NCBI GenBank assembly: GCA_903642325.1
Contig: CAHJWM010000009.1
Location: 62,001 to 126,000 of the forward strand
DNA: 64,000 nucleotides
Source: Myxococcales bacterium
Lineage (GTDB): Bacteria > Myxococcota_A > Polyangia > Polyangiales > Polyangiaceae
Reading direction: 5' to 3'
The number at the start of each line of letters is the position of its first letter. The first letter of the stretch is position 1. The notes under the pieces are model-generated. The model was not told where the DNA came from. It worked only from the letters and a program-made list of their open reading frames with translations, and ran no database searches. The translations under genes and the position numbers were made by a program. Below are positions 1 to 64,000 of the stretch, piece after piece.

Positions 1-65
1 CCACGCTCCTCCTCGCCGGTAATGCGGTCCAGTTCGGGGTCGGCGGGGTGGGGGAGATCGGCCAT
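1..65 (-). CDS. N-terminus of an unknown protein, cut by the window edge
   Basis: An open frame on the minus strand begins with ATG at 65 and runs off the left edge. It reads MADLPHPADPELDRITGEEE, an acidic and proline-containing N-terminus. No Shine-Dalgarno sequence is clear upstream, and a run of eight A (T on this strand) lies about 20 bases before the start. The piece is too short to assign a family. It could be a chance frame. Confidence 0.3.
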   Translation of the reverse strand, partial: MADLPHPADPELDRITGEEER

Positions 66-323
66 CGGGCGGGGGGCGCGTAGTGCGAAAAAAAAGGGCT
101 AGGGCGCGTACCACGCGCAGCGCGTGGAGTCGACGGCGGAGGGCCCAGCAATTGCTCGTCACGTAAAAGTTCGCCCGGCCGCCGAGGTGCGCGCATTGCG
201 GAGAACATTCGACAACTTACGCTTCCACGGTCGGCGCGCGACTTCCGGGCACGAGGGGCCGGTGCCATGATGCCGTCGGCGCGTCCATCCCGCGTCAGAG
301 GGAGCCCCGATTTGGACAACTCG

Positions 324-1307
324 ATGCGCGCCATGCTCCTCACGGCACCACGCGAGCCCCTGGTCGAGGAGCGCGTGCCGATTCCGGCGGTCGGGCACGG
401 CCAGCTGTTGATCCGAGTGCGCGCTTGCGGGGTGTGCCGAACCGACTTGCACGTTCGCGATGGCGAGCTCGGCGAGCCTAAGCTCCCGCTTATTTTGGGC
501 CATCAGATCGTCGGCACCGTGGCGGCCATCGGCGACGGCGTGGATGGTTTCAGAGAGGGGCAACGGGTCGGGGTGCCATGGCTTGGGCGCGCGTGCGGCG
601 AGTGTCGATATTGCTTGAGCGAGCGCGAGAACCTGTGCGACCGCGCGCGATTTACCGGCTATCAGGTCGACGGTGGCTACGCGGAGTATGCGCTGGCCGA
701 GCCACGATTTGCGCTGCCCTTGCCCGGCTCTTTTTCGGACGTGCAGGTGGCGCCACTGTTGTGCGCGGGACTCATCGGCTACCGAGCTCTCAGCATGACC
801 TACGACGCCGAGCGCTTGGGCCTATACGGCTTCGGTTCGGCCGCCCACATCATCGCGCAAGTTGCCGCATTCCAGGGCCGCAAAGTGTTTGCGTTCACGC
901 GCCCGGGCGACCTGAAAAATCAAGACTTTGCCCGAAGCGTGGGCGCAGTCTGGGCCGGGGGCTCCGATCTCGCACCGCCGGAAGAGTTGGACGCGGCGAT
1001 CATCTTCGCGTCTGCGGGCAGCCTCGTGCCGCGAGCCCTGCGCGCGGTAGGCAAGGGCGGCATCGTGGTCTGCGCGGGTATTCACATGAGTGACATCCCG
1101 TCCTTTCCTTACGAGACGCTTTGGGGCGAACGCTGCTTGCGCTCGGTCGCGAACCTGACCCGTCGCGATGGTCTCGAGTTCCTCGAGCTTGCCCCGCGGG
1201 TGCCCGTGCACACCGAGGTGCGGACGTACTCGCTAGCCGAAGCGAACGACGCCTTGCTCGATCTTCGCAATGGTGCAGTCAAGGGCGCCCTCGTGCTCAC
1301 GATCTGA
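324..1307 (+). CDS. Zinc-dependent alcohol dehydrogenase (MDR superfamily)
   Basis: Medium-chain dehydrogenase of the zinc alcohol dehydrogenase type, expected to interconvert alcohols and aldehydes with NAD(P). The catalytic zinc motif CGVCRTDLH and the GHQIVG segment lie in the first 70 residues, followed by the structural zinc loop CGECRYCLSERENLC. A glycine-rich cofactor stretch (LYGFGSAAH) follows in the middle. I chose ATG at 324, which gives 327 aa beginning MRAMLLTAPREPL, the usual family start; the frame is open upstream to 267 but that extension looks non-coding. GAGGGAG lies about 20 bases upstream, a weak ribosome site. The gene stands alone and is convergent with the phosphatase that follows. 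The substrate cannot be told from sequence. Confidence 0.92.
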   Translation: MRAMLLTAPREPLVEERVPIPAVGHGQLLIRVRACGVCRTDLHVRDGELGEPKLPLILGHQIVGTVAAIGDGVDGFREGQRVGVPWLGRACGECRYCLSERENLCDRARFTGYQVDGGYAEYALAEPRFALPLPGSFSDVQVAPLLCAGLIGYRALSMTYDAERLGLYGFGSAAHIIAQVAAFQGRKVFAFTRPGDLKNQDFARSVGAVWAGGSDLAPPEELDAAIIFASAGSLVPRALRAVGKGGIVVCAGIHMSDIPSFPYETLWGERCLRSVANLTRRDGLEFLELAPRVPVHTEVRTYSLAEANDALLDLRNGAVKGALVLTI

Positions 1308-1423
1308 ACGCGCCGATCTTCTTGATGGTCACGCGGCGTCTTGCAGGTCGGCATAACCTTCGGCGTCCCGGGTCGGCTCGTCCCATCTGAGCCTTCGCAC
1401 TCAGCTCATCGGCCGATGAAAGG

Positions 1424-2989
1424 CTAGCCGCGTATGGCTTCGCCGGCGGTATAGGGAGCGGCCCGCTCGATGCTCAGCTCGCGTTTTAGGGCTCGAGCCA
1501 GCGGCTCCAGCTTGTCGCGGGCGGCCAGCAGCTCGAGCTCGAGATCGCCGGGCCCGTCGATCACCACGTCCACCCGGTCGGGAAAGACATAGCAACGCAG
1601 GCGTTTGACGAGCTGGCTATGACCGCGGTCGAGCGCCACCGCCAGGCGCAGTGTGCCTGACAGGACTTTGACTAGGCGCTGTTGCTCGCAGGTGAGGTGC
1701 GAAAGCCGGTCGTGGCTGTTCTTCGGTCGCTCTTGACGGTGATAAAAGACCAGCAAGCCTAGCAAGTCGATCTCTTCGTCCGTGAAGCCGCGCAACGTCG
1801 CATTTCGCACGATATAGCGTGAATGCCGGTGGCGATCGGCGTAACCGATCTGTCGCCCCACACCGTGTACGAGGGCCGAAAACTCCAAGAGCTCCCGCTC
1901 GTACGCGCCGAAACCGTGCATCTCCACGGTCTGGTCGAACAACTCCAATGCAAGCCGGGCAATGTGCTGCTCGCGCGGATCGTCGCGCTCGTACTTGCGC
2001 GCGAGCTCCACTATGCTGCGCCGGCGCGGATCGGGGATCGGGGCGTGGGTGGTTGGCGCGCGTCCGTGGCGCTCCAAAAAGTCCCAAATCACTCCTTCGC
2101 GCAGCGAGGCATCGCACAGCGTTAGCTCTTCGACCTCCGCCATCTCGAGCAACTCGCTCAGCAGCACGCCGCCCAGGTGAATCGTGTCCGCGCGCCCCTC
2201 GCCAATACCTTCGACTTTCGCACGCTTGGCGGGGTCGAGCTCGACCAAGCGCCGAGTGAGCTCGCGAATGTCTCGGCGACGCGCCGTTTGCGCATTCAGC
2301 GAGCGCCAGGGCGGGGCCCCGTTGGCCAGATGTGCGGCCTCGCCCAACGTGCGAATCGTGCCGGAAGTGCCGACGACGCGATCGAAGCCGAGCTTGTGGG
2401 CCTGCGACATGACCTCCGCCGCCGCCCCGTGGACGTATCCCTGGAGCTCGTACAGTTCGCGACGGCCCAGCGCAGCGGACGTGCCGCGATGATCAAGTAG
2501 GCGCTGCACGCCGAGGCGCAGGCTCTCGTTCATGAACACCGCCGTCTGGGTCCCGAGCGACAGCTCCACACTGCCCCCACCGATGTCGAAAACGAGGGTG
2601 CGTTCCTTCTGCAAGTCGAGCGCGTGGCGTACGGCTAAAAATATCAGCCGCGCTTCCTCCGTCCCCGAGATGACGCGCGGCAAGATCCCGGTTTCACGGA
2701 ACGTCGCGTCCAGGAGCTCCGTACCATTTTCGGCCTCGCGCGTGGCGCTCGTGGCAACGGCGAGGATCTCGTCCACCCCGCGGCTCTCGGCCAGCTTCAC
2801 GTAGCGGCGGAGCACGTCGAGCCCGTCGGCAAAGGCGCGTTCACTCAGGCGCATCGTGCCAAATAGGCCTTGACCCAAGCGCACCATCGTTTTTTGACGG
2901 TCGATCACGCTCAAGCCGTGATCCGGATTCACCTCCACCACCACCATGTGAATGGAATTGGTGCCGATGTCGATTGCAGCAATTTTCAT
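1424..2989 (-). CDS. ppx: Ppx/GppA-family phosphatase (exopolyphosphatase-like)
   Basis: Member of the actin/Hsp70-fold Ppx/GppA family, which degrades polyphosphate or pppGpp. The first phosphate-binding motif AIDIGTNSIHMVV is at the N-terminus and the second, FDIGGGSVELS, is near residue 145. The C-terminal part (about residues 340-450) resembles the HD-like helical domain of exopolyphosphatases, but the HD pair reads HG (ALVHGVGRQIGY), so metal-dependent HD activity is doubtful. Length is 521 aa, normal for the family. Its start overlaps the stop of the upstream esterase gene by ATGA, so the two are likely translationally coupled. Ppx and GppA activities cannot be separated by reading alone. 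Confidence 0.9.
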   Translation of the reverse strand: MKIAAIDIGTNSIHMVVVEVNPDHGLSVIDRQKTMVRLGQGLFGTMRLSERAFADGLDVLRRYVKLAESRGVDEILAVATSATREAENGTELLDATFRETGILPRVISGTEEARLIFLAVRHALDLQKERTLVFDIGGGSVELSLGTQTAVFMNESLRLGVQRLLDHRGTSAALGRRELYELQGYVHGAAAEVMSQAHKLGFDRVVGTSGTIRTLGEAAHLANGAPPWRSLNAQTARRRDIRELTRRLVELDPAKRAKVEGIGEGRADTIHLGGVLLSELLEMAEVEELTLCDASLREGVIWDFLERHGRAPTTHAPIPDPRRRSIVELARKYERDDPREQHIARLALELFDQTVEMHGFGAYERELLEFSALVHGVGRQIGYADRHRHSRYIVRNATLRGFTDEEIDLLGLLVFYHRQERPKNSHDRLSHLTCEQQRLVKVLSGTLRLAVALDRGHSQLVKRLRCYVFPDRVDVVIDGPGDLELELLAARDKLEPLARALKRELSIERAAPYTAGEAIRG

Positions 2990-3702
2990 GGTTGAATCGG
3001 CAAGGGCACGCGTTGAATGAGCCGCGCCAGCCCGTCCAGCACGGCGGGGGGAATGCCGTGACCGCCGTTGAACGGTATGAATTCGACGGGGAGGCCCGCT
3101 CCGCTCAGGGCGTCGCGCAGTTGCTCGGCGATCGCAAAGGGCAACACGGCGTCAGCGCGACCGTGGCTCTGCAGGACCGGTAAGCCTCGCCGGGCGGGCA
3201 TGAGCGGCAGCCACTCCAAGCGGGAGATGAGGGTGCCGCTCAACACGGCGAGACCGCCAAAGGGGTGCTGACTGCGGAGCACCGTGTCGGTCGCCAACAT
3301 TGCGCCTTGGGAAAAGCCTCCGATCACCATGGTTTCGGGCGCGGCGGAGAAATCCCGCCTCAGGACGGCGAGCAGTTCGAGGACCGCCGCGCGCGCGTCG
3401 TCCACGCCAGGCGGGACTTCGGCGCTGAGCCGGTCGGCGGCGCTGGTCGTGAATCGATCCTGCAGGCGAGACATGTCGATCGGCCACCAGGCTCGCCCGC
3501 CAAATCCGAGATCGAGCGGCGCCTCTGGAAACACGAAGCGTACGTCTCGAGAGACTTCGAGCTCTCGCCATAAGGGCACTAAATCGGTCCCTGGGGCGCC
3601 ATAGCCGTGCATCAGCACGACGACCGGGCCACTGCCGCCGCCTTCGCGGTCCACCCCGCCGCACAGGCGCGCACGTAGCGCGCCCACCTTGAGCTCTTTC
3701 AT
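2986..3702 (-). CDS. Phospholipase/carboxylesterase, alpha/beta hydrolase
   Basis: Small alpha/beta-hydrolase of the phospholipase/carboxylesterase family. The oxyanion region LMHGYGAPGTDL is near the N-terminus, the nucleophile elbow is GGFSQGAM (serine near residue 130), and later GRADAVLPF and NGGHGIPP supply plausible Asp and His. There is no signal peptide, so it should be cytoplasmic. The length of 238 aa fits the family. It is the first gene of a two-gene unit, its TGA overlapping the ATG of the Ppx-type phosphatase. The natural ester substrate is unknown. Confidence 0.85.
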   Translation of the reverse strand: MKELKVGALRARLCGGVDREGGGSGPVVVLMHGYGAPGTDLVPLWRELEVSRDVRFVFPEAPLDLGFGGRAWWPIDMSRLQDRFTTSAADRLSAEVPPGVDDARAAVLELLAVLRRDFSAAPETMVIGGFSQGAMLATDTVLRSQHPFGGLAVLSGTLISRLEWLPLMPARRGLPVLQSHGRADAVLPFAIAEQLRDALSGAGLPVEFIPFNGGHGIPPAVLDGLARLIQRVPLPIQP

Positions 3703-3795
3703 CGACGCCTACTTTAGCTCTGGAGCGCGCCAGATGGGTAGCAACCGACTCGAGTTTGACGAAGGCGGCGGCTCGTGATTCCTTTTGAGCGCCGA

Positions 3796-4203
3796 ATGGA
3801 TCTCAAGGGTTTGATGGGCGAGCTGCTGAGCGAGTTGAACCGCGTTGCCAAGGCGGACGGCGTGGTCGGTGCGGTGCGCGATGCAGGTCAAGCCAAGGTC
3901 CTCCCGCTGAGCAAGATCAGCATCGCGTTCGGAACGGTGCTCGGTGACGTCGGCGGCACGCGCCGCAGTGGCAACGATGAAAACGGCGCCGATGCGGAAG
4001 CCGGCGGAGCCGGCGGCGCGATCGTGGTCGAGCCGCGTGCCTTCGTCGTCGTGGGCGAAGACGGGGTGCCCCACTTGCTTGCGCTCCACCGCGGTAAAAC
4101 CGCCGTCGTACGACGCGGCGTCGAAATCCTGCCGACCCCCAGCGCTTCCAAGACCATTCCGGGGTCGGCCACGGCGCGCTTGAAGCCGCCCCGCGACGAG
4201 TGA
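3796..4203 (+). CDS. GerW/YtfJ-family protein (first copy)
   Basis: Resembles the GerW (YtfJ) family: a helical N-terminus (MDLKGLMGELLSEL), a middle beta stretch with VLPLSKISIAFGTVLGD, a glycine-rich loop (GGAGGAIVVEP) and the closing AFVVVGEDGVPHLLAL segment. The family is known from spore-forming Firmicutes but its biochemical role is unclear; this host is unlikely to make endospores. I prefer ATG 3796; a GTG at 3775 in frame has a better purine stretch upstream and would add seven residues. It is followed after 16 bases by a DUF2953-like gene and then a second GerW-like gene, the same pairing seen as ytfI-ytfJ in Bacillus. Confidence 0.75.
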   Translation: MDLKGLMGELLSELNRVAKADGVVGAVRDAGQAKVLPLSKISIAFGTVLGDVGGTRRSGNDENGADAEAGGAGGAIVVEPRAFVVVGEDGVPHLLALHRGKTAVVRRGVEILPTPSASKTIPGSATARLKPPRDE

Positions 4204-4219
4204 GGCAACGCTCGCCGCG

Positions 4220-4876
4220 ATGCTCTGGTTAGCCGCGGGCGTCGTGCTCCTCGGGCTGCTCGTGTCACTCGCGCTGCTGATGCCGGTGTCGCTGACGAGC
4301 AACCTACAAGCGCGCGCCGCGCCATCCGGGGTTTGGGCAGTCGCCATCGGCTTCGGTATGGGCCCGTTCGCCGTGAGCGCGGCGGCGGCGGCGGCCGTGC
4401 CTGCATTTGCGACGTGTCACGTGTTTGGTCGACAGCTGTTGCGCATGCCACTGCGTTGGCCGCGGCGGGCGCCGGAAGCCCCCCTATCCGAGACCGCTCC
4501 GGGGCAACGAACCACGGGCCATTCGCCCCCGTTTCTTCGCTTCGTCCGCGCGCTCGATCCGGTCGAAGTTGCGCTCGCTTGCTGGCACAACGAGCGCGTT
4601 GTTCAGGTCGAATCGCTGGTCGTCGACCTCGACTACTCTTTTCGCGACGTGGCGCTCACCGGTCGCACATTGGCCGCGCTGTACATGCTTTCGGCCCTGC
4701 TTCCCGAGCGCTGCCGAATCAACCAGACTCCGTCGTGGGCATTCGAAGACCGCGCGCAGCTGGTACTCGACGGACGATTTCGAATCTGGCTCGGGCGGCT
4801 GATGCTCGCGCTAATGCTATTCGTGCTAAAACACCGCCGTCTGATGGTGCAACGCAGCCCGCCCGCCAGTGAGTGA
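4220..4876 (+). CDS. DUF2953-like membrane protein (YtfI-like)
   Basis: A 218-aa protein with an N-terminal hydrophobic segment (residues 2-22), a second hydrophobic, alanine-rich stretch around 40-65, and a C-terminal hydrophobic helix (LMLALMLFVL). The segment YSFRDVALTGRTLAALYML followed by a PSWAF...VLDGRFRIWLGRL pattern matches my memory of DUF2953, whose Bacillus member YtfI lies beside YtfJ. Sandwiched between two GerW/YtfJ-like genes, it probably works with them at the membrane. The function is unknown. The assignment rests on pattern and context, not on a search. Confidence 0.65.
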   Translation: MLWLAAGVVLLGLLVSLALLMPVSLTSNLQARAAPSGVWAVAIGFGMGPFAVSAAAAAAVPAFATCHVFGRQLLRMPLRWPRRAPEAPLSETAPGQRTTGHSPPFLRFVRALDPVEVALACWHNERVVQVESLVVDLDYSFRDVALTGRTLAALYMLSALLPERCRINQTPSWAFEDRAQLVLDGRFRIWLGRLMLALMLFVLKHRRLMVQRSPPASE

Positions 4877-4883
4877 CGAAGAC

Positions 4884-5357
4884 ATGAGCGAATCCAAAAT
4901 CGGCGACATCGTGAGCAGCCTGCTCTCGGGCATGCACGGCATCTCGAGGAGCGAGACCATCGTCGGTGAGCCGCAGCAGGCGGGCGAAGCCACGGTGATC
5001 CCGGTTCATCGCTTGAAAATAGCGTTCGGTGCCGGCAGCGCGGCGGCTGGCGCGAAGACTGGCAAAGGCGGCGGCAGGTCCGGTGGCTATGGGGTGGGCG
5101 GCGCGGTGGAGCTCGATCCGGTGGCCGTGATCGCCATCAGCAAACAGGGGCACGCCCACCTGCTCACGGTCGATGGTGAAGAGACCAATACCTGGGCCCG
5201 GCTTCTCGAAGAGGTGCCGGAGATCGTCGGCCGCTTGGCGCAATCCGTCGGGGAGCGCGTGCGCCTGGAGCTGAACGCTCGCGGCGCGCCACGTGCCGAG
5301 ACGGGCGTGACAAGCGAAGCGGCCCAGCCGGCGTTGGCTGACCCCAAACGCGACTGA
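4884..5357 (+). CDS. GerW/YtfJ-family protein (second copy)
   Basis: Second GerW-like protein, with the same order of blocks as the first: helical start (IGDIVSSLLSGMHGI), VIPVHRLKIAFGAGS, a glycine-rich loop (GKGGGRSGGYGVGGAVELDP) and AVIAISKQGHAHLLTV. It then has a longer C-terminal tail (about 50 residues) predicted to start as a helix and end disordered. ATG 4884 is preferred; a GTG at 4869 in frame would overlap the end of the DUF2953-like gene by eight bases. The tight packing suggests one operon from about 3.8 to 5.36 kb. Confidence 0.75.
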   Translation: MSESKIGDIVSSLLSGMHGISRSETIVGEPQQAGEATVIPVHRLKIAFGAGSAAAGAKTGKGGGRSGGYGVGGAVELDPVAVIAISKQGHAHLLTVDGEETNTWARLLEEVPEIVGRLAQSVGERVRLELNARGAPRAETGVTSEAAQPALADPKRD

Positions 5358-5426
5358 AACACCGCCGGAGCGCAGACGCTCCCGTTGGCCTGAGCCTATT
5401 CCTGTGGCTTACTTGCCGCCGCAAGC

Positions 5427-6074
5427 ATGGATCCACGGGTAATCGCGGGCGCACTTGGCAGCTATCTGAAAGACCACCCGGAGGAGCTCTGGCGTGTGCT
5501 GCGCAATGCCCTGGCACTGCGCTTCGGCATCCCCATCGCCGGGCTGCGTTGGCTGGCGATCAAGGGCGCCGGAAAGAAGGCGCCGAGGGACCTCCAGATC
5601 GAGGCGGTGCCGCCCGGTGTGCGCCTGACCGCGTCACTCGACCTGATGGGCACTCCAGTTCGGGCGTCGGCAGCGGTGTACGTCGAGCGCGTGCGACTCA
5701 ATGAGCAGGAGCTCGTGCTCGAGATACGCTTGGCCGAAGTCTCGCTGAAAGTCACGGACGAGAAGTCGGCGACTCCGATCGCGGCCCTTCTGAGATCGGG
5801 CGCTCTCGACCTCAGCAAGCCGGGCAACCTCGCCGCCTACATGCCCAAGCGCCCGGCGATATTAATCGACGCCAAGGATGACCGCATCGTGCTCGACTTG
5901 ATGAAGCACCCTACGTTCGCGCGCAGTGAGCACGCGCAGCGGCTCGTGCGCGTGCTGGCTCCGCTGATCACGGTCACCGGCATCGAAACAGGACCCGCGC
6001 ACTTGGACGTGGCGCTCCGGCCTTTTCCAAGGGGTATCGCCGAAGTGATCGCGCGCGTGCGCAAGCGGCTTTAG
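5427..6074 (+). CDS. Hypothetical protein, 215 aa
   Basis: Not recognised. The 215-residue protein has no signal peptide or clear membrane segment. It begins with a helical stretch (residues 1-45), then alternates hydrophobic and charged residues in a beta-rich pattern (for example LTASLDLMGTPVRASAAVYV), and ends with a basic tail (RVRKRL). This pattern is reminiscent of lipid-binding barrel or DUF2993-like proteins, but I cannot support that assignment. It starts 69 bases after the second GerW-like gene on the same strand and may belong to that unit. Confidence 0.65.
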   Translation: MDPRVIAGALGSYLKDHPEELWRVLRNALALRFGIPIAGLRWLAIKGAGKKAPRDLQIEAVPPGVRLTASLDLMGTPVRASAAVYVERVRLNEQELVLEIRLAEVSLKVTDEKSATPIAALLRSGALDLSKPGNLAAYMPKRPAILIDAKDDRIVLDLMKHPTFARSEHAQRLVRVLAPLITVTGIETGPAHLDVALRPFPRGIAEVIARVRKRL

Positions 6075-6116
6075 CCTGCGCCGCGAAGCGGGGCTGCCTC
6101 GAAGCGTGACCTTCCG

Positions 6117-7916
6117 TCATTCTCCAGCGGGCGCGGCCCCGATTGGGGGCAATTGAGCTCGCGCTTTCGGAGCTTTGGGCTCGGGTTTGCCTTCCCACCA
6201 TGCTTTCAGTCGAGCAATGCTGAACGGACGCGAATAGGCATAGAGCGCCATGAGGCTGAGCGCGTAGAACAGCCACGCTTGCGCCGTGAACCGGTCATCC
6301 ACCCAATAAAAGCCGCTCGGGGCGTACAGTAGAATCGTGCTGATACCGCTCGTGACCACGATCGGCGGTCCCAGCGAGGGCCGCACAGTGATGAGCGCCG
6401 GTAGCACCAGGAACAGCGAATAGTAATAACACGTCAGGTTGGTGAAGGAGATCACCAGGCACACGCCGAGTGAGAGCCCAATCCAGAGCTGCTTCGTGCG
6501 CCGCAAGGCCCACGCCGTCCAGGCGAACACGAGCGCGCAGATCAGGAGAAACAATGGCTTCATGGCCTTGAAGCGGTCGAGCCGGCCTTGCTTCCAGCCC
6601 TCGAACGGATCATCCATGTTGTCGTCCCTCAGGAAGCGCATGCGACCGCTCCAGTTGTGGACGAGCATGGTCTCGAGCCCCATGTGGTTGGTGAGTGGCG
6701 TCGCGTTGTGGACCTTGATCGTGTGACCGAAGAACTGCTTGTACGAGTCCGCGCCGCACACCGCGACACTAGCCGGGACAAGCACGGCAAAGGCCACCAG
6801 GGCACCCGCGATCAGGCGCCGGTGATCGGGATGCAAGTACCCGAGCAGACCCGGTTCCCGCTGGATGGTCAGCCTGCCGGGCGCGGCCGTCGCTTCACCC
6901 GTGGTCCCAAAGCGTACGCGGCGGATGATCTCGAAGACGACCATGATCGCCCAGCCGCCGAAAAAAATGACTGGGAAAACGCGCAAGAGCGAAGACCACA
7001 TGAGCGCACCGCCGGCCAAAAAATACTTGCGCTTTTTGGCGCAGCACACCGCGGCGACCAAAAAGAATAGCCAGTCCTGACGCAAGAAGGCGCCGCCCGT
7101 CCAATAGAAGTTCGCGGGCGCATTGCAGCCCCAAAACACGATCGCTACAGCCATGGCGCGATAGCCAAAAGCCCAAAAATACATCAGCACGATGCCCACG
7201 TGAAAAGCCACGTCGATCATCGAGAGAAGCTTGAAATAGCCGTCGCCCGCGGGCGCAAAGCTCCCGAAGAATTTGCCCTCCATGCCCCAGACCGGCGGCG
7301 GATTGTAGCCGTGGTCCTTCTGCATGTTGTCCCAGTAACTGCCCGCCGATGAGTGATAAAACCAATCGACGTCTTTCTTCCAGGACTCCCAGCGGGCGGC
7401 GGTGAAGCGGTTCTTGCACTGCCCCGGGTCGGACAGCACGTACGTGTCTTTGACCGGCGTGATCAAGTTCTTGCGCAGATCCCGCAAGTCCCGCCCGGCC
7501 ACGGCCGCTCCGCGCCCAAGCTCGATCTCCGCGATCGCGGTGCACTCGTAGAGTTGGTTGTAGCCAATCTCTCGGAAGTATTTGGAGCCTAGGTAGTAAT
7601 GGAAAAATTCGTGGCGGTGATAGTATTCACTGTACCGAACGTTCGGGTTGAAACCGTCGAAGTAGGTGAAGAACGCGGCCACCGTGAGCACGACGGCGAC
7701 CCAGCGTTTGGTCTTCTTCGAAATGCGCTCGCGTAACCTCGCGGCACGCATCTCGTACATGAGCAGAAGCGCCGTCGCCATCGTCAGGAAGACGCGCGTG
7801 CCCTTCATGAAGCCCTCCCAATGGGTCTTCTCGAAGATCGTGTTCTGCCAAAAGAAGTCCTGGCCCGGAGCCAACGAGGCCGAGGCCGCATTCAGCGTAG
7901 AAAGCAGGGTCATCAC
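6117..7916 (-). CDS. Large multi-pass membrane protein, GT-C/GT87-like
   Basis: A 599-aa integral membrane protein with about ten hydrophobic segments. After a first membrane helix (about residues 40-55) and a second (about 72-88) comes a long extracytoplasmic stretch rich in aromatic residues (YFDGFNPNVRYSEYYHRHEF). The arrangement of a polar loop with acidic and aromatic residues after the first helices, followed by repeated membrane helices, resembles polyprenyl-phosphate-dependent GT-C glycosyltransferases such as GT87. No single catalytic motif proves it. It is transcribed away from a structured intergenic region that ends in a terminator-like hairpin about 100 bases before the start codon. 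Confidence 0.75.
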   Translation of the reverse strand: MMTLLSTLNAASASLAPGQDFFWQNTIFEKTHWEGFMKGTRVFLTMATALLLMYEMRAARLRERISKKTKRWVAVVLTVAAFFTYFDGFNPNVRYSEYYHRHEFFHYYLGSKYFREIGYNQLYECTAIAEIELGRGAAVAGRDLRDLRKNLITPVKDTYVLSDPGQCKNRFTAARWESWKKDVDWFYHSSAGSYWDNMQKDHGYNPPPVWGMEGKFFGSFAPAGDGYFKLLSMIDVAFHVGIVLMYFWAFGYRAMAVAIVFWGCNAPANFYWTGGAFLRQDWLFFLVAAVCCAKKRKYFLAGGALMWSSLLRVFPVIFFGGWAIMVVFEIIRRVRFGTTGEATAAPGRLTIQREPGLLGYLHPDHRRLIAGALVAFAVLVPASVAVCGADSYKQFFGHTIKVHNATPLTNHMGLETMLVHNWSGRMRFLRDDNMDDPFEGWKQGRLDRFKAMKPLFLLICALVFAWTAWALRRTKQLWIGLSLGVCLVISFTNLTCYYYSLFLVLPALITVRPSLGPPIVVTSGISTILLYAPSGFYWVDDRFTAQAWLFYALSLMALYAYSRPFSIARLKAWWEGKPEPKAPKARAQLPPIGAAPAGE

Positions 7917-8002
7917 GAGCAGGGTCGTACACTAGAGAAGCTGGGTTGTCAGCGGGTAACCCGGTGCAACCTCGACGACCCAGCCCAGCTTGCCATCGGA
8001 CC

Positions 8003-8045
8003 CAAACAAAAAACTACCCGGGCAATCCTTGGATTACCCGGGTAG
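8003..8045 (-). terminator. Rho-independent terminator on the minus strand
   Basis: The arms 8014-8028 and 8031-8045 pair over 15 positions with a single C/A mismatch and a two-base loop. On the minus strand the stem is followed at once by TTTTTTGTTT (8004-8013). It would end leftward transcripts arriving from the 8.05-8.5 kb region, before the membrane-protein gene that starts at 7916. It could be a simple terminator or an attenuator for that gene. Confidence 0.75.
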
Positions 8046-8450
8046 TCGTAGCGAGCCCCAGTCTCCCGGAGGGGGTGAGGGGCGTTGGCAGCTTGGCCGC
8101 GCGATCGACGCGCAACTCAGGACGTACCTAGCCGTAGATACCAAAACCCAGATCGCGCACTCGCGACCGGCTTTGCTCGGCTAACCTCGAGGGTCCACCT
8201 CCGGGATAACGGTACAACTACTAATCATGCCTGTCCTCCTCCGGCTATTGCCGGACGCCCGGCGCACCCTCACGCGAACGGTACGAGCCCATCAGTAGGC
8301 TCTCGCTCGCAAAGGCGTGTTGTGGGCGCTTCCGAAAGGAGACCGCAAAGCGGTCTCGACCCAATAGTGCAGGCGCGGGGGTGCTCCTCCACCGGACAAG
8401 CCCGGGAACGATGATTCCAGCCTGCACGTTGGTTCAGAACTTAGCACGTG
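8003..8450 (-). ncRNA. Candidate structured RNA or long structured leader
   Basis: A gene-free stretch with unusually many perfect dyads: an 8-bp outer stem 8367-8374/8420-8427 enclosing smaller hairpins (8380-8383/8390-8393 and 8405-8408/8415-8418), an 8-bp hairpin 8339-8346/8350-8357, CCGGC/GCCGG around 8242-8255, and GAGCC/GGCTC at 8285-8289/8298-8302. On the minus strand it ends in the strong terminator at 8003-8045. A possible minus-strand promoter upstream reads TTGCTG, 18 bases, TGCTAA. I compared it by eye with tmRNA, RNase P RNA, SRP RNA and common riboswitches and saw no signature. It may be a new RNA or a regulatory leader of the membrane-protein gene; no coding frame looks convincing. 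Confidence 0.4.
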
Positions 8451-8502
8451 GTTTTCGCCCGTTCCAGCAAATTTAACGACTATTTTGAGTGAACGCTTGC
8501 CG

Positions 8503-9039
8503 CTATTGCTCGGCGGGTGAAGCCGTTCGTTCCCCGGTCAGCATGTAGCGCACTTGACATGGTAAGGCCTCGAACCCGCCTTCCACCCCGACTAAGCCCG
8601 CGCACTCGGAACCGTTCTCTGCCGCGTAGCCGAAGCTCATGTCGATGCTGAAGCTCGGGACATCCGCGGTGCTCGAGCTGAGCTTGCCGCTTGCCACGTC
8701 ACTTCGATCGATCACGCACCCGAGCTGATCGCTTCGTGCGGCCGCGAGCGTGACTTGCACGCCACTCTGGAAATCGAACGTCTTGCCGTCGCGCGCGATC
8801 GAACCAGGAATGGCCTCCTGCCCGTTCAGCCAGTACAGCGTGTCGCCATCGCGAGATAGTTTCACGTCGAACTGCCACTCTGGAGTGACACCGAGAAGTG
8901 GCGCTTTGCAGCTGTCGGTCGTGAGCGCGCCCGTTGCGTGGTAGGTGCCAAGACGATCGCCGGGCTCGTGCGCGTCCTGACCGCGGCCCAAACAACCGAA
9001 GCACAAACACGAAAATGCGCACGAGGCGACGAGTCGCAT
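8503..9039 (-). CDS. Putative lipoprotein, 178 aa
   Basis: Starts at ATG 9039 with a lipoprotein signal, MRLVASCAFSCLCFGC; the likely lipidated cysteine is within LCFGC. The frame is open to 9216 but the upstream part lacks coding character. The mature protein has several cysteines (for example TTDSCKAPL, DQLGCVIDR, NGSECAGLV, ALPCQVRY) that could form disulfides, and a beta-rich look consistent with a secreted small domain. No family is recognised. It may be transcribed together with the structured RNA region downstream (8.45-8.0 kb). Confidence 0.65.
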   Translation of the reverse strand: MRLVASCAFSCLCFGCLGRGQDAHEPGDRLGTYHATGALTTDSCKAPLLGVTPEWQFDVKLSRDGDTLYWLNGQEAIPGSIARDGKTFDFQSGVQVTLAAARSDQLGCVIDRSDVASGKLSSSTADVPSFSIDMSFGYAAENGSECAGLVGVEGGFEALPCQVRYMLTGERTASPAEQ

Positions 9040-9424
9040 GCGCAGTTCTGTTAGCAAGTGGCCGACGAAGGGCCAACGTTCTGGCGTCTGCGCTCCGCTC
9101 AGGATTGCGGCGCGTCGCCCGCGGGCGTGGCCTTGCGAGCGAGCGCGGCAGCCAGACCGACGCGCAACTTCGCGCGCTGTTTGACCCGCTTCCCCTTCAA
9201 AGGAGTGGTGAGCCATTCATGGCGGCGGCGGACGTTCCATAGAGCACGGTTCGACATTGGCCGCGTCACATAGCTGAGCCCGGGCGTCCACGCAAGACTG
9301 CTTCTGGGCAAAAACACCGGCCCGGCGTGCGCAGAGCTTCCGCGCGCTCGCAAGCCCGAATTTCCGCGATGCAACGCAAAGCGCTGGTCCGCTTGCCCAG
9401 CCATCGAACAAGCTATAACCCGTC
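9040..9424. other. Intergenic region between lipoprotein and kinase genes
   Basis: This 385-base gap separates two divergent genes and presumably holds both promoters. I see no convincing -35/-10 pair. A basic minus-strand frame from 9257 to 9099 (52 aa, with GKRVKQRAKLRVGLAAALAR) looks a little like a small nucleic-acid-binding protein but has no ribosome site and could be chance. No tRNA or strong hairpin was seen. Confidence 0.4.
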
Positions 9425-10348
9425 ATGACGACGCCTCCCCCGGCCCCCGCCATCCCCGTCACCGGAGGGGTCGTCCGCTCACCGCGCGGCCCGAGCTACC
9501 TTTTGGGTAAACGCCTGGGCAGCGGCGCCTTTGGCGCGGTCCACGACTGCATCGGGCCATTCGATCAGTCCTTCGCTATCAAAGTCTTTTTACCGGGCAA
9601 CAAGCCGTACGAGGAGGTGCGCGCCGAGTGGCTGAAGGAGGCCGAACGCCTGTATCGCCTGCGCCACCCGAACATCGTGTACGTGCACGATTATTTCGAG
9701 ACCTCTGGCCTATTCTATTTGGTCTTGGAACGCTGCGACCACAGCTTGGACGAGATGTTGAGCGCGCCGTTCACCGATCGCTTGGTGGTGGACGTGGCGC
9801 GCCAACTTTTGTTCGCCGTTCAGTACCTCGCGGACAATGAATTCGTGCACAACGATCTGCACGCCGGCAACGTGTTGGTCGTGCAAGGCGAACGGTTACA
9901 AGCCAAACTGAGCGACCTCGGCATCGCGCAAGAGCTGTACGGCTACGGCGGTGCGCGGCCGCCCATCGTACAGCACCGGCTGATGCCGCCGGAGGTTGCT
10001 GCCGGTGGCTACTCCACCAAGCAAAGCGATTTGTATCAGCTCGGCCTACTCATTTACCAAATGCACACCGGAGTTTATCCGATCGACATTACCGCTGGTT
10101 ACGCCGGAATCATCCAGCAAATTCGCGACGGCGTGCCGCGCGCAAAGGCCGAGGCGCTGAAGACTCCGATCGGAGACGTAGTCAGTGTCATGCTTCGACG
10201 CCAAGAGCAGTACCGCTACACGTCCGCGGCTCACGTTTGGGAAGAACTACAGAAGCTGGATGTGTGGTCCCGCGATCGCGTCGAACGCGCGGTCGACAGC
10301 GCCCAGGGCATGCCGGCTTCGCCGTCACCCCTGAGTCAGAACGAGTAA
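9425..10348 (+). CDS. Eukaryote-type Ser/Thr protein kinase
   Basis: Soluble kinase of 307 aa. The glycine loop GKRLGSGAFGAVHD is near residue 30, the ATP lysine lies in FAIKVF, and the catalytic loop reads HNDLHAGN, keeping the catalytic Asp and the metal-binding Asn while the usual HRD and DLK elements are altered. The magnesium loop is SDLG in place of DFG. The missing Arg of HRD suggests it does not need activation-loop phosphorylation. There is no transmembrane segment or sensor domain. Its stop is three bases before the start of the glutaredoxin-CysH gene, so the two are very likely cotranscribed, hinting at control of sulfur assimilation or redox. The substrate is unknown. Confidence 0.88.
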   Translation: MTTPPPAPAIPVTGGVVRSPRGPSYLLGKRLGSGAFGAVHDCIGPFDQSFAIKVFLPGNKPYEEVRAEWLKEAERLYRLRHPNIVYVHDYFETSGLFYLVLERCDHSLDEMLSAPFTDRLVVDVARQLLFAVQYLADNEFVHNDLHAGNVLVVQGERLQAKLSDLGIAQELYGYGGARPPIVQHRLMPPEVAAGGYSTKQSDLYQLGLLIYQMHTGVYPIDITAGYAGIIQQIRDGVPRAKAEALKTPIGDVVSVMLRRQEQYRYTSAAHVWEELQKLDVWSRDRVERAVDSAQGMPASPSPLSQNE

Positions 10349-10351
10349 TCG

Positions 10352-11362
10352 ATGCACGTGATCATGGTGAAAAAACGGCTGCTCAACGGCGAAGCATGCC
10401 CGAAATGCGCAGAAGCCGAGGCACTTTTACGAGCCCGGGGCTTGTGGTCTCGAATCGACGAGGTGGTATGGGCGGAGGAGGGCGACCCGCAATCGCGCGG
10501 TATGAAGCTCGCCGTTGAATACGGCATCCCGCTGGCACCTTTTTTCATCGTGGAAGATGAAGGCAGCGGGCCACGCACGTTCACGAGTACGCTTTTGTTC
10601 GTCAAAGCAATGCTGGGCAGTGAGGTCAGCGGCAACCCTTCGGCGCCCGCAACTGCGTTGACTGCGGAAGAGATTCTTCAGCTCGCCCTAGAGTTCGAAG
10701 CGGCTCCGCCAGAACGCACGGTGAAGTGGCTGCTCGAGCGGTTCGGCAGCGCCGTGGCGGTCGCGTTTAGCGGCGCGGAGGACGTGGCGTTGATCGACAT
10801 CGCCGTAAAGTCCGGGGCGCCATTTTCCGTTTTCACCCTCGACACCGGCCGGCTTCACCCCGAGACCTATCGCTTCATCGAAAAGGTGCGCGCACACTTC
10901 GGGGTCACGATCGAGATGATGTCGCCGCAGCTCGAACCGTTGCAGGCCATGGTGCGAAAAAAAGGGCTGTTTAGCTTCTATGAGGACGGGCATGGCGAGT
11001 GCTGTGGCATTCGTAAGCTCGAGCCATTGCGCCGGGCGCTCGGCCGCCAGCAGGCATGGATCACGGGCCAACGCCGCGATCAGAGCCCGACTCGCGCGGA
11101 CGTGCCCGTGCTGCAACGCGACACACATCAAGGTCTTAGCGGTCCGGTTTTGAAATTGAACCCCTTGGCCGCTTGGAGCTTACAGAAAGTATGGAGTTAT
11201 ATTCGCGCCAACGACGTGCCCTACAACGCGCTGCATGAGCAGGGTTACGTTTCGATTGGCTGCGAGCCCTGCACCCGCGTTCCGCGGCCCGGCGAGCATG
11301 AGCGCGCCGGCCGCTGGTGGTGGGAAGAAGCCACCAAGCGCGAGTGCGGGCTGCACACTTGA
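10352..11362 (+). CDS. cysH: Glutaredoxin-like domain fused to CysH-type APS/PAPS reductase
   Basis: Two domains. Residues 1-85 look like a glutaredoxin/thioredoxin fold: EACPKC supplies a CPxC redox pair and GIPLAPFF a cis-proline segment. Residues 110-336 form an adenylyl-sulfate or phosphoadenylyl-sulfate reductase: SGAEDVAL (PP-loop type), [12 protein letters not shown], a paired cysteine in CCGIRK, GCEPCTR, and the C-terminal catalytic ECGLH. The CC plus CxxC set is that of [4Fe-4S] enzymes, usually APS reductases. The product would be sulfite in sulfate assimilation. The fused domain could supply electrons directly, replacing a separate thioredoxin; in plants the order is reversed (reductase first). 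ATG 10364 is an alternative start. Confidence 0.87.
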
Positions 11363-11365
11363 CCG

Positions 11366-12157
11366 CTAATCAATCACCTTGGTGCCGTTCGCGCGCAGGG
11401 GAGCCAGGGTCAGCCCCTCTTCGTCTGCGGGCGTCCCCGCGACGTATAGAACTTTGAGCTTCTTTAGGGGCTTCAGCACGGATAGGTCCTTCACCTGCGT
11501 GTGTTGGAGGCCGAGCTTCTCGAGCTTGCTCAGCTTGGCGAGCGGGCTTACGTCGCTGATTGATGTGTCATCGAGTGTGAGCTCGGTCAGGCTCGTGAGC
11601 GCCGCGAGGGGGCTGACATCCGTGATGCCCGTGTGGCTCAGGTCCAGTCGATCGAGCTTGCTGAGCTTGGAAAGGGGAGATGCGTCCTTCACTGCGCTGC
11701 CCGGGGCGCTCAGTGACTCGAGCTCGCGCAAGCCAGCGAGCGGCGACAAATCGTCGTAGTCGCCGACGCCGAGAAACAGATCTTTCAAATTGTTCAAGTG
11801 CGAAAAAGTGCACAGGTCGAGCTCGTGGGTGCGGGCCGCATTCGACAGGTTCAGCGAGCGCAGCTTACTGAGCTCCGCCAAGCTGATCGTGCCGCTGGGC
11901 TGCTTGAGCTTTCTTCGTACCTCCGCGTCCATACCAGGTTGGGTGAGTGCAGCATCGGAGCCTACGCCGCACTGAGCCAAAGTTTTTCTCACGGACGCGA
12001 GCGGGGACGCGGTTTGCGCTACGGCCGCCGACGAAATCGCGGCGTGAGCGAGGGGCGGGGGGGCCGGCGCGCTAGTAACTGGCTTCGGCGGGTCCTCACA
12101 GGCTACGCCCAAACACGTCAGACCTAGCCCGGCGAGCAAACGGCGAAATAGCGTCAT
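11366..12157 (-). CDS. Leucine-rich-repeat lipoprotein
   Basis: The N-terminus MTLFRRLLAGLGLTCLGVAC is a lipoprotein signal with lipobox LGVAC. After a proline/alanine linker, residues 100-250 carry about seven leucine-rich repeats of 22-23 residues, recognisable by repeated units such as LDRLDLSHTGITDVSPL and LTELTLDDTSISDVSPL, of the internalin-like LRR type. It should be anchored in a membrane facing the periplasm or surface and bind another protein. It converges on the cysH gene with only three bases between stops and lies 11 bases downstream of the LysR gene on the same strand. The binding partner is unknown. Confidence 0.85.
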   Translation of the reverse strand: MTLFRRLLAGLGLTCLGVACEDPPKPVTSAPAPPPLAHAAISSAAVAQTASPLASVRKTLAQCGVGSDAALTQPGMDAEVRRKLKQPSGTISLAELSKLRSLNLSNAARTHELDLCTFSHLNNLKDLFLGVGDYDDLSPLAGLRELESLSAPGSAVKDASPLSKLSKLDRLDLSHTGITDVSPLAALTSLTELTLDDTSISDVSPLAKLSKLEKLGLQHTQVKDLSVLKPLKKLKVLYVAGTPADEEGLTLAPLRANGTKVID

Positions 12158-12168
12158 CGTCGCTCACT

Positions 12169-13065
12169 CTAGTCGCGACTCGCCTTGCGATCGACACCCA
12201 AGACCCGCACCACGTCCAAGAATTTGTGGAGCGCCGGGGACAAATTTTGATGGCGCCACGCGATCGAGAGCTCAACCTCCGGTGTGCCCAGGATGGGGCG
12301 AAACGCCAGCCCAGGGCGGCGGAAATGACGCATCGACGAAGGCATCAACGCAACGCCGAAGCCTGCTGCCACCATGCTGATGATGTCTAGCTGCGGCGCC
12401 TCTTGCGCTATACGCGGCGCGAAGCCAGCGGCGTGACAGAGCCCCATCAACTGGTCGAAGAAGGCGGGCCCACGAGAGCGGGGAAATATCACGAACGGCT
12501 CGTGTTTGAGTGCGTCCAGCGGAATCACTCGGCGCGCGGTCAAAGGGTGGTCATCTGGAAGTACGACCATCAGCGCCTCTCGACGCACCAGCTCGGCGCT
12601 CAAGGCCGGGTCGTCGAGCGTCGAGCGCACGAACCCGACGTCCAGGGCGCCCGCTTTCAGCGCTTCGATCTGCTCGCCGGGCGACAGCTCGCGGAGGGCC
12701 AGCTCGACCGCAGGAAAGCGCGTACGAAAAGCGCGCAGCAGCTCGGTTAGCCCACTGTACGCGAGCGAGGAAGGAAAACCGATGATCAGGCGGCCGCTCT
12801 CCCCCCGGCTTGCACTCTCTGCGTCGTGCACGGCGGCGTCGAGCGCGTCGAACACTTGCTGAACCCGGCCAAGGAGGGCGCTGCCAGCCGGCGTAAGGTC
12901 AACGCGGCGCCGCGAACGCTCGAACAGCTTGAACCCTAGCTCCGCTTCCAGCGCTTGGATCTGACGGCTCAGCGGAGGTTGCTGGATGTGTAGGCGGCGG
13001 GCGGCCCGTCCGAAGTGCAACTCTTCTGCGACCGCGACGAAGTAGCGTAAATGGCGGAGCTCCAC
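12169..13065 (-). CDS. LysR-type transcriptional regulator
   Basis: Standard LysR regulator of 298 aa. The N-terminal winged helix-turn-helix includes LHFGRAARRLHIQQPPLS and RQIQALEAELGFKLFER; residues 90-290 form the effector-binding domain (for example GRLIIGFPSSLAYSGL). It is divergent from the RND efflux operon across 164 bases, the classical layout for a LysR protein controlling its neighbour. The effector is unknown; an efflux substrate or aromatic compound would be typical. Confidence 0.93.
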   Translation of the reverse strand: MELRHLRYFVAVAEELHFGRAARRLHIQQPPLSRQIQALEAELGFKLFERSRRRVDLTPAGSALLGRVQQVFDALDAAVHDAESASRGESGRLIIGFPSSLAYSGLTELLRAFRTRFPAVELALRELSPGEQIEALKAGALDVGFVRSTLDDPALSAELVRREALMVVLPDDHPLTARRVIPLDALKHEPFVIFPRSRGPAFFDQLMGLCHAAGFAPRIAQEAPQLDIISMVAAGFGVALMPSSMRHFRRPGLAFRPILGTPEVELSIAWRHQNLSPALHKFLDVVRVLGVDRKASRD

Positions 13066-13117
13066 GCGCTAAACCATTGCCCTCACGGACCGATCCATAC
13101 CCAAAAGGTATCATAGG

Positions 13118-13133
13118 ATGCGGAATAATGCAT
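13118..13133. promoter_or_regulatory. Possible LysR-family operator
   Basis: In the divergent LysR/RND intergenic region an inverted repeat ATGC-N8-GCAT lies at 13118-13133, overlapping the 8-bp palindrome AATGCATT at 13127-13134. LysR sites are usually short dyads in such regions. The match is short and could be chance. Confidence 0.3.
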
Positions 13134-13229
13134 TGGACGATCGTACACCTCGACCCTAGAGCTAGCTCGACCGGTGCCGCGGCGTGTAGCCGCGGCGGCC
13201 GGCGCGAAAACCGCTGAGATTATCCAAAC

Positions 13230-16200
13230 ATGTGGCTCGTACGCGTCGCACTTCAGCGCCCTTATACTTTCGTCGTGATGTCGATGCTGATCGTCATCTT
13301 GGGGGTGTTCACCATCCTGCGGATGCCGACGGACATTTTTCCGGACATCGATATTCCCGTCATTTCCGTGATTTGGAACTACGGCGGGCTGCCGCCCGAG
13401 GAAATGGAGCAGCGCATCGTCACCAACTACGAGCGCGTCTTGACCACGACCGTCAACGATATCGAGCACGTCGAGAGCCAAACTCTGAGCGGCGTGTCGG
13501 TGATCAAGATCTTCTTTCAGCCCGGCGCGAGTATCGACGCCGCGACTGCGCAAGTGACAGCGATTTCTCAAACCATTGTCAGGCAGCTTCCCCCCGGTGC
13601 TACCCCGCCGCTGATTATACGTTACAGCGCCTCGAACGTCCCCATTTTACAAGTTGCGCTGGAGAGCGACTCGCTCAGCGAACAGCAGATCTTCGATTAC
13701 GGCATGAACTTCATCCGCGCCGATATCGCGACGGTTCAGGGCGCTCAGATCCCGTTCCCGTATGGTGGCAAGCAGCGTCAGGTGATGGTGGATATCGACA
13801 CCAAGAAACTTTACGCCTGGGGTCTCTCCCCGCGCGACATCAATAACGCGCTCGGACTCCAGAATGTGATTTTGCCTACGGGCACCGCCAAGATGGGCGT
13901 CGAGGAGTATCCCGTCTTGATCAATTCGAGCCCGGAGCTGATCAAAGACCTTGGAGACCTGCCGGTAAAGACCGTCAATGGCACCACGGTCTACATCCGC
14001 GATGTAGCCAATGTGAGGGACGGTTACGCCCCACAAACCAGCATCGTGCACGTGTCCGGCGGCAAATCCGTGCTGATGACAATCCTCAAGAACGGGAGCG
14101 CGAGCACGCTGGACGTCGTGGGTAGGATCCGCGACATGTTGCCTGGGACCTTGGCCAAGCTGCCCAAGGAGCTGAAGGCATCGCTTCTGTTCGACCAATC
14201 CGTATTCGTACGGGCAGCCGTGAGTGGGGTGGTGAAAGAGGCCGCTATCGCCGCAGCGCTTACCGCACTGATGATTCTTTTGTTTCTCGGCAGCTGGCGC
14301 AGCACCGTGATTGTCGTGATATCGATTCCGCTTTCGATCTTGGTCTCGATCATCGTGCTGCGCGCGCTTGGCCACACGCTGAATGTCATGACTTTGGGTG
14401 GGATGGCCCTAGCGGTCGGTATTTTGGTGGACGACGCGACGGTCGCAATCGAAAACATCCACCGCAATATGGGCCAGAAAAAGCCCTTCATCCGCGCGAT
14501 CGTGGACGGCGCCCAGGAAATTTCCGTGCCGGCGCTGGTGTCCACCCTCTGTATTTGTATCGTGTTCGTGCCCGTGGCTTTCATCGCGGGCGCGGCCAAA
14601 TCGCTATTCGTGCCCCTGGCTCTGGCCGTCGTGTTCGCGATGCTGACGTCTTACGTGCTGTCTCGCACGCTCGTGCCTACCTTGGTGCGCTTTCTTCTGG
14701 AGAAAGAAGCCAAAGAGCACGAACATGGCCACGACTCGAGCACGCCTGGGCTGGCGCGGCGTTTCTTCGCGGCTTTCGATCGCGGGTTCGTGACGCTACG
14801 CACGGGCTACGGCCGTCGGCTGGCCTGGGCCTTGGAAAATCGCGGACTGTTCGTGACGGTTTTTCTGGCCTTCGTGGTCGCCTCGGTGGCGGCGCTGGTG
14901 CCGCTTCTCGGTCGAGATTTCTTTCCCAGTGTGGACGCGGGTTTGATCAAGATTCATGTGCGCGGTTCGCCCGGGCTTCGTATCGAAGAGACGGAGCGGC
15001 GCTTCGCCGCCATTGAAAACACCATTCGCACCATCATCCCCGCGCGTGAAATCGTAACCATGATCGACAACATGGGCGTTCCAACGAGTGGCTTGAACTT
15101 GTCACTCAGTGAGGGCGCGCTCATTTCGCCCTCGGACGGCCAGATCTCAATTTCGCTGAAGGAAGACCACGAACCGACGGTCGAATACGTGCGCAAGCTC
15201 AGGCGGCAGCTTCACCAAGACTATCCGGAATCGACGATCTTCTTTTTGGCTCCAGACATTTCGACCCAGGTGTTGAACTTCGGGCTCGCAGCTCCCATCG
15301 ACGTTCAGCTGATCGTCGCCCCCGGCAAGGAAAAGGAGACCTTGCTCGCCGCCAATCGGATCATGAGCAAAATGGCGGCCATACCCGGTGCCGTCGACGT
15401 GCATTTGGCCCAGGTCCTGACCAAGCCCGAGCTCCGCATCGACGTCGATCGCACGATGGCGTCGCTCTCGGGCATGACGCAGAAAGACGTAGCGAGCGAT
15501 CTGTTGGTGTCCCTGTCTTCGAGCTCACAAGTTGCGCCAAGTTACTGGCTCGACACCAAGCGCGGCGTACAATATTTGGTCGCCGTTCAAACTCCCCAGT
15601 ATCAAAACGACAGCTTTGACGCGGTCAATAATACACCCCTCTCGACCCCTGGTGAAGGCGGACCTCAGCTGCTTTCGAACGTTGCGGCAATTTCCCGCAC
15701 CGTCGGCCCCGCGAACATCACGCATTACAATGCTTCGCGCACCTTCGATGTACAGGCAAATGTCGACGGCACGGATCTCGGCTCGGTTGCCAGTGCCGTC
15801 TCCGCAATCGTAGCCGAAATCACGCCCACGCTTCCGCGAGGCACTAAAGTGAAGGTGAAGGGCCAGGTTGAGAGCATGGAATCTTCGTTCTCTGGCTTGG
15901 GTTACGGGCTGATCTTCTCCGTCGTCCTCGTGTACTTGCTGATGGTCGTAAATTTCCAGTCTTGGCTCGACCCGCTAGTGATCCTGATGGCTCTGCCGGG
16001 CGCGGTTGCCGGAATCGTTTGGTTATTGTTCTTGTCTCGCACCACCCTCAGTGTGCCAGCGCTGATGGGCTCGATCATGTGTGTGGGGGTGGCGACCGCG
16101 AACAGTATTTTGGTCGTCACCTTTGCCAACGATCAGCGCGAGGTCGGCCGCGATGCCAAGCATGCCGCCCTCGCCGCGGGCATGACGCGGCTTCGTCCGG

Positions 16201-16409
16201 TGATGATGACCGCCCTGGCCATGATCATTGGTATGCTACCGATGTCGCTCGGTCTCGGTGAGGGCGGTGAGCAGAACGCGCCGCTCGGACGCGCGGTTAT
16301 CGGAGGTCTGCTATTGGCCACGCTGACCACGCTGTTTTTCGTGCCCGTGATGTACAGCATTCTTCGCGGCAAGCCGCCAACGACCGACCCGCTTTTGGAG
16401 GATCTGTGA
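13230..16409 (+). CDS. RND-family efflux transporter, inner-membrane pump (AcrB-like)
   Basis: A 1059-aa proton-driven pump. The first membrane helix is at residues 10-30 (TFVVMSMLIVILGVFTIL), two large periplasmic loops lie at about 40-330 and 560-860, and clustered membrane helices follow each. The fourth-helix segment GILVDDATVAIENIHR contains the conserved Asp pair of HAE1-type pumps, and TSGLNLSLSEGALISPSDG belongs to the porter domain. It overlaps the membrane-fusion protein gene by GTGA, indicating one operon. No TolC-like outer-membrane gene is adjacent, so a distant one must serve. The exported substrate cannot be inferred; hydrophobic compounds are usual. Confidence 0.95.
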   Translation: MWLVRVALQRPYTFVVMSMLIVILGVFTILRMPTDIFPDIDIPVISVIWNYGGLPPEEMEQRIVTNYERVLTTTVNDIEHVESQTLSGVSVIKIFFQPGASIDAATAQVTAISQTIVRQLPPGATPPLIIRYSASNVPILQVALESDSLSEQQIFDYGMNFIRADIATVQGAQIPFPYGGKQRQVMVDIDTKKLYAWGLSPRDINNALGLQNVILPTGTAKMGVEEYPVLINSSPELIKDLGDLPVKTVNGTTVYIRDVANVRDGYAPQTSIVHVSGGKSVLMTILKNGSASTLDVVGRIRDMLPGTLAKLPKELKASLLFDQSVFVRAAVSGVVKEAAIAAALTALMILLFLGSWRSTVIVVISIPLSILVSIIVLRALGHTLNVMTLGGMALAVGILVDDATVAIENIHRNMGQKKPFIRAIVDGAQEISVPALVSTLCICIVFVPVAFIAGAAKSLFVPLALAVVFAMLTSYVLSRTLVPTLVRFLLEKEAKEHEHGHDSSTPGLARRFFAAFDRGFVTLRTGYGRRLAWALENRGLFVTVFLAFVVASVAALVPLLGRDFFPSVDAGLIKIHVRGSPGLRIEETERRFAAIENTIRTIIPAREIVTMIDNMGVPTSGLNLSLSEGALISPSDGQISISLKEDHEPTVEYVRKLRRQLHQDYPESTIFFLAPDISTQVLNFGLAAPIDVQLIVAPGKEKETLLAANRIMSKMAAIPGAVDVHLAQVLTKPELRIDVDRTMASLSGMTQKDVASDLLVSLSSSSQVAPSYWLDTKRGVQYLVAVQTPQYQNDSFDAVNNTPLSTPGEGGPQLLSNVAAISRTVGPANITHYNASRTFDVQANVDGTDLGSVASAVSAIVAEITPTLPRGTKVKVKGQVESMESSFSGLGYGLIFSVVLVYLLMVVNFQSWLDPLVILMALPGAVAGIVWLLFLSRTTLSVPALMGSIMCVGVATANSILVVTFANDQREVGRDAKHAALAAGMTRLRPVMMTALAMIIGMLPMSLGLGEGGEQNAPLGRAVIGGLLLATLTTLFFVPVMYSILRGKPPTTDPLLEDL

Positions 16410-17665
16410 CTTCGACCGAACATTCGAGCACGCCGGTTTCGCCGCGTTCCGGGCCGCCCCCGGCTGACGATCTAGGCTTCGATTTGCCCGAGGCGGGCTC
16501 GGTATCTCGTACGCGGCTGGTCACCTTCGGCGTGCTGGGCGTAGGCGCCCTGGCCGCGCTCTTCTTGTTCGGGTGGTTTCCGCGGCACCACGCGCAGAGT
16601 GAGCTCGTCGAGGGCGCTCGAACGGAGAGCGCGAGTGCGCCGATCGTCGTGGTCGTCGCGCCCAAGCTGATGAGCAGCGATCACAAAATAGTGTTGAGCG
16701 GCAGCGTACGGCCCCTCGAGGAGACGGTCGTTTACCCCAGGGCCGACGGCTACATCTCGAGCTGGTTGGTGGATATCGGAGCCAAGGTCAAAGAAGGCCA
16801 GACGCTCGCCGAGATCGAAACGCCGGAGCTAGATCAGGAGCTCGACCAAGCTCGCGCGCAGCTCGCGCAGGCGGCGGCTGGCGTGACGCAAGCCGCCGCC
16901 AACAAGGATTTCTCGAAGGCGAATTTGAACCGTTTCAAGCAGCTGGTGCCGGCCGGCGTGGCCAGCCAACAGGAGCTCGAGAAGAGCCAAGCGCAATCTG
17001 TAGTCGACTCTGCTAGCGTCAGCGTCGCCAAGGCTGCCGTCGCCGTGCAGGAAGCCAACATTCGGCGTCTGACGCAGCTGAAATCGTTTGCACACGTGAC
17101 GGCGCCCTTCGCTGGTACCATCACTTCTCGAACGGTAGATCGGGGTGCGCTCGTCAGCTCGGGTAACGCTACGCCCTTGTTCAAGGTGGCCGCCGTCGAT
17201 CCGGTGCGCGTGCTCGTACAGGTGCCGCAGGACGTAGCTGCGGGCGTAGTGACGAACCTGGACGCAATGGTCACCACGCGAGAATTTGCGGGCCGCGTGT
17301 TCATCGGCAAAGTCGCGCATACGGCGGGTGCGCTCGATCAACAGACCCGAACCATGTTGACCGAGGTGCGGGTCCCGAATCCGAACAATGAGCTTTTGAG
17401 TGGCATGTACGCGGAGGTTGCGCTGACTCTGCCGTCTGCCCACGAGGTTTACGAGCTGCCGGCTACGGCCTTGTTGAACGACGCCAAGGGGCTGCGTGTA
17501 GCGGTCGTCGACGCTCAAAACCGACTACGCCTCGTGTCGATTGCCCTAGAACGAGACGCCGGCGCAACCGTTCAGATTTCCAGTGGGATTACAGACAAGG
17601 ACCGTGTCGTCAAGCTCGCTAGCGCCGACATGATCGACGGTAAGCTCGTGCAGGTTAAAAAGTAA
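16406..17665 (+). CDS. RND efflux periplasmic adaptor (membrane fusion protein)
   Basis: AcrA/HlyD-family adaptor, 419 aa, starting at GTG 16406 and overlapping the pump gene by four bases. A cytoplasmic N-terminus of about 40 residues precedes one membrane helix (VTFGVLGVGALAALFLFGW), so it is anchored by a helix and not a lipid. Then come a beta-barrel/lipoyl part (SSWLVDIGAKVKEGQTLAEI), a long alpha-hairpin rich in Ala and Gln (about 145-215), the second lipoyl half (HVTAPFAGTI) and the C-terminal barrel. It links the RND pump to an outer-membrane channel. Confidence 0.93.
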   Translation: MTSTEHSSTPVSPRSGPPPADDLGFDLPEAGSVSRTRLVTFGVLGVGALAALFLFGWFPRHHAQSELVEGARTESASAPIVVVVAPKLMSSDHKIVLSGSVRPLEETVVYPRADGYISSWLVDIGAKVKEGQTLAEIETPELDQELDQARAQLAQAAAGVTQAAANKDFSKANLNRFKQLVPAGVASQQELEKSQAQSVVDSASVSVAKAAVAVQEANIRRLTQLKSFAHVTAPFAGTITSRTVDRGALVSSGNATPLFKVAAVDPVRVLVQVPQDVAAGVVTNLDAMVTTREFAGRVFIGKVAHTAGALDQQTRTMLTEVRVPNPNNELLSGMYAEVALTLPSAHEVYELPATALLNDAKGLRVAVVDAQNRLRLVSIALERDAGATVQISSGITDKDRVVKLASADMIDGKLVQVKK

Positions 17666-17909
17666 CGGGCCGGTCGTTCCGGCAGCGTACCCGGCTAGAT
17701 GCGCTCTCGACCCGCGAGCAGACGTGCTCAACTGCGCATTATCGACGCGTTGCGCGCGAGCTGCGAAGAAGGCGCGCTCGGGCAATCGCTCTCTGCATTG
17801 CGGCGGACCCACGTCAGACATCTTGGTAAGATTCCGTAAGGACCTCATTTCGGGTGGCCTTGCGGGAGGTCGCGCGACAAGCCCGCGCTCAACCGCTAGA
17901 TTGCGGCCA

Positions 17910-19211
17910 ATGGTCCAACAAGTCACTGCGATTTCGCGCAAAGTGCGGGTCGTCGAATACCAGAAGACCAGGCTGCTGGTGACCAGCGGACCGGATGCAG
18001 GGCGCTCCCTCGAGATCGCTGGGACGCCAGTAAGCATCGGCACGGCGCAAGAAAATGACCTCGTTTTGAGCGACGATACCGTTTCGCGACGGCACTGTGA
18101 GGTGATCCCGTCCGCGAACGGCATCCGCATTCGGGACGATGGCTCGACCAACCTAGTCGTCGTTGGCGGCGTGTTGGTAGCCGACGCCACCTTCAACGGA
18201 GCCTTTCAAGTCCAGCTCGGCGATACGGTGATCACCGTCACGCCGCTCATGGAGACCGTCTATCGCGAACAGTTGGACACCGACCGCTTCGGCGATCTCT
18301 TGGGCAAGGCCCCGCCGATGCAGGAGCTTTTTGCGGACCTGGAACGGATTGCGCCGACCGAACTGAGCTTGTTGATCGAGGGCGAGACGGGGACGGGCAA
18401 AGAGCTCGTAGCCGAGTCCGTGCATCGCGCGAGCAGAAGGGCCGACGGCCCCTTCGTGATCTTCGATTGCAGCTCGGTCGCCGCTTCCCTCGCCGAGAGC
18501 GACCTTTTCGGCCATGACCTCGGCGCGTTTGCCGGGGTTGTTGAAGCGCGACTAGGCATCTTCGAGCAGGCGCAAGGGGGAACCGTTTTTCTCGACGAGC
18601 TCGGAGAGCTGCCGAAAGAGCTGCAGGCCAAGCTGCTCCGCGTGATCGAGAAGCGCGAGATACGCCGGACCGGGGGATCGCGCACCATTGCCATCGATGT
18701 GCGTCTGATCTCGGCCACGAAACGAAATTTGCGCGCGGAAGTGCAGCGTGGCTCGTTTCGGGAAGATCTTTACTTCCGAGTTGCCGGTGCTCGCGTCCAC
18801 GTGCCGCCGCTGCGCGAGCGCATGAGTGATTTGCCTCTCCTAATCAGAAACTTCCTCGCTGCCTGCCAACCCCCGCGTACGCTGAATGAGGTTCCCGAGC
18901 ACCTCTGGGAGATGCTGCGGTCTTATCGCTGGCCCGGCAATGTGCGAGAGCTTCGCAACGCGGTGCAGCGGATGCTGGTCACGCCGGAGCGTGTGCTCGA
19001 GCCCGAAACTGACAGCCTCGAAGCAGCCGCAGCGGCAACTGGGGCGCGATCGCCCCTACGCGTCGCTCGCCGCGAAGCTGCAGACGACTTCGAACGTCGC
19101 TACGTACAAGCGCTACTGCGTCGAGCGGATGGCAACATCACACGAGCCGCCGCATTGGCCGAAGTCTCGCGACAAGTCATTCATGCCTTAATTTCCAAAC
19201 ACGCCTTGTAA
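17910..19211 (+). CDS. FHA-domain sigma-54-type transcriptional activator
   Basis: 433 aa from ATG 17910; the frame is open upstream but the FHA domain begins just after this start. Residues 15-110 form an FHA phosphothreonine-binding domain (PVSIGTAQENDLVLSDDTVS, RRHCEV). The AAA+ domain has Walker A GETGTGKE, Walker B GGTVFLDELGELP and the arginine-finger region. The loop that should read GAFTGA, which contacts sigma-54, is GAFAGV here, so normal open-complex formation may be lost. The C-terminus is a Fis-type helix-turn-helix (GNITRAAALAEVSRQVIHAL). The FHA domain implies control by a Ser/Thr kinase. It follows the efflux operon but need not control it. Confidence 0.88.
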   Translation: MVQQVTAISRKVRVVEYQKTRLLVTSGPDAGRSLEIAGTPVSIGTAQENDLVLSDDTVSRRHCEVIPSANGIRIRDDGSTNLVVVGGVLVADATFNGAFQVQLGDTVITVTPLMETVYREQLDTDRFGDLLGKAPPMQELFADLERIAPTELSLLIEGETGTGKELVAESVHRASRRADGPFVIFDCSSVAASLAESDLFGHDLGAFAGVVEARLGIFEQAQGGTVFLDELGELPKELQAKLLRVIEKREIRRTGGSRTIAIDVRLISATKRNLRAEVQRGSFREDLYFRVAGARVHVPPLRERMSDLPLLIRNFLAACQPPRTLNEVPEHLWEMLRSYRWPGNVRELRNAVQRMLVTPERVLEPETDSLEAAAAATGARSPLRVARREAADDFERRYVQALLRRADGNITRAAALAEVSRQVIHALISKHAL

Positions 19212-19332
19212 GCCGTGATGACACGGCTGGCGTAATCGCCACTCCAAACGCCAGCACGCTCGACGGCCAACCCTGTCGGCCGTCCGAATTTCGTTTGACC
19301 CGTGCGGCGAAGCCGTCGAGTGTCTCCGCACC

Positions 19333-19518
19333 ATGACCGAATACGTAGTGACGAAACAGGGCGCGACCGCAGACTGGGGCATCAACGCCGAAGGCGAGGT
19401 CCAAGAGATGCCTCTTTCAAAGCCCGATGGCACCGGATGGACTCTGCACTCGGTGGTGCCCGGCCAGTACAACGTGATGGCCGTGTGGGAGCGCGAAGAC
19501 ACGCGAAAAAAAAAGTAA
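19333..19518 (+). CDS. Small hypothetical protein, 61 aa
   Basis: A 61-aa frame starting at ATG 19333 with balanced composition (MTEYVVTKQGATADWGINAE; later SVVPGQYNVMAVWERED) and a lysine-rich end. It looks like a real small soluble protein, perhaps beta-rich. It ends two bases before the left 51-bp repeat of the integrated element, so before integration it lay directly downstream of, and convergent with, tRNA-Pro. No family is recognised. Confidence 0.5.
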   Translation: MTEYVVTKQGATADWGINAEGEVQEMPLSKPDGTGWTLHSVVPGQYNVMAVWEREDTRKKK

Positions 19519-19519
19519 C

Positions 19520-19570
19520 AGGGTCGGGGTGAGAGGATTTGAACCTCCAACAGCCGGCACCCAAAGCCGG
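19520..19570. repeat. Left attachment site (attL) with tRNA-Pro 3' fragment
   Basis: Identical over 51 bases to 33554-33604. Read on the minus strand, 19524-19570 is the 3' half of tRNA-Pro: anticodon loop (TTTGGGT), variable loop, T arm and acceptor 3' strand. The match stops at the 5' strand of the anticodon stem, so this is a non-functional remnant of the original gene left by integration. Confidence 0.9.
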
Positions 19571-19681
19571 GCATGACTGTCCGACAATGTCCGGGTGTGT
19601 CTCGTTATGCCGTAATTTGTCGGGGTTTTGGCGTTGATGACCTGGACGCGGCCGGACCGCGGGTGTCATAGTTTGCCGGCA

Positions 19682-21100
19682 ATGAGTACCAGCAAACAGT
19701 ACCAGCACGCACAGCCGGCTCTCGTGTTGGTCGAGCCGACCGTCCCGGGTGCAACGAGTACCAGCAGAGAAGTACCAGCACCCGCGCGCCGTCGGCGAGG
19801 ACCGAAGCATCCGGGCGTGGTGTTACTCAAACCCGACCTGAAGCGCCGCATAGGGCACCGCGCGCGCTACGTCGATCCGGACACCGGCAAGAGCACCAAA
19901 GAGACGCTGGACGCGGCGCTGCGCACCGTTGAGCTGCGCGAGGACTGGGCCGTGCGCAAGTCGAAGGGGCTCGCGACGCGCCGGCTTGAGCTTGAGCGTG
20001 GCGCGCAGCGCAAGACGGGCACCGGGCTAGGAGAGGCGATCGGCCGGTTCTACGAGGACCACCCGCACCTGCGCGCGCGCACGATCGAGGTGTACAAGGC
20101 CGCGACCGACAAGCTGGCCGCCTGGGTTTCGAAAGCGGGTGTGAAGAGTGCCGACGATCTGACCGGGCCGAAGCTCGTGGCGTTCCGGGCGAGCCTCGTA
20201 AAGGAGCCGCTGCGGGCCAGGGTGGAGGGCAAGCGCGGCGCCACCGCAGAGACCGATCGCACCCGCTCGCCGAATTCAATCAACAAGGACCTGCGATCTG
20301 CCCGGACGGTGCTCGGGTACCTTCGCTGCCTCGGCTTGCTGCCCAAACTCGGCGCCGACGAGCTCGCCGACGGGCTCAAGCGAATGGCCGTGAGCCACGA
20401 CCGGGCGCACTTCCTTCGCACACCGGAAGTGGCGGCGCTGCTCTCGGCGGCCGTTGACCATGACGCAGTGACCTTCAAGATCACCCGCAGCGAGAACGCA
20501 GCCGGGCGAAGGCACCCACGAGGCACGCCACGCTATGCCCCGATTGCGCCGTTTGTGGCCTGCGTGCTGCTCACTGGAATGCGTTTTAGCGAAGCGCTCG
20601 ATCTTGCTTGGGAGCAAATCGACTTGACCGCGCGCGACAATGACGGAGCCGTGGTTGGAGAAATTCACCTTACGAGCGCGACAAAGACGAAGCACGCCCG
20701 CACGATCGGCCTGGAAGTCTCGCCGGCACTGCTCGCGGTCTTGACGGCGCTGCACAAGGACGGTGCGACGGGCTCGGTTTGGGGGCTCACCGAAGGCGAG
20801 GCGAACGCGGCCATGCGCCGGCTGATCTCGGACCACGGCGCGCCACCGGGAGCAGGGTGGCAGGCGTTGCGTAGGACATGCGGCACGTTCTTGACCAATG
20901 CGCCGGGCATTTTTGGCGCGGCGTCGGCTTATCGTAGCGCGCGCCAGCTTGGGCATTCGGTCGAGATCGCAGAGCGCCACTACGTTGGGCTCGTTCGCGG
21001 CATCCTGCGCGATGCGCGGTCGCTTGAAGCCGCGATGCAAATCGAAGAGCAAATCGCGAAGGTAATTGCCGCGGTGGGAACCATTCAGAACGCCCGCTGA
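19682..21100 (+). CDS. int: Tyrosine recombinase (integrase)
   Basis: Phage-type integrase of 472 aa from ATG 19682; the frame opens at 19628. Residues 120-240 are the SAM-like core-binding domain. The catalytic domain shows the first Arg in LLTGMRFSEALDL, a lysine in SATKTKHARTIG, the box-II Arg in WQALRRTCGTF (the usual HxxR has Leu for His), and the His and Tyr of RQLGHSVEIAERHY. The first 40 residues are low in complexity and encoded by the arm-type GTACCAGC repeats, so translation may begin further downstream. It lies next to attL, as expected for a tRNA-targeting integrase, and should catalyse integration and excision at tRNA-Pro. Confidence 0.93.
   Translation: MSTSKQYQHAQPALVLVEPTVPGATSTSREVPAPARRRRGPKHPGVVLLKPDLKRRIGHRARYVDPDTGKSTKETLDAALRTVELREDWAVRKSKGLATRRLELERGAQRKTGTGLGEAIGRFYEDHPHLRARTIEVYKAATDKLAAWVSKAGVKSADDLTGPKLVAFRASLVKEPLRARVEGKRGATAETDRTRSPNSINKDLRSARTVLGYLRCLGLLPKLGADELADGLKRMAVSHDRAHFLRTPEVAALLSAAVDHDAVTFKITRSENAAGRRHPRGTPRYAPIAPFVACVLLTGMRFSEALDLAWEQIDLTARDNDGAVVGEIHLTSATKTKHARTIGLEVSPALLAVLTALHKDGATGSVWGLTEGEANAAMRRLISDHGAPPGAGWQALRRTCGTFLTNAPGIFGAASAYRSARQLGHSVEIAERHYVGLVRGILRDARSLEAAMQIEEQIAKVIAAVGTIQNAR
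19686..19780 (+). repeat. Four GTACCAGCA direct repeats, probable integrase arm sites
   Basis: GTACCAGCA occurs at 19686-19694, 19699-19707, 19758-19766 and 19772-19780, all in the same orientation, in two pairs spaced 13-14 bases. They begin 116 bases inside the left core repeat. The same octamer clusters at the right end (33426, 33488, 33500). In the excised circle they would flank attP on both sides, like the arm sites of lambda-type integrases. They overlap the beginning of the integrase frame. Confidence 0.65.
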
Positions 21101-21517
21101 ACGTTGATTGGCTTTTCGGCATTGGTGTTCTGGTTTTCGTTGATTGTTATCACGTCGCCCAAAGTGACTATTACCCTGTGCGCTGCCCAATTGCGTGGAC
21201 TGAAGTCGGTCTTGCGGGGACCAACCCGGCAGGCCCCCCCCACAATTCCCGAACCCGGGCAATTGCCGCTGTTTCTGAATCTGGGACCCATCAACGGGTT
21301 GCGCTCGCGAAGGTTTGCAGTCGAAAACAGGCAGGCCAGACAGACTGCATATCACACTAGTCATGTGGGCCCATTGACCGAGACGCGAACTGCCATCATT
21401 CGCACCAAAGCATTTCTAGGCCAGAAAATTAAAAGGCCTTTCGCGTCCGACAGTTAGCCCGACTGCCAACTGGCTGCGCTGGCAGTTGGCAAGGGTGGGT
21501 GCTCATCGTAACCCCCC
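21101..21517. other. Gene-poor gap between integrase and replication genes
   Basis: This 417-base gap is relatively AT-rich for the window and has no convincing gene. Near its end a 9-bp perfect dyad (21464-21472/21483-21491, around GCCAACTG/CAGTTGGC, 10-base loop) precedes the first small gene by 26 bases; it could be a terminator for the integrase, an operator or an origin-associated structure. No iterons were seen. Confidence 0.5.
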
Positions 21518-21721
21518 ATGAAGCATCTCGCGCATCTAGATACGCGCACCCTACTGGCCGTTGCCGCCGCGGCGGACGCGGATCCCCGGTCCGTACGCCG
21601 CGAGCTCGCCGCGCGCCGGGGCGAGGACCAGCACGTCCGCGGCAGGGCCGGCGAGCGGATCCGCGCTGCGCTGGCCGCTCACGAGCTCGCGGCTCAGCTG
21701 CGCACGAAGGCTGCAGGATGA
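21518..21721 (+). CDS. Small hypothetical protein, 67 aa
   Basis: A 67-aa, alanine- and arginine-rich helical protein (MKHLAHLDTRTLLAVAAAAD; then DPRSVRRELAARRG). The segment TLLAVAAAADADPRSVRRELA could be a helix-turn-helix like those of small phage regulators. Its TGA overlaps the ATG of the next gene (ATGA at 21718-21721), which supports it being translated as the first gene of the replication operon. The function is unknown. Confidence 0.55.
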   Translation: MKHLAHLDTRTLLAVAAAADADPRSVRRELAARRGEDQHVRGRAGERIRAALAAHELAAQLRTKAAG

Positions 21722-21987
21722 GCTCCCGGCCGCGCGCAGCGCCGGCAACGCTCCACCGGCTCCCCGGACCGACACCGACATGGATCGACGAGGCGCTCGC
21801 CGGTCTGCCACCGCTCCTCACCGCCGCTGAGGCGACGACCGTACTGCGGACCAGCCGCCGCAACCTGCATCGGCTCGTGATGGCTGGACGTATTCAGGCG
21901 CTGCGCGCCACCGAGTCAGGCTCGAGTCGAGTGCTAATCCCGCGCGCCGCGCTCGAGAAATATCTGCGCTCGCTGGAGGGCACGTGA
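21718..21987 (+). CDS. Excisionase-like helix-turn-helix protein
   Basis: 89 aa from ATG 21718. The segment LLTAAEATTVLRTSRRNLHR followed by LVMAGRIQALRATESGSSRVL and IPRAALEKYL is the MerR-like winged HTH of excisionases and HTH_17 proteins. It is a candidate recombination directionality factor for the integrase, or a regulator. It overlaps both neighbours by four bases (ATGA and GTGA). An upstream in-frame extension lies opposite the previous gene and is rejected. Confidence 0.75.
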   Translation: MSSRPRAAPATLHRLPGPTPTWIDEALAGLPPLLTAAEATTVLRTSRRNLHRLVMAGRIQALRATESGSSRVLIPRAALEKYLRSLEGT

Positions 21988-22241
21988 CGCACCTCGGTCA
22001 GCAGATCGCTGCGCTCCGTGACTCGCTCGGGCTGGCTCGATCGGCGCTGCACGACGCGCGTGCGCGACTCGATGCGCTGCCTCACGGCACGATCGATCGT
22101 ATCGCATGGGGTGAGCGACGGCAGGTGATCGAGGCCGTGATCGTCCGGCTCGACGGCGAGATCCGCGATCTCTGCGACGGCATCGTCGCTGACCACGACG
22201 ACGACACCGTACGCGCGTCATCGCACGGTCCGAGCGTGTGA
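21984..22241 (+). CDS. Small coiled-coil protein, 85 aa
   Basis: GTG start at 21984 overlapping the previous TGA. Residues 3-70 are almost wholly helical with heptad-like spacing (LGQQIAALRDSLGLARSALH and VIEAVIVRLDGEIRDLCDGI), followed by an acidic and flexible tail. Probably a small coiled-coil accessory protein of the element's replication module. No family is recognised. Confidence 0.6.
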   Translation: MTHLGQQIAALRDSLGLARSALHDARARLDALPHGTIDRIAWGERRQVIEAVIVRLDGEIRDLCDGIVADHDDDTVRASSHGPSV

Positions 22242-22266
22242 GCCCGATGAACGAACGGGGGCTATT

Positions 22267-23196
22267 TTGAGCACGCGTGACTGGAGTGTGCTCGGCCGCG
22301 AGGGCGACGGGCTCGATCTCTTGGAGCGTTACTACGCGCTCGGGCTGGCGATTGTGCTCTTGCACGGACTCACCGAGACGGGCGAGTGTACGTGCGGACG
22401 CGGTCTGGACTGTCAGCCGAGCCAATCCGGTAAGCATCCGCTCTGGCCGGGCTATCTCGACGGCGAGCCACGTTGGGCGGACATGCGCCGCGAACTCGTT
22501 CGCAGCCGGCGCCGAAATCTGGCGCTGCGCTTGGGTGACCAGCCGAACGGGTCGCGCCTTGTCGCGCTCGACGTCGATGGGCACGATTCGTTACTCAATC
22601 CGATCGTGGCCAGGTTCGGGGCGCTCCCCCCGACCTTGACTGAGCGCAGCGGCCGCGGCGCGCATTGGGTGTATCGGCTGCCCGCTGAATTTCGTTACCC
22701 AGTGAACAGTACGATCGCGCTCGGGGTCGAAATCAAGTCGGCACGCGGAAAATTCACGGCTCCAACGAGCTTGCATGCGGCCGGGCACCGACGCCGGTGG
22801 ACGATTGCCGTGGAGCCCGCGGAGTTGCCACGTGCGTTCGCCGAGGCGATTCAGCGGCCGCCCGATCGGCCCCCGACCGTGCTGCACAGGATCGATCTGA
22901 GCGGCTTAGAGTCGAGCGCCTACGGCCGGCGCGCGCTCGAAGACGAGTGCCGCGCGGTCTCGGAAGCACATGAAGGCGAGCGCAACGCAACGCTCAACCG
23001 GGCCGCGTTCAGCGTCTTTCAGTTGGTCGCCGGCCGAGAAATTCGCACCGCGGAAGCCGAGCGTGAGCTACTACGCGCCGCCCTTGCCACGGGTATGCGG
23101 GAGCGCGAGGCGCGCGCGACGATCGAGAGTGCACGCAGGGGCGGCACGCGGACCCCACGGACGGCGCCGCCACGCGCTCTAGTGAGGCGCGCGTGA
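22267..23196 (+). CDS. Prim-pol domain protein (bifunctional DNA primase/polymerase N-terminal type)
   Basis: 309 aa from TTG 22267 with GGGG six bases upstream. Residues 10-195 resemble the prim-pol domain of plasmid and phage replication proteins: CTCGRGLDCQPSQSGKHP, the metal-binding ALDVDGHDS, and SGRGAHWVYRLP with VEIKSARGKFTAPTS. The C-terminal third is helical and may mediate contacts with the helicase. It should make primers, or extend DNA, at the element's replication origin. The next gene starts inside its stop codon (GTGA). Confidence 0.82.
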   Translation: MSTRDWSVLGREGDGLDLLERYYALGLAIVLLHGLTETGECTCGRGLDCQPSQSGKHPLWPGYLDGEPRWADMRRELVRSRRRNLALRLGDQPNGSRLVALDVDGHDSLLNPIVARFGALPPTLTERSGRGAHWVYRLPAEFRYPVNSTIALGVEIKSARGKFTAPTSLHAAGHRRRWTIAVEPAELPRAFAEAIQRPPDRPPTVLHRIDLSGLESSAYGRRALEDECRAVSEAHEGERNATLNRAAFSVFQLVAGREIRTAEAERELLRAALATGMREREARATIESARRGGTRTPRTAPPRALVRRA

Positions 23197-23474
23197 AGGT
23201 CTACGCGAACGGGCTCGTGTCGGATCGGCGCGCTGATTTGCCGGATCCGCGCCAGGTGGTGGTTTGCCGCCGTTGGATCCGTTGGTTTGTGCGCCCGCGT
23301 AAGACCATCAACTCCAGGCGCAGCTCCTACGGCCTGAAGCACGACGCCGAGAACTGGGCGGGCATCTACGTCACGAATGGCGCGTTCATCGCGGCCGCCG
23401 TCGCGGAAGGCTACCGCTACGAGCAAATCGATCGCGGCCCGAACGCGAATTTCAACATGGGCTTTGCACGGTGA
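23193..23474 (+). CDS. Small phage-type hypothetical protein, 93 aa
   Basis: GTG start overlapping the previous stop by four bases. The block SSYGLKHDAENWAGIYVTNG followed by AFIAAAVAEGYRYE resembles a small conserved protein found in phage and genomic-island replication modules. There is no membrane segment. Its function is unknown; position between primase and helicase suggests a replication accessory role. Confidence 0.65.
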   Translation: MKVYANGLVSDRRADLPDPRQVVVCRRWIRWFVRPRKTINSRRSSYGLKHDAENWAGIYVTNGAFIAAAVAEGYRYEQIDRGPNANFNMGFAR

Positions 23475-23671
23475 CATCGATGAAAACGCCTTCACTCCGA
23501 AAGCTCCCGATCTTGCCGAAAGATGCCCCTGTGCGCTTGCGCAAAGAGATCGAGATTGGACCGGATCTCGCCAGTGTTGTCGATCAGACCATCGAGGCAC
23601 TCGGGGGCCACGCCGTCTTCCAGCGTCAGGGCGCCCTAGTCGACATCGTGCGCGATGCGGTTGATGCGTGA
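23471..23671 (+). CDS. N-terminal piece of a split primase/helicase-type ATPase
   Basis: 66 aa, GTG start overlapping the previous stop. The end, HAVFQRQGALVDIVRDA, matches the block that normally stands just before the GIxRPxGTPRIR block in phage/plasmid P-loop ATPases. Here the frame stops with TGA at 23669-23671 and the continuation DGIARPKGTPRIRLL is found in the next frame (+1) starting at 23655. So this is either an upstream fragment of a frameshifted gene, a programmed +1 frameshift (GCG TGA C), or a separately made subunit. Confidence 0.6.
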   Translation: MTSMKTPSLRKLPILPKDAPVRLRKEIEIGPDLASVVDQTIEALGGHAVFQRQGALVDIVRDAVDA

Positions 23672-25298
23672 CGGCATCGCACGGCCCAAAGGAACACCGC
23701 GGATTCGGCTACTGCCGAGCGGTCGGCTCCGCGAACTCCTGACGATTGCGGCTGACTTCAAGAAGCGGCGTCAAACGGAAGAAGGCTGGCGAACCGTTTC
23801 GGCTTCGCCGCCGGCCGACGTGGTGGCGGCAGTGGCCGCGCGCGGGCAATGGGATTGCATCCGGCCCCTCAATGGCATCGCCGAATATCCGGTGCTGCGA
23901 GCTGATGGCACTGTGCTGCAGACACCGGGTTACGACGTGCGGACGGCCCTGATCTACGAGCCCACGGTCACGGTGGTGGTTCCCGAAAATCCTACCCAGG
24001 AGGATGCTCGCGCGGCTGTTCGCGATTTGCGCGAGCTCGTGGCCGACTTCCCTTTTACGAGCTCGGTTCACAAGACGGCGTGGCTGGCCGCACTGCTTAC
24101 GCTGTTGGGCCGCCCAGCGATCGACGGCCCGACGCCGCTCACCCTGATCGACGCCAGTGAGCGCGGCACCGGCAAGACGCTGCTCGCCGACGTGATCGGT
24201 GTGATCTGTCGAGGCAAGCCGCTTCCACGGCGGACCGCACCCGAAGACCCAGCCGAGTGGAGAAAGGCCATGCTCGCCATCGCCATCGCCGCAGACCCGA
24301 TCATTTTGATCGATAACGTGACGCGCATGCTGCGCTCCGACGCTTTGGACACCGTTTTGACCGGCACCGCCTTTCGGGAGCGCGTACTGGGCCGAAACGA
24401 GGATCTGACGCTTGACGTCCGTACGCTGTTCGTCGTCACCGCGAACAACGCCATCTTGAGTGCCGATCTTATCAGGCGATCGATCCACTCACGACTGGAG
24501 TCCCGATCAGAGCACCCGGACCAACGCGGCGACTTCCAGCACCCCGACCTATTGGGCCACGCCCTCCAAAGAAGGGCGCATTACCTGGCCGCTGGGCTGA
24601 CGATCTTGCGCGCGTACGTCGTGGCGGGTAGGCCATCGGTCCAGCTGCGTCCAATGGGCAGCTACGAGGCGTGGAGCTCGGTTGTTCGTGCCTCACTGGT
24701 GTGGGCTGGCGAGCCAGACATCGCGGCAACGCAGGACGCCTTGCGGGAAAATTCGGACCCAGAGCACGAGGACCTCAGCGCGCTATTTGCCGCCTGGCAC
24801 GTGGTCTACGCGGAGCGGGCCGTGACGGCGCGTCAGGTCGCGGACGACCTCTCGGACCCTACGCTGGACCCCAGGGAGCGGACTTTGCGCGATGCAATCG
24901 GGGTGTTCTGTGATTCGGAACCGGGGCGCATGCCCTCGCTCCGCAAGCTGGGCAACAAGCTCCGAGGGGCACGCGGGCGGGCGGTAGGTGGCATCGTCTT
25001 CGAACGCGCGAGCGAGCATGGGCGCGAAGGCGTCGCTTGGCGGACCAAACGGATAGGGTGTGACTCTCGTGACTCTGGTGACTGTCATTCAAGCCTTCGC
25101 GCGCACGAGGGGGAGAGAGAGAGGACGGTAGGGAAACAGTCACAGGAGTCACCACAGTCACAGGGTGACCTTGCTGAGCGGCAGTCAGCTTTCCAATTTG
25201 GAGGTGGGGAATTGCGTGCGCCGAGCGCGGCTGCGCCCGACCCGGAACTCGATGACGTCGGAGCCGACGACGATGACGAATGGGACCGCACCCTATGA
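23655..25298 (+). CDS. Phage/plasmid replication P-loop ATPase (primase-helicase type)
   Basis: 547 aa; the ATPase part of the protein whose N-terminal block is in the preceding frame. It begins with GIARPKGTPRIRLL, then PPADVVAAVAARGQW and RADGTVLQTPGYD. The P-loop is ERGTGKTLLADVIG, the Walker B-like segment IILIDNVTR, and the sensor-like VVTANNAILSADLIRR. This set is typical of ATPases encoded beside prim-pol genes in integrative elements and phages, presumably replicative helicases. The last 90 residues are low in complexity and acidic (DDVGADDDDEWDRTL). The first ATG, at 23655, lacks a ribosome site. Confidence 0.8.
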   Translation: MRLMRDGIARPKGTPRIRLLPSGRLRELLTIAADFKKRRQTEEGWRTVSASPPADVVAAVAARGQWDCIRPLNGIAEYPVLRADGTVLQTPGYDVRTALIYEPTVTVVVPENPTQEDARAAVRDLRELVADFPFTSSVHKTAWLAALLTLLGRPAIDGPTPLTLIDASERGTGKTLLADVIGVICRGKPLPRRTAPEDPAEWRKAMLAIAIAADPIILIDNVTRMLRSDALDTVLTGTAFRERVLGRNEDLTLDVRTLFVVTANNAILSADLIRRSIHSRLESRSEHPDQRGDFQHPDLLGHALQRRAHYLAAGLTILRAYVVAGRPSVQLRPMGSYEAWSSVVRASLVWAGEPDIAATQDALRENSDPEHEDLSALFAAWHVVYAERAVTARQVADDLSDPTLDPRERTLRDAIGVFCDSEPGRMPSLRKLGNKLRGARGRAVGGIVFERASEHGREGVAWRTKRIGCDSRDSGDCHSSLRAHEGERERTVGKQSQESPQSQGDLAERQSAFQFGGGELRAPSAAAPDPELDDVGADDDDEWDRTL

Positions 25299-25419
25299 TC
25301 GACATTGCGCGAGGCGCCTCGACGTTGGCCAGATTGCCCAAGTTCAAGCCAGAAAAGAGTCCGAAATGAGACGCGGAGTCGAGCTGGTCACGTCTTCTGT
25401 CTACACCGCGTTCCGAGTG

Positions 25420-25448
25420 TTGACGGTTTTTGTCCTTCGCGCTAAGCT
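25420..25448 (+). promoter_or_regulatory. Sigma-70-type promoter for the serine recombinase
   Basis: TTGACG at 25420-25425, a 17-base spacer and TAAGCT at 25443-25448. The expected transcription start is about 25455, at the recombinase ATG (25454), which would make the mRNA leaderless. No Shine-Dalgarno sequence is seen before the ATG, which agrees. Confidence 0.5.
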
Positions 25449-25453
25449 GTTTG

Positions 25454-26200
25454 ATGGCAACACGGCGCAGAGCGAAAACTGCTCTTGGCACGCGAGCAGT
25501 GATCTACGTCCGCGTGTCCACGGCGCAGCAAGCGGCCGAGGGTCTGTCGCTAGACGCCCAACGCGAGCGCCTGGCGGCCTACTGCGCGCTCCGAGGACTG
25601 CAGGCGGTCAAAGTCATCGCCGACGAAGGGGAGAGCGCTGGCAAGCCGCTGGCGAGGCGCACGGGCGGGCGCAAGGTTCTCGAGTTGATCCGAACCAAAG
25701 CGGTCGATGCGGTCGTAGTGCTGAAACTCGATCGGGCGTTTCGCAACACGGCCGACGCATTGGCGACGGTGGAGGCCTGGGACAAGTCGGGCATTGCCCT
25801 TCATGTCGCCGAAATGGGAGGCATGTCGCTCGACACGAGCACGGCCGTCGGGAAAATGTTCCTGACCATGCTGGCCGGCTTTGGCGAATTCGAGCGCAAT
25901 CTGGCGGCCGAGCGAACCACATCGGCGCTCGCTCACAAGGCACGTTCGGGCGACTTTCGCCTAGGTGCCGATGCCCCCTTTGGCTGGCGCTACGAGGGCA
26001 ATGCGCTCGCGGAGGTTCCTACGGAGCAAGAGGTGATCGCACTGGTAAGGGCCCAGCGCGATGCCAGTGTCAGCTTCCGCAGGCTCTGTGCGGAGCTCAC
26101 GGCGCGCGGCTTCCGCAATCGCTCGGGCGGCGTGTTCGTGCCGGTACAGCTGGAACGCATGATCCGCGGTTCTGTTCGCCAGTATCACGCGGCGGGCTGA
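25454..26200 (+). CDS. Serine recombinase (resolvase/invertase family)
   Basis: 248 aa from ATG 25454. The N-terminal catalytic domain starts with AVIYVRVSTAQQAAEGLSLD, where the serine of VRVS is the nucleophile, followed by VVLKLDRAFRN and GEFERNLAAERT. A short recombinase domain follows (GADAPFGWRYE and SVSFRRLCAELTARGFRN), so this is a short resolvase-like member and not a large integrase. It has its own promoter and lies between the replication and packaging modules. It may resolve dimers, invert DNA or be a second mobility enzyme. Confidence 0.9.
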   Translation: MATRRRAKTALGTRAVIYVRVSTAQQAAEGLSLDAQRERLAAYCALRGLQAVKVIADEGESAGKPLARRTGGRKVLELIRTKAVDAVVVLKLDRAFRNTADALATVEAWDKSGIALHVAEMGGMSLDTSTAVGKMFLTMLAGFGEFERNLAAERTTSALAHKARSGDFRLGADAPFGWRYEGNALAEVPTEQEVIALVRAQRDASVSFRRLCAELTARGFRNRSGGVFVPVQLERMIRGSVRQYHAAG

Positions 26201-26249
26201 GGGCCGAGCAAGCCTCACGGGCTTTGCCGCCAGGCCGGGGAGGCGCCCG

Positions 26250-26456
26250 GTGACCGAGCCCGCGCTATACGACGAGGCTCGACGCCGGTTCCTGCGCGCC
26301 AACCCCACGGTCACCGCCGACACCTTCGATACTTGGCTAGCGCTCGCGCTGGGCTTGGGCGCCAGCATCGTTATGCAGCTCGATGGCTGCAGAGCCGAGT
26401 ACCCGCACGAGAGCGCGCCAGCGTCGAAAGTCTGCGCCGGAAAGGACCTTCCCTGA
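26250..26456 (+). CDS. Small hypothetical protein, 68 aa
   Basis: GTG start at 26250. A 68-aa helical protein with a short hydrophobic stretch (TWLALALGLGASIVMQL) that is not clearly a membrane helix. It ends directly before the next ATG (TGA then ATG with no gap), which supports it as part of the packaging operon. Not recognised. Confidence 0.5.
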   Translation: MTEPALYDEARRRFLRANPTVTADTFDTWLALALGLGASIVMQLDGCRAEYPHESAPASKVCAGKDLP

Positions 26457-27038
26457 ATGGCCCTCCGTCATGGCAAGGACGCGCTCCGCGTCGAAACGTT
26501 GCAGGCCGACGAGCAGCCCGAAGGCATACCGGCGCCAAGCGGAGGGGCCGGACTGCTTCAGGCGGAGCCTGCGCGCCGCTCGAACGGGCAGCTAGCGGAC
26601 CGCCAAGGCGCCAGCCAACTCGGGAGGCGTGGCGGCCTAGCGCGAGCCGCTAAAGCATCGCAACTCGCGGCGCTCATCGGCCTTGGGCTTCGAGGCGCTG
26701 CTCCCGAGGTGCTCGGCCCGTTCCTGGCCGACGCAAATGCGTTTGCTGCCTCTGAGGTCGAGCGTCTGGCCCGAGAGTGTGGCGGTGGGGTCTGCCCGCA
26801 AAACGCGGCGGCCCTGGTTCAGCAGGCCGCCTTGGCGATGGCAGGCAGCCGAGCAGCCTACGCGCAGGGCGACACGGCGCTTGGCGCCAAGCTCGGCGTT
26901 GAGGTTCGGCAAAACCTGCTCGGCGCTCGGGAGCTATGCGTGCGCGAAGCGCAGAGCCGTCCGCGCGCCCAGTCCTGGCCCCAGGTAGCGACGGTGCGCC
27001 ACGAAGGCGAGGACGACCCGCCAGAGGTGAAGCAATGA
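26457..27038 (+). CDS. Helical protein upstream of terminase, possible small terminase subunit
   Basis: 193 aa. The first 60 residues are polar and low in complexity; residues 65-175 are helical (AAKASQLAALIGLGLRGAAP, then FLADANAFAASEVERLARE). Its stop overlaps the ATG of the terminase ATPase gene (ATGA), the usual place of a small terminase subunit, which recognises DNA for packaging. No helix-turn-helix is evident, so the role is inferred from position only. Confidence 0.6.
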   Translation: MALRHGKDALRVETLQADEQPEGIPAPSGGAGLLQAEPARRSNGQLADRQGASQLGRRGGLARAAKASQLAALIGLGLRGAAPEVLGPFLADANAFAASEVERLARECGGGVCPQNAAALVQQAALAMAGSRAAYAQGDTALGAKLGVEVRQNLLGARELCVREAQSRPRAQSWPQVATVRHEGEDDPPEVKQ

Positions 27039-27928
27039 CCTTTCCCCCGTTCTTGGATTTCCTACGGCTGTTGGGAGTCAAGCTCACCCGGGCGCGGCGT
27101 GTGCTGTGCTCTGTCTGCTTCGGTGGTGCCCAGCCGTCGAGCTTCGAGGGTGTCGATCGAGCTGTAGCGCAACGGCTACTCGGCGACGTCGACGCGATAC
27201 CGCCCGAGCTGCTCACCGTGGTCGAGTGGGTAAAGGGGGCGCGTATCGGCGGCACGTGGCTCGCCTCGCTTCGGTTGCTGCACTTGGCGCTCACGATCGA
27301 TCTGAGCTCACTCGCGGCCGGTGAGCTGGCGTTCGTCCTACTCGTCGGCCCGGACATGCGTCTCCCGCGCCAGGGGCTTCGCTACATCGTGGGGGCCCTA
27401 AAATCGCGCCCCGAGTTCAGGGGCATGTTGCTCTCCGAATCGACAGACAGCTGCACGATCCGCCGGCCTGACGGGCGCGAGGTGACGTTCGAGATCATGC
27501 CCGCGACGAAAGGCGGCAGTGCTGTCCGCGGTCGGTCACTTGTCGGCGCGCTGTTCACGGAGGCGAGCTTCTTTCGTGACAAGGACTTTGCGATCAACGT
27601 CGACGACGTTTACCGCGGCGTGCTCCCTCGCATCCTTGCCGGCGGTCAGCTCATCCTAGAGACGACGCCATGGGCGCAGCTCGGGCTCGTGTACGAGCTC
27701 TTTGACGGCAACTGGGGCAAGCCCACGACGTGTGTCGTGGCGCACTGCCCAACCTTGCTTATGCGCAGCGACGCCCGAACCGTTTCGCTGGTCGAGCGCG
27801 AGCGCAATCGCGACCCCGAGAACGCCCGGCGCGAATTCGATGCGGAATTTTTAGCGCGCGGCGTGTCGACGTTCTTCGATCCAGTAGCAATAAACCAAGC
27901 GGTAGATTTGGAGCTTCGTGCTGGCTAA
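27035..27928 (+). CDS. Terminase large subunit, ATPase part (split)
   Basis: 297 aa from ATG 27035, overlapping the previous stop. It looks like the ATPase half of a phage terminase large subunit: VKGARIGGTWLA fits the deviant Walker A of lambda-like terminases, in which the lysine stands at the start of the motif; LLVGPDMRLPRQGLRYIVGA and PATKGGSAVRGRSLVGALF follow; the Walker B region reads FTEASFF, with Thr in place of the usual Asp. After the coupling region (LILETTPWAQ) the frame ends, and the nuclease half continues in the +1 frame starting at 27918. It would drive DNA packaging into capsids. Confidence 0.75.
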   Translation: MTFPPFLDFLRLLGVKLTRARRVLCSVCFGGAQPSSFEGVDRAVAQRLLGDVDAIPPELLTVVEWVKGARIGGTWLASLRLLHLALTIDLSSLAAGELAFVLLVGPDMRLPRQGLRYIVGALKSRPEFRGMLLSESTDSCTIRRPDGREVTFEIMPATKGGSAVRGRSLVGALFTEASFFRDKDFAINVDDVYRGVLPRILAGGQLILETTPWAQLGLVYELFDGNWGKPTTCVVAHCPTLLMRSDARTVSLVERERNRDPENARREFDAEFLARGVSTFFDPVAINQAVDLELRAG

Positions 27929-28523
27929 TCGATACATGGCGCGTGCGGCAGCTTGCGATCTCGGGCTCGTGGTCAACAGCTCCACGCTCGTTGTCGCGTG
28001 CGAGCCCGTGACCGGCTCCGGTAAGTTCGTGATCGCCGACTGGATCGAGCTTCGCCCCGCGCCCGGCGTGCCGCTTAAGCCGAGCGAGGTGGCTCGCGCG
28101 TTTGCGCTCTGCCTCCGCAAGCACGCGATCGATCTGGTCATGGCGGACGGTCACTACCTCGAAAGCCTGAAGGAAAACCTCGCGCCGTTCCGGATCGGCG
28201 TGGTTCCACTCCCGGGCGGCATCGAGGGCAAGTTCGAGCAATACAACCTAACGCGAACGACGTTCCACGAGTCACGCCTGGCGATCCCCAACGATGGGCG
28301 AATGGTCGAACAGCTCAAGGGCGTGACCAGCCGGGCGAACAGCGGTGGATCGTTTTCGATTCTGCAGCCGAAGCGCCGCGACGGTTCGCACGGCGACATC
28401 GTCAGCGCGCTGGTCGGGGCCGTCTGGGCGCTGGAATACGCGCGCACGCATCCGCGCCAAGGCCGGACGTTCGACCCCGAAGTCATCCGACTTGCTTTCG
28501 CTGGGGAGCTTCGATTTGCCTGA
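27918..28523 (+). CDS. Terminase large subunit, nuclease part (split)
   Basis: 201 aa from GTG 27918, overlapping the ATPase frame by 11 bases. It looks like the RNase H-like nuclease domain: AAACDLGLVVNSSTLVV, VMADGHYLESLKENL and the closing SHGDIVSALVGAVWALEYA hold the acidic residues expected for metal binding. Together with the preceding gene it makes a full-length large terminase. The two may be a natural pair of subunits, the product of a frameshift mutation, or joined by +1 frameshifting. Confidence 0.72.
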   Translation: MLANRYMARAAACDLGLVVNSSTLVVACEPVTGSGKFVIADWIELRPAPGVPLKPSEVARAFALCLRKHAIDLVMADGHYLESLKENLAPFRIGVVPLPGGIEGKFEQYNLTRTTFHESRLAIPNDGRMVEQLKGVTSRANSGGSFSILQPKRRDGSHGDIVSALVGAVWALEYARTHPRQGRTFDPEVIRLAFAGELRFA

Positions 28524-28557
28524 GGCCAGCAACCAACCCGAACGAGGAAAACGCATC

Positions 28558-29115
28558 ATGCCACCGATCGATCCACAGCCATCTGCACAGAGCCTCGGCG
28601 ATTTTTCCGCCAAGCCACGCTCCGCGGACCTTTCCGCGCCCGTTCCTTTTCACGACTTCGAACCAAAGCAGTTCGCGCGCAGGCAAGGCGCATTCTGGCC
28701 CGACGATTTTGTCGAGCTCCTGAACCCGACCAGCCAGGTGCTCTCGGCGATCTTGTTTTTGGGTCCGATCCCGGGCAGCCAACCCTTCAGAGGACGCCCC
28801 GAGGACGCGGACGACGACGATGGCGAGCCGAACGCGAAGCATCGCGCGGCGGCTTGGGCGCACCAATGCACACTCTTCACGCGGATCGTTTTCGCCCCCG
28901 GCGCGACGCAGTCTGTACCGCGCTCGCTCGTCTCGGCGCTCGTCACCGTCAAAGACGGCCAGGTCATCGGCGGGCACATTCCGCAACTAGTGCTCCCCGG
29001 CGATCCGCACCCGCCGACTATGCATCCTTCGCTAATCCCCGAGGGTAATGATGCGCAGCCGTTCTCGGTCCCCTCGGGCAAGCCTCGCGGCAACGCCAAA
29101 ACGGGGGCCCCATGA
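28558..29115 (+). CDS. Hypothetical protein, 185 aa
   Basis: 185 aa from ATG 28558, with a good ribosome site (GAGGAAA about 7 bases upstream). The protein is proline-rich and acidic (PEDADDDDGEPNAKHRAAAW in the middle), with a central folded-looking part (LLNPTSQVLSAILFLGPIPG) and a disordered C-terminus. There is no signal peptide. Lying directly after the terminase it could be a virion-related or packaging protein, but no family is recognised. Its stop overlaps the next ATG. Confidence 0.6.
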   Translation: MPPIDPQPSAQSLGDFSAKPRSADLSAPVPFHDFEPKQFARRQGAFWPDDFVELLNPTSQVLSAILFLGPIPGSQPFRGRPEDADDDDGEPNAKHRAAAWAHQCTLFTRIVFAPGATQSVPRSLVSALVTVKDGQVIGGHIPQLVLPGDPHPPTMHPSLIPEGNDAQPFSVPSGKPRGNAKTGAP

Positions 29116-29945
29116 ACGACCTGCAAGCCATCGAGCGTGTGCAGCCCGACTTGCAGACCGCGCAGCAACTGCTGTCATCGGCCAGCGTCGAGCGCGGGAA
29201 AGCGGATCTCGCGATCGAAACGGCAAAAGCTGAACACGCGCGAGCGCGGCAAGCTTACCTCGTCGACCCTACCCCCGAGGGTGCCAGGGTTGTAAAGCGC
29301 GCGAAAGAAGCCATTGAAGACGCCGAACTACTCGCCGAGGCGATGGCTCTGCGGTTCGAGTCTGCCGACCAGGCGCAACGCGAGGCCGAGCGTGTCGCGG
29401 CAGCGCGCGACCTTGATCGCGTCGCTGCTGACCGTGATCAGGTCCGAGTTCAGCTTGACGATGAATTTCACACGCTGCGAAACGTGCACGCGCAGGCCGC
29501 GCAAACGATCGCGACGATCGAATCACTGATCTCGCAGGACGCGGTGCTTTGCGCCCGCGCAAACACGGCGGCACGAACTGCGGGCGTTTCTGGCCAAGCA
29601 AAACCGATCGATCCGGACCTCGTGCGGGTCGCTTTCACAGTCCTCATCAGCGGCGGTCGACCGCGGCGAAAGAGCGAACTCGGCGAGGCATCGTCTCGCG
29701 TCTTGAACGCGCTGCTTGCGGAATTAAACAACGAGAAATTGAGCCTGTCCGATCGCGCCACGATCGTGCGCTTGGCCGGGAGCGAGCTCGCACGCGCGAC
29801 ATCGGCGGAGGTCGGCGACTGGTTTGTACCGCAGTACGCGCCCCCGCATTTTCTCGCAACCTCAGCGGCCGCGAGTCGGTATCGCGCAGCGCAAGCGCTC
29901 TTAGTAGCACTCATGGTTCAAGCTCAAAACGGAGAAACCCAATGA
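29112..29945 (+). CDS. Coiled-coil protein, 277 aa
   Basis: 277 aa, beginning in an ATGA overlap. Residues 10-160 are a long, nearly continuous helical region of alternating Ala, Glu, Arg and Leu (for example AKAEHARARQAYL and AEAMALRFESADQAQREAER), a probable coiled coil; residues 170-277 form a more globular helical domain. Such proteins act as scaffolds, tails or structural factors in phages, but none can be claimed here. The next gene again overlaps by ATGA. Confidence 0.6.
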   Translation: MNDLQAIERVQPDLQTAQQLLSSASVERGKADLAIETAKAEHARARQAYLVDPTPEGARVVKRAKEAIEDAELLAEAMALRFESADQAQREAERVAAARDLDRVAADRDQVRVQLDDEFHTLRNVHAQAAQTIATIESLISQDAVLCARANTAARTAGVSGQAKPIDPDLVRVAFTVLISGGRPRRKSELGEASSRVLNALLAELNNEKLSLSDRATIVRLAGSELARATSAEVGDWFVPQYAPPHFLATSAAASRYRAAQALLVALMVQAQNGETQ

Positions 29946-30391
29946 TTAGACAGTACCCAAACGGCGGCCCTAGTTTTCTTGTGCCTTTGGTTGGCCCCAA
30001 GGCCGCACAGAGCGCCGCAATTCGCAAGGGCCTGAACGGAGCAACGCCCGAACCGGCGGCGACCGAGCCCGCCGAAGCGCCCGCACCCTCGCCGTCGGAC
30101 GACTTCGAGGCCGTACTCACCGAACTGCGAACGACGCTTGGGTCAGACTTTGATCGCGTGCTCCCGCAGGGTGAGATTTCAGCGCTTCGAGGTAATCCAG
30201 CAGGGTTATCCGCGTTCGTCCGAAACCTCCGAACGTCCCGAGCGTTGGCCAAGCGCGACCAAGCGCGCGCCGATGTTTTGGCCGCCAAGGCAGCCATCGA
30301 GAACGATGAGAAGGAACAATCGCGGCTCGCTGGTTTGGGGCGCAAAGTCGGCGAGGCCGAGCACGCTGCGCGACAAAAAGACTTCGAGTGA
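29942..30391 (+). CDS. Hypothetical protein, 149 aa
   Basis: 149 aa from ATG 29942 in an ATGA overlap. The N-terminus (MIRQYPNGGPSFLVPLVGPK) is followed by an Ala/Pro/Glu-rich linker and a helical C-terminal half (FVRNLRTSRALAKRDQARAD) with coiled-coil character. It is the last gene of the long rightward operon; hairpins follow. Not recognised. Confidence 0.55.
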   Translation: MIRQYPNGGPSFLVPLVGPKAAQSAAIRKGLNGATPEPAATEPAEAPAPSPSDDFEAVLTELRTTLGSDFDRVLPQGEISALRGNPAGLSAFVRNLRTSRALAKRDQARADVLAAKAAIENDEKEQSRLAGLGRKVGEAEHAARQKDFE

Positions 30392-30438
30392 GCCGGTGTC
30401 TAACCTGTCGGCTCGGGCCGCAAAATGCGGCGGCCCCG

Positions 30439-30579
30439 CCCTCTGCGTTTGGTGGTTCGGGGCGCAGAGGGTTGATCCGCGGCGCACCTTTCGATTTTTC
30501 AGAGGCGGGGTGGGTGACCCGCTCGGTCCCATCGTCGCGGGGCCGCGAGGGTCCGCCGTCCTCTTCCGGCGGGCCCTCG
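30439..30579. terminator. Two strong hairpins between convergent units
   Basis: Two dyads lie between the rightward operon (ending 30391) and the leftward XRE gene (ending 30635): 30439-30447/30463-30471 (9 bp, 15-base loop) and 30546-30558/30567-30579 (13 bp with one T-G wobble, 8-base loop). Neither has a run of T, so they may be Rho-assisted or bidirectional terminators, or RNA-processing sites. Confidence 0.5.
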
Positions 30580-30634
30580 TCGATGGCGCTAAGAACACGC
30601 CACGACAAACGCGATTCATCCGAGTGCTGGTGAC

Positions 30635-30904
30635 CTATCGATTCTTGGGAGGTCGACCACGCCGGACCTTCGTTTGCGGCCCCGGGGCTATGAAGAGCTC
30701 GATCACCGGTACCCGTAGCGCGTTCGCAAGTTTGACAAGCGTAGTGAGCGTCAGGTTCGTACCTAGTTCAACCCGACTTAGATATTGCACAGAGACTTCG
30801 AGCCTTTCGGCGAGTTGCTCCTGGCTGAGCGATGCCAATCGCCGAAGCTCAGCAACGCGCCGCCCGACATTCAGGATAGTCTTGTCGGGGTTTTCGCGCG
30901 CCAC
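30635..30904 (-). CDS. XRE-family HTH regulator
   Basis: 89-aa Cro/C1-type regulator. The helix-turn-helix is SLSQEQLAERLEVSVQYLSR followed by VELGTNLTLTTLVKLANAL, and the C-terminus is basic (KVRRGRPPKNR). It is divergent from the lipoprotein gene at 31017 and is the only clear leftward gene of the element, a good candidate for the element's repressor or immunity regulator. Its own promoter should lie at about 30905-30960, where a short AT-rich stretch is present. Confidence 0.88.
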   Translation of the reverse strand: MARENPDKTILNVGRRVAELRRLASLSQEQLAERLEVSVQYLSRVELGTNLTLTTLVKLANALRVPVIELFIAPGPQTKVRRGRPPKNR

Positions 30905-31016
30905 CCACTGACGCTGTTCGTTGCGCTGTCACCATAAAAACAACTTATAGGTTGAAATTCACGGCTGACTTCGCTAGTTGGGGCTCCGCGTCTGGGACCT
31001 GATGGGAGACCTCTCG

Positions 31017-31727
31017 ATGCTGCGCCATAGCCCAATCCGGCAATTCGCGGTGGTATGCGCCCCGCTTCTGTGGCTCGTTGCGGCATGCGCCGAGGCTCAC
31101 CCGGCCGAATTTCCAAGCCGCGCCGAGCAGCATGAGGCTTCGATGAAGGCGCTTCTCGCTCAAAACGAGGCAAAACAAGCCGAGGCTGACAAGGTGGCCG
31201 CCGCTCGCGTTAATGCGGATCTAGCCCTAGCAATTGACCAGGCAGCTATGAAGGCTGTCACGGACAGACTTGCAACATGCACCCCGATGCTTCGGTCGTT
31301 CCAGGCAAAGGAGGCTGAGTGGGAGCAACGGGCAGAGCGTGTGCGCCAACGCGACGCCGATAGGTCATGGGCGCGCGCCAATTGCCGGTGGGACAACGCG
31401 CCGCGGACACGGCTCGAAGTAGAGTCACATCGCGAAAACGGTGCGACGGTCTACGAAGTAAACAAGCGATACTCAGGCGTGGCTCGCTCCGTCGCGAAGT
31501 GCCCTCTTGGGACATCCGCGGACAGAATGCGGGCGGCCGATGACGTCGCCAATAGCCTCGTGAGTGACGGTCGCATCGCGCGTGACGGCCCTGGCGACAG
31601 GCCGCTGGCCTTCGGGAAGTTCAAGGAAGAGCTTGAGTGGTGTCGAGCACATCAACCGCAAGCTGAGAAGCAGTCGACCGCAGCCCCAGATACGCGGGCC
31701 CCCTCCGAGCCCGAGGTGGATTTCTAA
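31017..31727 (+). CDS. Putative lipoprotein with coiled coil, 236 aa
   Basis: ATG 31017 has a GGGAG ribosome site. The N-terminus MLRHSPIRQFAVVCAPLLWL ends in VAACAE, a lipobox, so the protein is probably a lipoprotein. Residues 30-130 are helical (MKALLAQNEAKQAEADKVAA), then a domain with four cysteines (for example LATCTPML, RANCRWDN, VAKCPLG, EWCRAHQ) and a disordered tail. It could be a surface or periplasmic cargo protein of the element. No family is recognised. An in-frame ATG at 31002 is an alternative start. Confidence 0.65.
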   Translation: MLRHSPIRQFAVVCAPLLWLVAACAEAHPAEFPSRAEQHEASMKALLAQNEAKQAEADKVAAARVNADLALAIDQAAMKAVTDRLATCTPMLRSFQAKEAEWEQRAERVRQRDADRSWARANCRWDNAPRTRLEVESHRENGATVYEVNKRYSGVARSVAKCPLGTSADRMRAADDVANSLVSDGRIARDGPGDRPLAFGKFKEELEWCRAHQPQAEKQSTAAPDTRAPSEPEVDF

Positions 31728-31750
31728 CAACGTTTCGGAGGAGGGCGCTA

Positions 31751-31885
31751 ATGCGTAATCGGCGCGCCATGCTGGCATCGCTGCGCGGTGAAATCCGCCG
31801 CCGTGTTGGGTACACGGTTGGCGTGCGCTACACGGCCGACGAGACGACCCATGGCCTCGTCGTCGACAGGCCTTGGGCACGATAG
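31751..31885 (+). CDS. Small basic protein, 44 aa
   Basis: A short frame with an excellent ribosome site: GGAGGAGG at 31737-31744, six bases before the ATG. It encodes a 44-aa basic protein starting MRNRRAMLASLRGEIRRRVG, then YTVGVRYTADETTHGLVV, ending PWAR. The second half alternates like a beta-hairpin. It follows the lipoprotein gene by 23 bases and is probably cotranscribed. Unknown function; its small size and basicity would suit a nucleic-acid or partner-protein binder. Confidence 0.55.
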   Translation: MRNRRAMLASLRGEIRRRVGYTVGVRYTADETTHGLVVDRPWAR

Positions 31886-32151
31886 GCGGCTGAACACGAT
31901 TTGTAGGCCCGTAGGGAGTGAGCCACCTCACATGACCGTAACGGAAGTGAGGTCGCGGACAGCTCCTGGTTTGCGGCGTCAGCGCCGCCGGCGCGACTGG
32001 TTCGTTGCGCGATTTAAAAAAAATACCTAGTAAAAACAAGCTGTTGACCGTTTGCGCGGAAGTCTTAACGGTTCGCCGGATAGGGACGCGCTTGCATTCA
32101 GCGAATTCGTGCTAAGCTCAGGTTAGGGACTGTAAACGTAGATAGGTTACA

Positions 32152-32976
32152 ATGACAAATCCAGCTGCAGAGGAATCAAGTAACAGCGAGGCTAATTCCA
32201 ACAAAGTCGAAGCGAATGGTGGAACGAAGGCGCGCAGCGAAACGGCGTACCCCTTCTTTGGTCTCACCCATGGGATTGCAACGGTCGAGGCTGTGCGACG
32301 CGCGGGCGGGAAGGAAGCTTCGAATGCCGACGTGATGCGCGAGTTGGGAATTGCATCTTCGACCAATCGTGCTTGGGCGTACGGCATCCCCGCTGCGATT
32401 CAATTCAACCTCATCGAGCGGATTGGTCGCGGCGACGAGGGTCGCATCAAGATCACGGACTTGGGCATGCGCGTTGTGTTTCCGGGTGATCCAGACGAAG
32501 CGCGCGCCGCGAAGATCGAGGCCTTTAAGAAGCCTGAGCTGTACCAGCGGCTGCTCGAAAAGTTCGGTGGCAGCATGCCCCCGTCCAAGGACGGTCTGAA
32601 AAACATCCTCTATCGGGACTTCAAGATCGTCGAGTCGATGGCTCCGAACGCAGCGGAGGCATTCCTGGATTCACTGAAGATCGCCGATCTGATTGAGCCG
32701 AGTGGGCTCATCTGCCGCGCGGACGGCGCGCCGAGGCCCGAGGAGAAGCCCGTACTCCCGCCGGTCGAGCGCTCCTCGAAACACAATGGATCCGATTCGA
32801 GTACGCAGACCATTACGGTCCCCGCGGACTTCATCGTCTACAAGTGTAAAATCGGAAAAGGGCGGGTGATTGAAATCCCGTTGCCTCCCCAATTTTCGAA
32901 AGCCGAGGTGGGTCGTCTGTACGCGTTCCTGCAAACGCAGGTCGATGATGACGACACCGAACCCCAAAACGACTAA
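32152..32976 (+). CDS. DUF5343-like protein, 274 aa
   Basis: 274 aa. After a polar N-terminus (about 30 residues), residues 33-185 carry YPFFGLTHGIATVEAVRR, a predicted winged-helix part (NADVMRELGIASSTNRAWAY followed by LIERIGRGDEGRIKITDLG), and PSKDGLKNILYRDFKIVE, which resemble DUF5343-type proteins. A linker follows, then a beta-rich C-terminus (VPADFIVYKCKIGKGRVIEI). A regulator or defence-related cargo protein is possible. A hairpin terminator follows the stop directly. The gene lies at the right end of the element, the usual place for cargo genes. Confidence 0.65.
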   Translation: MTNPAAEESSNSEANSNKVEANGGTKARSETAYPFFGLTHGIATVEAVRRAGGKEASNADVMRELGIASSTNRAWAYGIPAAIQFNLIERIGRGDEGRIKITDLGMRVVFPGDPDEARAAKIEAFKKPELYQRLLEKFGGSMPPSKDGLKNILYRDFKIVESMAPNAAEAFLDSLKIADLIEPSGLICRADGAPRPEEKPVLPPVERSSKHNGSDSSTQTITVPADFIVYKCKIGKGRVIEIPLPPQFSKAEVGRLYAFLQTQVDDDDTEPQND

Positions 32977-33003
32977 ACCCCGCCAATTCTGACGGGGTCT
33001 TTG
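32977..33003 (+). terminator. Rho-independent-like terminator
   Basis: ACCCCG (32977-32982) pairs with CGGGGT (32993-32998) around a 10-base loop, followed by CTTTG. The stem is only 6 bp and the T run is short, but it stands directly after the stop of the DUF5343-like gene. Confidence 0.5.
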
Positions 33004-33553
33004 CCGAGTTCAGGCCACTAGAAGAGACTTGAACCTTTTGTCCAACTTCGCAGGCGGGACTGAGGGATCGTAGCCACTTCTGGAGGTCTGGGCAAGGCGT
33101 GAAGGCGGATAGCCGCAAGAAGCGCAAAACCCATGCATATTGTCCCCAAAAGGCTCTGTAAAGAGCCTCCTCCCCCCAAAAAAAGAGCTCAGCAACCCAA
33201 GCCGATCTGGCGACCGCCGCCAGTTCGCCGCCAGCGCGAGTGACGTGAGACAGCCCTAGCTGCGGCCGGATCGCCTCGCGCGATCCGGCTTCGCCCGCCA
33301 GACGATGTTCGCCTATCGGAGCATTGCACCGAGCAGTCGCGCTCGCCGCCGCTGGGACCGCGTGTCGTTGACCAATCCCGACGCCTAAGCAGCAAGCGCA
33401 ACCTACAGCGCGCAGATGAGTGGCGGTACCAGCGGGAATGTAGCACCGACATTGGTAAGGCTCGCCCGACGAGCGCCCGGGCAATCAGTACCAGCATCCG
33501 TACCAGCGGGCTTTTTTCGTCGTGTCCCGCGATCACGAATCCAGCATGATTTA
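33004..33553. other. Non-coding right end of the element
   Basis: 550 bases without a convincing gene. It holds a hairpin AGGCTC/GAGCCT (33151-33156/33163-33168), which on the minus strand is followed by TTTT and may be a weak terminator, and the GTACCAGC repeats near the attachment site. The rest shows nothing I can support. Confidence 0.5.
33426..33508 (+). repeat. Three GTACCAGC repeats, probable right-arm integrase sites
   Basis: GTACCAGCG at 33426-33434, GTACCAGCA at 33488-33496 and GTACCAGCG at 33500-33508, in the same orientation as the four copies at the left end. They end 45 bases before the right core repeat. After excision this group would lie upstream of the attP core and the left group downstream of it. 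Confidence 0.6.
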
Positions 33554-33604
33554 AGGGTCGGGGTGAGAGGATTTGAACCTCCAACAGCCGGCACCCAAAG
33601 CCGG
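33554..33604. repeat. Right attachment site (attR)
   Basis: 51 bases identical to 19520-19570. It covers the 3' half of tRNA-Pro from the anticodon stem to just past the discriminator base. The intact tRNA at this end means the incoming element restored the gene's 3' part. Confidence 0.9.
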
Positions 33605-33631
33605 CCCTCTACCAGGTTGAGGTACACCCCG
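33558..33631 (-). tRNA. tRNA-Pro (anticodon TGG)
   Basis: Full cloverleaf on the minus strand, 74 nt. The acceptor stem CGGGGTG pairs with CACCCCG, the D arm contains CCTCAACCTGGTAGAGG, the anticodon stem CCGGC/GCCGG closes the loop TTTGGGT with anticodon TGG, and the T arm is GGAGG-TTCAAAT-CCTCT. The discriminator is A, and CCA is not encoded. It serves as the integration target of the 14-kb element. Confidence 0.95.
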
Positions 33632-33738
33632 AGGGGACGCGGAACATAGCAGCGAGCCTTAGGGTCACAAGACAAAAGCCCCTTCCACCGGCGGATCGGG
33701 CTTCCGAGAGCGTTGTTGCTTCGGAGCTCGCCTGGGTA

Positions 33739-34112
33739 TCAGTCTGGAATTGGCTCGAGGCTTACGTCTAGGTGGATGGCGTTGCGGTCAGCGTCAATCT
33801 GGCGATCCCATGGAAAATAGCCGGACTTCTCGACGCTAACGCGGTGTCTTCCGGCGGGCAGCCGTACGCCGCGGGCGGCGACGTAGCCGAGGGGACCGAT
33901 GTATTCTTCGTCGATCGTCACGGAGGCGTCGCGTGGGGATGCTTTGGAACGGCTCATGCTGAGTGAGACCCCGGGCCGTCCGGCAGCGGGCTCGCAGCTC
34001 GTGAGCGACAAGATCAAGAGCAACGCGAGCGCCGCGGCGGCGGCCATCGCCACGTAGGCGGTCGCACGGCGCAGCAGAGCCGCCAGCGCGGACTCCGTAC
34101 GCTCCGGCAGAT

Positions 34113-34122
<10 letters not shown>
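33739..34122 (-). CDS. PEGA-domain membrane protein
   Basis: 127 aa. One membrane helix at residues 20-42 ([19 protein letters not shown]) ends in TSCEP, which might act as a lipobox although the N-terminus is long. Residues 58-127 form a PEGA-like domain ([15 protein letters not shown], then [20 protein letters not shown]), a small beta domain found on surface proteins. Its start overlaps the end of guaA by 10 bases on the same strand, so it may be cotranscribed. Function unknown. Confidence 0.75.
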
Positions 34123-35663
<1,541 letters not shown>

Positions 35664-35729
35664 GGCCCCCCCGCTAACATGGCGTGAGGGCGCGGCAAAT
35701 TCATGCATGCGGTTGCGTCAATTTGCGCT

Positions 35730-38105
35730 TCAATCTCGGCGCGTCACGCTGACCACGACTTGCGCGGAGCCAGCGAGCATCGTCTGAAACGCGCGCACAC
35801 TGCTCCGGCTGAGCGGAGCGTCGGTCGACGCGCCGCGCCACAAGTCCACGATTCGCCGCCTTGGATCGAGCGAGTCGCCGAGTGCGCGCTGGTCGCCGAC
35901 CCGTTGCGCGTCCGCTAGCTCCTCGTTGGAGAGCGGGCTGTCCAGGATGCGCGTGAGCGCGCGTCGCGCCTCGACCGTTGCCCGATGGGCATCGGCATCG
36001 TTAGCATGAATTTCCACAATCAGGGCTCCGACACGACCGCCGCCGACGACCGACGCTTGCGCGGACGCGTCGAGGTGCTCCGCGCTCAGAGCCTCGGCGA
36101 GGGCTCGATTCAAAGAGGCTGCGATGGCTTGCGCCTCACGTTCGTTTTTCAGACGCGATGCAAATGGAACGCCCAGGTATGCACTTTCCATGTTCGCGTC
36201 GCCTGTGACGGACAGCGCGATCTCACCGCTCCGCGCGACGTGTTCGGTCGTTGCCGGGCAGCGCCGCGCGTCATCGCGCCAAGGCGCGAGCCAGCGCTCG
36301 AGAGCGTGCGCCGCCGCAGCCGCCTGGGGCTCGTCGTGGTTGCCGAGCGCCGCGACGCGCAACGGGCCACGCAGCAAGTCTCGGCCTCGCGCCGCTACCG
36401 AATCGCGGTTCGCCTGCGAAAGCGAAGCAAAGCTGCCGCGGGGCTCGAGCCACGCGCTGTGCTCCGGAGAAAGCGCATCGAGCAAGCGCGCCAATGCCGG
36501 TCGCGGTGAGCCGCCGATCGCCGCAAACAATTCGCTCTGGGCGGTTGCCAGGGCGTCCCCGCTTGCGTCTCTTTCGCTGATCGCCCGGCCGAGGGCGCGA
36601 GCGACGCGCTGGGCTTGCTCGACGGGAGCTTCCCCGAGCTTGCGTGGCGCGTGCGCCAGGAGGCCCACGGCATCGGATGTCAACCAGGGCTCGAGCGTCA
36701 CGTCGTCCGTCGACGTGCGTGCAGCCAAGGTCAGAGCGAGCGCGCTCTGACCCGCATCGTCATTGCTTTCGCCGAGCGTGCCGCAAGGGCTGCCCAGCAG
36801 CAGCCACAGCTCGCCTTGGCCCGCCTCGGCTCGCACTCGGACTTCCAGCGGCGCGCGCGCCGGAGCCGTCTCGAATTCGGTCAACGCACTCGCCAAGTTT
36901 GCAAATGCCGGCCGCTCCGCGGCGTGCACGGCCAAGGCGACGAAGCGCCGCTCGCGGCCCGGCTCCTGCGTACTCGTCACGCCTCGCCAGGCCGCGCGCG
37001 CAGCGGCCTTTCGCGGATCGGTGGGTTCGATGATGTTTTCGTCGAGCGCAGTCACGTTCGGCGTGAAGGCAGCGCGAGCCTCTTCGCTGACGATGCTCGC
37101 GGCCTCGGCTGCTTCGCGTAAGCTCGGAGCAGGGTCGCCGTCGGGCAATTTCAAGTCGACTCGCACGCAGGCTCCCCGTGGTCGCGCTTGGAACACGGCG
37201 CGCTCGAGCGTGAAACCAGGCAAGAAACTTTGCAGGCGTGAGCTCAGCGCAGAGCCCTTGGCGGTCAAGCTCGGCAGAGCAGAAAGTGCAGCATTTGCAT
37301 CTCCTACACGCAACGCGACGGACAACCGGCGTTGTCCCTGGGCGGCGTCGACATCGACCACGTCAGCGCTCGGCCACGAGTCGACCGGGGCCTCGCCCTC
37401 CGGCCATTCGGGCACCTTGCCCAAGGCCACCACGGCCGCGTCGACGAAGTCGCGGGGGCCTACCGCAGAGAACGCGCTGGCGCGCGCGTTGTGGGCGAAG
37501 GCCCGATAGGTCTCGAGCTCGGCGCGGCCAGCCGGTGTTCGCAAATCGGGGAGTGCGGCGTCGGGGAGTTGCCCGAGATCCCCCGCGCATTGAGCGACGG
37601 CCGCCTCGGCGCGGCCGGTCAGCGCTCGACTGACGAGCGCGGCCAGATGCAGTTGAACTTCCGGCAGCGCTTGGTCCTCGTCGGTGATCGGCGCTGCGAG
37701 TGCCGCCGTGATCTGAGTCATGAACGCGCTAGCGGCACGCACGTCCGCGCATAGTGTGGAAAGGGCGAACCCGGTCTGTGTCGGCAGGCTAACGACATCC
37801 TGAGTGCCACGGGCTCGCAAGCGCGCCAAGAGCAGTGCCGACAGCGCGACGGAAGCGACCGCGCCGTTATCGTGCGCACAGGCGAACGCCACCGCCGGCC
37901 TGGGGTCGCCGGTGCGAACCACCAGGTTGATCGGGGGATGATCGGATACTTCGCGGCGTTCCAAATGCGAACCGACGCCGCCAGTGCCGAGCCCCGGGGC
38001 CGTGCCCGCAGTTCCGCTGTTGAAAACGTGGCAACCCGCGCTGAGCGCGCATGCGCTCAGCGCGGGCCAGCGTGACACGAGGCTCTGGCGAAGCGGGGCG
38101 CGCAC
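35730..38105 (-). CDS. Large lipoprotein with M16 (pitrilysin)-like fold
   Basis: 791 aa. The signal MRAPLRQSLVSRWPALSACA ends in LSAGC, a lipobox. The rest looks like tandem M16-type domains: HPPINLVVRTGDPRPAVAFA, repeated domains of 200 residues, and GRVGALIVEIHANDADAHRA near the end. The zinc motif HxxEH of active peptidases is not found, so it is probably non-catalytic, as many M16-fold partner proteins are. It starts 28 bases after the sigma-factor gene on the same strand, so the sigma factor may be coexpressed with it. Role unknown; outer-membrane or cell-surface attachment is likely. Confidence 0.7.
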   Translation of the reverse strand: MRAPLRQSLVSRWPALSACALSAGCHVFNSGTAGTAPGLGTGGVGSHLERREVSDHPPINLVVRTGDPRPAVAFACAHDNGAVASVALSALLLARLRARGTQDVVSLPTQTGFALSTLCADVRAASAFMTQITAALAAPITDEDQALPEVQLHLAALVSRALTGRAEAAVAQCAGDLGQLPDAALPDLRTPAGRAELETYRAFAHNARASAFSAVGPRDFVDAAVVALGKVPEWPEGEAPVDSWPSADVVDVDAAQGQRRLSVALRVGDANAALSALPSLTAKGSALSSRLQSFLPGFTLERAVFQARPRGACVRVDLKLPDGDPAPSLREAAEAASIVSEEARAAFTPNVTALDENIIEPTDPRKAAARAAWRGVTSTQEPGRERRFVALAVHAAERPAFANLASALTEFETAPARAPLEVRVRAEAGQGELWLLLGSPCGTLGESNDDAGQSALALTLAARTSTDDVTLEPWLTSDAVGLLAHAPRKLGEAPVEQAQRVARALGRAISERDASGDALATAQSELFAAIGGSPRPALARLLDALSPEHSAWLEPRGSFASLSQANRDSVAARGRDLLRGPLRVAALGNHDEPQAAAAAHALERWLAPWRDDARRCPATTEHVARSGEIALSVTGDANMESAYLGVPFASRLKNEREAQAIAASLNRALAEALSAEHLDASAQASVVGGGRVGALIVEIHANDADAHRATVEARRALTRILDSPLSNEELADAQRVGDQRALGDSLDPRRRIVDLWRGASTDAPLSRSSVRAFQTMLAGSAQVVVSVTRRD

Positions 38106-38133
38106 GCCGTCCGTTTACCACACCCTTCGTGCA

Positions 38134-38799
38134 TCAAGCCGCCAGTTGCGCCTCGGCCAACAAGGCTTGTAGGCGCGCCTGAATTTTATGGCGCTTGGAG
38201 TACACCGTCTTCACGCTGATATTCAAGCGCTCGGCGATCAGCTCGGGGTCCAAGCCATCCCCGAAATAGAGCTGAATGAAGGTGCGATCTTTGTCCGAGA
38301 AACTCGTCAATAGCTGGCTGACCAGCTCCGCGCGTTCGCGCATCAACGCGTTCTCGCAGGGATCGGGAACGGTAGAAGACAAATCTTCGGCTTCGCTCAG
38401 GGCCGCGTTGCGAGGCTCTCGGCGGGCCCCGCGCAGGAAGTCGTACGCGGTGTGACTCGCGAGCAGACCGAGCCAGGTGCTGAGCTTGCTGCCGCGCTCG
38501 GGGTCGAAGCTGCGCAACTTGATCTTGTCGTTCGCCAATAGCTGCACGCAAAAAGTAGCGTAGATTTCGCGCGTGTCTTCGGGCGAGACAATGCCGCTGA
38601 AGCGCACCGTGACGCGGTTGATGGTGCTCAGCACCAAGCGCGAAAAACGCGTGTTGAACTCGCGCCAGGCGCGCGGGTCGTCCGCGATCAATGCGCGAAC
38701 GAGCGCCGTATCATCGGTGACCGACGCGCTCTGTAGCGTGGTAACTTCATCTTGTGTAGAAGTGCTCGGGCGATGTGGGGCGGCTACGGTGGAAAACAT
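38134..38799 (-). CDS. Sigma-70 family RNA polymerase factor (ECF-type)
   Basis: 221 aa. Region 2 is recognisable in the part around DDPRAWREFNTRFSRLVLST and RSFDPERGSKLSTWLGLLAS, and region 4 in FGDGLDPELIAERLNISVKT with VYSKRHKIQARLQ. There is no region 1 or 3, so it is ECF-like. No anti-sigma gene is adjacent; the partner gene downstream is the M16-like lipoprotein, an unusual neighbour. An N-terminal extension of about 30 residues precedes region 2. Confidence 0.88.
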   Translation of the reverse strand: MFSTVAAPHRPSTSTQDEVTTLQSASVTDDTALVRALIADDPRAWREFNTRFSRLVLSTINRVTVRFSGIVSPEDTREIYATFCVQLLANDKIKLRSFDPERGSKLSTWLGLLASHTAYDFLRGARREPRNAALSEAEDLSSTVPDPCENALMRERAELVSQLLTSFSDKDRTFIQLYFGDGLDPELIAERLNISVKTVYSKRHKIQARLQALLAEAQLAA

Positions 38800-38987
38800 G
38801 GTCGAGATCCTCGCTTTCGAAGAACCTCTTCAGCATCGCCCGTGCCGAGCTATTGATCCAATAATATCAATGGCTTAGCTTAGCGTAACGGGCTGTAACA
38901 CCGTCACCTGGTACGGCGTCACACGGCACTGGATGCCCACGCGAACGTGTCAGTCTACGCTCGCGATGGTGCTAGTTTCCCTCGCGC

Positions 38988-39464
38988 ATGCCGCCGCGCT
39001 TCAAAGCGATCTTGCTTTTGGCCCTATACCTCGTAAAGACCGTTTTTCGTCGTCTGTTCACCTCGCGCAAATCTGGCATCGCGGCGTTCCGCGCCAATTA
39101 CGACGCGGATGGCTTGCCGCCCGTCTCACTGGCCGAGCGCGAGGCGATGCCGGACTTCAGCCGCTGCATCGCCTGTGGTCTTTGCGACCGCGGCGAAAGC
39201 GGGCGGATCGCTGCCTCGGGCGGCGCGTACCGCGGCTTGATGACATTGGTATTGGCGGGCTCCCGCAGCATGCCCGACTACCGCGCGGCCGCGTACAGCT
39301 TCAGTTTCGTGACGGACGAGGTACTGGCGCAAAAAGAGCAGATCTGCCCGACGCAGGTGCCTTTTCGGGGGATCGCGCGCTTCGTGCGTGACAAGGCGAG
39401 TGCCGTCGGCGGCGCTTTACCGCTTCCGCCGCGCGTGGACTCGCTCCCGCCGCGCAGCGCTTGA
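38988..39464 (+). CDS. Small [4Fe-4S] protein, membrane-associated
   Basis: 158 aa. A hydrophobic N-terminus (FKAILLLALYLVKTVF) could attach it to the membrane. The cluster motif CIACGLCDRGES gives three cysteines and a later ICPTQVPF the fourth, the pattern of a single [4Fe-4S] ferredoxin-like site. It may pass electrons to an unknown partner. It faces the PQQ-propeller gene tail to tail, four bases apart. Confidence 0.75.
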   Translation: MPPRFKAILLLALYLVKTVFRRLFTSRKSGIAAFRANYDADGLPPVSLAEREAMPDFSRCIACGLCDRGESGRIAASGGAYRGLMTLVLAGSRSMPDYRAAAYSFSFVTDEVLAQKEQICPTQVPFRGIARFVRDKASAVGGALPLPPRVDSLPPRSA

Positions 39465-39468
39465 CAAG

Positions 39469-41751
39469 TCACTTCACGAGCGTCAAGCGCGCGGCGACGC
39501 CGAATGCGGCGACGTGGCCGCTCTCTTCCGCGACGTAGACATTGCAGTGCTCGTCCACGCGCAGCAGATCGGGGATCAAATCCGAGGGAATGGTGCCGAT
39601 CACCTCGCCGTCGCGAGGACGAACCACGTGCACCTGATGCTGCGGTATGAACAGCGCACCGTTGCGCAGCACAGGCTCGAGCCGCCGCGGTTGATCGGCG
39701 TCGACGTGGCGAGAAAACACTTGGTTGTAGCGCAGGGTGCCCGTATTCGCGTCCAAACACAGCAGAGCGCCGGAGGCAGAATTTGCGATCAACATGTCAT
39801 CCACGGCCAGAAAAGCGGTAGTCGGCGAAGCCAGGCCGGGGGCTTGCTCCCAGACCAGAACACCGCTCGAGCGGTCGTAGGCAGACACGCCCGTACCGCG
39901 ACGATCACGGGTCGGAATGGCCACGACCGAAGCGGCAAGCAGCGGGCCTTGACCCGAAGCCGGTCGCTCGTCGATTTCCTTCGACCAGCGCACTTCACCG
40001 GACCAGAGATCCGCGTGATGCAGACGCGTGGGACCGATGGGCCCGCCGGAGAGGGCGAATACGGCGTCGTGGTCGATGGTCATCTCGCCCGAAAACGGCA
40101 ACCGATCGCGGACCCGCCAGACCACTTCGCCCGTCGTGACATCGAGCGCCAGTAAGGCGGAGTCGCCCCCGGCAACCAAGATCAATTTGCCGGCCCGTCG
40201 CACGCGGTAATTGGCCGGACGCCGCGCGGTGAAGCGCCAACGCACGTCACCGGATACCAGGTCGATAGCCGTTACCGAGCGATCGCCCTCGGCCAATACG
40301 AGCAACTTCGGTAAGCCGGCGGCATTGACCAGCGCGCCAGTCGCGCCCCCATTCGCACGTGGTGCGATGTGGGTCGTGAAGCGCGCCTCGCCTGTGTTCA
40401 AGTCGTGCAGCACGACTGCGCCGTCGGGATGCAGCCTAGCCAGGCCTAGCGGGGTTACAACGCTTGCCGCCCGCGACGTCGGAACGCGCCATAGCACCTG
40501 GCCGGTCGCACGTTCGATGCTAGCGGTTTCGCGCTGCGAGCCCACGATCAGTCGCTCGCCACATTGAAAGGTCGCACGCAGATCGATGTTCGGGACGGTT
40601 GCAACCCAGCGCGGCAAAAAGCGCATCTTTCCGACGGTGTCCCACGTGCCCCGCTCGCAGCGCGTGCGCGGCAGACCGAATGAGCGGTAGCTCTCGGGCT
40701 CCGGGTTTTGCAACGAGTCGTCGGCTACGCTGTCGGCGAGCGAGTCGGAAAGCGCGGCCCCGGCCCGGAACAAGGCCTTGAGTCGCAGGTTGCGGGCCTG
40801 ACCAGGATCGTTCGTACGGTAAGCCTCGGCCAGCTCGAGCGCGAAACGAACTGCGGCATTGACGAGCGTGCGCGGGTCGAGCTCGGGAAACGACAACTGC
40901 TCGCTCTCCGCCGCGTGTGCCGCGCGCACGCTGAGCGTGACCGGTCCGTCGCCAGGGCCGCGCCGCACGGAGAGCTGCAGCCCGTCGACGCTTGCGCGTC
41001 GGAACACCGCACGCTGCGCGCGCCACGCGTCGAAGACGTCGTCGGCCAACATGAGTAAACGCTCGGCCAGCAAAAACAGACACGCTTCGCCCAGGGCGAC
41101 GCTTTTATTTCTGCACACAAGCCCGAACGAGCCACGCGCGAGCAGCGAGTGCAGGTCCGCGCGCTCGAGCTCCGAGCCGCGCGCGCTCGCGGCATGATCC
41201 GGCGTGCAACGGAGCTGACTCACGGCCATGAAGCCGAGCCCCCCCACAGGGCGTGGTGCAATCGTCGCACTGGCGCGAACCACTGGCCGCCGCCCAAAGC
41301 TCGGATAGGGTGTATCGAGCAGCCGGCGGGCGCTACCGAGTGCCGCGACAATCGCGGCCGGCGCCTGCCGCACCGGCGCCTCTTCCAAAGCAATCAAGAT
41401 GGCTCGGCGCAGCTCGAGCAGCTCCACGCGCCGCTCGTGAACGGCGACCTGGGGCGAGGGGCCGGAGCGAAAGACGCTGATCAGCACGTCTGCGCCATCG
41501 GCTTCGAGCCCGATCTCCCAGGCCTCGTCCTCCGTATAAAGCTGCAAGGTCTCGCGGTCGCGCCTGCCTCGCGCTAGCGAAGAGACTGCGGTGCCCAGGT
41601 CAGCGAGCAGAGCAAGCGCCTGGCCCTCCCCCAGACGGGCCGTGATATTCACGCCGTCGACGAGCACGTCGAATAGCCCGTACAATGGCGCAAGCGCCAG
41701 GCTCGGGGCAGTTTCAGGGCGGGGGCGAACAACTACCTGTATGGCCGACAT
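39469..41751 (-). CDS. PQQ-like beta-propeller repeat protein
   Basis: 760 aa from ATG 41751. Residues 1-370 form an unrecognised domain without clear signal peptide; the remainder is a beta-propeller of PQQ/YVTN-type repeats, with repeated blades such as TGQVLWRVPT, SGDVRWRFTARRP, TGEVVWRVRDRLPF and SGVLVWEQAPG. The propeller resembles the BamB/PQQ-binding fold, but ligand residues cannot be judged. An in-frame TTG at 41763 is an alternative start. Protein binding is the likely role. Confidence 0.75.
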   Translation of the reverse strand: MSAIQVVVRPRPETAPSLALAPLYGLFDVLVDGVNITARLGEGQALALLADLGTAVSSLARGRRDRETLQLYTEDEAWEIGLEADGADVLISVFRSGPSPQVAVHERRVELLELRRAILIALEEAPVRQAPAAIVAALGSARRLLDTPYPSFGRRPVVRASATIAPRPVGGLGFMAVSQLRCTPDHAASARGSELERADLHSLLARGSFGLVCRNKSVALGEACLFLLAERLLMLADDVFDAWRAQRAVFRRASVDGLQLSVRRGPGDGPVTLSVRAAHAAESEQLSFPELDPRTLVNAAVRFALELAEAYRTNDPGQARNLRLKALFRAGAALSDSLADSVADDSLQNPEPESYRSFGLPRTRCERGTWDTVGKMRFLPRWVATVPNIDLRATFQCGERLIVGSQRETASIERATGQVLWRVPTSRAASVVTPLGLARLHPDGAVVLHDLNTGEARFTTHIAPRANGGATGALVNAAGLPKLLVLAEGDRSVTAIDLVSGDVRWRFTARRPANYRVRRAGKLILVAGGDSALLALDVTTGEVVWRVRDRLPFSGEMTIDHDAVFALSGGPIGPTRLHHADLWSGEVRWSKEIDERPASGQGPLLAASVVAIPTRDRRGTGVSAYDRSSGVLVWEQAPGLASPTTAFLAVDDMLIANSASGALLCLDANTGTLRYNQVFSRHVDADQPRRLEPVLRNGALFIPQHQVHVVRPRDGEVIGTIPSDLIPDLLRVDEHCNVYVAEESGHVAAFGVAARLTLVK

Positions 41752-41893
41752 CCGTAACCGCAATCGTATGAATCATCGGCGAAGAACGACACTTTTAGGC
41801 GCGAATCGCACAAGAGTGGACAGAGCGCGACGGGCTAGCTAGGGCCCTCCGCCGTCGCCCTTGCCGAGCATCTCTCTAACGCGGAGCCGCACA

Positions 41894-43330
41894 ATGCCCG
41901 CGGAAACCATGAAAAATCCAGCCCACTGTTCGGATGCCAGGCGGGCAAGAAATCGGGTCCCCGGCTCGGTTTGGGGGCTACTGGCGGCGTTGCCGGCTGC
42001 AGCGTGGCTGTGGGGCTTCACCGTCGACGACGCATTGATCAGTGCCCGCGTCGCGGCTCACCTCGCGCGCGGATTGGGTTCACGCTTCAACCTGCATGGC
42101 GCGCCGGTCGATGCCGTGACCCCACTCGGCTACGCCGCCCTCTTGGCGCCCCTCGGGCACGGTGACACGTTGGCCAGCCTGCAGGCGGCAAAATGGCTCG
42201 GACTCGCGGCGTGGCTGCTCGCGGCGAGCATGCTAGGTCAGCTGATCGAGGATGCGGGTCGGCGAACACGCCGGTTCGCCCCGCTCGCCGTCGTGGCCGT
42301 GAGCGCCCCGCTCGCGGCCTGGAGTGTCTCCGGCATGGAGACCGGCCTCGTCACACTTCTAGCAACCCTGGGACTGTCGCCCGGTTGGGGCGGCGCGCTT
42401 GCCTTGGGTGTGGCCGCGGCGTGGCGACCTGAGCTCGTGCCCTTTGCCTGGCTACTGGTCTCGCTACGGGCATGCGGCGGGGGCATCCCTCCCGCGCGCC
42501 GCGTGCTTCAAGGAGCGCTCGTTGGCTTGCCTCCCCTCCTGGTGGTGCTGGTCAGAGTCACGATCTTCGGTCGCGCCCTGCCACTTTCATTTTATGCCAA
42601 GCCCTCAGATTTCGAGCACGGTTTGCGGTACGTGCTCGGAGCGCTCGCCTTCACGGGTTTGCCCTGGCTGCTCATCGCATTGCCCAGCGAGCTCGCGCGC
42701 TGTGCGCCACGCATTCGCCCCATGCTCGCCGCGCTCACGGCGCATTTTTGCGCGTTAGTCCTGTGCGGGGGCGATTGGATGACCATGTATCGCTTGGTCG
42801 TGCCGGTGCTGCCGTGCGCCGCGCTGGCGGGCGCAATGATTGCCGAGCAGGCGCGGCCGTGGGCCGGACGTGCCCGACTGGCGCTTGGGCTCGTTTCCGC
42901 TTTGTTTTTGGCTATCGGCTTGGGTCCGGCTGCGCGCCGGGTCGGTGCGGATCGCCTCCGACTGATGGCACTGGCGCGGCCCGCGTTGGCACGCGATCCG
43001 CGCGTCGCCGCCCTGGACGTGGGCTGGGTAGGGGCACTCGGCGACGCAGAGGTGATCGATCTTGCCGGTGTGACGGATCCTCAGGTGGCTTTTTTTCCGG
43101 GCGGGCACACCTCCAAGCGAATCCCCGCCGCGTGGCTGCGTGCACGCCGACCGACTGCCATCGTGCTGCTCGTGCGCCCGGGCAGTAAGCAAGAAACGCC
43201 TTTTGCAAATGCGTTCTTTTCGCGCGCGGTGGAACGGCGCGTAGCTACGCTGGTGGCCGGTGAATTTCAGTTACGGACGACACTAGCGCTCGGCGATCAA
43301 CGGTATGTCGTGTTGGAGGCGAAGCCCTGA
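41894..43330 (+). CDS. GT-C-type membrane glycosyltransferase-like protein
   Basis: 478 aa from ATG 41894 (GGAG upstream). After the first membrane helix (residues 22-40) comes FTVDDALISARVAAHLARG, the DD-containing loop typical of GT-C glycosyltransferases that use polyprenyl-phosphate sugars; then GAPVDAVTPLGYAALLAP, about ten membrane helices, and a soluble C-terminal domain (RVAALDVGWVGALGDAEVID). It would transfer a sugar outside the inner membrane. Donor and acceptor unknown. An earlier TTG (41861) in frame is less likely. Confidence 0.75.
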   Translation: MPAETMKNPAHCSDARRARNRVPGSVWGLLAALPAAAWLWGFTVDDALISARVAAHLARGLGSRFNLHGAPVDAVTPLGYAALLAPLGHGDTLASLQAAKWLGLAAWLLAASMLGQLIEDAGRRTRRFAPLAVVAVSAPLAAWSVSGMETGLVTLLATLGLSPGWGGALALGVAAAWRPELVPFAWLLVSLRACGGGIPPARRVLQGALVGLPPLLVVLVRVTIFGRALPLSFYAKPSDFEHGLRYVLGALAFTGLPWLLIALPSELARCAPRIRPMLAALTAHFCALVLCGGDWMTMYRLVVPVLPCAALAGAMIAEQARPWAGRARLALGLVSALFLAIGLGPAARRVGADRLRLMALARPALARDPRVAALDVGWVGALGDAEVIDLAGVTDPQVAFFPGGHTSKRIPAAWLRARRPTAIVLLVRPGSKQETPFANAFFSRAVERRVATLVAGEFQLRTTLALGDQRYVVLEAKP

Positions 43331-43341
43331 CCCCCGCCCGT

Positions 43342-45039
43342 TCAAGCAAGCTTCGGCGCCAATTCAGGCGCAGGCAATCTGCCTCCGAGCTCGAGCAAGG
43401 CCTCTCGCACAGCTCGAGCATCGGCGAAGCGCTCGCGTGGCAATGCCGACATCGCGCGCTCGATGACTGCGCGAAAATCCTCCGGGATGGTGCGGAGCGC
43501 GCGCTGCACACCGCTCTCCGAACCCCCATCGGAGACGCCGCGTTCCCAGAGCTCGCTCGGGCGGAGCGGCGGGGCGATGCCCGTCAAGCACTCGTAAAGA
43601 ACGCCGCCGAGCCCAAACAGGTCACTGCGGTGGTCGATTTCTTGTCCCTGCTCCTGTTCGGGGGACATGTAACCGGGTGTACCGAGCGGGGCATTGGCGT
43701 TGGTAAGCCGGGTCTCCGCCCACTCGACGCGCGCAATGCCGAAATCGAGAACCTTGACGCGCGGCAAAGCGCTGCCTGCTTCCTTGGCCAAAAAAATATT
43801 GCTCGGTTTCACGTCGCGGTGAACGATGCCCGCCGCGTGCACGGCGCCAAGAGCATCACATAACTGCAAAGCGATGGGCATTAGCTCATCGGGCGTGAAC
43901 GCGCCCTCGCGCCGCAAGCGCTCGGCCAGCGACTCGCCGTGCAGGCGCTCCATGACCAGGTAGCTGGTGCCGTCGGGGAGATGTCCATCTTCGTAGACCT
44001 CAACGACGTTCGGGTGCCAAGCTAAGCCGAGCGCGGCCGCCTCGCGCCGCAAACGGTCGGCCGCGATCGTATCGTGAGCAACCGCCGCGCGCAGCATCTT
44101 GACCGCGACCAGCTCGCCATCGGCGAGCCGTTCTGCCTCCCAAATGGTGCCGTTGGCACCCACGCCGACTTTTTCGGTTAGGCGATACTGGCCGGCCAAC
44201 ACCAAGCCCTCTCGAAACCCGAGTGAGCCGCGCTCGCGTCGTTCACGCAAGGTGGCGGTGCGCTCCAGCGCATGAATGCGCACCAATTGTGCTCGTGATT
44301 GCGCGCGGCGCCGCTGTTCATGCGCGCAAAGGGTGCCGGCCAAAGCGCCGAGCCCCGTGCCCACGCACAAGTCGAGCGCGCGGTCGAGCGATCCGCTGGC
44401 GAACCACGCGGCGAGGCCGCCGCTCAATGCGCCGAGCGCTGCGCCGCTCAGCGCAAGGCGCCAACTTGGCTCTTGAAAACGCACCTCGAACACGCGCTGG
44501 TCGCGCGCGTCACGGTCCGGCACCGGCGTCACCGTGCCGAGCGGTAAGCCGAACAGCATCGGTATCGCGCTCAAATCCGCGGCGCGCGCCAGTGCACACA
44601 AGCCGTCGTGCTCGTACGCCGAGTTTTCACGTTGACGAATACTGCCGCGCCACAGACCGGGCTCCGAGGCCAAGCTACGCCAGCGCTCTGTCCAGAGCTG
44701 GTCCCCGCCGAAGTGATCGAGCCGATGGAATGCTTGTGGCGGACCATCCGCGCCGCGGAGCACGTGGGTCCAGACGCCCAGGTTGTCTGCGCCAACGACG
44801 TGAGGCGCAGTCTTGGCAATCGCTCCGCGTCCCCAGCGCGACGCGAACGCCACGAGAGCGCCGTGCCAGAGCTCGACCGGAATCAGCCGCGTCTCGTCAC
44901 TCAGATAGTCGCGGTCGAGCTTCGTGCGCAGCAGAAAGGCGTCCGCCTCTGCTGGTCCGTGCTCGCTCAGCACATAGGCATAAAGGCTCTTGATCCGCGA
45001 CGCGGTCGTCTGTCCACCGCTGCCCGATCGACGTTGCAC
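43342..45039 (-). CDS. Membrane-associated Ser/Thr kinase with N-terminal unknown domain
   Basis: 565 aa. Residues 1-190 form a domain I cannot name (IKSLYAYVLSEHGPAEADAF and LIPVELWHGALVAFASRWG). Two membrane segments follow (LALSGAALGALSGGLAAWF and LCVGTGLGALAGTL). The kinase domain from about 285 has GVGANGTIWEAE as the glycine loop, AVKML with the ATP lysine, HRDVKPSN, DFGIAR and MSPEQ. The catalytic residues are all present. The C-terminus is short. The N-terminal domain may sense a signal in the cytoplasm. It is convergent with the GT-C gene by 11 bases. Confidence 0.85.
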   Translation of the reverse strand: MQRRSGSGGQTTASRIKSLYAYVLSEHGPAEADAFLLRTKLDRDYLSDETRLIPVELWHGALVAFASRWGRGAIAKTAPHVVGADNLGVWTHVLRGADGPPQAFHRLDHFGGDQLWTERWRSLASEPGLWRGSIRQRENSAYEHDGLCALARAADLSAIPMLFGLPLGTVTPVPDRDARDQRVFEVRFQEPSWRLALSGAALGALSGGLAAWFASGSLDRALDLCVGTGLGALAGTLCAHEQRRRAQSRAQLVRIHALERTATLRERRERGSLGFREGLVLAGQYRLTEKVGVGANGTIWEAERLADGELVAVKMLRAAVAHDTIAADRLRREAAALGLAWHPNVVEVYEDGHLPDGTSYLVMERLHGESLAERLRREGAFTPDELMPIALQLCDALGAVHAAGIVHRDVKPSNIFLAKEAGSALPRVKVLDFGIARVEWAETRLTNANAPLGTPGYMSPEQEQGQEIDHRSDLFGLGGVLYECLTGIAPPLRPSELWERGVSDGGSESGVQRALRTIPEDFRAVIERAMSALPRERFADARAVREALLELGGRLPAPELAPKLA

Positions 45040-45241
45040 CTTCGATCAAGGTAACGGTTCGCAAACCGACGTCAAGCATGAGCCCAGTAGGCCGCGTCCG
45101 TGAAACGCAAAGTTGCATAGAGCGAGCGCTTAGTCGCCGGCTTATGTTTCCGATAGTTTCAGTCGCATGAGCTGAGTGTGGAGGAGGCGTAAGGCCGATT
45201 GCAACGAAACCCGGGGTTGGGGAAGCAATTCGACGTGTCGG

Positions 45242-45250
45242 TGCTATAAT
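45242..45250 (+). promoter_or_regulatory. Extended -10 promoter for the lptA-like gene
   Basis: TGCTATAAT (45242-45250) is a perfect extended -10 element. There is no good -35 at the proper distance, as is common for extended -10 promoters. Transcription would start near 45257, five bases before the ATG at 45262, giving a very short leader. Confidence 0.5.
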
Positions 45251-45261
45251 GAGCTACGCAA

Positions 45262-45768
45262 ATGAACCGTAGCTGGCTTTTGAAGGGGCACCGCGTGGCG
45301 GTCGCGGCCGGGTGTGGGCTCGTGGCCATGGTGCTGTTCCAGCTCCCCTCGCCGGCGAGCGCAGGCCCCTTGGGTGTCATCGAAGGGCAGACGTTGGACG
45401 TGGGCGCCGACAAGCTGGACGTCGACATCGAGAAGGGGACCGCCTCTCTCGAGGGTCACGTGCGGGCGACGCTCGCCGACATGCACGTGGACTGCGCGCG
45501 CATCGAGTTGAAGTACGACGAGGCACCGAAAGTACGCTGGGCCAAGGGTAGCGGGGGCGTCACGGCCAAGCTGAAGGGCATTGAGGCCACCGCCGCTCAG
45601 TTCGAGGTAGACGTTGCGCACCGAACGATCAAGCTCAGCGGGAGCGTGAAGCTGAGCCGCGGCCGCGGTTGGGTGACCGCCGACACAGCCGCCATTGACA
45701 TCAACACCCGCAAAGTTACGTTGGAAGACGTGAAGGGTTCGATCCCGGTTCAAGCACCCGAGCGCTGA
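45262..45768 (+). CDS. LptA/OstA-like periplasmic protein
   Basis: 168 aa. A signal peptide (VAVAAGCGLVAMVLFQLPSP followed by ASAG) is followed by an OstA-type beta fold with repeats such as LDVDIEKGTASLEGHVRATL and FEVDVAHRTIKLSGSVKLS. LptA carries lipopolysaccharide through the periplasm. The gene lies before rpoN, the common lptA-lptB-rpoN location, but lptB is not between them. The sequence is distant enough that another OstA-fold function is possible. Confidence 0.78.
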   Translation: MNRSWLLKGHRVAVAAGCGLVAMVLFQLPSPASAGPLGVIEGQTLDVGADKLDVDIEKGTASLEGHVRATLADMHVDCARIELKYDEAPKVRWAKGSGGVTAKLKGIEATAAQFEVDVAHRTIKLSGSVKLSRGRGWVTADTAAIDINTRKVTLEDVKGSIPVQAPER

Positions 45769-45787
45769 ACCGAATCTCCTCAACCGA

Positions 45788-45835
45788 GCCGAGTGGCAGG
45801 GCGTGTGCCAAGCCGAGTGGCGGCGCGTGTGCCAA
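45788..45835 (+). repeat. Tandem 24-bp repeat (two copies)
   Basis: Copies at 45788-45811 and 45812-45835 differ at two positions. Each contains GCCGAGTGGC and CGTGTGCCAA, which can pair as TGGC/GCCA within a copy. The repeat lies between the lptA-like gene and the rpoN promoter region; the function is unknown and could be a terminator or a simple duplication. Confidence 0.5.
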
Positions 45836-45868
45836 CGCCGGCGTTACCGCCAGACCTCCGCATTTCTG

Positions 45869-45885
45869 GGGCCCGCTTTTTGCTT
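45869..45885 (+). promoter_or_regulatory. Possible sigma-54 promoter upstream of rpoN
   Basis: GG at 45870-45871 and GC at 45882-45883 are separated by ten bases, and the downstream element TTTTTGCT fits the -12 consensus well; the upstream element GGGCCC fits weakly. Transcription would start near 45895, just before the leader hairpin. It would make rpoN autoregulated. This is pattern matching only. Confidence 0.3.
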
Positions 45886-45900
45886 TCAATGCTAGTCTCT

Positions 45901-45940
45901 CGTCCTACTTGGGTTTGTGGAGCCCAACTCTCGTAGGACG
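45901..45940 (+). promoter_or_regulatory. Leader hairpin covering the rpoN ribosome site
   Basis: CGTCCTAC (45901-45908) pairs with GTAGGACG (45933-45940), and TTGGG (45909-45913) with CCCAA (45923-45927), with a 9-base loop and a 5-base bulge on the 3' side. AGGA at 45935-45938, the only Shine-Dalgarno candidate for rpoN ATG 45943, lies inside the outer stem. The structure could reduce or regulate rpoN translation. Confidence 0.5.
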
Positions 45941-45942
45941 CC

Positions 45943-47439
45943 ATGGAAATCAAGCAGCAACTCCGCCTGTCGCAGCAGCTCGTGATGACGCCACAGCTGC
46001 AGCAGGCTATCCGCCTGCTCCAGCTTTCGCGCTTGGAGTTGGTCGACGAAGTTCGCAAGGAACTAGACAACAATCCTGTTCTCTCGGACGAAGAGCCTCT
46101 CGAGCGCACTCGGAACACGCCTGGTGAGGTGCGTACCGTCAGCGAGCACGGGGCCGGCGAAGAGCGTGAATACCCCCGTAACGAGGTGAAGGCGACCGAG
46201 AAGGTTACCCGTGAGGTAGACTGGGAAAAATTTCTAGAGAACCGAACGCAACAGCAGTCGCCGTCGGCCAGTGGTCGCAGCGGATTCGAGGATCTGCCGC
46301 CCATCGAGCAGAACCTGACCAAGCCCGGCAACATTCAAGATCATTTGCTTTGGCAGTTGCAGATGAGTGATTTCGCCGAGGACGAGCGGCGTTTTGCCGA
46401 GCTCGTCATCGGAAACCTAGACGAAAAGGGTTACCTCGATCTAGCCGGCATCGAGCGTCCGGACGGAACTCGAACGCCCGATCTCACCATCGAGGACTTG
46501 GCGGCCGAGGCCGAGCTCCACCCTGACGACGCGCCGCTCGTGCTGGAAATGATTCAGGCATTCGACCCGATTGGCGTCGCCGCGCGCGATTTGCGCGAGT
46601 GCCTGCTCATTCAAGCCCGCGTCGCCGGCTACGAGGACGGCGAGCCCGAGCTCGAGATTATCAAAAACCACATGCACCATCTGGAGAAGCACAACTACCA
46701 GGCGATCGTGCGTGAAATGAAGATCTCCCTCGAGGACGTGTACGAGGCCGCCAAGACGATCCAGGAATTCGAAAGCCGACCCGCGCGCAATTTCACCGAC
46801 ACCGACGATCGTACGATTGGCATTACGCCGGACGTGTACGTGATCAAGGACGCGGACGAGTTCGTCGTGCTCGATAACGATCGCGGCGTGCAACGCCTAT
46901 TCATCAACGAAGCGCTGACCAAGCGCCTGATGAAGGACCCGTCTGCAAAAGAATTCATCGGCGAGAAACTGCGCAATGCGCAGTGGTTGATTCGTGCCAT
47001 CGAGCAGCGTCGTAAGACGATCATTCGGGTTGCCGAGTGCATCGTAGAAAAGCAGCGCGATTTTTTCGAAAAGGGCGTGGCTTTTTTGAAGCCGATGATC
47101 TTGCGCGACGTTGCCGAGGCGGTGGGCATGCACGAATCAACGATTTCGCGCGTCACGACCAATAAGTACATGCACACCCCGCAGGGCTTGTTCGAGCTGA
47201 AATACTTCTTCAACTCCAGCATTCGCCGCGTGGCCAACGAAGACATCGCCAGCGAAAGCGTCAAGCAAGCCATCAAGACGCTCATCGATCAGGAAGACAA
47301 AGCGAATCCGGTCAGCGACCAGGCCATCGTCGAGATGCTGGAAAAAAACGAAGGCATCAAGATCGCGCGCCGTACCGTGGCGAAATATCGCGAGATGCTC
47401 GGTATCTTGGCGTCGTCCAAGCGCAAGCGCTTGTTCTGA
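45943..47439 (+). CDS. rpoN: RNA polymerase sigma-54 factor
   Basis: 498 aa. Region I is the Gln/Leu-rich start (QQLRLSQQLVMTPQLQQAIR, then LLQLSRLELVDE) that binds activators; an acidic linker follows; the core-binding domain spans about 100-310; the helix-turn-helix is DVAEAVGMHESTISRVTTNK; and the RpoN box is ARRTVAKYREML near the C-terminus, which contacts the -24 element. It should serve the FHA-type activator at 17.9 kb and others. It starts the classical rpoN-hpf-ptsN-hprK-rapZ-ptsH-ptsI gene order. Confidence 0.97.
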   Translation: MEIKQQLRLSQQLVMTPQLQQAIRLLQLSRLELVDEVRKELDNNPVLSDEEPLERTRNTPGEVRTVSEHGAGEEREYPRNEVKATEKVTREVDWEKFLENRTQQQSPSASGRSGFEDLPPIEQNLTKPGNIQDHLLWQLQMSDFAEDERRFAELVIGNLDEKGYLDLAGIERPDGTRTPDLTIEDLAAEAELHPDDAPLVLEMIQAFDPIGVAARDLRECLLIQARVAGYEDGEPELEIIKNHMHHLEKHNYQAIVREMKISLEDVYEAAKTIQEFESRPARNFTDTDDRTIGITPDVYVIKDADEFVVLDNDRGVQRLFINEALTKRLMKDPSAKEFIGEKLRNAQWLIRAIEQRRKTIIRVAECIVEKQRDFFEKGVAFLKPMILRDVAEAVGMHESTISRVTTNKYMHTPQGLFELKYFFNSSIRRVANEDIASESVKQAIKTLIDQEDKANPVSDQAIVEMLEKNEGIKIARRTVAKYREMLGILASSKRKRLF

Positions 47440-47605
47440 GCGCGCTCTTTCGCCGCTCGCGCTGGAGGCGGGCGAGCCGACCATGGCTAAAAACGGGTTG
47501 GCGTGGGCGGAGTTCCTGGAGAGCGCCTAAAAAACGTCAAGCTCGCGTATCTCTCCTCAATTCGGGTAAAGTAGCCGAAGGCGCGAACGAGCCGGCAGGA
47601 GAGCC

Positions 47606-48028
47606 ATGATCAGTACCACTTTTCGCCATGTACCCCCGAGTGATGCCCTCAAACGTTACTCCGAGGAGAAGATCACGAAGCTGCAAAAATTCCTGCGCCA
47701 ACCCATGACGGCAAAGGTCACCCTGTCTCTCGACCGCTTGAAGCAGGTGGCAGAGGTGCGGATCTCGAGCGGTGGGGAACACTTGGAAGCCAAAGAGGCG
47801 ACCAACGACATGTACGCATCGATCGATGTGGTGCTCGGCAAGCTCGAGCGGCAGATTCGCGCCAGCAAGGGCGCAGCGAAGGCCAAGGTTCGCGGCGGTG
47901 AGAGCGTACGCAAAGCGACGAGCACGCGCGTCCCCGATCTAGAGGCCGAAGCTTTGCCGCGCGCCAAGACCGCCGCCAAGGTCGTAAAAAAAACGGTTAG
48001 CAAGCGTACGGCGAAAGCCAAGCGCTGA
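47606..48028 (+). CDS. hpf: Ribosome hibernation promoting factor (HPF/RaiA family)
   Basis: 140 aa. Residues 1-95 are the HPF/RaiA fold: MISTTFRHVPPSDALKRYSE, EVRISSGGEHLEAKEATND, MYASIDVVLGKLERQIRASK. A basic, lysine-rich tail of 45 residues follows in place of the dimerisation domain of long HPFs. It binds the 30S decoding site in resting cells. GGAG lies eight bases before ATG 47606. Position after rpoN is typical in proteobacteria. Confidence 0.92.
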   Translation: MISTTFRHVPPSDALKRYSEEKITKLQKFLRQPMTAKVTLSLDRLKQVAEVRISSGGEHLEAKEATNDMYASIDVVLGKLERQIRASKGAAKAKVRGGESVRKATSTRVPDLEAEALPRAKTAAKVVKKTVSKRTAKAKR

Positions 48029-48047
48029 GCGCTTCACGGACGCAATC

Positions 48048-48518
48048 ATGCGACTCTGTGACATCCTCACAATTGACCGGATCCTGGTGGACGCGGACGG
48101 CGGGCGGATCCCGAATAAGGACGCGGCGCTCAAAACGCTGGCCGAGTTACTTTCCCCCGCCGTCGGCGTGCCGCAACCCGAAGTCGAGGACTTGCTTCTA
48201 GAGCGGGAGCGGCTGCAAAGCACGGGTATTGGTGACGGCGTGGCGATCCCCCACACCGCGCTCGACCATGCCGAACAACAGGCGGCCGCCTTGATCTTGT
48301 GTCCACGGGGCGTCGATTTCGAAGCTATCGACGGCAAGCGGGTGAACATCGTCTTCGGCGTGGTCGGTCCCAAGCGCGCGACCGGCGAGCACTTGCGCAC
48401 GCTGGCGCGGATTTCGCGGCTGCTACGCGACGACGCAACGCGCGCGCGGTTGGTTTCGGCGACCAGTCGCGAAGAAGTGTACGGGCTAATCGCCGCCCAC
48501 GACGCGAGCGAGAAGTAG
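48048..48518 (+). CDS. ptsN: PTS IIA-like nitrogen-regulatory protein (EIIA-Ntr)
   Basis: 156 aa, EIIA-Ntr/mannitol-type domain. The phosphorylated histidine lies in GIGDGVAIPHTAL; VDFEAIDGKRVNIVFGVVGP and HLRTLARISRLLRDD are typical neighbours. It receives phosphate from HPr and regulates other proteins. It lies 19 bases after hpf and three before hprK. Confidence 0.94.
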   Translation: MRLCDILTIDRILVDADGGRIPNKDAALKTLAELLSPAVGVPQPEVEDLLLERERLQSTGIGDGVAIPHTALDHAEQQAAALILCPRGVDFEAIDGKRVNIVFGVVGPKRATGEHLRTLARISRLLRDDATRARLVSATSREEVYGLIAAHDASEK

Positions 48519-48520
48519 AG

Positions 48521-49585
48521 GTGTACTCGGAGCCCCCGTCTCAGTTGGCGCACGGGGTGACGGTCCGAGCCCTGCTCGATGATCCGGCGCTCGGGCTAAA
48601 CGTGCGTCTGGTGGGCGGAGCGGCGGGTCTGAGTCGCGAGATTCGCCACCCACGAATCCAAAAGTCCGGCCTGGCATTGGCGGGGCACGTACATGGGGTC
48701 GTGCCGAGCCGCGTTCAGGTGCTGGGCGAGACCGAGCTCAGCTACACCGAATCGCTTTCGCCGGAACAACAGGTGCGTGCGGCGGAGGTGTTTTTCTCGC
48801 TCGGCGTGTGTTGCGTGATGGTCACGCGCGGGGTCGATCCTCCGCGAGCGTTCTGCGAAGCGGCGGAACGCACTGCAACGCCGCTAGTGGTGTGCGCGGA
48901 GCGCTCGTCCGCGGTGATCACTGCCCTACACACCTTGCTCGACGAGCAACTCGCGCCGCGTTCGCGCATCCACGGCGTGCTCGTGGATGTGTTCGAGGTC
49001 GGGGTGCTACTGCTCGGCAAGAGCGGCATTGGCAAGAGCGAATGCGCGTTGGAGCTCGTCATGCGTGGGCATCGCCTCGTTGCCGACGATGTCATTGAGT
49101 GCGATTTCCGACCGCCGAGCATGGTCTTTGGCCAGCCTGCGGCGCTTTTACGTCACCATATCGAGGTGCGCGGCCTCGGAATTTTGAATATCAAGGACCT
49201 GTTCGGCGTGACGGCGATCCGCGAGCGCAAGCGCTTGGATCTGATCGTCGAGTTGCAGCTGTGGCACGCCGATGCCCCGTACGACCGCATCGGCCTGGAG
49301 GACCGGCACCGCGATCTCTTGGGCGTGCCGATTCGAGAGGTGGTCTTGCCCGTCAGGCCGGGCCGCAACATGAGCTCCATCATCGAGATCGCGGCGCGCA
49401 ACGAGCTCTTGCGGCAGGCCGGTCATCATCCAGCTCGCGAATTCGTGGAGCGCATCGAGAAGGGCCTTTTACGTCCTGAAGAGCCCGAGGAGCGCATGCA
49501 CCGCACGCCGAGCGGCTCATTTCGCTTTTTGTCTGCGAACGAAAGCTCTGCGCCACCGCCGGTCATCAACCCGGAGCGCAGATGA
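48521..49585 (+). CDS. hprK: HPr kinase/phosphorylase
   Basis: 354 aa from GTG 48521, with GAAGTAGAG directly upstream; an open extension back to 48299 lies over ptsN and is rejected. The N-terminal domain covers about 1-140. The C-terminal kinase domain has Walker A LLLGKSGIGKSECALEL, the catalytic VADDVIE and the HprK signature EVRGLGILNIKDLFG. It phosphorylates HPr on a serine and can reverse this. It overlaps rapZ by ATGA. The C-terminal tail is extended by about 35 residues with low-complexity sequence. Confidence 0.95.
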   Translation: MYSEPPSQLAHGVTVRALLDDPALGLNVRLVGGAAGLSREIRHPRIQKSGLALAGHVHGVVPSRVQVLGETELSYTESLSPEQQVRAAEVFFSLGVCCVMVTRGVDPPRAFCEAAERTATPLVVCAERSSAVITALHTLLDEQLAPRSRIHGVLVDVFEVGVLLLGKSGIGKSECALELVMRGHRLVADDVIECDFRPPSMVFGQPAALLRHHIEVRGLGILNIKDLFGVTAIRERKRLDLIVELQLWHADAPYDRIGLEDRHRDLLGVPIREVVLPVRPGRNMSSIIEIAARNELLRQAGHHPAREFVERIEKGLLRPEEPEERMHRTPSGSFRFLSANESSAPPPVINPERR

Positions 49586-50559
49586 CGGAGCCATTGCGAA
49601 CGCTGGTCGTGGTGGTCACTGGCGTGAGCGGCGCTGGCAAGTCCACTGCGGTGCACGCATTGGAAGATTTGGGCTTCTTCTGCGTCGACAATCTGCCGAC
49701 GCCGGTGATGAAAAATACGCTTGAGGCCTTCGCGGCGGTGGGGGTGCGGCGCATCGCGCTCGGCATCGATGTCCGGGTGCGAAGCTTCTTGGACGACGCT
49801 GCTGCGGCGCTAGAATCGCTCGGCGTACCCGGTAAACGTGAGCTGTCCGTCGTGTTCCTGGACGCTTCGGACGAGGCTCTCTTGCGTCGTTTTTCGAGCA
49901 CGCGCCGGCCACACCCTTTGAGCACCACGCTCGAGCCGGGTGGCGAACAGGCGGCCTTAGCCGTGCTGGATGGAATTCGGATCGAGCGCGAGCGGCTGAC
50001 TTCGCTTCGTGCGCGCGCCACACTCGTGATCGATACGACGCGCCTGAGCGTGCACGAGCTGAGGAGGCAAGTGAGCGCGCACTTTGGCCCGGGCGCCGAG
50101 AGCTCGCCGCGCCTTCATACGCGCTTCGTGTCATTTGGTTTCAAGTTCGGCACGCCGGTAGACGCGGACTTACTATTCGATGTTCGGTTCCTCGATAACC
50201 CGCACTTCGTACCTGAGTTACGCGATTTGCCCGGTACAACGCCAGCCGTGAAGCAATTCGTGTTGGCGCAGCCCGATAGTCACGAGTTTCTGGAGCGCGT
50301 CGCCTCTTTGCTCGAATTTTGTCTGCCGCGTTTCGAACGCGAGGGTAAAAGTTACCTTACCGTAGCCGTGGGGTGCACCGGCGGCAGGCATCGTTCGGTG
50401 GTGATGACGGACGAGCTTGGAGCGATGCTGCGTAAGCGGGTCGGCGTCGCGATCGACGTCGTCCACCGCGACGTCGACCGCGTTCGAATGAGTGGCCCCG
50501 GCGCCGATCCGGATCACGCAAGCCCACAACCCAAAGCGGGTGGAGTGAAGAGGCGATGA
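49582..50559 (+). CDS. rapZ: RapZ-family nucleotide-binding protein
   Basis: 325 aa; overlaps hprK by four bases. Walker A is VTGVSGAGKSTAV, followed by LGFFCVDNLPTPV; the C-terminal domain has LFDVRFLDNPHFVPELRDL and GCTGGRHRSVVM. RapZ is an RNase adaptor for small-RNA control of GlmS in enterobacteria, but its role in this lineage is unclear. The C-terminus (about 25 residues) is variable and polar. Its stop overlaps the ptsH start. Confidence 0.94.
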   Translation: MTEPLRTLVVVVTGVSGAGKSTAVHALEDLGFFCVDNLPTPVMKNTLEAFAAVGVRRIALGIDVRVRSFLDDAAAALESLGVPGKRELSVVFLDASDEALLRRFSSTRRPHPLSTTLEPGGEQAALAVLDGIRIERERLTSLRARATLVIDTTRLSVHELRRQVSAHFGPGAESSPRLHTRFVSFGFKFGTPVDADLLFDVRFLDNPHFVPELRDLPGTTPAVKQFVLAQPDSHEFLERVASLLEFCLPRFEREGKSYLTVAVGCTGGRHRSVVMTDELGAMLRKRVGVAIDVVHRDVDRVRMSGPGADPDHASPQPKAGGVKRR

Positions 50560-50831
50560 ACAGTTCGCGTGGCACCTTCGAAGTCAAAAACAAGCTCGGG
50601 CTACACGCCCGGGCTGCGACCAAGCTCGTTCAGCTCGCCTCCAAGTTTCCTTGCGACATCTTGGTCAGTCGCGCCGGGCAGGCCGCGAACGCAAAAAGCG
50701 TCATGGGCGTCTTGCTGTTGTGTGGGTCGAAGGGAACGAAGCTCGACATCGAAGCCACCGGCGACAGCGCCGCAGAAGCCGTCGTCAGTCTCGGTGAGCT
50801 GATCGACAACCGCTTCGGAGAAGACGAATAG
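50556..50831 (+). CDS. ptsH: Phosphocarrier protein HPr
   Basis: 91 aa. The active histidine lies in KLGLHARAATK and the regulatory serine in NAKSVMGVL, so both EI-dependent His and HprK-dependent Ser phosphorylation are possible. The overlap with rapZ is ATGA and ptsI follows after three bases. In the absence of sugar permease genes this HPr probably serves the regulatory PTS. Confidence 0.95.
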   Translation: MNSSRGTFEVKNKLGLHARAATKLVQLASKFPCDILVSRAGQAANAKSVMGVLLLCGSKGTKLDIEATGDSAAEAVVSLGELIDNRFGEDE

Positions 50832-50834
50832 CGA

Positions 50835-52610
50835 ATGAGAGGAGACGGCGCACACCAGGTCGGCACGGCGCAGGTGCTCGATGGCATACCGGGTTCGGCC
50901 GGGTATGCCGTCGGCCACGCGCTGATCGTTGACACGCGGCGCTCGGGGGTGGTGCGCCGACACGTCACGACTGATTCCATTGCCGCGGAGCTGGCCCATT
51001 TCGACGACGCCGTGGCGCGCGCCGGGAACGAGCTGCGTGTGGTGTTGGCGGCCAAACAGGGCCAGGCGAGCCGGGCCGAAACCTCGATTTTAGAGGCCTA
51101 TGTCCTGATGGTCGAGGACGAGACCTTGCGCGCGGCCGTGGAGCACAAAATACAAAGCGCTGGGGTGTGTGCAGAGTGGGCGTTGGATCTCGCTGTGGCG
51201 GAAATGGCCGCGCAGCTACGTCAAAGCGGTGATCCCTATCTTGCCGAGCGTAGTCATGACTTCGAGTTCGTGGAAGATAGGTTGCTGCGCACCATGGCCG
51301 GCAAGCAGGGCGCCATCGTCCTGCCAAAGGACGGCGCGCCGGCCGTGCTCGTCGCACACGATTTATCACCGGCCGAGACGGCAGGGCTCAGCCGAGAGCG
51401 CGTGCTCGCGATCGTCACGGAGGTCGGCACCCGCACTAGCCACACGGCTATTTTGGCTCGCGCACTGGAGATCCCAGCCGTAGTCGGTGTGCCGAACTTG
51501 CTCGCGCGCGTGGGCAGTGGGGATCTGATCGTCGTCGACGGCGTACACGGCCGCGTGGCGATTACCCCGAGCGCCGAATTCATCGCCGACACCCACGCGC
51601 GCGCCGGGCGCTTCAGCGATGTGGCCCGCAACCGGCGCGAAGCACGCGATCGCCCGATTCAAACACGCTGCGGTCAAACCGTCGAATTGCGCGCAAACAT
51701 CGAGCTACCCTCCGAGGCGGAGGTCGCGCTCGAGCAAGGCGCGCGCGGCGTCGGCTTGTATCGCACCGAGTTTCTGTATTTGGACCGAAGTGAGCCGCCG
51801 AGCGAAGACGAGCAGTACGAGACCTATCGTCGCGTCGTCGAAGTGTTGGCGCCGCTGCCGGTCACATTGCGCACGTTCGACATCGGAGGCGATAAGTTTT
51901 CCTCCGTTTTTCAAGTGCCAGCAGAAATGAATCCGGCGCTTGGACTGCGCGCCGTTCGGCTTGGTCTCGCCCGTCAACCCATCTTTCTCACCCAGCTGCG
52001 CGCGATGGTGCGCGCTTCGGCTCACGGTCGGATGCGCATCATGGTGCCCATGATCTCCTCCCTCGGCGAGTGGCGTGAGGTCAAGCGGTTGTACGAGCAG
52101 GCGCGGCGCGAGGTCGAAAGTGCGGGTCATGCGCAGAGCCCCCAAATCCCACTCGGAATGATGGTCGAGGTGCCGTCCGCGGCGGTGATGGCCGAAGAGT
52201 TCGCGGCCGAGACCGAGTTCATGAGCATCGGCACGAACGACCTCGTGCAATACACACTTGCAGTGGATCGCTCGAGCCCAGAGCTCGCTTACTTGGCATC
52301 GTTCCTCGACCCAGCCATTCTACGGCTCGTACGCATGGTGATTCGCGCTGGCAAGAAGTGCGCGCGCCCCGTGCTGGTGTGTGGAGCAATGGCGAGCGAT
52401 CCGCTGGCCGCCATCTTGTTGGTCGGTATGGGGCTGCGCGAGCTCAGCATGGAGTCCTCGGCCATCCCGGAAATTCGTGAGGCCATAGGCAACATCACGG
52501 TAGCCGAGGCCGAAGCCGCCGCGGAGGCCGCGTTCGCCGCCGAAACCGCCAAAGACATCGAGCACCTGCTGGCCGAGCGCTTCGGTGAGCGCCTGGACAT
52601 CGGCGAGTAA
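50835..52610 (+). CDS. ptsI: PTS enzyme I (PEP-protein phosphotransferase)
   Basis: 591 aa. The phospho-histidine motif is GTRTSHTAILARALEIPAVV; the PEP-binding domain has GVGLYRTEFLYLDR, LRTFDIGGDK and SIGTNDLVQYTLAVDR. The cysteine motif is CGAMASD in place of CGEMAGD, losing the usual Glu. It transfers phosphate from PEP to HPr. A good ribosome-like GAGAGGAG sequence lies just downstream of ATG 50835, so the true start is slightly uncertain. Confidence 0.94.
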   Translation: MRGDGAHQVGTAQVLDGIPGSAGYAVGHALIVDTRRSGVVRRHVTTDSIAAELAHFDDAVARAGNELRVVLAAKQGQASRAETSILEAYVLMVEDETLRAAVEHKIQSAGVCAEWALDLAVAEMAAQLRQSGDPYLAERSHDFEFVEDRLLRTMAGKQGAIVLPKDGAPAVLVAHDLSPAETAGLSRERVLAIVTEVGTRTSHTAILARALEIPAVVGVPNLLARVGSGDLIVVDGVHGRVAITPSAEFIADTHARAGRFSDVARNRREARDRPIQTRCGQTVELRANIELPSEAEVALEQGARGVGLYRTEFLYLDRSEPPSEDEQYETYRRVVEVLAPLPVTLRTFDIGGDKFSSVFQVPAEMNPALGLRAVRLGLARQPIFLTQLRAMVRASAHGRMRIMVPMISSLGEWREVKRLYEQARREVESAGHAQSPQIPLGMMVEVPSAAVMAEEFAAETEFMSIGTNDLVQYTLAVDRSSPELAYLASFLDPAILRLVRMVIRAGKKCARPVLVCGAMASDPLAAILLVGMGLRELSMESSAIPEIREAIGNITVAEAEAAAEAAFAAETAKDIEHLLAERFGERLDIGE

Positions 52611-52642
52611 ACTGGCGCTCAGCACGACCGATACGGTCCCCG

Positions 52643-54337
52643 ATGGTCCGGGGAAAGCGTGGTTTTTTTGGGGTCGCCGCTCTGCTGCTCGCGTGCGGCG
52701 CGAAGCACGAAGTGGGGCAGCGCTGGTCGGGGCCCGCCACTTTGGTTCTGATTCATACGGCCGACCTTCACTCCCATTTATTTCCCGAGCCGCTGCTGAT
52801 TGGCGCGACTGACGCGCGCCGCGGGCTCGGCCGGGCCGGCGCAGTCGAGACCGTCGGCGGCTTCGCACGCATTGCCACACTGATCGACGGCATTCGCCGC
52901 AGCAGCGCGCGCACGCTGTATTTGGATAGCGGCGATCTGATCGAGGGCACAGATGCTTTTACCGAGTTCAAGGGTGAGCCCGAGATGCGGGCGCTGAGCG
53001 CGCTCGAGCCCGGCGCCACAGCGCTCGGCAATCACGACCTCGGTCCCGGAGTCGATGAATACTTGGAGAAACATCGACAGTACGCCCATTTTCCAGTGTT
53101 GGCGGCGAACTACGCCGCACCCGCCGCCGGGCTCGGTAGCGCGCTCGAAGCCTTCCTCGTGCTGAATTCAGGAGGGCTGAGGGCCGGTGTCATCGGAGTC
53201 GGCAACCCGTCCAGCCCGGGGGAGCTGAGCTCGCCTGATAATCCTTACGGTATCTCACTCACCCCGTTGAGCGAGGCCGTCCAGGGCGCGATCGACAGTC
53301 TACGTCCCCACGCGGACCTGATCGTGGCCATCACGCATCTCGGGCTCAAGGGAGACGAAGAAATGATCCGGAGCACGAGCGGCCTGGACGTGGTGCTCGG
53401 CGGACATCAACACCTGACGATCGACAGCGCCCTCGAACGCTTCGATTGCGGACCATCCATTCGAGCGCAGCGCGGCTGTCATGAACGTCGAGTGATCTTG
53501 GTCCACTCCGGGGCATTCGGACGGTACCTCGGCCGTGTGGATCTCACACTCGAGCCCGCGGCTGCCGTCAGCGACGACGAGCCAGTGGCGGACGACGGGC
53601 TCGAGGTCGTCAGCGCAACCCATTCGCTGCTGCCGGTGTCACAGAACGTATCGGAGCAGCCAGCCCTCGCCGCATTGCTCGAGCCGTATCGCGCTCGGCT
53701 CTCCGCTGGCGGATACGACCGACCGTCCGCATATGCGCTCGGCCCCATCACGCGCTCCGTGGCGAGCGGCGGTGACTCGCCCCTTGGCGACTTGATCGCT
53801 GACGCCATCTTGGCGCACCAAGAAAGCGACGTGGTGCTGCTCAACACCACCGGTATCCGAGCTGATCTCCCGCCGGGCACGCTGACGAAGGCCGCTTTCG
53901 TGGCCGTCTTACCGTTCTCTGACACCCTGACACTATTGCGCGTGAGCGGGGCTCAGTTGCATGCGCTGTTCGACAAGCAGGTGGCGCTTGCCGCGGGCCA
54001 CGGTTGCCAGTGCCCGTTCCAGGGCGCCGGCTTCAGGCTCGAAATAAAATGCAGCAAAGGCGCCTCTAGCCACATCGTGCGGCTCGAGATTGGCGGCAAG
54101 CCCGTGGACCCCGCGCAAGGTTATTCACTCGTCACCACCGATTACTTCGCGGACAACGGCTCCGGCTTCGAGCTTGCCGCTCGCCCGCCAACCAGGAGCT
54201 CGCTAGATGCCGACCCGCTGGACGTCCTGCTCCGGTCAGTCGAGCAGCTGCCCGTTTGTGGGCCGGCAGGCTTGCCCTGCCTCGACCCAAGGCGGTTGCA
54301 GGATGGCCGGATCGACGTGCGGGGCAGCGTACCCTAG
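52643..54337 (+). CDS. 5'-nucleotidase/metallophosphatase lipoprotein (UshA-like)
   Basis: 564 aa. The N-terminus MVRGKRGFFGVAALLLACGA is a lipoprotein signal (LLLAC). The metallophosphatase domain has IHTADLHSHLFPE, LYLDSGDLIEGT, LGNHDLGPG, ITHLGLKGDEE and LGGHQHL. The C-terminal 5'-nucleotidase domain includes GDSPLGDLIADAI and FSDTLTLLRVSGAQLHALFD. It would dephosphorylate extracellular or periplasmic nucleotides. It lies 32 bases after ptsI on the same strand. Confidence 0.9.
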   Translation: MVRGKRGFFGVAALLLACGAKHEVGQRWSGPATLVLIHTADLHSHLFPEPLLIGATDARRGLGRAGAVETVGGFARIATLIDGIRRSSARTLYLDSGDLIEGTDAFTEFKGEPEMRALSALEPGATALGNHDLGPGVDEYLEKHRQYAHFPVLAANYAAPAAGLGSALEAFLVLNSGGLRAGVIGVGNPSSPGELSSPDNPYGISLTPLSEAVQGAIDSLRPHADLIVAITHLGLKGDEEMIRSTSGLDVVLGGHQHLTIDSALERFDCGPSIRAQRGCHERRVILVHSGAFGRYLGRVDLTLEPAAAVSDDEPVADDGLEVVSATHSLLPVSQNVSEQPALAALLEPYRARLSAGGYDRPSAYALGPITRSVASGGDSPLGDLIADAILAHQESDVVLLNTTGIRADLPPGTLTKAAFVAVLPFSDTLTLLRVSGAQLHALFDKQVALAAGHGCQCPFQGAGFRLEIKCSKGASSHIVRLEIGGKPVDPAQGYSLVTTDYFADNGSGFELAARPPTRSSLDADPLDVLLRSVEQLPVCGPAGLPCLDPRRLQDGRIDVRGSVP

Positions 54338-54478
54338 TGTTGGGCGTTGCCGGCGGCCCGGCCGACCTCCGCCCGTTGACAATTGTGTCGCCGCAGCAGC
54401 GGTTCGGCAGTCACCACGCCGGCAATTGCCGGAGCTCGCCCCTGAAGACCCCTTAAAGACTCGGCCCGTGGCCCAGGG

Positions 54479-54506
54479 TTGACCCTAAAAAGCGCGCGCG
54501 TATAGT
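54479..54506 (+). promoter_or_regulatory. Sigma-70-type promoter for rpsO
   Basis: TTGACC (54479-54484), 16-base spacer, TATAGT (54501-54506). Transcription should start about 54513, giving a leader of roughly 30 bases before the rpsO ATG (54544). A perfect palindrome CCGGCAATTGCCGG (54419-54432) lies about 50 bases further upstream. Confidence 0.6.
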
Positions 54507-54543
54507 GTCGCGCCGGAAACGGCCATTCGTAGGAAGTATCAAA

Positions 54544-54813
54544 ATGCCACAGGACGCGGACGTCAAAAAAGACGTAATTTCCAAGTATCGCTTGCACGAG
54601 TCTGACACCGGTTCGTCGGAAGTGCAGGTAGCCCTCCTCAGCCAGCGTATCGAGTACCTGACTGAGCATTTCAAAACGCACAAGAAAGATCATCACTCGC
54701 GCCGAGGGCTGCTCAAGCTCGTCGGCCAACGGCGCCGCCTTTTGGATTATCTGAAGCGGTCGAGCGTAGAGCGTTACCGCACGGTCGTGAGCTCGCTCAA
54801 CCTGCGTAAGTAA
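54544..54813 (+). CDS. rpsO: Ribosomal protein S15
   Basis: 89 aa from ATG 54544, with AGGAAGT about 7 bases upstream. The family pattern is clear: [39 protein letters not shown] and [15 protein letters not shown]. It binds 16S rRNA helices 20-22 of the small subunit. The order rpsO-pnp is typical. The upstream in-frame extension from 54505 lies in the promoter and leader and is rejected. Confidence 0.97.
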
Positions 54814-54823
54814 ATTCCTTCGC

Positions 54824-54871
54824 AAGCTCTCTCGACCTACACGAAGTAGGTGAGGGAGCTTTCGTGTTTTT
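54824..54871 (+). terminator. Hairpin terminator between rpsO and pnp
   Basis: Left arm 54824-54840 pairs with 54846-54861 over 16 bp with one bulged G and one wobble; the loop is ACGAA. TCGTGTTTTT follows, with T5 at 54867-54871. It can end rpsO transcripts and may also be the processing or autoregulation structure known upstream of pnp in other bacteria. Confidence 0.8.
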
Positions 54872-55041
54872 GTCTCCCGAGTGCGAGGAGCCTTCTCTTC
54901 GACTTCGCTTCGTGTCCCGAACACCGCGCCGCGCCGCTGCCGGCGCACCCACGTTCGAGCCAGGAATCGAGGCTGAAGCTCGGGCGCTCGCGATCGGCGT
55001 TTACCGCACGTAGCGGCATCTGCGCCAGGGGCGCTAAACCC

Positions 55042-57282
55042 ATGTTTGTTCGTGAATCCGTTAATATCGGCGGTCGTTTGCTTACGTTCGAGACCGGTCG
55101 TCTCGCCAAGTTGGCGCACGGCGCGGTGCTCGTCACTTTTGGTGAAAGTGTCGTGCTCGTCACCTGTGTATCGAGTGAAGAGCGCCCAGGCCTCGACTTT
55201 TTTCCACTCACCTGTGAGTACGTCGAGAAGACGTACGCGGCGGGCAAGATCCCGGGCGGCTTCTTCAAGCGTGAAGGCCGCCTCCGCGACTACGAAGTGC
55301 TCACTTCGCGCCTGATGGACCGTCCTCTTCGGCCACTATTTCCGAAGGGCTTCAAGAAAGACACGCAAGTCATCGCCACCGTGCTCAGCGCGGACAAGGT
55401 GAATCCCACGGACGTGCTCGCCATGACTGGCGCGAGTGCGGCCCTGCACATCTCGGATATCCCTTGGGCCGGGCCGATCGTCGGCATCCGCGTCTCGCGT
55501 GTCGACGGCGAGCTGATCGTTTATCCGACGTTCGACCAGGCGGCCGCGGCCGATCTCGATATCACGGTCGCCGTCAGCAAAGACGCCATCATGATGGTCG
55601 AAGGCGGCGCTGACGAGTGCAGCGAAAAAGAGCTGATCGATGCGCTCTTTTTTGCACACGAGCAGGCCCAGCCGATCTTGGCGCTGATCGAAAAAATGCG
55701 CGCCGCGGTGGGCAAGCCCAAACGCACGTTCGTGACTCCAAAGCTCGACGAAAGCATCGCGCGGCGCGTGGCAGAGCTTGCCGATACCGACCTCGGGACG
55801 GCGAGCGTCATCAAAGAGAAGAAGACGCGCTACGAGCAGTATGCGGTCGTCAAATCAGCGGTCGTCGCGAAGCTCACCGAAGAGCTCGGAGCGGAAAAAT
55901 TCCTCGCTTCGGAGAAGCTGATCAAGGGCGAAATCGAGCACCGCAAGGCCGAGGTCGTGCGCGCCATGGTGCTCGATACGGGCAAACGCATCGATGGTCG
56001 CGACGGCAAGACCATCCGCCCAATCAGCTGCGAAGTGGGTCTCTTGCCCAGGGTCCATGGCTCGGCGCTCTTTCAACGCGGTGAGACCCAAGCCATCGTC
56101 ACCGCCACACTGGGCACGGCGACCGACGAGCAAAAGATCGACGCACTCACCGGCGAGTCGTGGAAGCGTTTCATGCTCCATTACAATTTCCCGCCCTTCA
56201 GCACCGGGGAGACCAAGCCGATGCGTGGTCCGGGCCGGCGTGAGGTGGGTCACGGTGCGCTCGCCGAACGCGCCGTCTTACGCTTGATTCCGTCGCACGA
56301 GGAGTTTCCGTACACGATCCGCATCGTCAGCGAGATTCTCGAATCGAACGGCTCGAGCTCGATGGCGTCGGTATGCGGAGCTTCACTCAGCTTGATGGAC
56401 TGCGGGGTACCGCTCCGTCGCCCGGTGGCTGGCATCGCCATGGGGCTCATCGCGGAGGGCGAAAAGTTCGCGATCCTGAGCGATATCTTGGGCGACGAAG
56501 ACCATCTCGGCGACATGGACTTCAAGGTCTGCGGCACCGAGAAGGGCATCACCGCCATCCAGATGGACATCAAGATCGCGGGCCTGGGCCGCTCGGTCAT
56601 GGAGCAAGCGCTGGAGCAGGCTCGTGAAGGCAGGATTCACATTCTGAGCCGCATGCTGGATACGCTGCCCACCGCGCGCACCGAGATCAATCGTCATGCT
56701 CCGCGCATCACGACGGTCAAGGTCAAGCCAGATCAGATCCGCATCATCATTGGCCCCGGGGGCAAGACGATCAAAGGCATTGTCGAGCAGACAGGTTGCG
56801 CGGTCGACGTCAAAGACGACGGCACCGTATCGATTGCGAGCTCGGATTCGGAAGCCGTGAAGCGCGCGCTCTCGATCATCGAGGGGCTTACCGCGGAGCC
56901 GGAGGTGGGTCGGATCTACCAAGGCGTGGTGAAGCGCTTGGTCGATTTCGGCGCCTTCGTCGAGATCCTGCCGAACAACGAGGCTCTGCTGCACGTCTCC
57001 GAGATTGCTCACGAGCGCATCGAGTCGCCTGCTGACGTACTCAAGGAGGGCCAGGAGATCGAGGTCAAGGTGATCAGTGTCGAGCGCGACGGAAAAGTGC
57101 GTTTGACGCGACGCGAGCTTTTGCCATTGCCAGAAGGTGAAGAAGGTGACGCCGCCAAAGAGCGCATCGCACGCTCGCGCGAGGCTGGGCCGCCCCAACG
57201 CAGCCCACGTCGTGACGGTCCGGGCGGCGGAGGCGATCGCGGGGGTCGCGGCGGAGATCGCGGCGGACCACGCCGCCGCTGA
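55042..57282 (+). CDS. pnp: Polynucleotide phosphorylase
   Basis: 746 aa from ATG 55042, beginning MFVRESVNIGGRLLTFETGR. Two RNase PH-like domains (first with FFPLTCEYVEKTYAAGKIPG, second with GSALFQRGETQAIVTATLG and the catalytic region LMDCGVPLRRPVAGIAMGL) flank a helical domain; KH (IIIGPGGKTIKGIVEQTG) and S1 (GRIYQGVVKRLVDFGAFVEI) domains follow, then a basic Gly/Arg-rich tail (GGGDRGGRGGDRGG). It degrades mRNA 3'-5' with phosphate. The open frame upstream to 54850 overlaps the rpsO hairpin and is rejected. Confidence 0.97.
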   Translation: MFVRESVNIGGRLLTFETGRLAKLAHGAVLVTFGESVVLVTCVSSEERPGLDFFPLTCEYVEKTYAAGKIPGGFFKREGRLRDYEVLTSRLMDRPLRPLFPKGFKKDTQVIATVLSADKVNPTDVLAMTGASAALHISDIPWAGPIVGIRVSRVDGELIVYPTFDQAAAADLDITVAVSKDAIMMVEGGADECSEKELIDALFFAHEQAQPILALIEKMRAAVGKPKRTFVTPKLDESIARRVAELADTDLGTASVIKEKKTRYEQYAVVKSAVVAKLTEELGAEKFLASEKLIKGEIEHRKAEVVRAMVLDTGKRIDGRDGKTIRPISCEVGLLPRVHGSALFQRGETQAIVTATLGTATDEQKIDALTGESWKRFMLHYNFPPFSTGETKPMRGPGRREVGHGALAERAVLRLIPSHEEFPYTIRIVSEILESNGSSSMASVCGASLSLMDCGVPLRRPVAGIAMGLIAEGEKFAILSDILGDEDHLGDMDFKVCGTEKGITAIQMDIKIAGLGRSVMEQALEQAREGRIHILSRMLDTLPTARTEINRHAPRITTVKVKPDQIRIIIGPGGKTIKGIVEQTGCAVDVKDDGTVSIASSDSEAVKRALSIIEGLTAEPEVGRIYQGVVKRLVDFGAFVEILPNNEALLHVSEIAHERIESPADVLKEGQEIEVKVISVERDGKVRLTRRELLPLPEGEEGDAAKERIARSREAGPPQRSPRRDGPGGGGDRGGRGGDRGGPRRR

Positions 57283-57294
57283 GCTCATCCGAGT

Positions 57295-57340
57295 AACGAG
57301 CGAAGCGTCGGGGCCCAAGTCTCGACGCTTTGCTTGTTTT
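57295..57340 (+). terminator. Rho-independent terminator after pnp
   Basis: Arms 57295-57310 and 57323-57338 pair over 16 positions including two wobbles; the central part is AAGCGTCG/CGACGCTT. The loop is 12 bases. The 3' arm ends in TTGTTTT, which supplies the T run. It lies 12 bases after the pnp stop. Confidence 0.8.
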
Positions 57341-57556
57341 AGGCCAACTGAGCGAACGCGGCTGGAATCGGCCAAGAGCCGCGGTCGACTCGGTTAAAGG
57401 GATCGGGCGCCTGAGGCCCGCGATGAACCGACAAAGTGGAGGAAGCGCCGAGAATCGCCCTCGCGCTTCGAATTTGGAGGGCGCGGCCGGCGCTACGCAC
57501 GACCCCTGCGTTGGGCGAGACGCGCAACGCACCGAGCGTGAGGTTTTGCGGCTAGG

Positions 57557-58093
57557 ATGTCGACGATGACTCGCTACGCCGCCTTCGTTCGGGGAGTCAG
57601 CCCGATGAACTTGAAAATGCCGGTATTGAGAAAGGCATTGGAGGGCGCCGGATTCTCCAAAGTGAAGACGGTGCTTTCGAGTGGGAATGCAGTGTTTGCG
57701 GGTCGGCGGTCGGCGGAGGCTTCGGTGGCGCACCAAGTCGAGGCCGCGATTGAGCAGGCGGTAGGCAAGAAGTTTCCTGTTATCGTGCGGTCGATCGAGC
57801 ATCTGCAGGAGCTGCTAGAAGCGGATCCGTATCGGTCGTTCGATTTGCCTGCGAAGGCGAAGCGTGTCGTGACGTTGCTCCGCGTCGCGCCAGAAACGAA
57901 GCTCGAGCTGCCGATCGAGCGCGACGGGGCTCAGATTTTACAGCTTCGTGGGCGGGAGCTACTCAGCGCCTATGTGCCGACCGCCAAGGGCCCAGTTTTC
58001 ATGACGCTGATCGAGAGGGCATGCGGGAAGGAGATCACCACTCGCACCTGGGAAACGCTTCAAAAAGTGACTCGTGCCGGCGCGGAGGACTGA
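57557..58093 (+). CDS. DUF1697 family protein
   Basis: 178 aa. The start MTRYAAFVRGVSPMNLKMPV, followed by LRKALEGAGFSKVKTVLSSG, is the well-known beginning of DUF1697 proteins, which are small cytoplasmic proteins without known function. FDLPAKAKRVVTLL lies in the middle, and the length fits. ATG 57566 is an alternative start. It stands alone. Confidence 0.88.
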   Translation: MSTMTRYAAFVRGVSPMNLKMPVLRKALEGAGFSKVKTVLSSGNAVFAGRRSAEASVAHQVEAAIEQAVGKKFPVIVRSIEHLQELLEADPYRSFDLPAKAKRVVTLLRVAPETKLELPIERDGAQILQLRGRELLSAYVPTAKGPVFMTLIERACGKEITTRTWETLQKVTRAGAED

Positions 58094-58253
58094 GTCTACG
58101 TGGTCGAGGTGGGCGTGCAGGCAGATGATTCCTACAATTTCTGGGCAGGCGGCTCCGCTCCGACTTTGCGAAGCCAGCGTGCTGGATGTCTGACCCATTT
58201 ACGCGTGCCACGCTCCAATTTCGAAGAGGCCAAAGGGCGGTGAACGTCCGACG

Positions 58254-59099
58254 TCAAACGATGCGCAGGGCACGCCCTACCAAAACCTCATTATGGGAGC
58301 CCGTGCGGTAACCACCGAGGTCGAGCGTCACGTATTGGAAGCCGTGCTTTTTGCCAGCGGTAACTACGGCTTCTCGGACGCCGGAGGTGAGCATGAGCTC
58401 GAGCTCCGAGAGCGCGACTTCGATACGGGCAATCTTCTCGTGCCAGCGCACGCGCAGTTGACGAAACCCAAGTGCTTTCAAATCGGCTTCGAGACCGCCG
58501 ATTTGCGCGAGGCGTTCGGTCGTGACGCTCGTTCCATAGGGGATGCGACTGGATAAGCAGGCGGCGGCGGGCTTGTCCCAAATGTCCATGCCGATGGCTA
58601 AGGCCGCCGCGCGCACGTCGCTCTTGGTCATGCCGATTTCGACCAGGGGGCTGCGAGCGCCGGCGTTTTTGGCGGCCTCGAGCCCAGGGCGGTAGTCGCC
58701 GAGATCATCGCGGTTGGTGCCGTTGACGACAGCGGCCAGTTGCCACTCGCGACGCTTGGCTTCGGCGATGTCGTACAGCTCCGATTTACAGTGAAAGCAC
58801 CGGTCGGGTCCGTTCTGCACATAGCCGGCCCGCTCGAGCTCGTGTGAGTCGACGAAGCGGTGGGCGGCGCCGAGCTTCGCTGCGATGCGCGCGGCATCTT
58901 CTTTCTCCCCTTCGGAGAGGCTGGGACTTACGGCGGTCATACCCACCGCGCATTCGCCCAGCTCCTCATGCGCCACGGCCAATACGAACGCGCTATCGAT
59001 GCCGCCCGAATAACAGACCAGCACAGAGCCCAGCTCGCGCAAGTTCTGCCGCAGGTCATGGATCTGACGTTCCGTCGTGCTGCTGAGGGTCACCCGCAA
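58254..59099 (-). CDS. larE: LarE-type sacrificial sulfur transferase
   Basis: 281 aa. The ATP-pyrophosphatase motif is CYSGGIDSAFVLAV; the blocks DRCFHCKSELYDIAE and AAACLSSRIPYGTSV are diagnostic of LarE. The cysteine in AAACLSSR is the residue that donates its sulfur when the nickel-pincer cofactor of lactate racemase is built. larB, larC or larA are not adjacent, so they must lie elsewhere or the protein may serve another nickel-pincer enzyme. It is divergent from the mutagenesis genes. Confidence 0.92.
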   Translation of the reverse strand: MRVTLSSTTERQIHDLRQNLRELGSVLVCYSGGIDSAFVLAVAHEELGECAVGMTAVSPSLSEGEKEDAARIAAKLGAAHRFVDSHELERAGYVQNGPDRCFHCKSELYDIAEAKRREWQLAAVVNGTNRDDLGDYRPGLEAAKNAGARSPLVEIGMTKSDVRAAALAIGMDIWDKPAAACLSSRIPYGTSVTTERLAQIGGLEADLKALGFRQLRVRWHEKIARIEVALSELELMLTSGVREAVVTAGKKHGFQYVTLDLGGYRTGSHNEVLVGRALRIV

Positions 59100-59275
59100 G
59101 TCATATCATTTCGGAGGCAACCAACCGCTTGGCATGGCCGATGCACTGAACAGAAGAGCAACCGCAAGCCGCTCTTATAGCCCGTGCAAGCTGCCGAATT
59201 TATGATCGTCACCGCCTCGGCCGGGTCATTCAATGTCCGGGGCTGGGTGAGGATCACTAGCGACCGCAGCTGGAG

Positions 59276-59291
59276 CTGTTATTATGTTCAG
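59276..59291 (+). promoter_or_regulatory. Possible LexA box upstream of imuA
   Basis: CTGTTATTATGTTCAG: the right half GTTCAG is perfect, the left half CTGTTA matches the expected CTGAAC at three of six bases, with the same four-base spacing as the strong box before dnaE2. It ends seven bases before imuA ATG 59299. Confidence 0.5.
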
Positions 59292-59298
59292 TATCCCC

Positions 59299-60093
59299 AT
59301 GGCCCTGCCTGCACACCTCCTCGAACGCCTACCCACGGCCTCCCTGCGCGAGCACGGGGTCAGTATCGGGCAAGCACCGCTCGGGCCGGCGCAGGCAAAC
59401 GCCGCTTTTTCATTGGGCATGGAGGCCCTAAACCGCGCACTTCCGGATCAAGGTCTACCCCGTGGAGCGGTGGTCGAGCTCAGCATCCACGGTGGTTCCG
59501 CCCTGGGTACTAGCCTTGCGTTGGCCGCTTGTCGGTCGGCTCAGCAGGCGGGCCTAGAGCACGGGGGCAACTTGCCCTGGTGTGCCTTTCTGGACCCGTC
59601 TGGGACGCTCTATGCGCCCGGCGTGGCGGCGGCAGGGGTGACGCTGGAGCGTCTGCTCGTGGTTCGCCCTTCGGTCGAGGCGCTCAGCCGCGTGGCATTG
59701 CGCATCGTAGAGTCGGGAGCCTGTGCCGTTACGGTCATCGATATGCTGGGCATTCCCGGTCAATTGATGAATGTCAGCCTCGCGTCTTGGTTGCGCGTGG
59801 TGCGCCGTATGGCCATGGGGGTAGACGGCACGTCGCACAGCGTGATCTTACTGACAGACGCCAGTGAGCAACGGCCTTTGCCATTGCCAGTTGCGCAGCG
59901 CATCGAGCTTTCGCGCCCTAGTGAGGCCAAGCTCATGGTGCGAGTCTCCAAAGACAAACACGGCCGTGTCTCCTCGCCGCGCTCGGTCGCGTTGGTGCGC
60001 AGCGGGCCTGCTTGGAAGAATGACTCTCGTGAAGGTCATGATGGCCGCTTACTACCAATGCGGGAGCTGGCAGATGTCCGCCGCCTTGCCTGA
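59299..60093 (+). CDS. imuA: ImuA-like RecA-fold protein of the SOS mutagenesis cassette
   Basis: 264 aa from ATG 59299; an earlier ATG at 59284 lies inside the LexA-like box. The family is RecA-like but lacks a full Walker A: GLPRGAVVELSIHGGSALGT stands where the P-loop would be, and CAVTVIDMLGIPGQLMN and SHSVILLTDASE follow. With ImuB and DnaE2 it forms an inducible translesion system that copies damaged DNA. The gene overlaps imuB by 20 bases. Confidence 0.85.
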   Translation: MALPAHLLERLPTASLREHGVSIGQAPLGPAQANAAFSLGMEALNRALPDQGLPRGAVVELSIHGGSALGTSLALAACRSAQQAGLEHGGNLPWCAFLDPSGTLYAPGVAAAGVTLERLLVVRPSVEALSRVALRIVESGACAVTVIDMLGIPGQLMNVSLASWLRVVRRMAMGVDGTSHSVILLTDASEQRPLPLPVAQRIELSRPSEAKLMVRVSKDKHGRVSSPRSVALVRSGPAWKNDSREGHDGRLLPMRELADVRRLA

Positions 60094-61765
60094 TGCTTCG
60101 AGCCAACCGCCCGAACGTCGGGTGCTCGCTCTGGTGCTGCCGGAGCTATTGTGTGAGCTGGCTGAAAAGCGGCTTCTGTGGGCCTTTCAGCGCGGCAAAG
60201 CCAAACCCCCGCTGGGTGTGGTGTTGAGCTCGAGTGCCTCTACCGCGACCGTGCAGGGGCCCGCAAAGCCCATCGACGCCACGGCAAAGCTCAGCGCAGT
60301 GAATGAGAGCGCGCGCCGCTACGGCGTGCGTGAAGGGCAAAGCATCGCCGAAGCTTGCGCTTTAGTTTCAAGCCTGGCGATCCGTGAGGTCACTTCTGCA
60401 GAGGCATTGGAGACTCTTGGCAGCATCGCGGAGGTAGGGCTCAGCTTGGGCTCCACGGTAGCCGTGCATGCACCGGACACGGTGTGGGTAGATATCACCG
60501 GCTCTGCCCATTTACAGGGCGGCGAACTGGCGCTCGCCTGTGAGCTTGCCAATCGCGTGCGCGGCATGGGTCATTCGGTGCGCGTGGCGATCTCGGACGG
60601 GCCGCGGTTGGCCCAGGCTTTTGCGCATTGGTTTGCCCCCACTGCCGCAGATCCAGAAGATCGCGGGGTGTGCGTGGTGCCGTCGGAGCGCACGGTCAGC
60701 GACTTTGCGACTTTGCCACTGTCGGCGTTGCCACTATCTCAAGAGATTGCGGCGTGGTTCGTGCGCCTGGGCGTGCTCACCGTGGGTGAGCTGTGCGCAT
60801 TGCCGGGAGCCGCATTGAGTAACCGGTTGGGTGAGGCTGCCGCCAGCGTGACAGAGCTGTGTGCGGGTCGTGATCGCACGCCGCTCGTTGCTTACACGCC
60901 CGAGCGCACGGTCAGTGAAAGTAGCGCTTGGGATGAGCCAGTCACTGGCACGGAGCCACTTTTGTTCGTGCTGGGGGGGCTCGTTTCGCGCGTGAGCGCG
61001 CGGCTCACGGGCCGCGGTGAGGCGGCCCATTCGCTGGTCCTCAGCATTACTTATGATCCCGCCATCGCGCGTTTCCGGAGTGAAAAGTCGGAGCAGGTGT
61101 TGCGCTTCAAGCTCGCAGCACCTATTCACCGCGCGGACGAAATGCGGCGCATCATCAGCGCGCGGCTGAGTCGTTCCAAGCTTGGTGCGCCCTCGCTCGC
61201 TATGCGCCTCTCCGTGCCCAAAGTGCTGCCGGCCGTAGCCCGTCAGCTGGAGCTATCGCAAGTTTTCGCGGGCGTTACTCTGAACGCTTCGGCTGAAGAC
61301 GAGATGCCCGTGCTCATGGCCGAGCTCGCTGCAGAGCTTGGCGAAGAGAGAGTGGGCACGCTGAAGCTGGTGGATTCTCACCGCCCGGAAGCGAAAAGCC
61401 AGCTCAGCGCGCTGGGCGTCGAGCCGGCCGCGAGCGCCCGACCCCGCGCCAAAAAGGCCCGCCTGCGGAAAGCAGAGCCGACATTTGCCGAGCTACCAGG
61501 CGCTCCTACCCGTTTACTCACTGAGCCGTGTGAGCTGCACGGTCCTCTGCGCATCGGCGTCAGCATCGCCGTCGAACGCAGTTTGTACACCATCGAGCAC
61601 CTCCGCTTCGAGCAGCGGCTGGACGCGGTCGAATGGTGGGGGCAGGCGCCCGTAACCCGTGATTATGTACGCCTGTGGCTGCAAGGCGCGGCAAGCGGTT
61701 TCGAAGCGGTGGCCTTCGTGGATCGTAAGACGGGCAGGCGATACCTTCACGCTCTGGCTGATTGA
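60074..61765 (+). CDS. imuB: ImuB, Y-family polymerase-like protein
   Basis: 563 aa from ATG 60074; the frame is open upstream within imuA, and ATG 60038 or 60020 are possible starts. The start RRVLALVLPELLCELAEKRL and later GVREGQSIAEACAL, AHWFAPTAADPEDRGVCVVP and ELCALPGAALSNRLGEAAAS fit ImuB. The Y-family catalytic acidic residues are not evident, as in other ImuB proteins, which act as hubs joining ImuA, DnaE2 and the sliding clamp. The C-terminal domain ends in RDYVRLWLQGAASGFEAVAF. Confidence 0.88.
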   Translation: MSAALPDASSQPPERRVLALVLPELLCELAEKRLLWAFQRGKAKPPLGVVLSSSASTATVQGPAKPIDATAKLSAVNESARRYGVREGQSIAEACALVSSLAIREVTSAEALETLGSIAEVGLSLGSTVAVHAPDTVWVDITGSAHLQGGELALACELANRVRGMGHSVRVAISDGPRLAQAFAHWFAPTAADPEDRGVCVVPSERTVSDFATLPLSALPLSQEIAAWFVRLGVLTVGELCALPGAALSNRLGEAAASVTELCAGRDRTPLVAYTPERTVSESSAWDEPVTGTEPLLFVLGGLVSRVSARLTGRGEAAHSLVLSITYDPAIARFRSEKSEQVLRFKLAAPIHRADEMRRIISARLSRSKLGAPSLAMRLSVPKVLPAVARQLELSQVFAGVTLNASAEDEMPVLMAELAAELGEERVGTLKLVDSHRPEAKSQLSALGVEPAASARPRAKKARLRKAEPTFAELPGAPTRLLTEPCELHGPLRIGVSIAVERSLYTIEHLRFEQRLDAVEWWGQAPVTRDYVRLWLQGAASGFEAVAFVDRKTGRRYLHALAD

Positions 61766-61869
61766 AGATCTTACACGCGCAGTCCGTCCACCTATCCGTG
61801 CTGCGCACCTCCACCTACGCGGGCTACCGTTTGTTCAGGAGAAGGCCCCGGATTTGCATCTTCGACGCC

Positions 61870-62925
61870 ATGCTTCGCGCGACCCCATTGCGGCCCGGCG
61901 GTGCTTCCAGCCCGGACGAGCTGATTCACCGCTTGTTGGCAAGCTCACATGAACAACGGCTGGCGCCGCGTAGAACCGCCGGTGACTTCGACACCGAGCT
62001 CGCGCGTGAAACTTCTATTCGGCGCATTGAACGCACCTTCGTCGAGGCGGAACGCGCCAACGTGGCAATTGAGGCGCGTGCGGTGCCACGAGATGCCACG
62101 TCGTTTTTGAGCTGGTTCGAGTCTCAGAACGAGACTGGTCCGGGTCAACGCGATACGCTGTTTGCTTGGCTTGCACAGCACGCGGACCGCGAGCAGATGC
62201 GCTGGTTTCTCAATCAAGAGTTCGCCAATGAAACGGGCTTCGGTGATCTCGTTGCCCTGACGCAAGTCAATATGCCGACGCGGGCCAAGCTCGAGCTAGC
62301 ACGAAATTACTGGGACGAGATGGGGCGCGGCATCGAGACACAGGTGCATCGCACGATTCCAACCCTAGGCGTTCGCCCTGTGCGCGCTGATGAAAATACA
62401 ATCGTCTGGGAATCTCTCGCGCTTGGCAATCTAATGGTCGCCTTGGCGACCGCTCGTCATTATGCTTATCAATCACTGGGAGCGTTGGGTGCGGTCGAGC
62501 TGACCGCGCCTTCACGAGCGCAGCTCGTCACCGTGGGGTTGAAGCGTCTGGGTATTTCTGGGGCGGCCCATGACTATTACGCGTTCAGCGCCGCACAAGA
62601 TGCGCGCCATTCAGCGGCGTGGAATCGTGAGGTGTTAGGACCACTGGTGACAAGCGATCCTTCTCTGGCGCCGGTCATTGCCGAAGGTGCGTTGCTGCGT
62701 TTGCACGCCGGTGCCCGCTGCTTCGAGCGCTATCGCCGCCAGCTATGGGGCCGCCAAGACATCATCGCAAACTTCGAATATGCAGAGGACGACCAGCAGG
62801 GGAGTGGGGGCAGTGGCGTACATCCTGTGTCCGAGCCCAACCGCAGCCCAGGCCCGGAGCCTGTGCTGAAACCCGTGGCTTGGCGGACAGTCTCGGCTCG
62901 CAGCCAGCGCTGGGATAAATTCTAA
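61870..62925 (+). CDS. Iron-containing redox enzyme-like (haem-oxygenase fold) protein
   Basis: 351 aa from ATG 61870; a TTG at 61762 overlapping the imuB stop would add 36 Arg-rich residues. The all-helical C-terminal two-thirds, with QMRWFLNQEFANETGFGDLV, ARNYWDEMGRGIETQVH and AAHDYYAFSAAQDARHSAAW, resemble haem-oxygenase-like diiron proteins, where Glu and His residues bind metal. It sits between imuB and dnaE2, a place not normally occupied, so it may be cotranscribed with the SOS genes. Reaction unknown. Confidence 0.6.
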   Translation: MLRATPLRPGGASSPDELIHRLLASSHEQRLAPRRTAGDFDTELARETSIRRIERTFVEAERANVAIEARAVPRDATSFLSWFESQNETGPGQRDTLFAWLAQHADREQMRWFLNQEFANETGFGDLVALTQVNMPTRAKLELARNYWDEMGRGIETQVHRTIPTLGVRPVRADENTIVWESLALGNLMVALATARHYAYQSLGALGAVELTAPSRAQLVTVGLKRLGISGAAHDYYAFSAAQDARHSAAWNREVLGPLVTSDPSLAPVIAEGALLRLHAGARCFERYRRQLWGRQDIIANFEYAEDDQQGSGGSGVHPVSEPNRSPGPEPVLKPVAWRTVSARSQRWDKF

Positions 62926-62968
62926 TGATGTCCATGGATTGAAATCTGTTCTAGACGTTTCACATCAC

Positions 62969-62984
62969 CTGAACCTACGTTCAG
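62969..62984 (+). promoter_or_regulatory. LexA (SOS) box upstream of dnaE2
   Basis: CTGAACCTACGTTCAG is a perfect 6-bp inverted repeat CTGAAC/GTTCAG with four bases between. It agrees with the GTTCAG-containing LexA motif known from Myxococcus. It ends three bases before the dnaE2 start (62988), so LexA would block the start region. Confidence 0.8.
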
Positions 62985-62987
62985 TGC

Positions 62988-64000
62988 GTGTTCGCCGAGC
63001 TGCTAGCCTCTTCTTGTTTTTCGTTTTTGCGCGGCGCCTCGCATCCGGAGGAGATGGTGCGCCAGGCCAATGAGCTTTCATTGGAGGCGATCGCGCTTTG
63101 TGATCGGGATGGGCTGTACGGATCGGTAAAGGCGTTCAATCAAGGAACGCTTTCGAAGCAGCGCTGCATCACCGGCGTAGAGATGACCCTCGCCCGCCCA
63201 AACGCGGAAAGGAAAACCTCCAAAGCATGCGAAGTGGCGATGCCGCAACCGACACTGGCATTGTTATGTGAAACGCACGCAGGTTACCAAAACGTGTGTC
63301 GTTTGCTCACGCTGGCGCATGCCGAGCAAGAGAAGGGGCAGAGCGCGCTCGAGCTCGGCTGGTTGAATGCCCATTCTGAGGGGATTTTTGCGCTAATTCC
63401 GGCGCCGCGGCGGCCTTTGGATTCGAGCACGCCAACCCCCGCGTTTCTTAGCGCGGTACGTCGAGCATTCGGTGAACACTGCGCGCTCGCCATGTACCGT
63501 CATCATGATGGCTTCGATGCCGCGCGTCTGGCTTGGGTGCTGGAAACGTCGCAGCGTTATGATTTTCGCGTGATCGCGAGCGCACGGCCCTTGTTTCACG
63601 AGGCGGCACGCAAAAAATTGTGTGACGTGCTGCACGCCATTCGCCTGGGCACTACGCTCGACCGTGCCGGTACGTTGCTCTTGGGCAATGCGGAGGCTTA
63701 TCTGCGATCGGAAGCTCAGATGCTGCAGCTGTTCGCCGATTACCCCGAGTGGGTCGAGGAGGCGGGCGCGGTCAGCCAGTCGCTTTTGTTTCAGCTGAGC
63801 GAGCTCGACTATCAATTCCCGTGCACGCTGGAGGCGGGTGAAAGTGCTGATCAAAAATTGGCGCGCATCACTTGGGCAGGCCTGGCTACGCGCTATCCCA
63901 CCGGCGCACCCGCGGCGGTGAAAGAGCAAGCAGAGAAGGAGCTGGTCTTGATCGAGACCATGAATGTTGCTCCGTATTTTTTGAGCACGTGGGAGGTGGT
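62988..64000 (+). CDS. dnaE2: Error-prone DNA polymerase DnaE2, N-terminal part (runs off the window)
   Basis: The frame starts at GTG 62988 (the only start after an in-frame TGA at 62970) and is open to the end, 337 codons. It begins VFAELLASSCFSFLRGASHP, then LSLEAIALCDRDGLYGSVKA, the PHP domain of DnaE-type polymerases, then ITGVEMTLA. In DnaE2 proteins the start normally reads ELHCHSNFSFL, but here LASS replaces HCHS, so the metal-binding HxH of the PHP domain is absent. DnaE2 carries out SOS-induced translesion synthesis with ImuA and ImuB. Confidence 0.88.
   Translation, partial: MFAELLASSCFSFLRGASHPEEMVRQANELSLEAIALCDRDGLYGSVKAFNQGTLSKQRCITGVEMTLARPNAERKTSKACEVAMPQPTLALLCETHAGYQNVCRLLTLAHAEQEKGQSALELGWLNAHSEGIFALIPAPRRPLDSSTPTPAFLSAVRRAFGEHCALAMYRHHDGFDAARLAWVLETSQRYDFRVIASARPLFHEAARKKLCDVLHAIRLGTTLDRAGTLLLGNAEAYLRSEAQMLQLFADYPEWVEEAGAVSQSLLFQLSELDYQFPCTLEAGESADQKLARITWAGLATRYPTGAPAAVKEQAEKELVLIETMNVAPYFLSTWEV

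Follow-up and report, generated by a model that had tools for sequence, protein, structure and literature searches.

A 14-kb element in a tRNA-Pro gene of a Polyangiaceae bacterium with terminase genes and no recognised virion genes: a candidate phage satellite

A 14,034-bp element lies in a tRNA-Pro gene of a Polyangiaceae bacterium, within the 64,000-nucleotide stretch of DNA analysed here (the window). It carries replication and terminase genes and no recognised virion genes, which raises the question of whether it is a phage satellite, as a preliminary description suggested, the remains of a prophage, or an island that moves by other means. Our analysis favours an integrated phage satellite that would bring its own complete DNA-packaging motor. 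We put the probability of this reading, which is based on gene content, at roughly 0.58.

Borders and gene content of the element

The element is bounded by an exact 51-bp direct repeat (100% identity), which occurs at only two places in the whole 5.83-Mb assembly, both at the element ends. ARAGORN predicted an intact tRNA-Pro(TGG) gene over the right copy, which makes the repeat the 3′ portion of the tRNA, a site that tyrosine integrases usually target. The integrase gene is intact. Its catalytic residues (R303, K337, R399, H427 and Y436) are conserved in a relative of 52% identity from a tRNA-Val element in a congener, and no match was observed in the phage collection. The repeats, the tRNA and the intact gene suggest that the element's own integrase acts at a specific site, as expected of a satellite.

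The preliminary description had also listed an excisionase-like gene, a prim-pol, an ATPase, a second recombinase, a split terminase and a repressor-like gene. All of them were recovered, those for integration and replication with PHROGs, Pfam and TIGR01764 (Table 1). Prim-pol, ATPase and serine recombinase together make up the replication module. The ATPase is present in 29 of 145 genomes of the order, and a PDB search found no relative of it. The serine recombinase was considered as the mark of a second, nested element; this idea was dropped, because a serine recombinase likewise sits between ATPase and TerS in a related prophage (L047).

Table 1. Features of the element and its integration site (positions in the window; TerS and TerL, small and large terminase subunits)
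Feature	Position	Strand	Evidence or remark
attL, distal copy of the 51-bp repeat	19520..19570	.	exact repeat
Tyrosine integrase	19628..21100 (start uncertain, 19628-19817)	+	PHROG_1 3.7e-21
67-aa small ORF overlapping excisionase start	21518..21721	+	coding bias; no Pfam match
Excisionase-like HTH (Xis)	21718..21987	+	HTH_17 PF12728 5e-8; excise TIGR01764 3e-7
85-aa ORF without assigned role	21984..22241	+	gene call
Primase-polymerase, Prim-Pol N-terminal type	22267..23196	+	PF09250 9e-17
Two small ORFs between prim-pol and ATPase	23193..23671	+	23193-23474, phrog_9576; 23471-23671 resembles N-terminus of related ATPases
ATPase/putative replicative helicase of prim-pol elements	23655..25298	+	phrog_29234 1e-66
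Small serine recombinase, perhaps multimer resolvase	25430..26200	+	PF00239 5e-34
Candidate TerS	26457..27038	+	homologues directly upstream of TerL in several loci
TerL, ATPase half	27035..27928	+	phrog_2 1.9e-16
TerL, nuclease half, other frame	27918..28523	+	aligns with relatives; RNase H-like acidic residues kept
o11	28558..29115	+	first gene after TerL, same place in L060 and L043; weak homology, E 0.02
o12, coiled-coil-like protein	29112..29945	+	homologue at same place in L060
o13, 149 aa, last gene of TerS-TerL operon	29942..30391	+	overlapping start/stop
Cro/C1-type (XRE) repressor	30638..30904	-	PF01381 3.4e-15
Possible lipoprotein-like ORF, weak coding evidence	30978..31727	+	missed by codon-bias gene call; no family match
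Cargo gene, 274 aa	32152..32976	+	lowest-GC part of element
attR, repeat copy inside intact tRNA-Pro	33554..33604	.	exact repeat and tRNA prediction
tRNA-Pro(TGG), integration target, adjoins guaA	33555..33632	-	ARAGORN, intact

Portal, capsid, tail and lysis genes were searched for with Pfam, PHROGs, NCBIfam and dedicated portal and capsid profiles, and none was found in the element; the phage controls were the sole matches of the portal and major capsid protein (MCP) profiles. The element thus has no complete virion gene set and none of the head, tail and lysis modules of a Caudoviricetes prophage, and its gaps gave no remnant of phage structural genes. No relaxase or conjugation family, as would be expected of an ICE or IME, was found with Pfam, PHROGs or NCBIfam. 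The initial statement that virion and conjugation genes are missing therefore held. The genes at 28.5-30.4 kb, which had been named as the place where portal, capsid or tail genes might hide, gave no such match, and this favours the satellite reading.

The same genes bear on another possibility, a tiny autonomous phage with capsid and tail proteins that have diverged beyond recognition. Several genes of the element indeed have no family match, but downstream of TerL the operon holds only about 1.8 kb of confident coding sequence without an assigned function, and a portal alone takes about 1.5-2 kb in related phages. With o12 coiled-coil-like and no lysis gene found, we consider such a phage extremely improbable.

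The AlphaFold model of o11 was unusable (pLDDT 41), and o13 has no meaningful family match. o12 resembles its homologue in element L060 (31% over 127 aa, E 0.001) and has a weak N-terminal match in element L064; a single-sequence search of 184 genomes of the order found no relative, nor did one appear in viral contigs. It may be a scaffold or capsid-handling protein. The 1.7 kb after o13 (30.4-32.1 kb) holds few genes on the plus strand, and the 274-aa cargo gene matched nothing in Pfam, PHROGs, NCBIfam, PADLOC or plasmids.

The terminase genes

The candidate TerS, both parts of TerL, o11, o12 and o13 form a tightly overlapping operon. The candidate TerS was assigned by position and is matched by none of the libraries. 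Its predicted model is helical and of moderate quality, with no fold match found, and its similarity to a PHROG-recognised TerS is confined to the N-terminus.

The ATPase half of TerL shares 46-51% identity with TerL of virus Rctr16k, phages and other elements, and the family profile matches solved TerL nuclease structures (e.g. 5m1f, 7e-10). This homology suggests a gene that acts on packaging or on helper particles. The Walker A motif is deviant (KGARIGGT), T stands where Walker B would have its aspartate, and the catalytic E lies in TEASFF. A dead ATPase due to the lost Walker A lysine was considered and dropped, since KGAR[IV]GG also occurs in intact single-ORF TerLs (L040, L043, L045 and L060). 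The lambda terminase has a comparably deviant Walker A motif.

As the preliminary description had noted, TerL is split: its reading frame changes near 27,906-27,925, and the TerL of this copy may be defective for that reason. One explanation is that the element once worked as a satellite and that a small frame-changing mutation, real or apparent through an assembly error, has recently inactivated its TerL. Such an element would still excise and replicate, and would either not package itself or use a helper TerL with its own TerS, as in SaPIs. Consistently, TerL is a single ORF in all relatives but one, and the coding bias switches frame near 27,900 and is intact on either side of the junction, as a recent event would leave it. 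On the other hand, TerL is also in two ORFs in a 40.9-kb phage contig of the same family (L083), and start codons for the nuclease half are available here at and shortly past the upstream stop, which is compatible with coupled translation. Recent inactivation is the strongest of the alternatives, at less than half the weight of the favoured satellite reading.

Related elements and phages

At least four more att-bounded elements, of 10-15 kb, in Myxococcota relatives have a TerL of this family. These lie in tRNA-Glu (L049, 13.1 kb), tRNA-SeC (L050, 15.1 kb), tmRNA (L060, 15.0 kb, Polyangiaceae) and tRNA-Leu (L064, 10.2 kb), and each has TerL and no portal or MCP gene; no head, tail or lysis family was found when the genes of L060 and L064 were scanned with PHROGs. 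The concern that relatives of the element would carry full virion modules was thus not borne out for these. A congener has a 15.5-kb element in the same tRNA-Pro (L132) with a TerS that PHROGs recognises, a TerL from a different branch and again no portal or MCP gene. The phylum-wide count was low (10/379); few candidates were scored per genome, and it is therefore not a prevalence figure.

The nearest module is that of L060, where TerS, TerL, o11 and o12 stand in identical order. Together with the other virion-free elements, this suggests that the element is probably one of a recurrent class that would bring a whole packaging motor and borrow the shell, and not a single deleted prophage. According to the TerL phylogeny, elements of this sort originated, or acquired phage terminases, on several occasions, and they do not form one satellite family.

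The reduced-prophage explanation supposes a siphovirus lysogen of the L047 type that has lost its head, tail and lysis genes and is dying. The gene order of prophage L047 is the same up to TerL (prim-pol/ATPase, serine recombinase, TerS, TerL) and is followed by portal, protease, capsid and tail genes. The frameshifted TerL would also fit, and the gene-poor stretch after o13 could mean decay. However, structural-gene remnants are missing from the gaps, o11 and o12 follow TerL both here and in the virion-free L060, the att repeats are still identical with an intact integrase, and both TerL and the ATPase are closer to those of other elements than to those of L047. We therefore regard a reduced prophage as unlikely.

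A further explanation is a genomic island moved by its integrase alone or by general transduction, with the terminase kept for another use, such as a decoy against phage packaging in a defence island. It would agree with L052, a satellite-like element without terminase whose integrase, excisionase and ATPase are of the same kind. In contrast, PADLOC defence families matched at chance level only, and the operon of TerS, TerL and the downstream genes has kept its overlaps, and these genes are found again in unrelated elements. Such an island seems even less likely than a reduced prophage.

The same TerL family is also found in full siphoviruses with portal, scaffold and MCP genes, so suitable helper portals exist. 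Viral contigs with this TerL were detected with a seven-row TerL alignment; a single-sequence scan had found nothing. Portals of the related-siphovirus type are present in 10 of 179 genomes of the order. The portal and capsid families tested gave no match in the host assembly, so no resident helper is visible.

Proposed life cycle and comparison with known satellites

For a satellite, helper infection would lift repression, Int and Xis would excise the element, and the prim-pol and ATPase would replicate it. TerS would then select the element's own packaging start site, and its TerL would attach to the portal of a procapsid made by a helper siphovirus and fill that procapsid. Head assembly may be influenced by o12 and o13, and helper tails and lysis would release the packaged element. 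We infer helper use and packaging from gene content. For this reason, and because TerL is split and the elements are polyphyletic in TerL, the satellite reading of the preliminary description is only partly supported: it remains the best explanation, with virion genes absent here and in relatives.

More broadly, and with somewhat less than even confidence, we propose that Myxococcota harbour recurrent, polyphyletic satellites with a complete TerS and TerL motor and no portal or shell, which would dock on another's portal. Their TerLs would have been taken from phages several times, and the motor of this copy would consist of separate ATPase and nuclease proteins. If true, this would extend satellite biology to Myxococcota and would show motor-portal docking across elements to be an exploitable step. 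A simple search rule follows, namely att-bounded islands of 10-16 kb with TerL present and portal absent. Different elements of this kind in a single genus have repeatedly used the tRNA-Pro by guaA, which would allow exclusion and helper specificity to be tested.

Satellites known so far either gain control of packaging through small adaptors (TerS, cos sites, Rpp, Sid) or build a whole head themselves. PICIs such as SaPI resemble the element, at the level of gene content and domains, in size, an end-placed integrase with a specific att site, excisionase, primase-type replication, a repressor and a packaging gene, and in having no virion module. Compared at domain level with the PICI gene order (PMC6092414), int, xis, prim-pol and ATPase are present, and the repressor lies at the opposite end. 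However, the packaging functions of PICIs go no further than TerS, a cos/pac site or a TerS adaptor, and these islands depend on the helper TerL (PMC6092414, PMC10690885), whereas a whole TerL is encoded here. The helper-dependent cfPICIs share both terminase subunits with the element, but also encode portal, protease, major capsid and connectors (PMC10690885), all absent here. MulchRoom and MiniFlayer, satellites of Streptomyces phages, likewise encode TerS and TerL; they have portal, capsid and scaffold and no primase (PMC10690885), the reverse of the element. P4-like psu, sid and alpha-type genes were not found in the element with Pfam, PHROGs or NCBIfam.

The sole relative of TerL in the phage database is virus Rctr16k (KX853514, 16.7 kb, DAMO enrichment; 46% identity), which is also small and has an integrase, but its record is partial and holds a Mu-I-like protease and a tape-measure-like gene. 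Tycheposons, which a review counts among the proposed satellites (PMC11389934), are cargo-carrying elements of 4-200 kb (PMC10872708) and, compared by description only, share tRNA targeting by a tyrosine recombinase. Among the satellites in the literature consulted, those described have TerS only, redirect the helper terminase, or encode a whole head; a whole motor without a shell differs from all three.

Integration at tRNA-Pro

The preliminary description placed a 14-kb element between 51-bp flanking repeats at a tRNA-Pro, and this was borne out. The repeat is exact and has two copies only across the whole 5.83-Mb assembly (99% complete), the right one inside an intact tRNA gene, and the attL-to-attR span is 14,034 bp. 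Therefore, the element is a genuine integrated unit. Its base composition is not foreign (G+C 0.640 versus 0.632 in the remainder of the window).

The tRNA-Pro adjoining guaA serves as the site for more than one satellite-like element, and the integrases of these elements differ. It is occupied in one congener by L132 (15.5 kb), which carries a TerS of phrog_57, a TerL from another branch and a coiled-coil-like gene, with no portal or major capsid protein (MCP) recognised. In another congener it holds the 17-kb L133, with an S49-type head protease, a coiled-coil-like gene and a tail-fibre-like gene. No terminase, including TerL, was recognised in L133, which represents another satellite-like design. 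L132 and L052 (an 11.8-kb element in the tRNA-Val of a congener) also encode repetitive proteins of about 350 aa, mutually related (E 9e-9), which are possibly receptor-binding or fibre proteins.

Coordinates of features in the window element and in compared loci
Feature	Locus	Coordinates	Strand	Remarks
51-bp repeat, left	window	19520-19570
Candidate TerS	window	26457-27038		193 aa; in several loci homologues lie immediately upstream of TerL
TerL, ATPase half	window	27035-27928		phrog_2 TerL, 1.9e-16
o11	window	28558-29115	plus
o12	window	29112-29945	plus
o13	window	29942-30391	plus
Cro/C1-type repressor	window	30638-30904	minus
Cargo gene	window	32152-32976		274 aa; no match to anything searched
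51-bp repeat, right	window	33554-33604
tRNA-Pro(TGG)	window	33555-33632	minus	intact; right repeat copy is its 3' part
Att-bounded element	L049 (G132:C28)			exact repeats; tRNA-Glu; 13.1 kb; att repeat at 758, 3554, 16656
Att-bounded element	L050			exact repeats; tRNA-SeC; 15.1 kb
Att-bounded element	L060			exact repeats; tmRNA; 15.0 kb
Att-bounded element	L064			exact repeats; tRNA-Leu; 10.2 kb
Very small candidate element	L054 (G035:C86)	~5.9-10.3 kb		tRNA-Lys; prim-pol, ATPase and integrase only
Satellite-like element	L133 (G170:C56)	852-17986
Repetitive protein	L052	11433-12488
Repetitive protein	L132	9036-10082
Two-ORF TerL	L083	9914-12045		339 + 221 aa, ~450 bp apart
Scaffold-like protein	L040	9450-9809
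Scaffold-like protein	L064	4883-5272

Gene content and the two-piece terminase

The genes are mostly rightward, and start and stop codons overlap in many places. Family matches and alignment confirmed the proposed integrase (PHROG_1, 3.7e-21), the excisionase-like HTH gene downstream of it, the prim-pol (PF09250, 9e-17), the ATPase (phrog_29234, 1e-66), a small serine recombinase as the second recombinase (PF00239, 5e-34), the split terminase and the repressor. The integrase shares 52% identity with that of L052, and the catalytic residues are kept. The serine recombinase is followed by the candidate TerS, the two-piece TerL, o11, o12 and o13. Searches of the element turned up no virion, lysis or relaxase gene and no recognised defence gene, and the gaps between its genes gave no phage structural gene remnants, in agreement with the earlier claim that virion and conjugation genes are absent.

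The candidate TerS owes its assignment to gene position. It was recognised by none of the family libraries searched, its predicted fold is helical with no structural match, and it has an N-terminal stretch alone in common with the PHROG-recognised TerS of L132.

The two TerL halves together align over the full length of single-ORF TerLs (476-622 aa). The profile of the family matches TerL nuclease domains of known structure, e.g. 5m1f, and the acidic residues of the nuclease half are retained. Walker A is deviant (KGARIGGT), a form common to the intact TerLs of L040, L043, L045 and L060, and Walker B reads TEAS where DEAA is expected. The halves lie in different frames with a sharp coding-bias switch near 27,900, and start codons of the nuclease ORF adjoin the upstream stop. 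TerL is one ORF in nearly all relatives, the exception being L083, a phage contig of ~41 kb (IMGVR_UViG_3300021408_000140). The split may therefore be functional, or it may come from a lesion of recent date or from misassembly, and all three readings were kept.

Terminase relatives in phages and reduced elements

The TerL family is present in 14 of 145 genomes of the host's order, in one phage record (Rctr16k, 16.7 kb) and in 18 IMG/VR contigs. The GTDB set adds nine loci, and eight of these carry a label of Polyangiaceae, Myxococcales or deltaproteobacteria. In larger contigs TerL is usually followed by portal-size (~600 aa), scaffold-size (~330 aa) and capsid-size (~420 aa) genes, the canonical siphovirus order. 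A second set of loci has no such series; its members L049, L050, L060 and L064 are each bounded by exact att repeats. In L060 and L064, every gene scanned was of unknown family or belonged to an integrase, replication, peptidase or regulator family; in L050 one gene is head-protease-like, and there is a weak match to a tape-measure gene. L060 and the window element have the order TerS-TerL-o11-o12 in common, where o11 (E 0.02) and o12 (E 0.001) show weak but co-located homology.

In a six-frame search, portal and MCP profiles matched only the phage controls L042, L046, L078 and L083 and no reduced element. The same profiles miss the portals of L047 (a full prophage), L068 and L072, so the test is specific to the phage type of the four controls. 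A TerL tree of 32 rows, built by maximum likelihood, does not firmly place the window TerL; it puts L040, L045 and L060 together in a single group with support. Reduced elements are scattered among phages, and the branches with good support require three or more changes, so terminases were exchanged between the two on more than one occasion.

Several other loci were also observed. The three-copy att repeat of L049 suggests tandem integration; its genes include one for a trypsin-like protease and one that is PIN-like. L048 (G123:C267, 16,835 bp) has an exact 55-bp repeat inside TerL, whose copies are spaced by 15,439 bp and reach the end of the contig, which points to a 15.4-kb element in circular or tandem form. 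With ParA, primase, DnaB, a tyrosine recombinase, TerS and TerL and no capsid recognised, it would be a plasmid-like satellite. L039/L061 (JACPFM010000073, 5.8-17 kb) has TerS and TerL of the window family, then apparent tape-measure-like and spike-like tail genes with no portal or capsid between; it would be either the converse of a capsid-forming satellite or part of a prophage.

Satellite-like design and known satellites

The element appears to work like a satellite in design, with excision, its own replication and its own motor but no shell. A helper would induce it and supply procapsid with portal, tails and lysis; element DNA would then be packaged, and o12 and o13 may act in head assembly. 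Searches of the host assembly gave no PF04860 portal, no PF05065 capsid and no portal of related phages. Portals of related phages occur in 10 of 179 genomes of the host's order, so candidate helpers circulate in the host's group. Stand-alone scaffold-like proteins of 119-129 aa in L040 and L064 are related to the Mu-I-like head protease of Rctr16k, namely to its C-terminal part. These candidate satellite-encoded scaffolds suggest that some members act on head assembly. For the phage satellite proposed earlier, the sequences establish the integration unit, the gene content without virion genes and the recurrence of the architecture, while helper induction and packaging are what we infer.

Satellite families are listed in PMC11389934. 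PICIs bring no more than TerS, cos/pac sites or a TerS adaptor (PMC6092414, PMC10690885), whereas the window element has both terminase subunits, TerS as a candidate. In cfPICIs and the Mulch/Flayer satellites, portal and capsid genes accompany those for TerS and TerL (PMC10690885); the element has TerS and TerL in common with them, but their portal and capsid were not found in it. TerS and TerL without portal and capsid would thus fit no PICI, cfPICI or Mulch/Flayer definition and, although an earlier report is possible, the accessible descriptions set this architecture apart.
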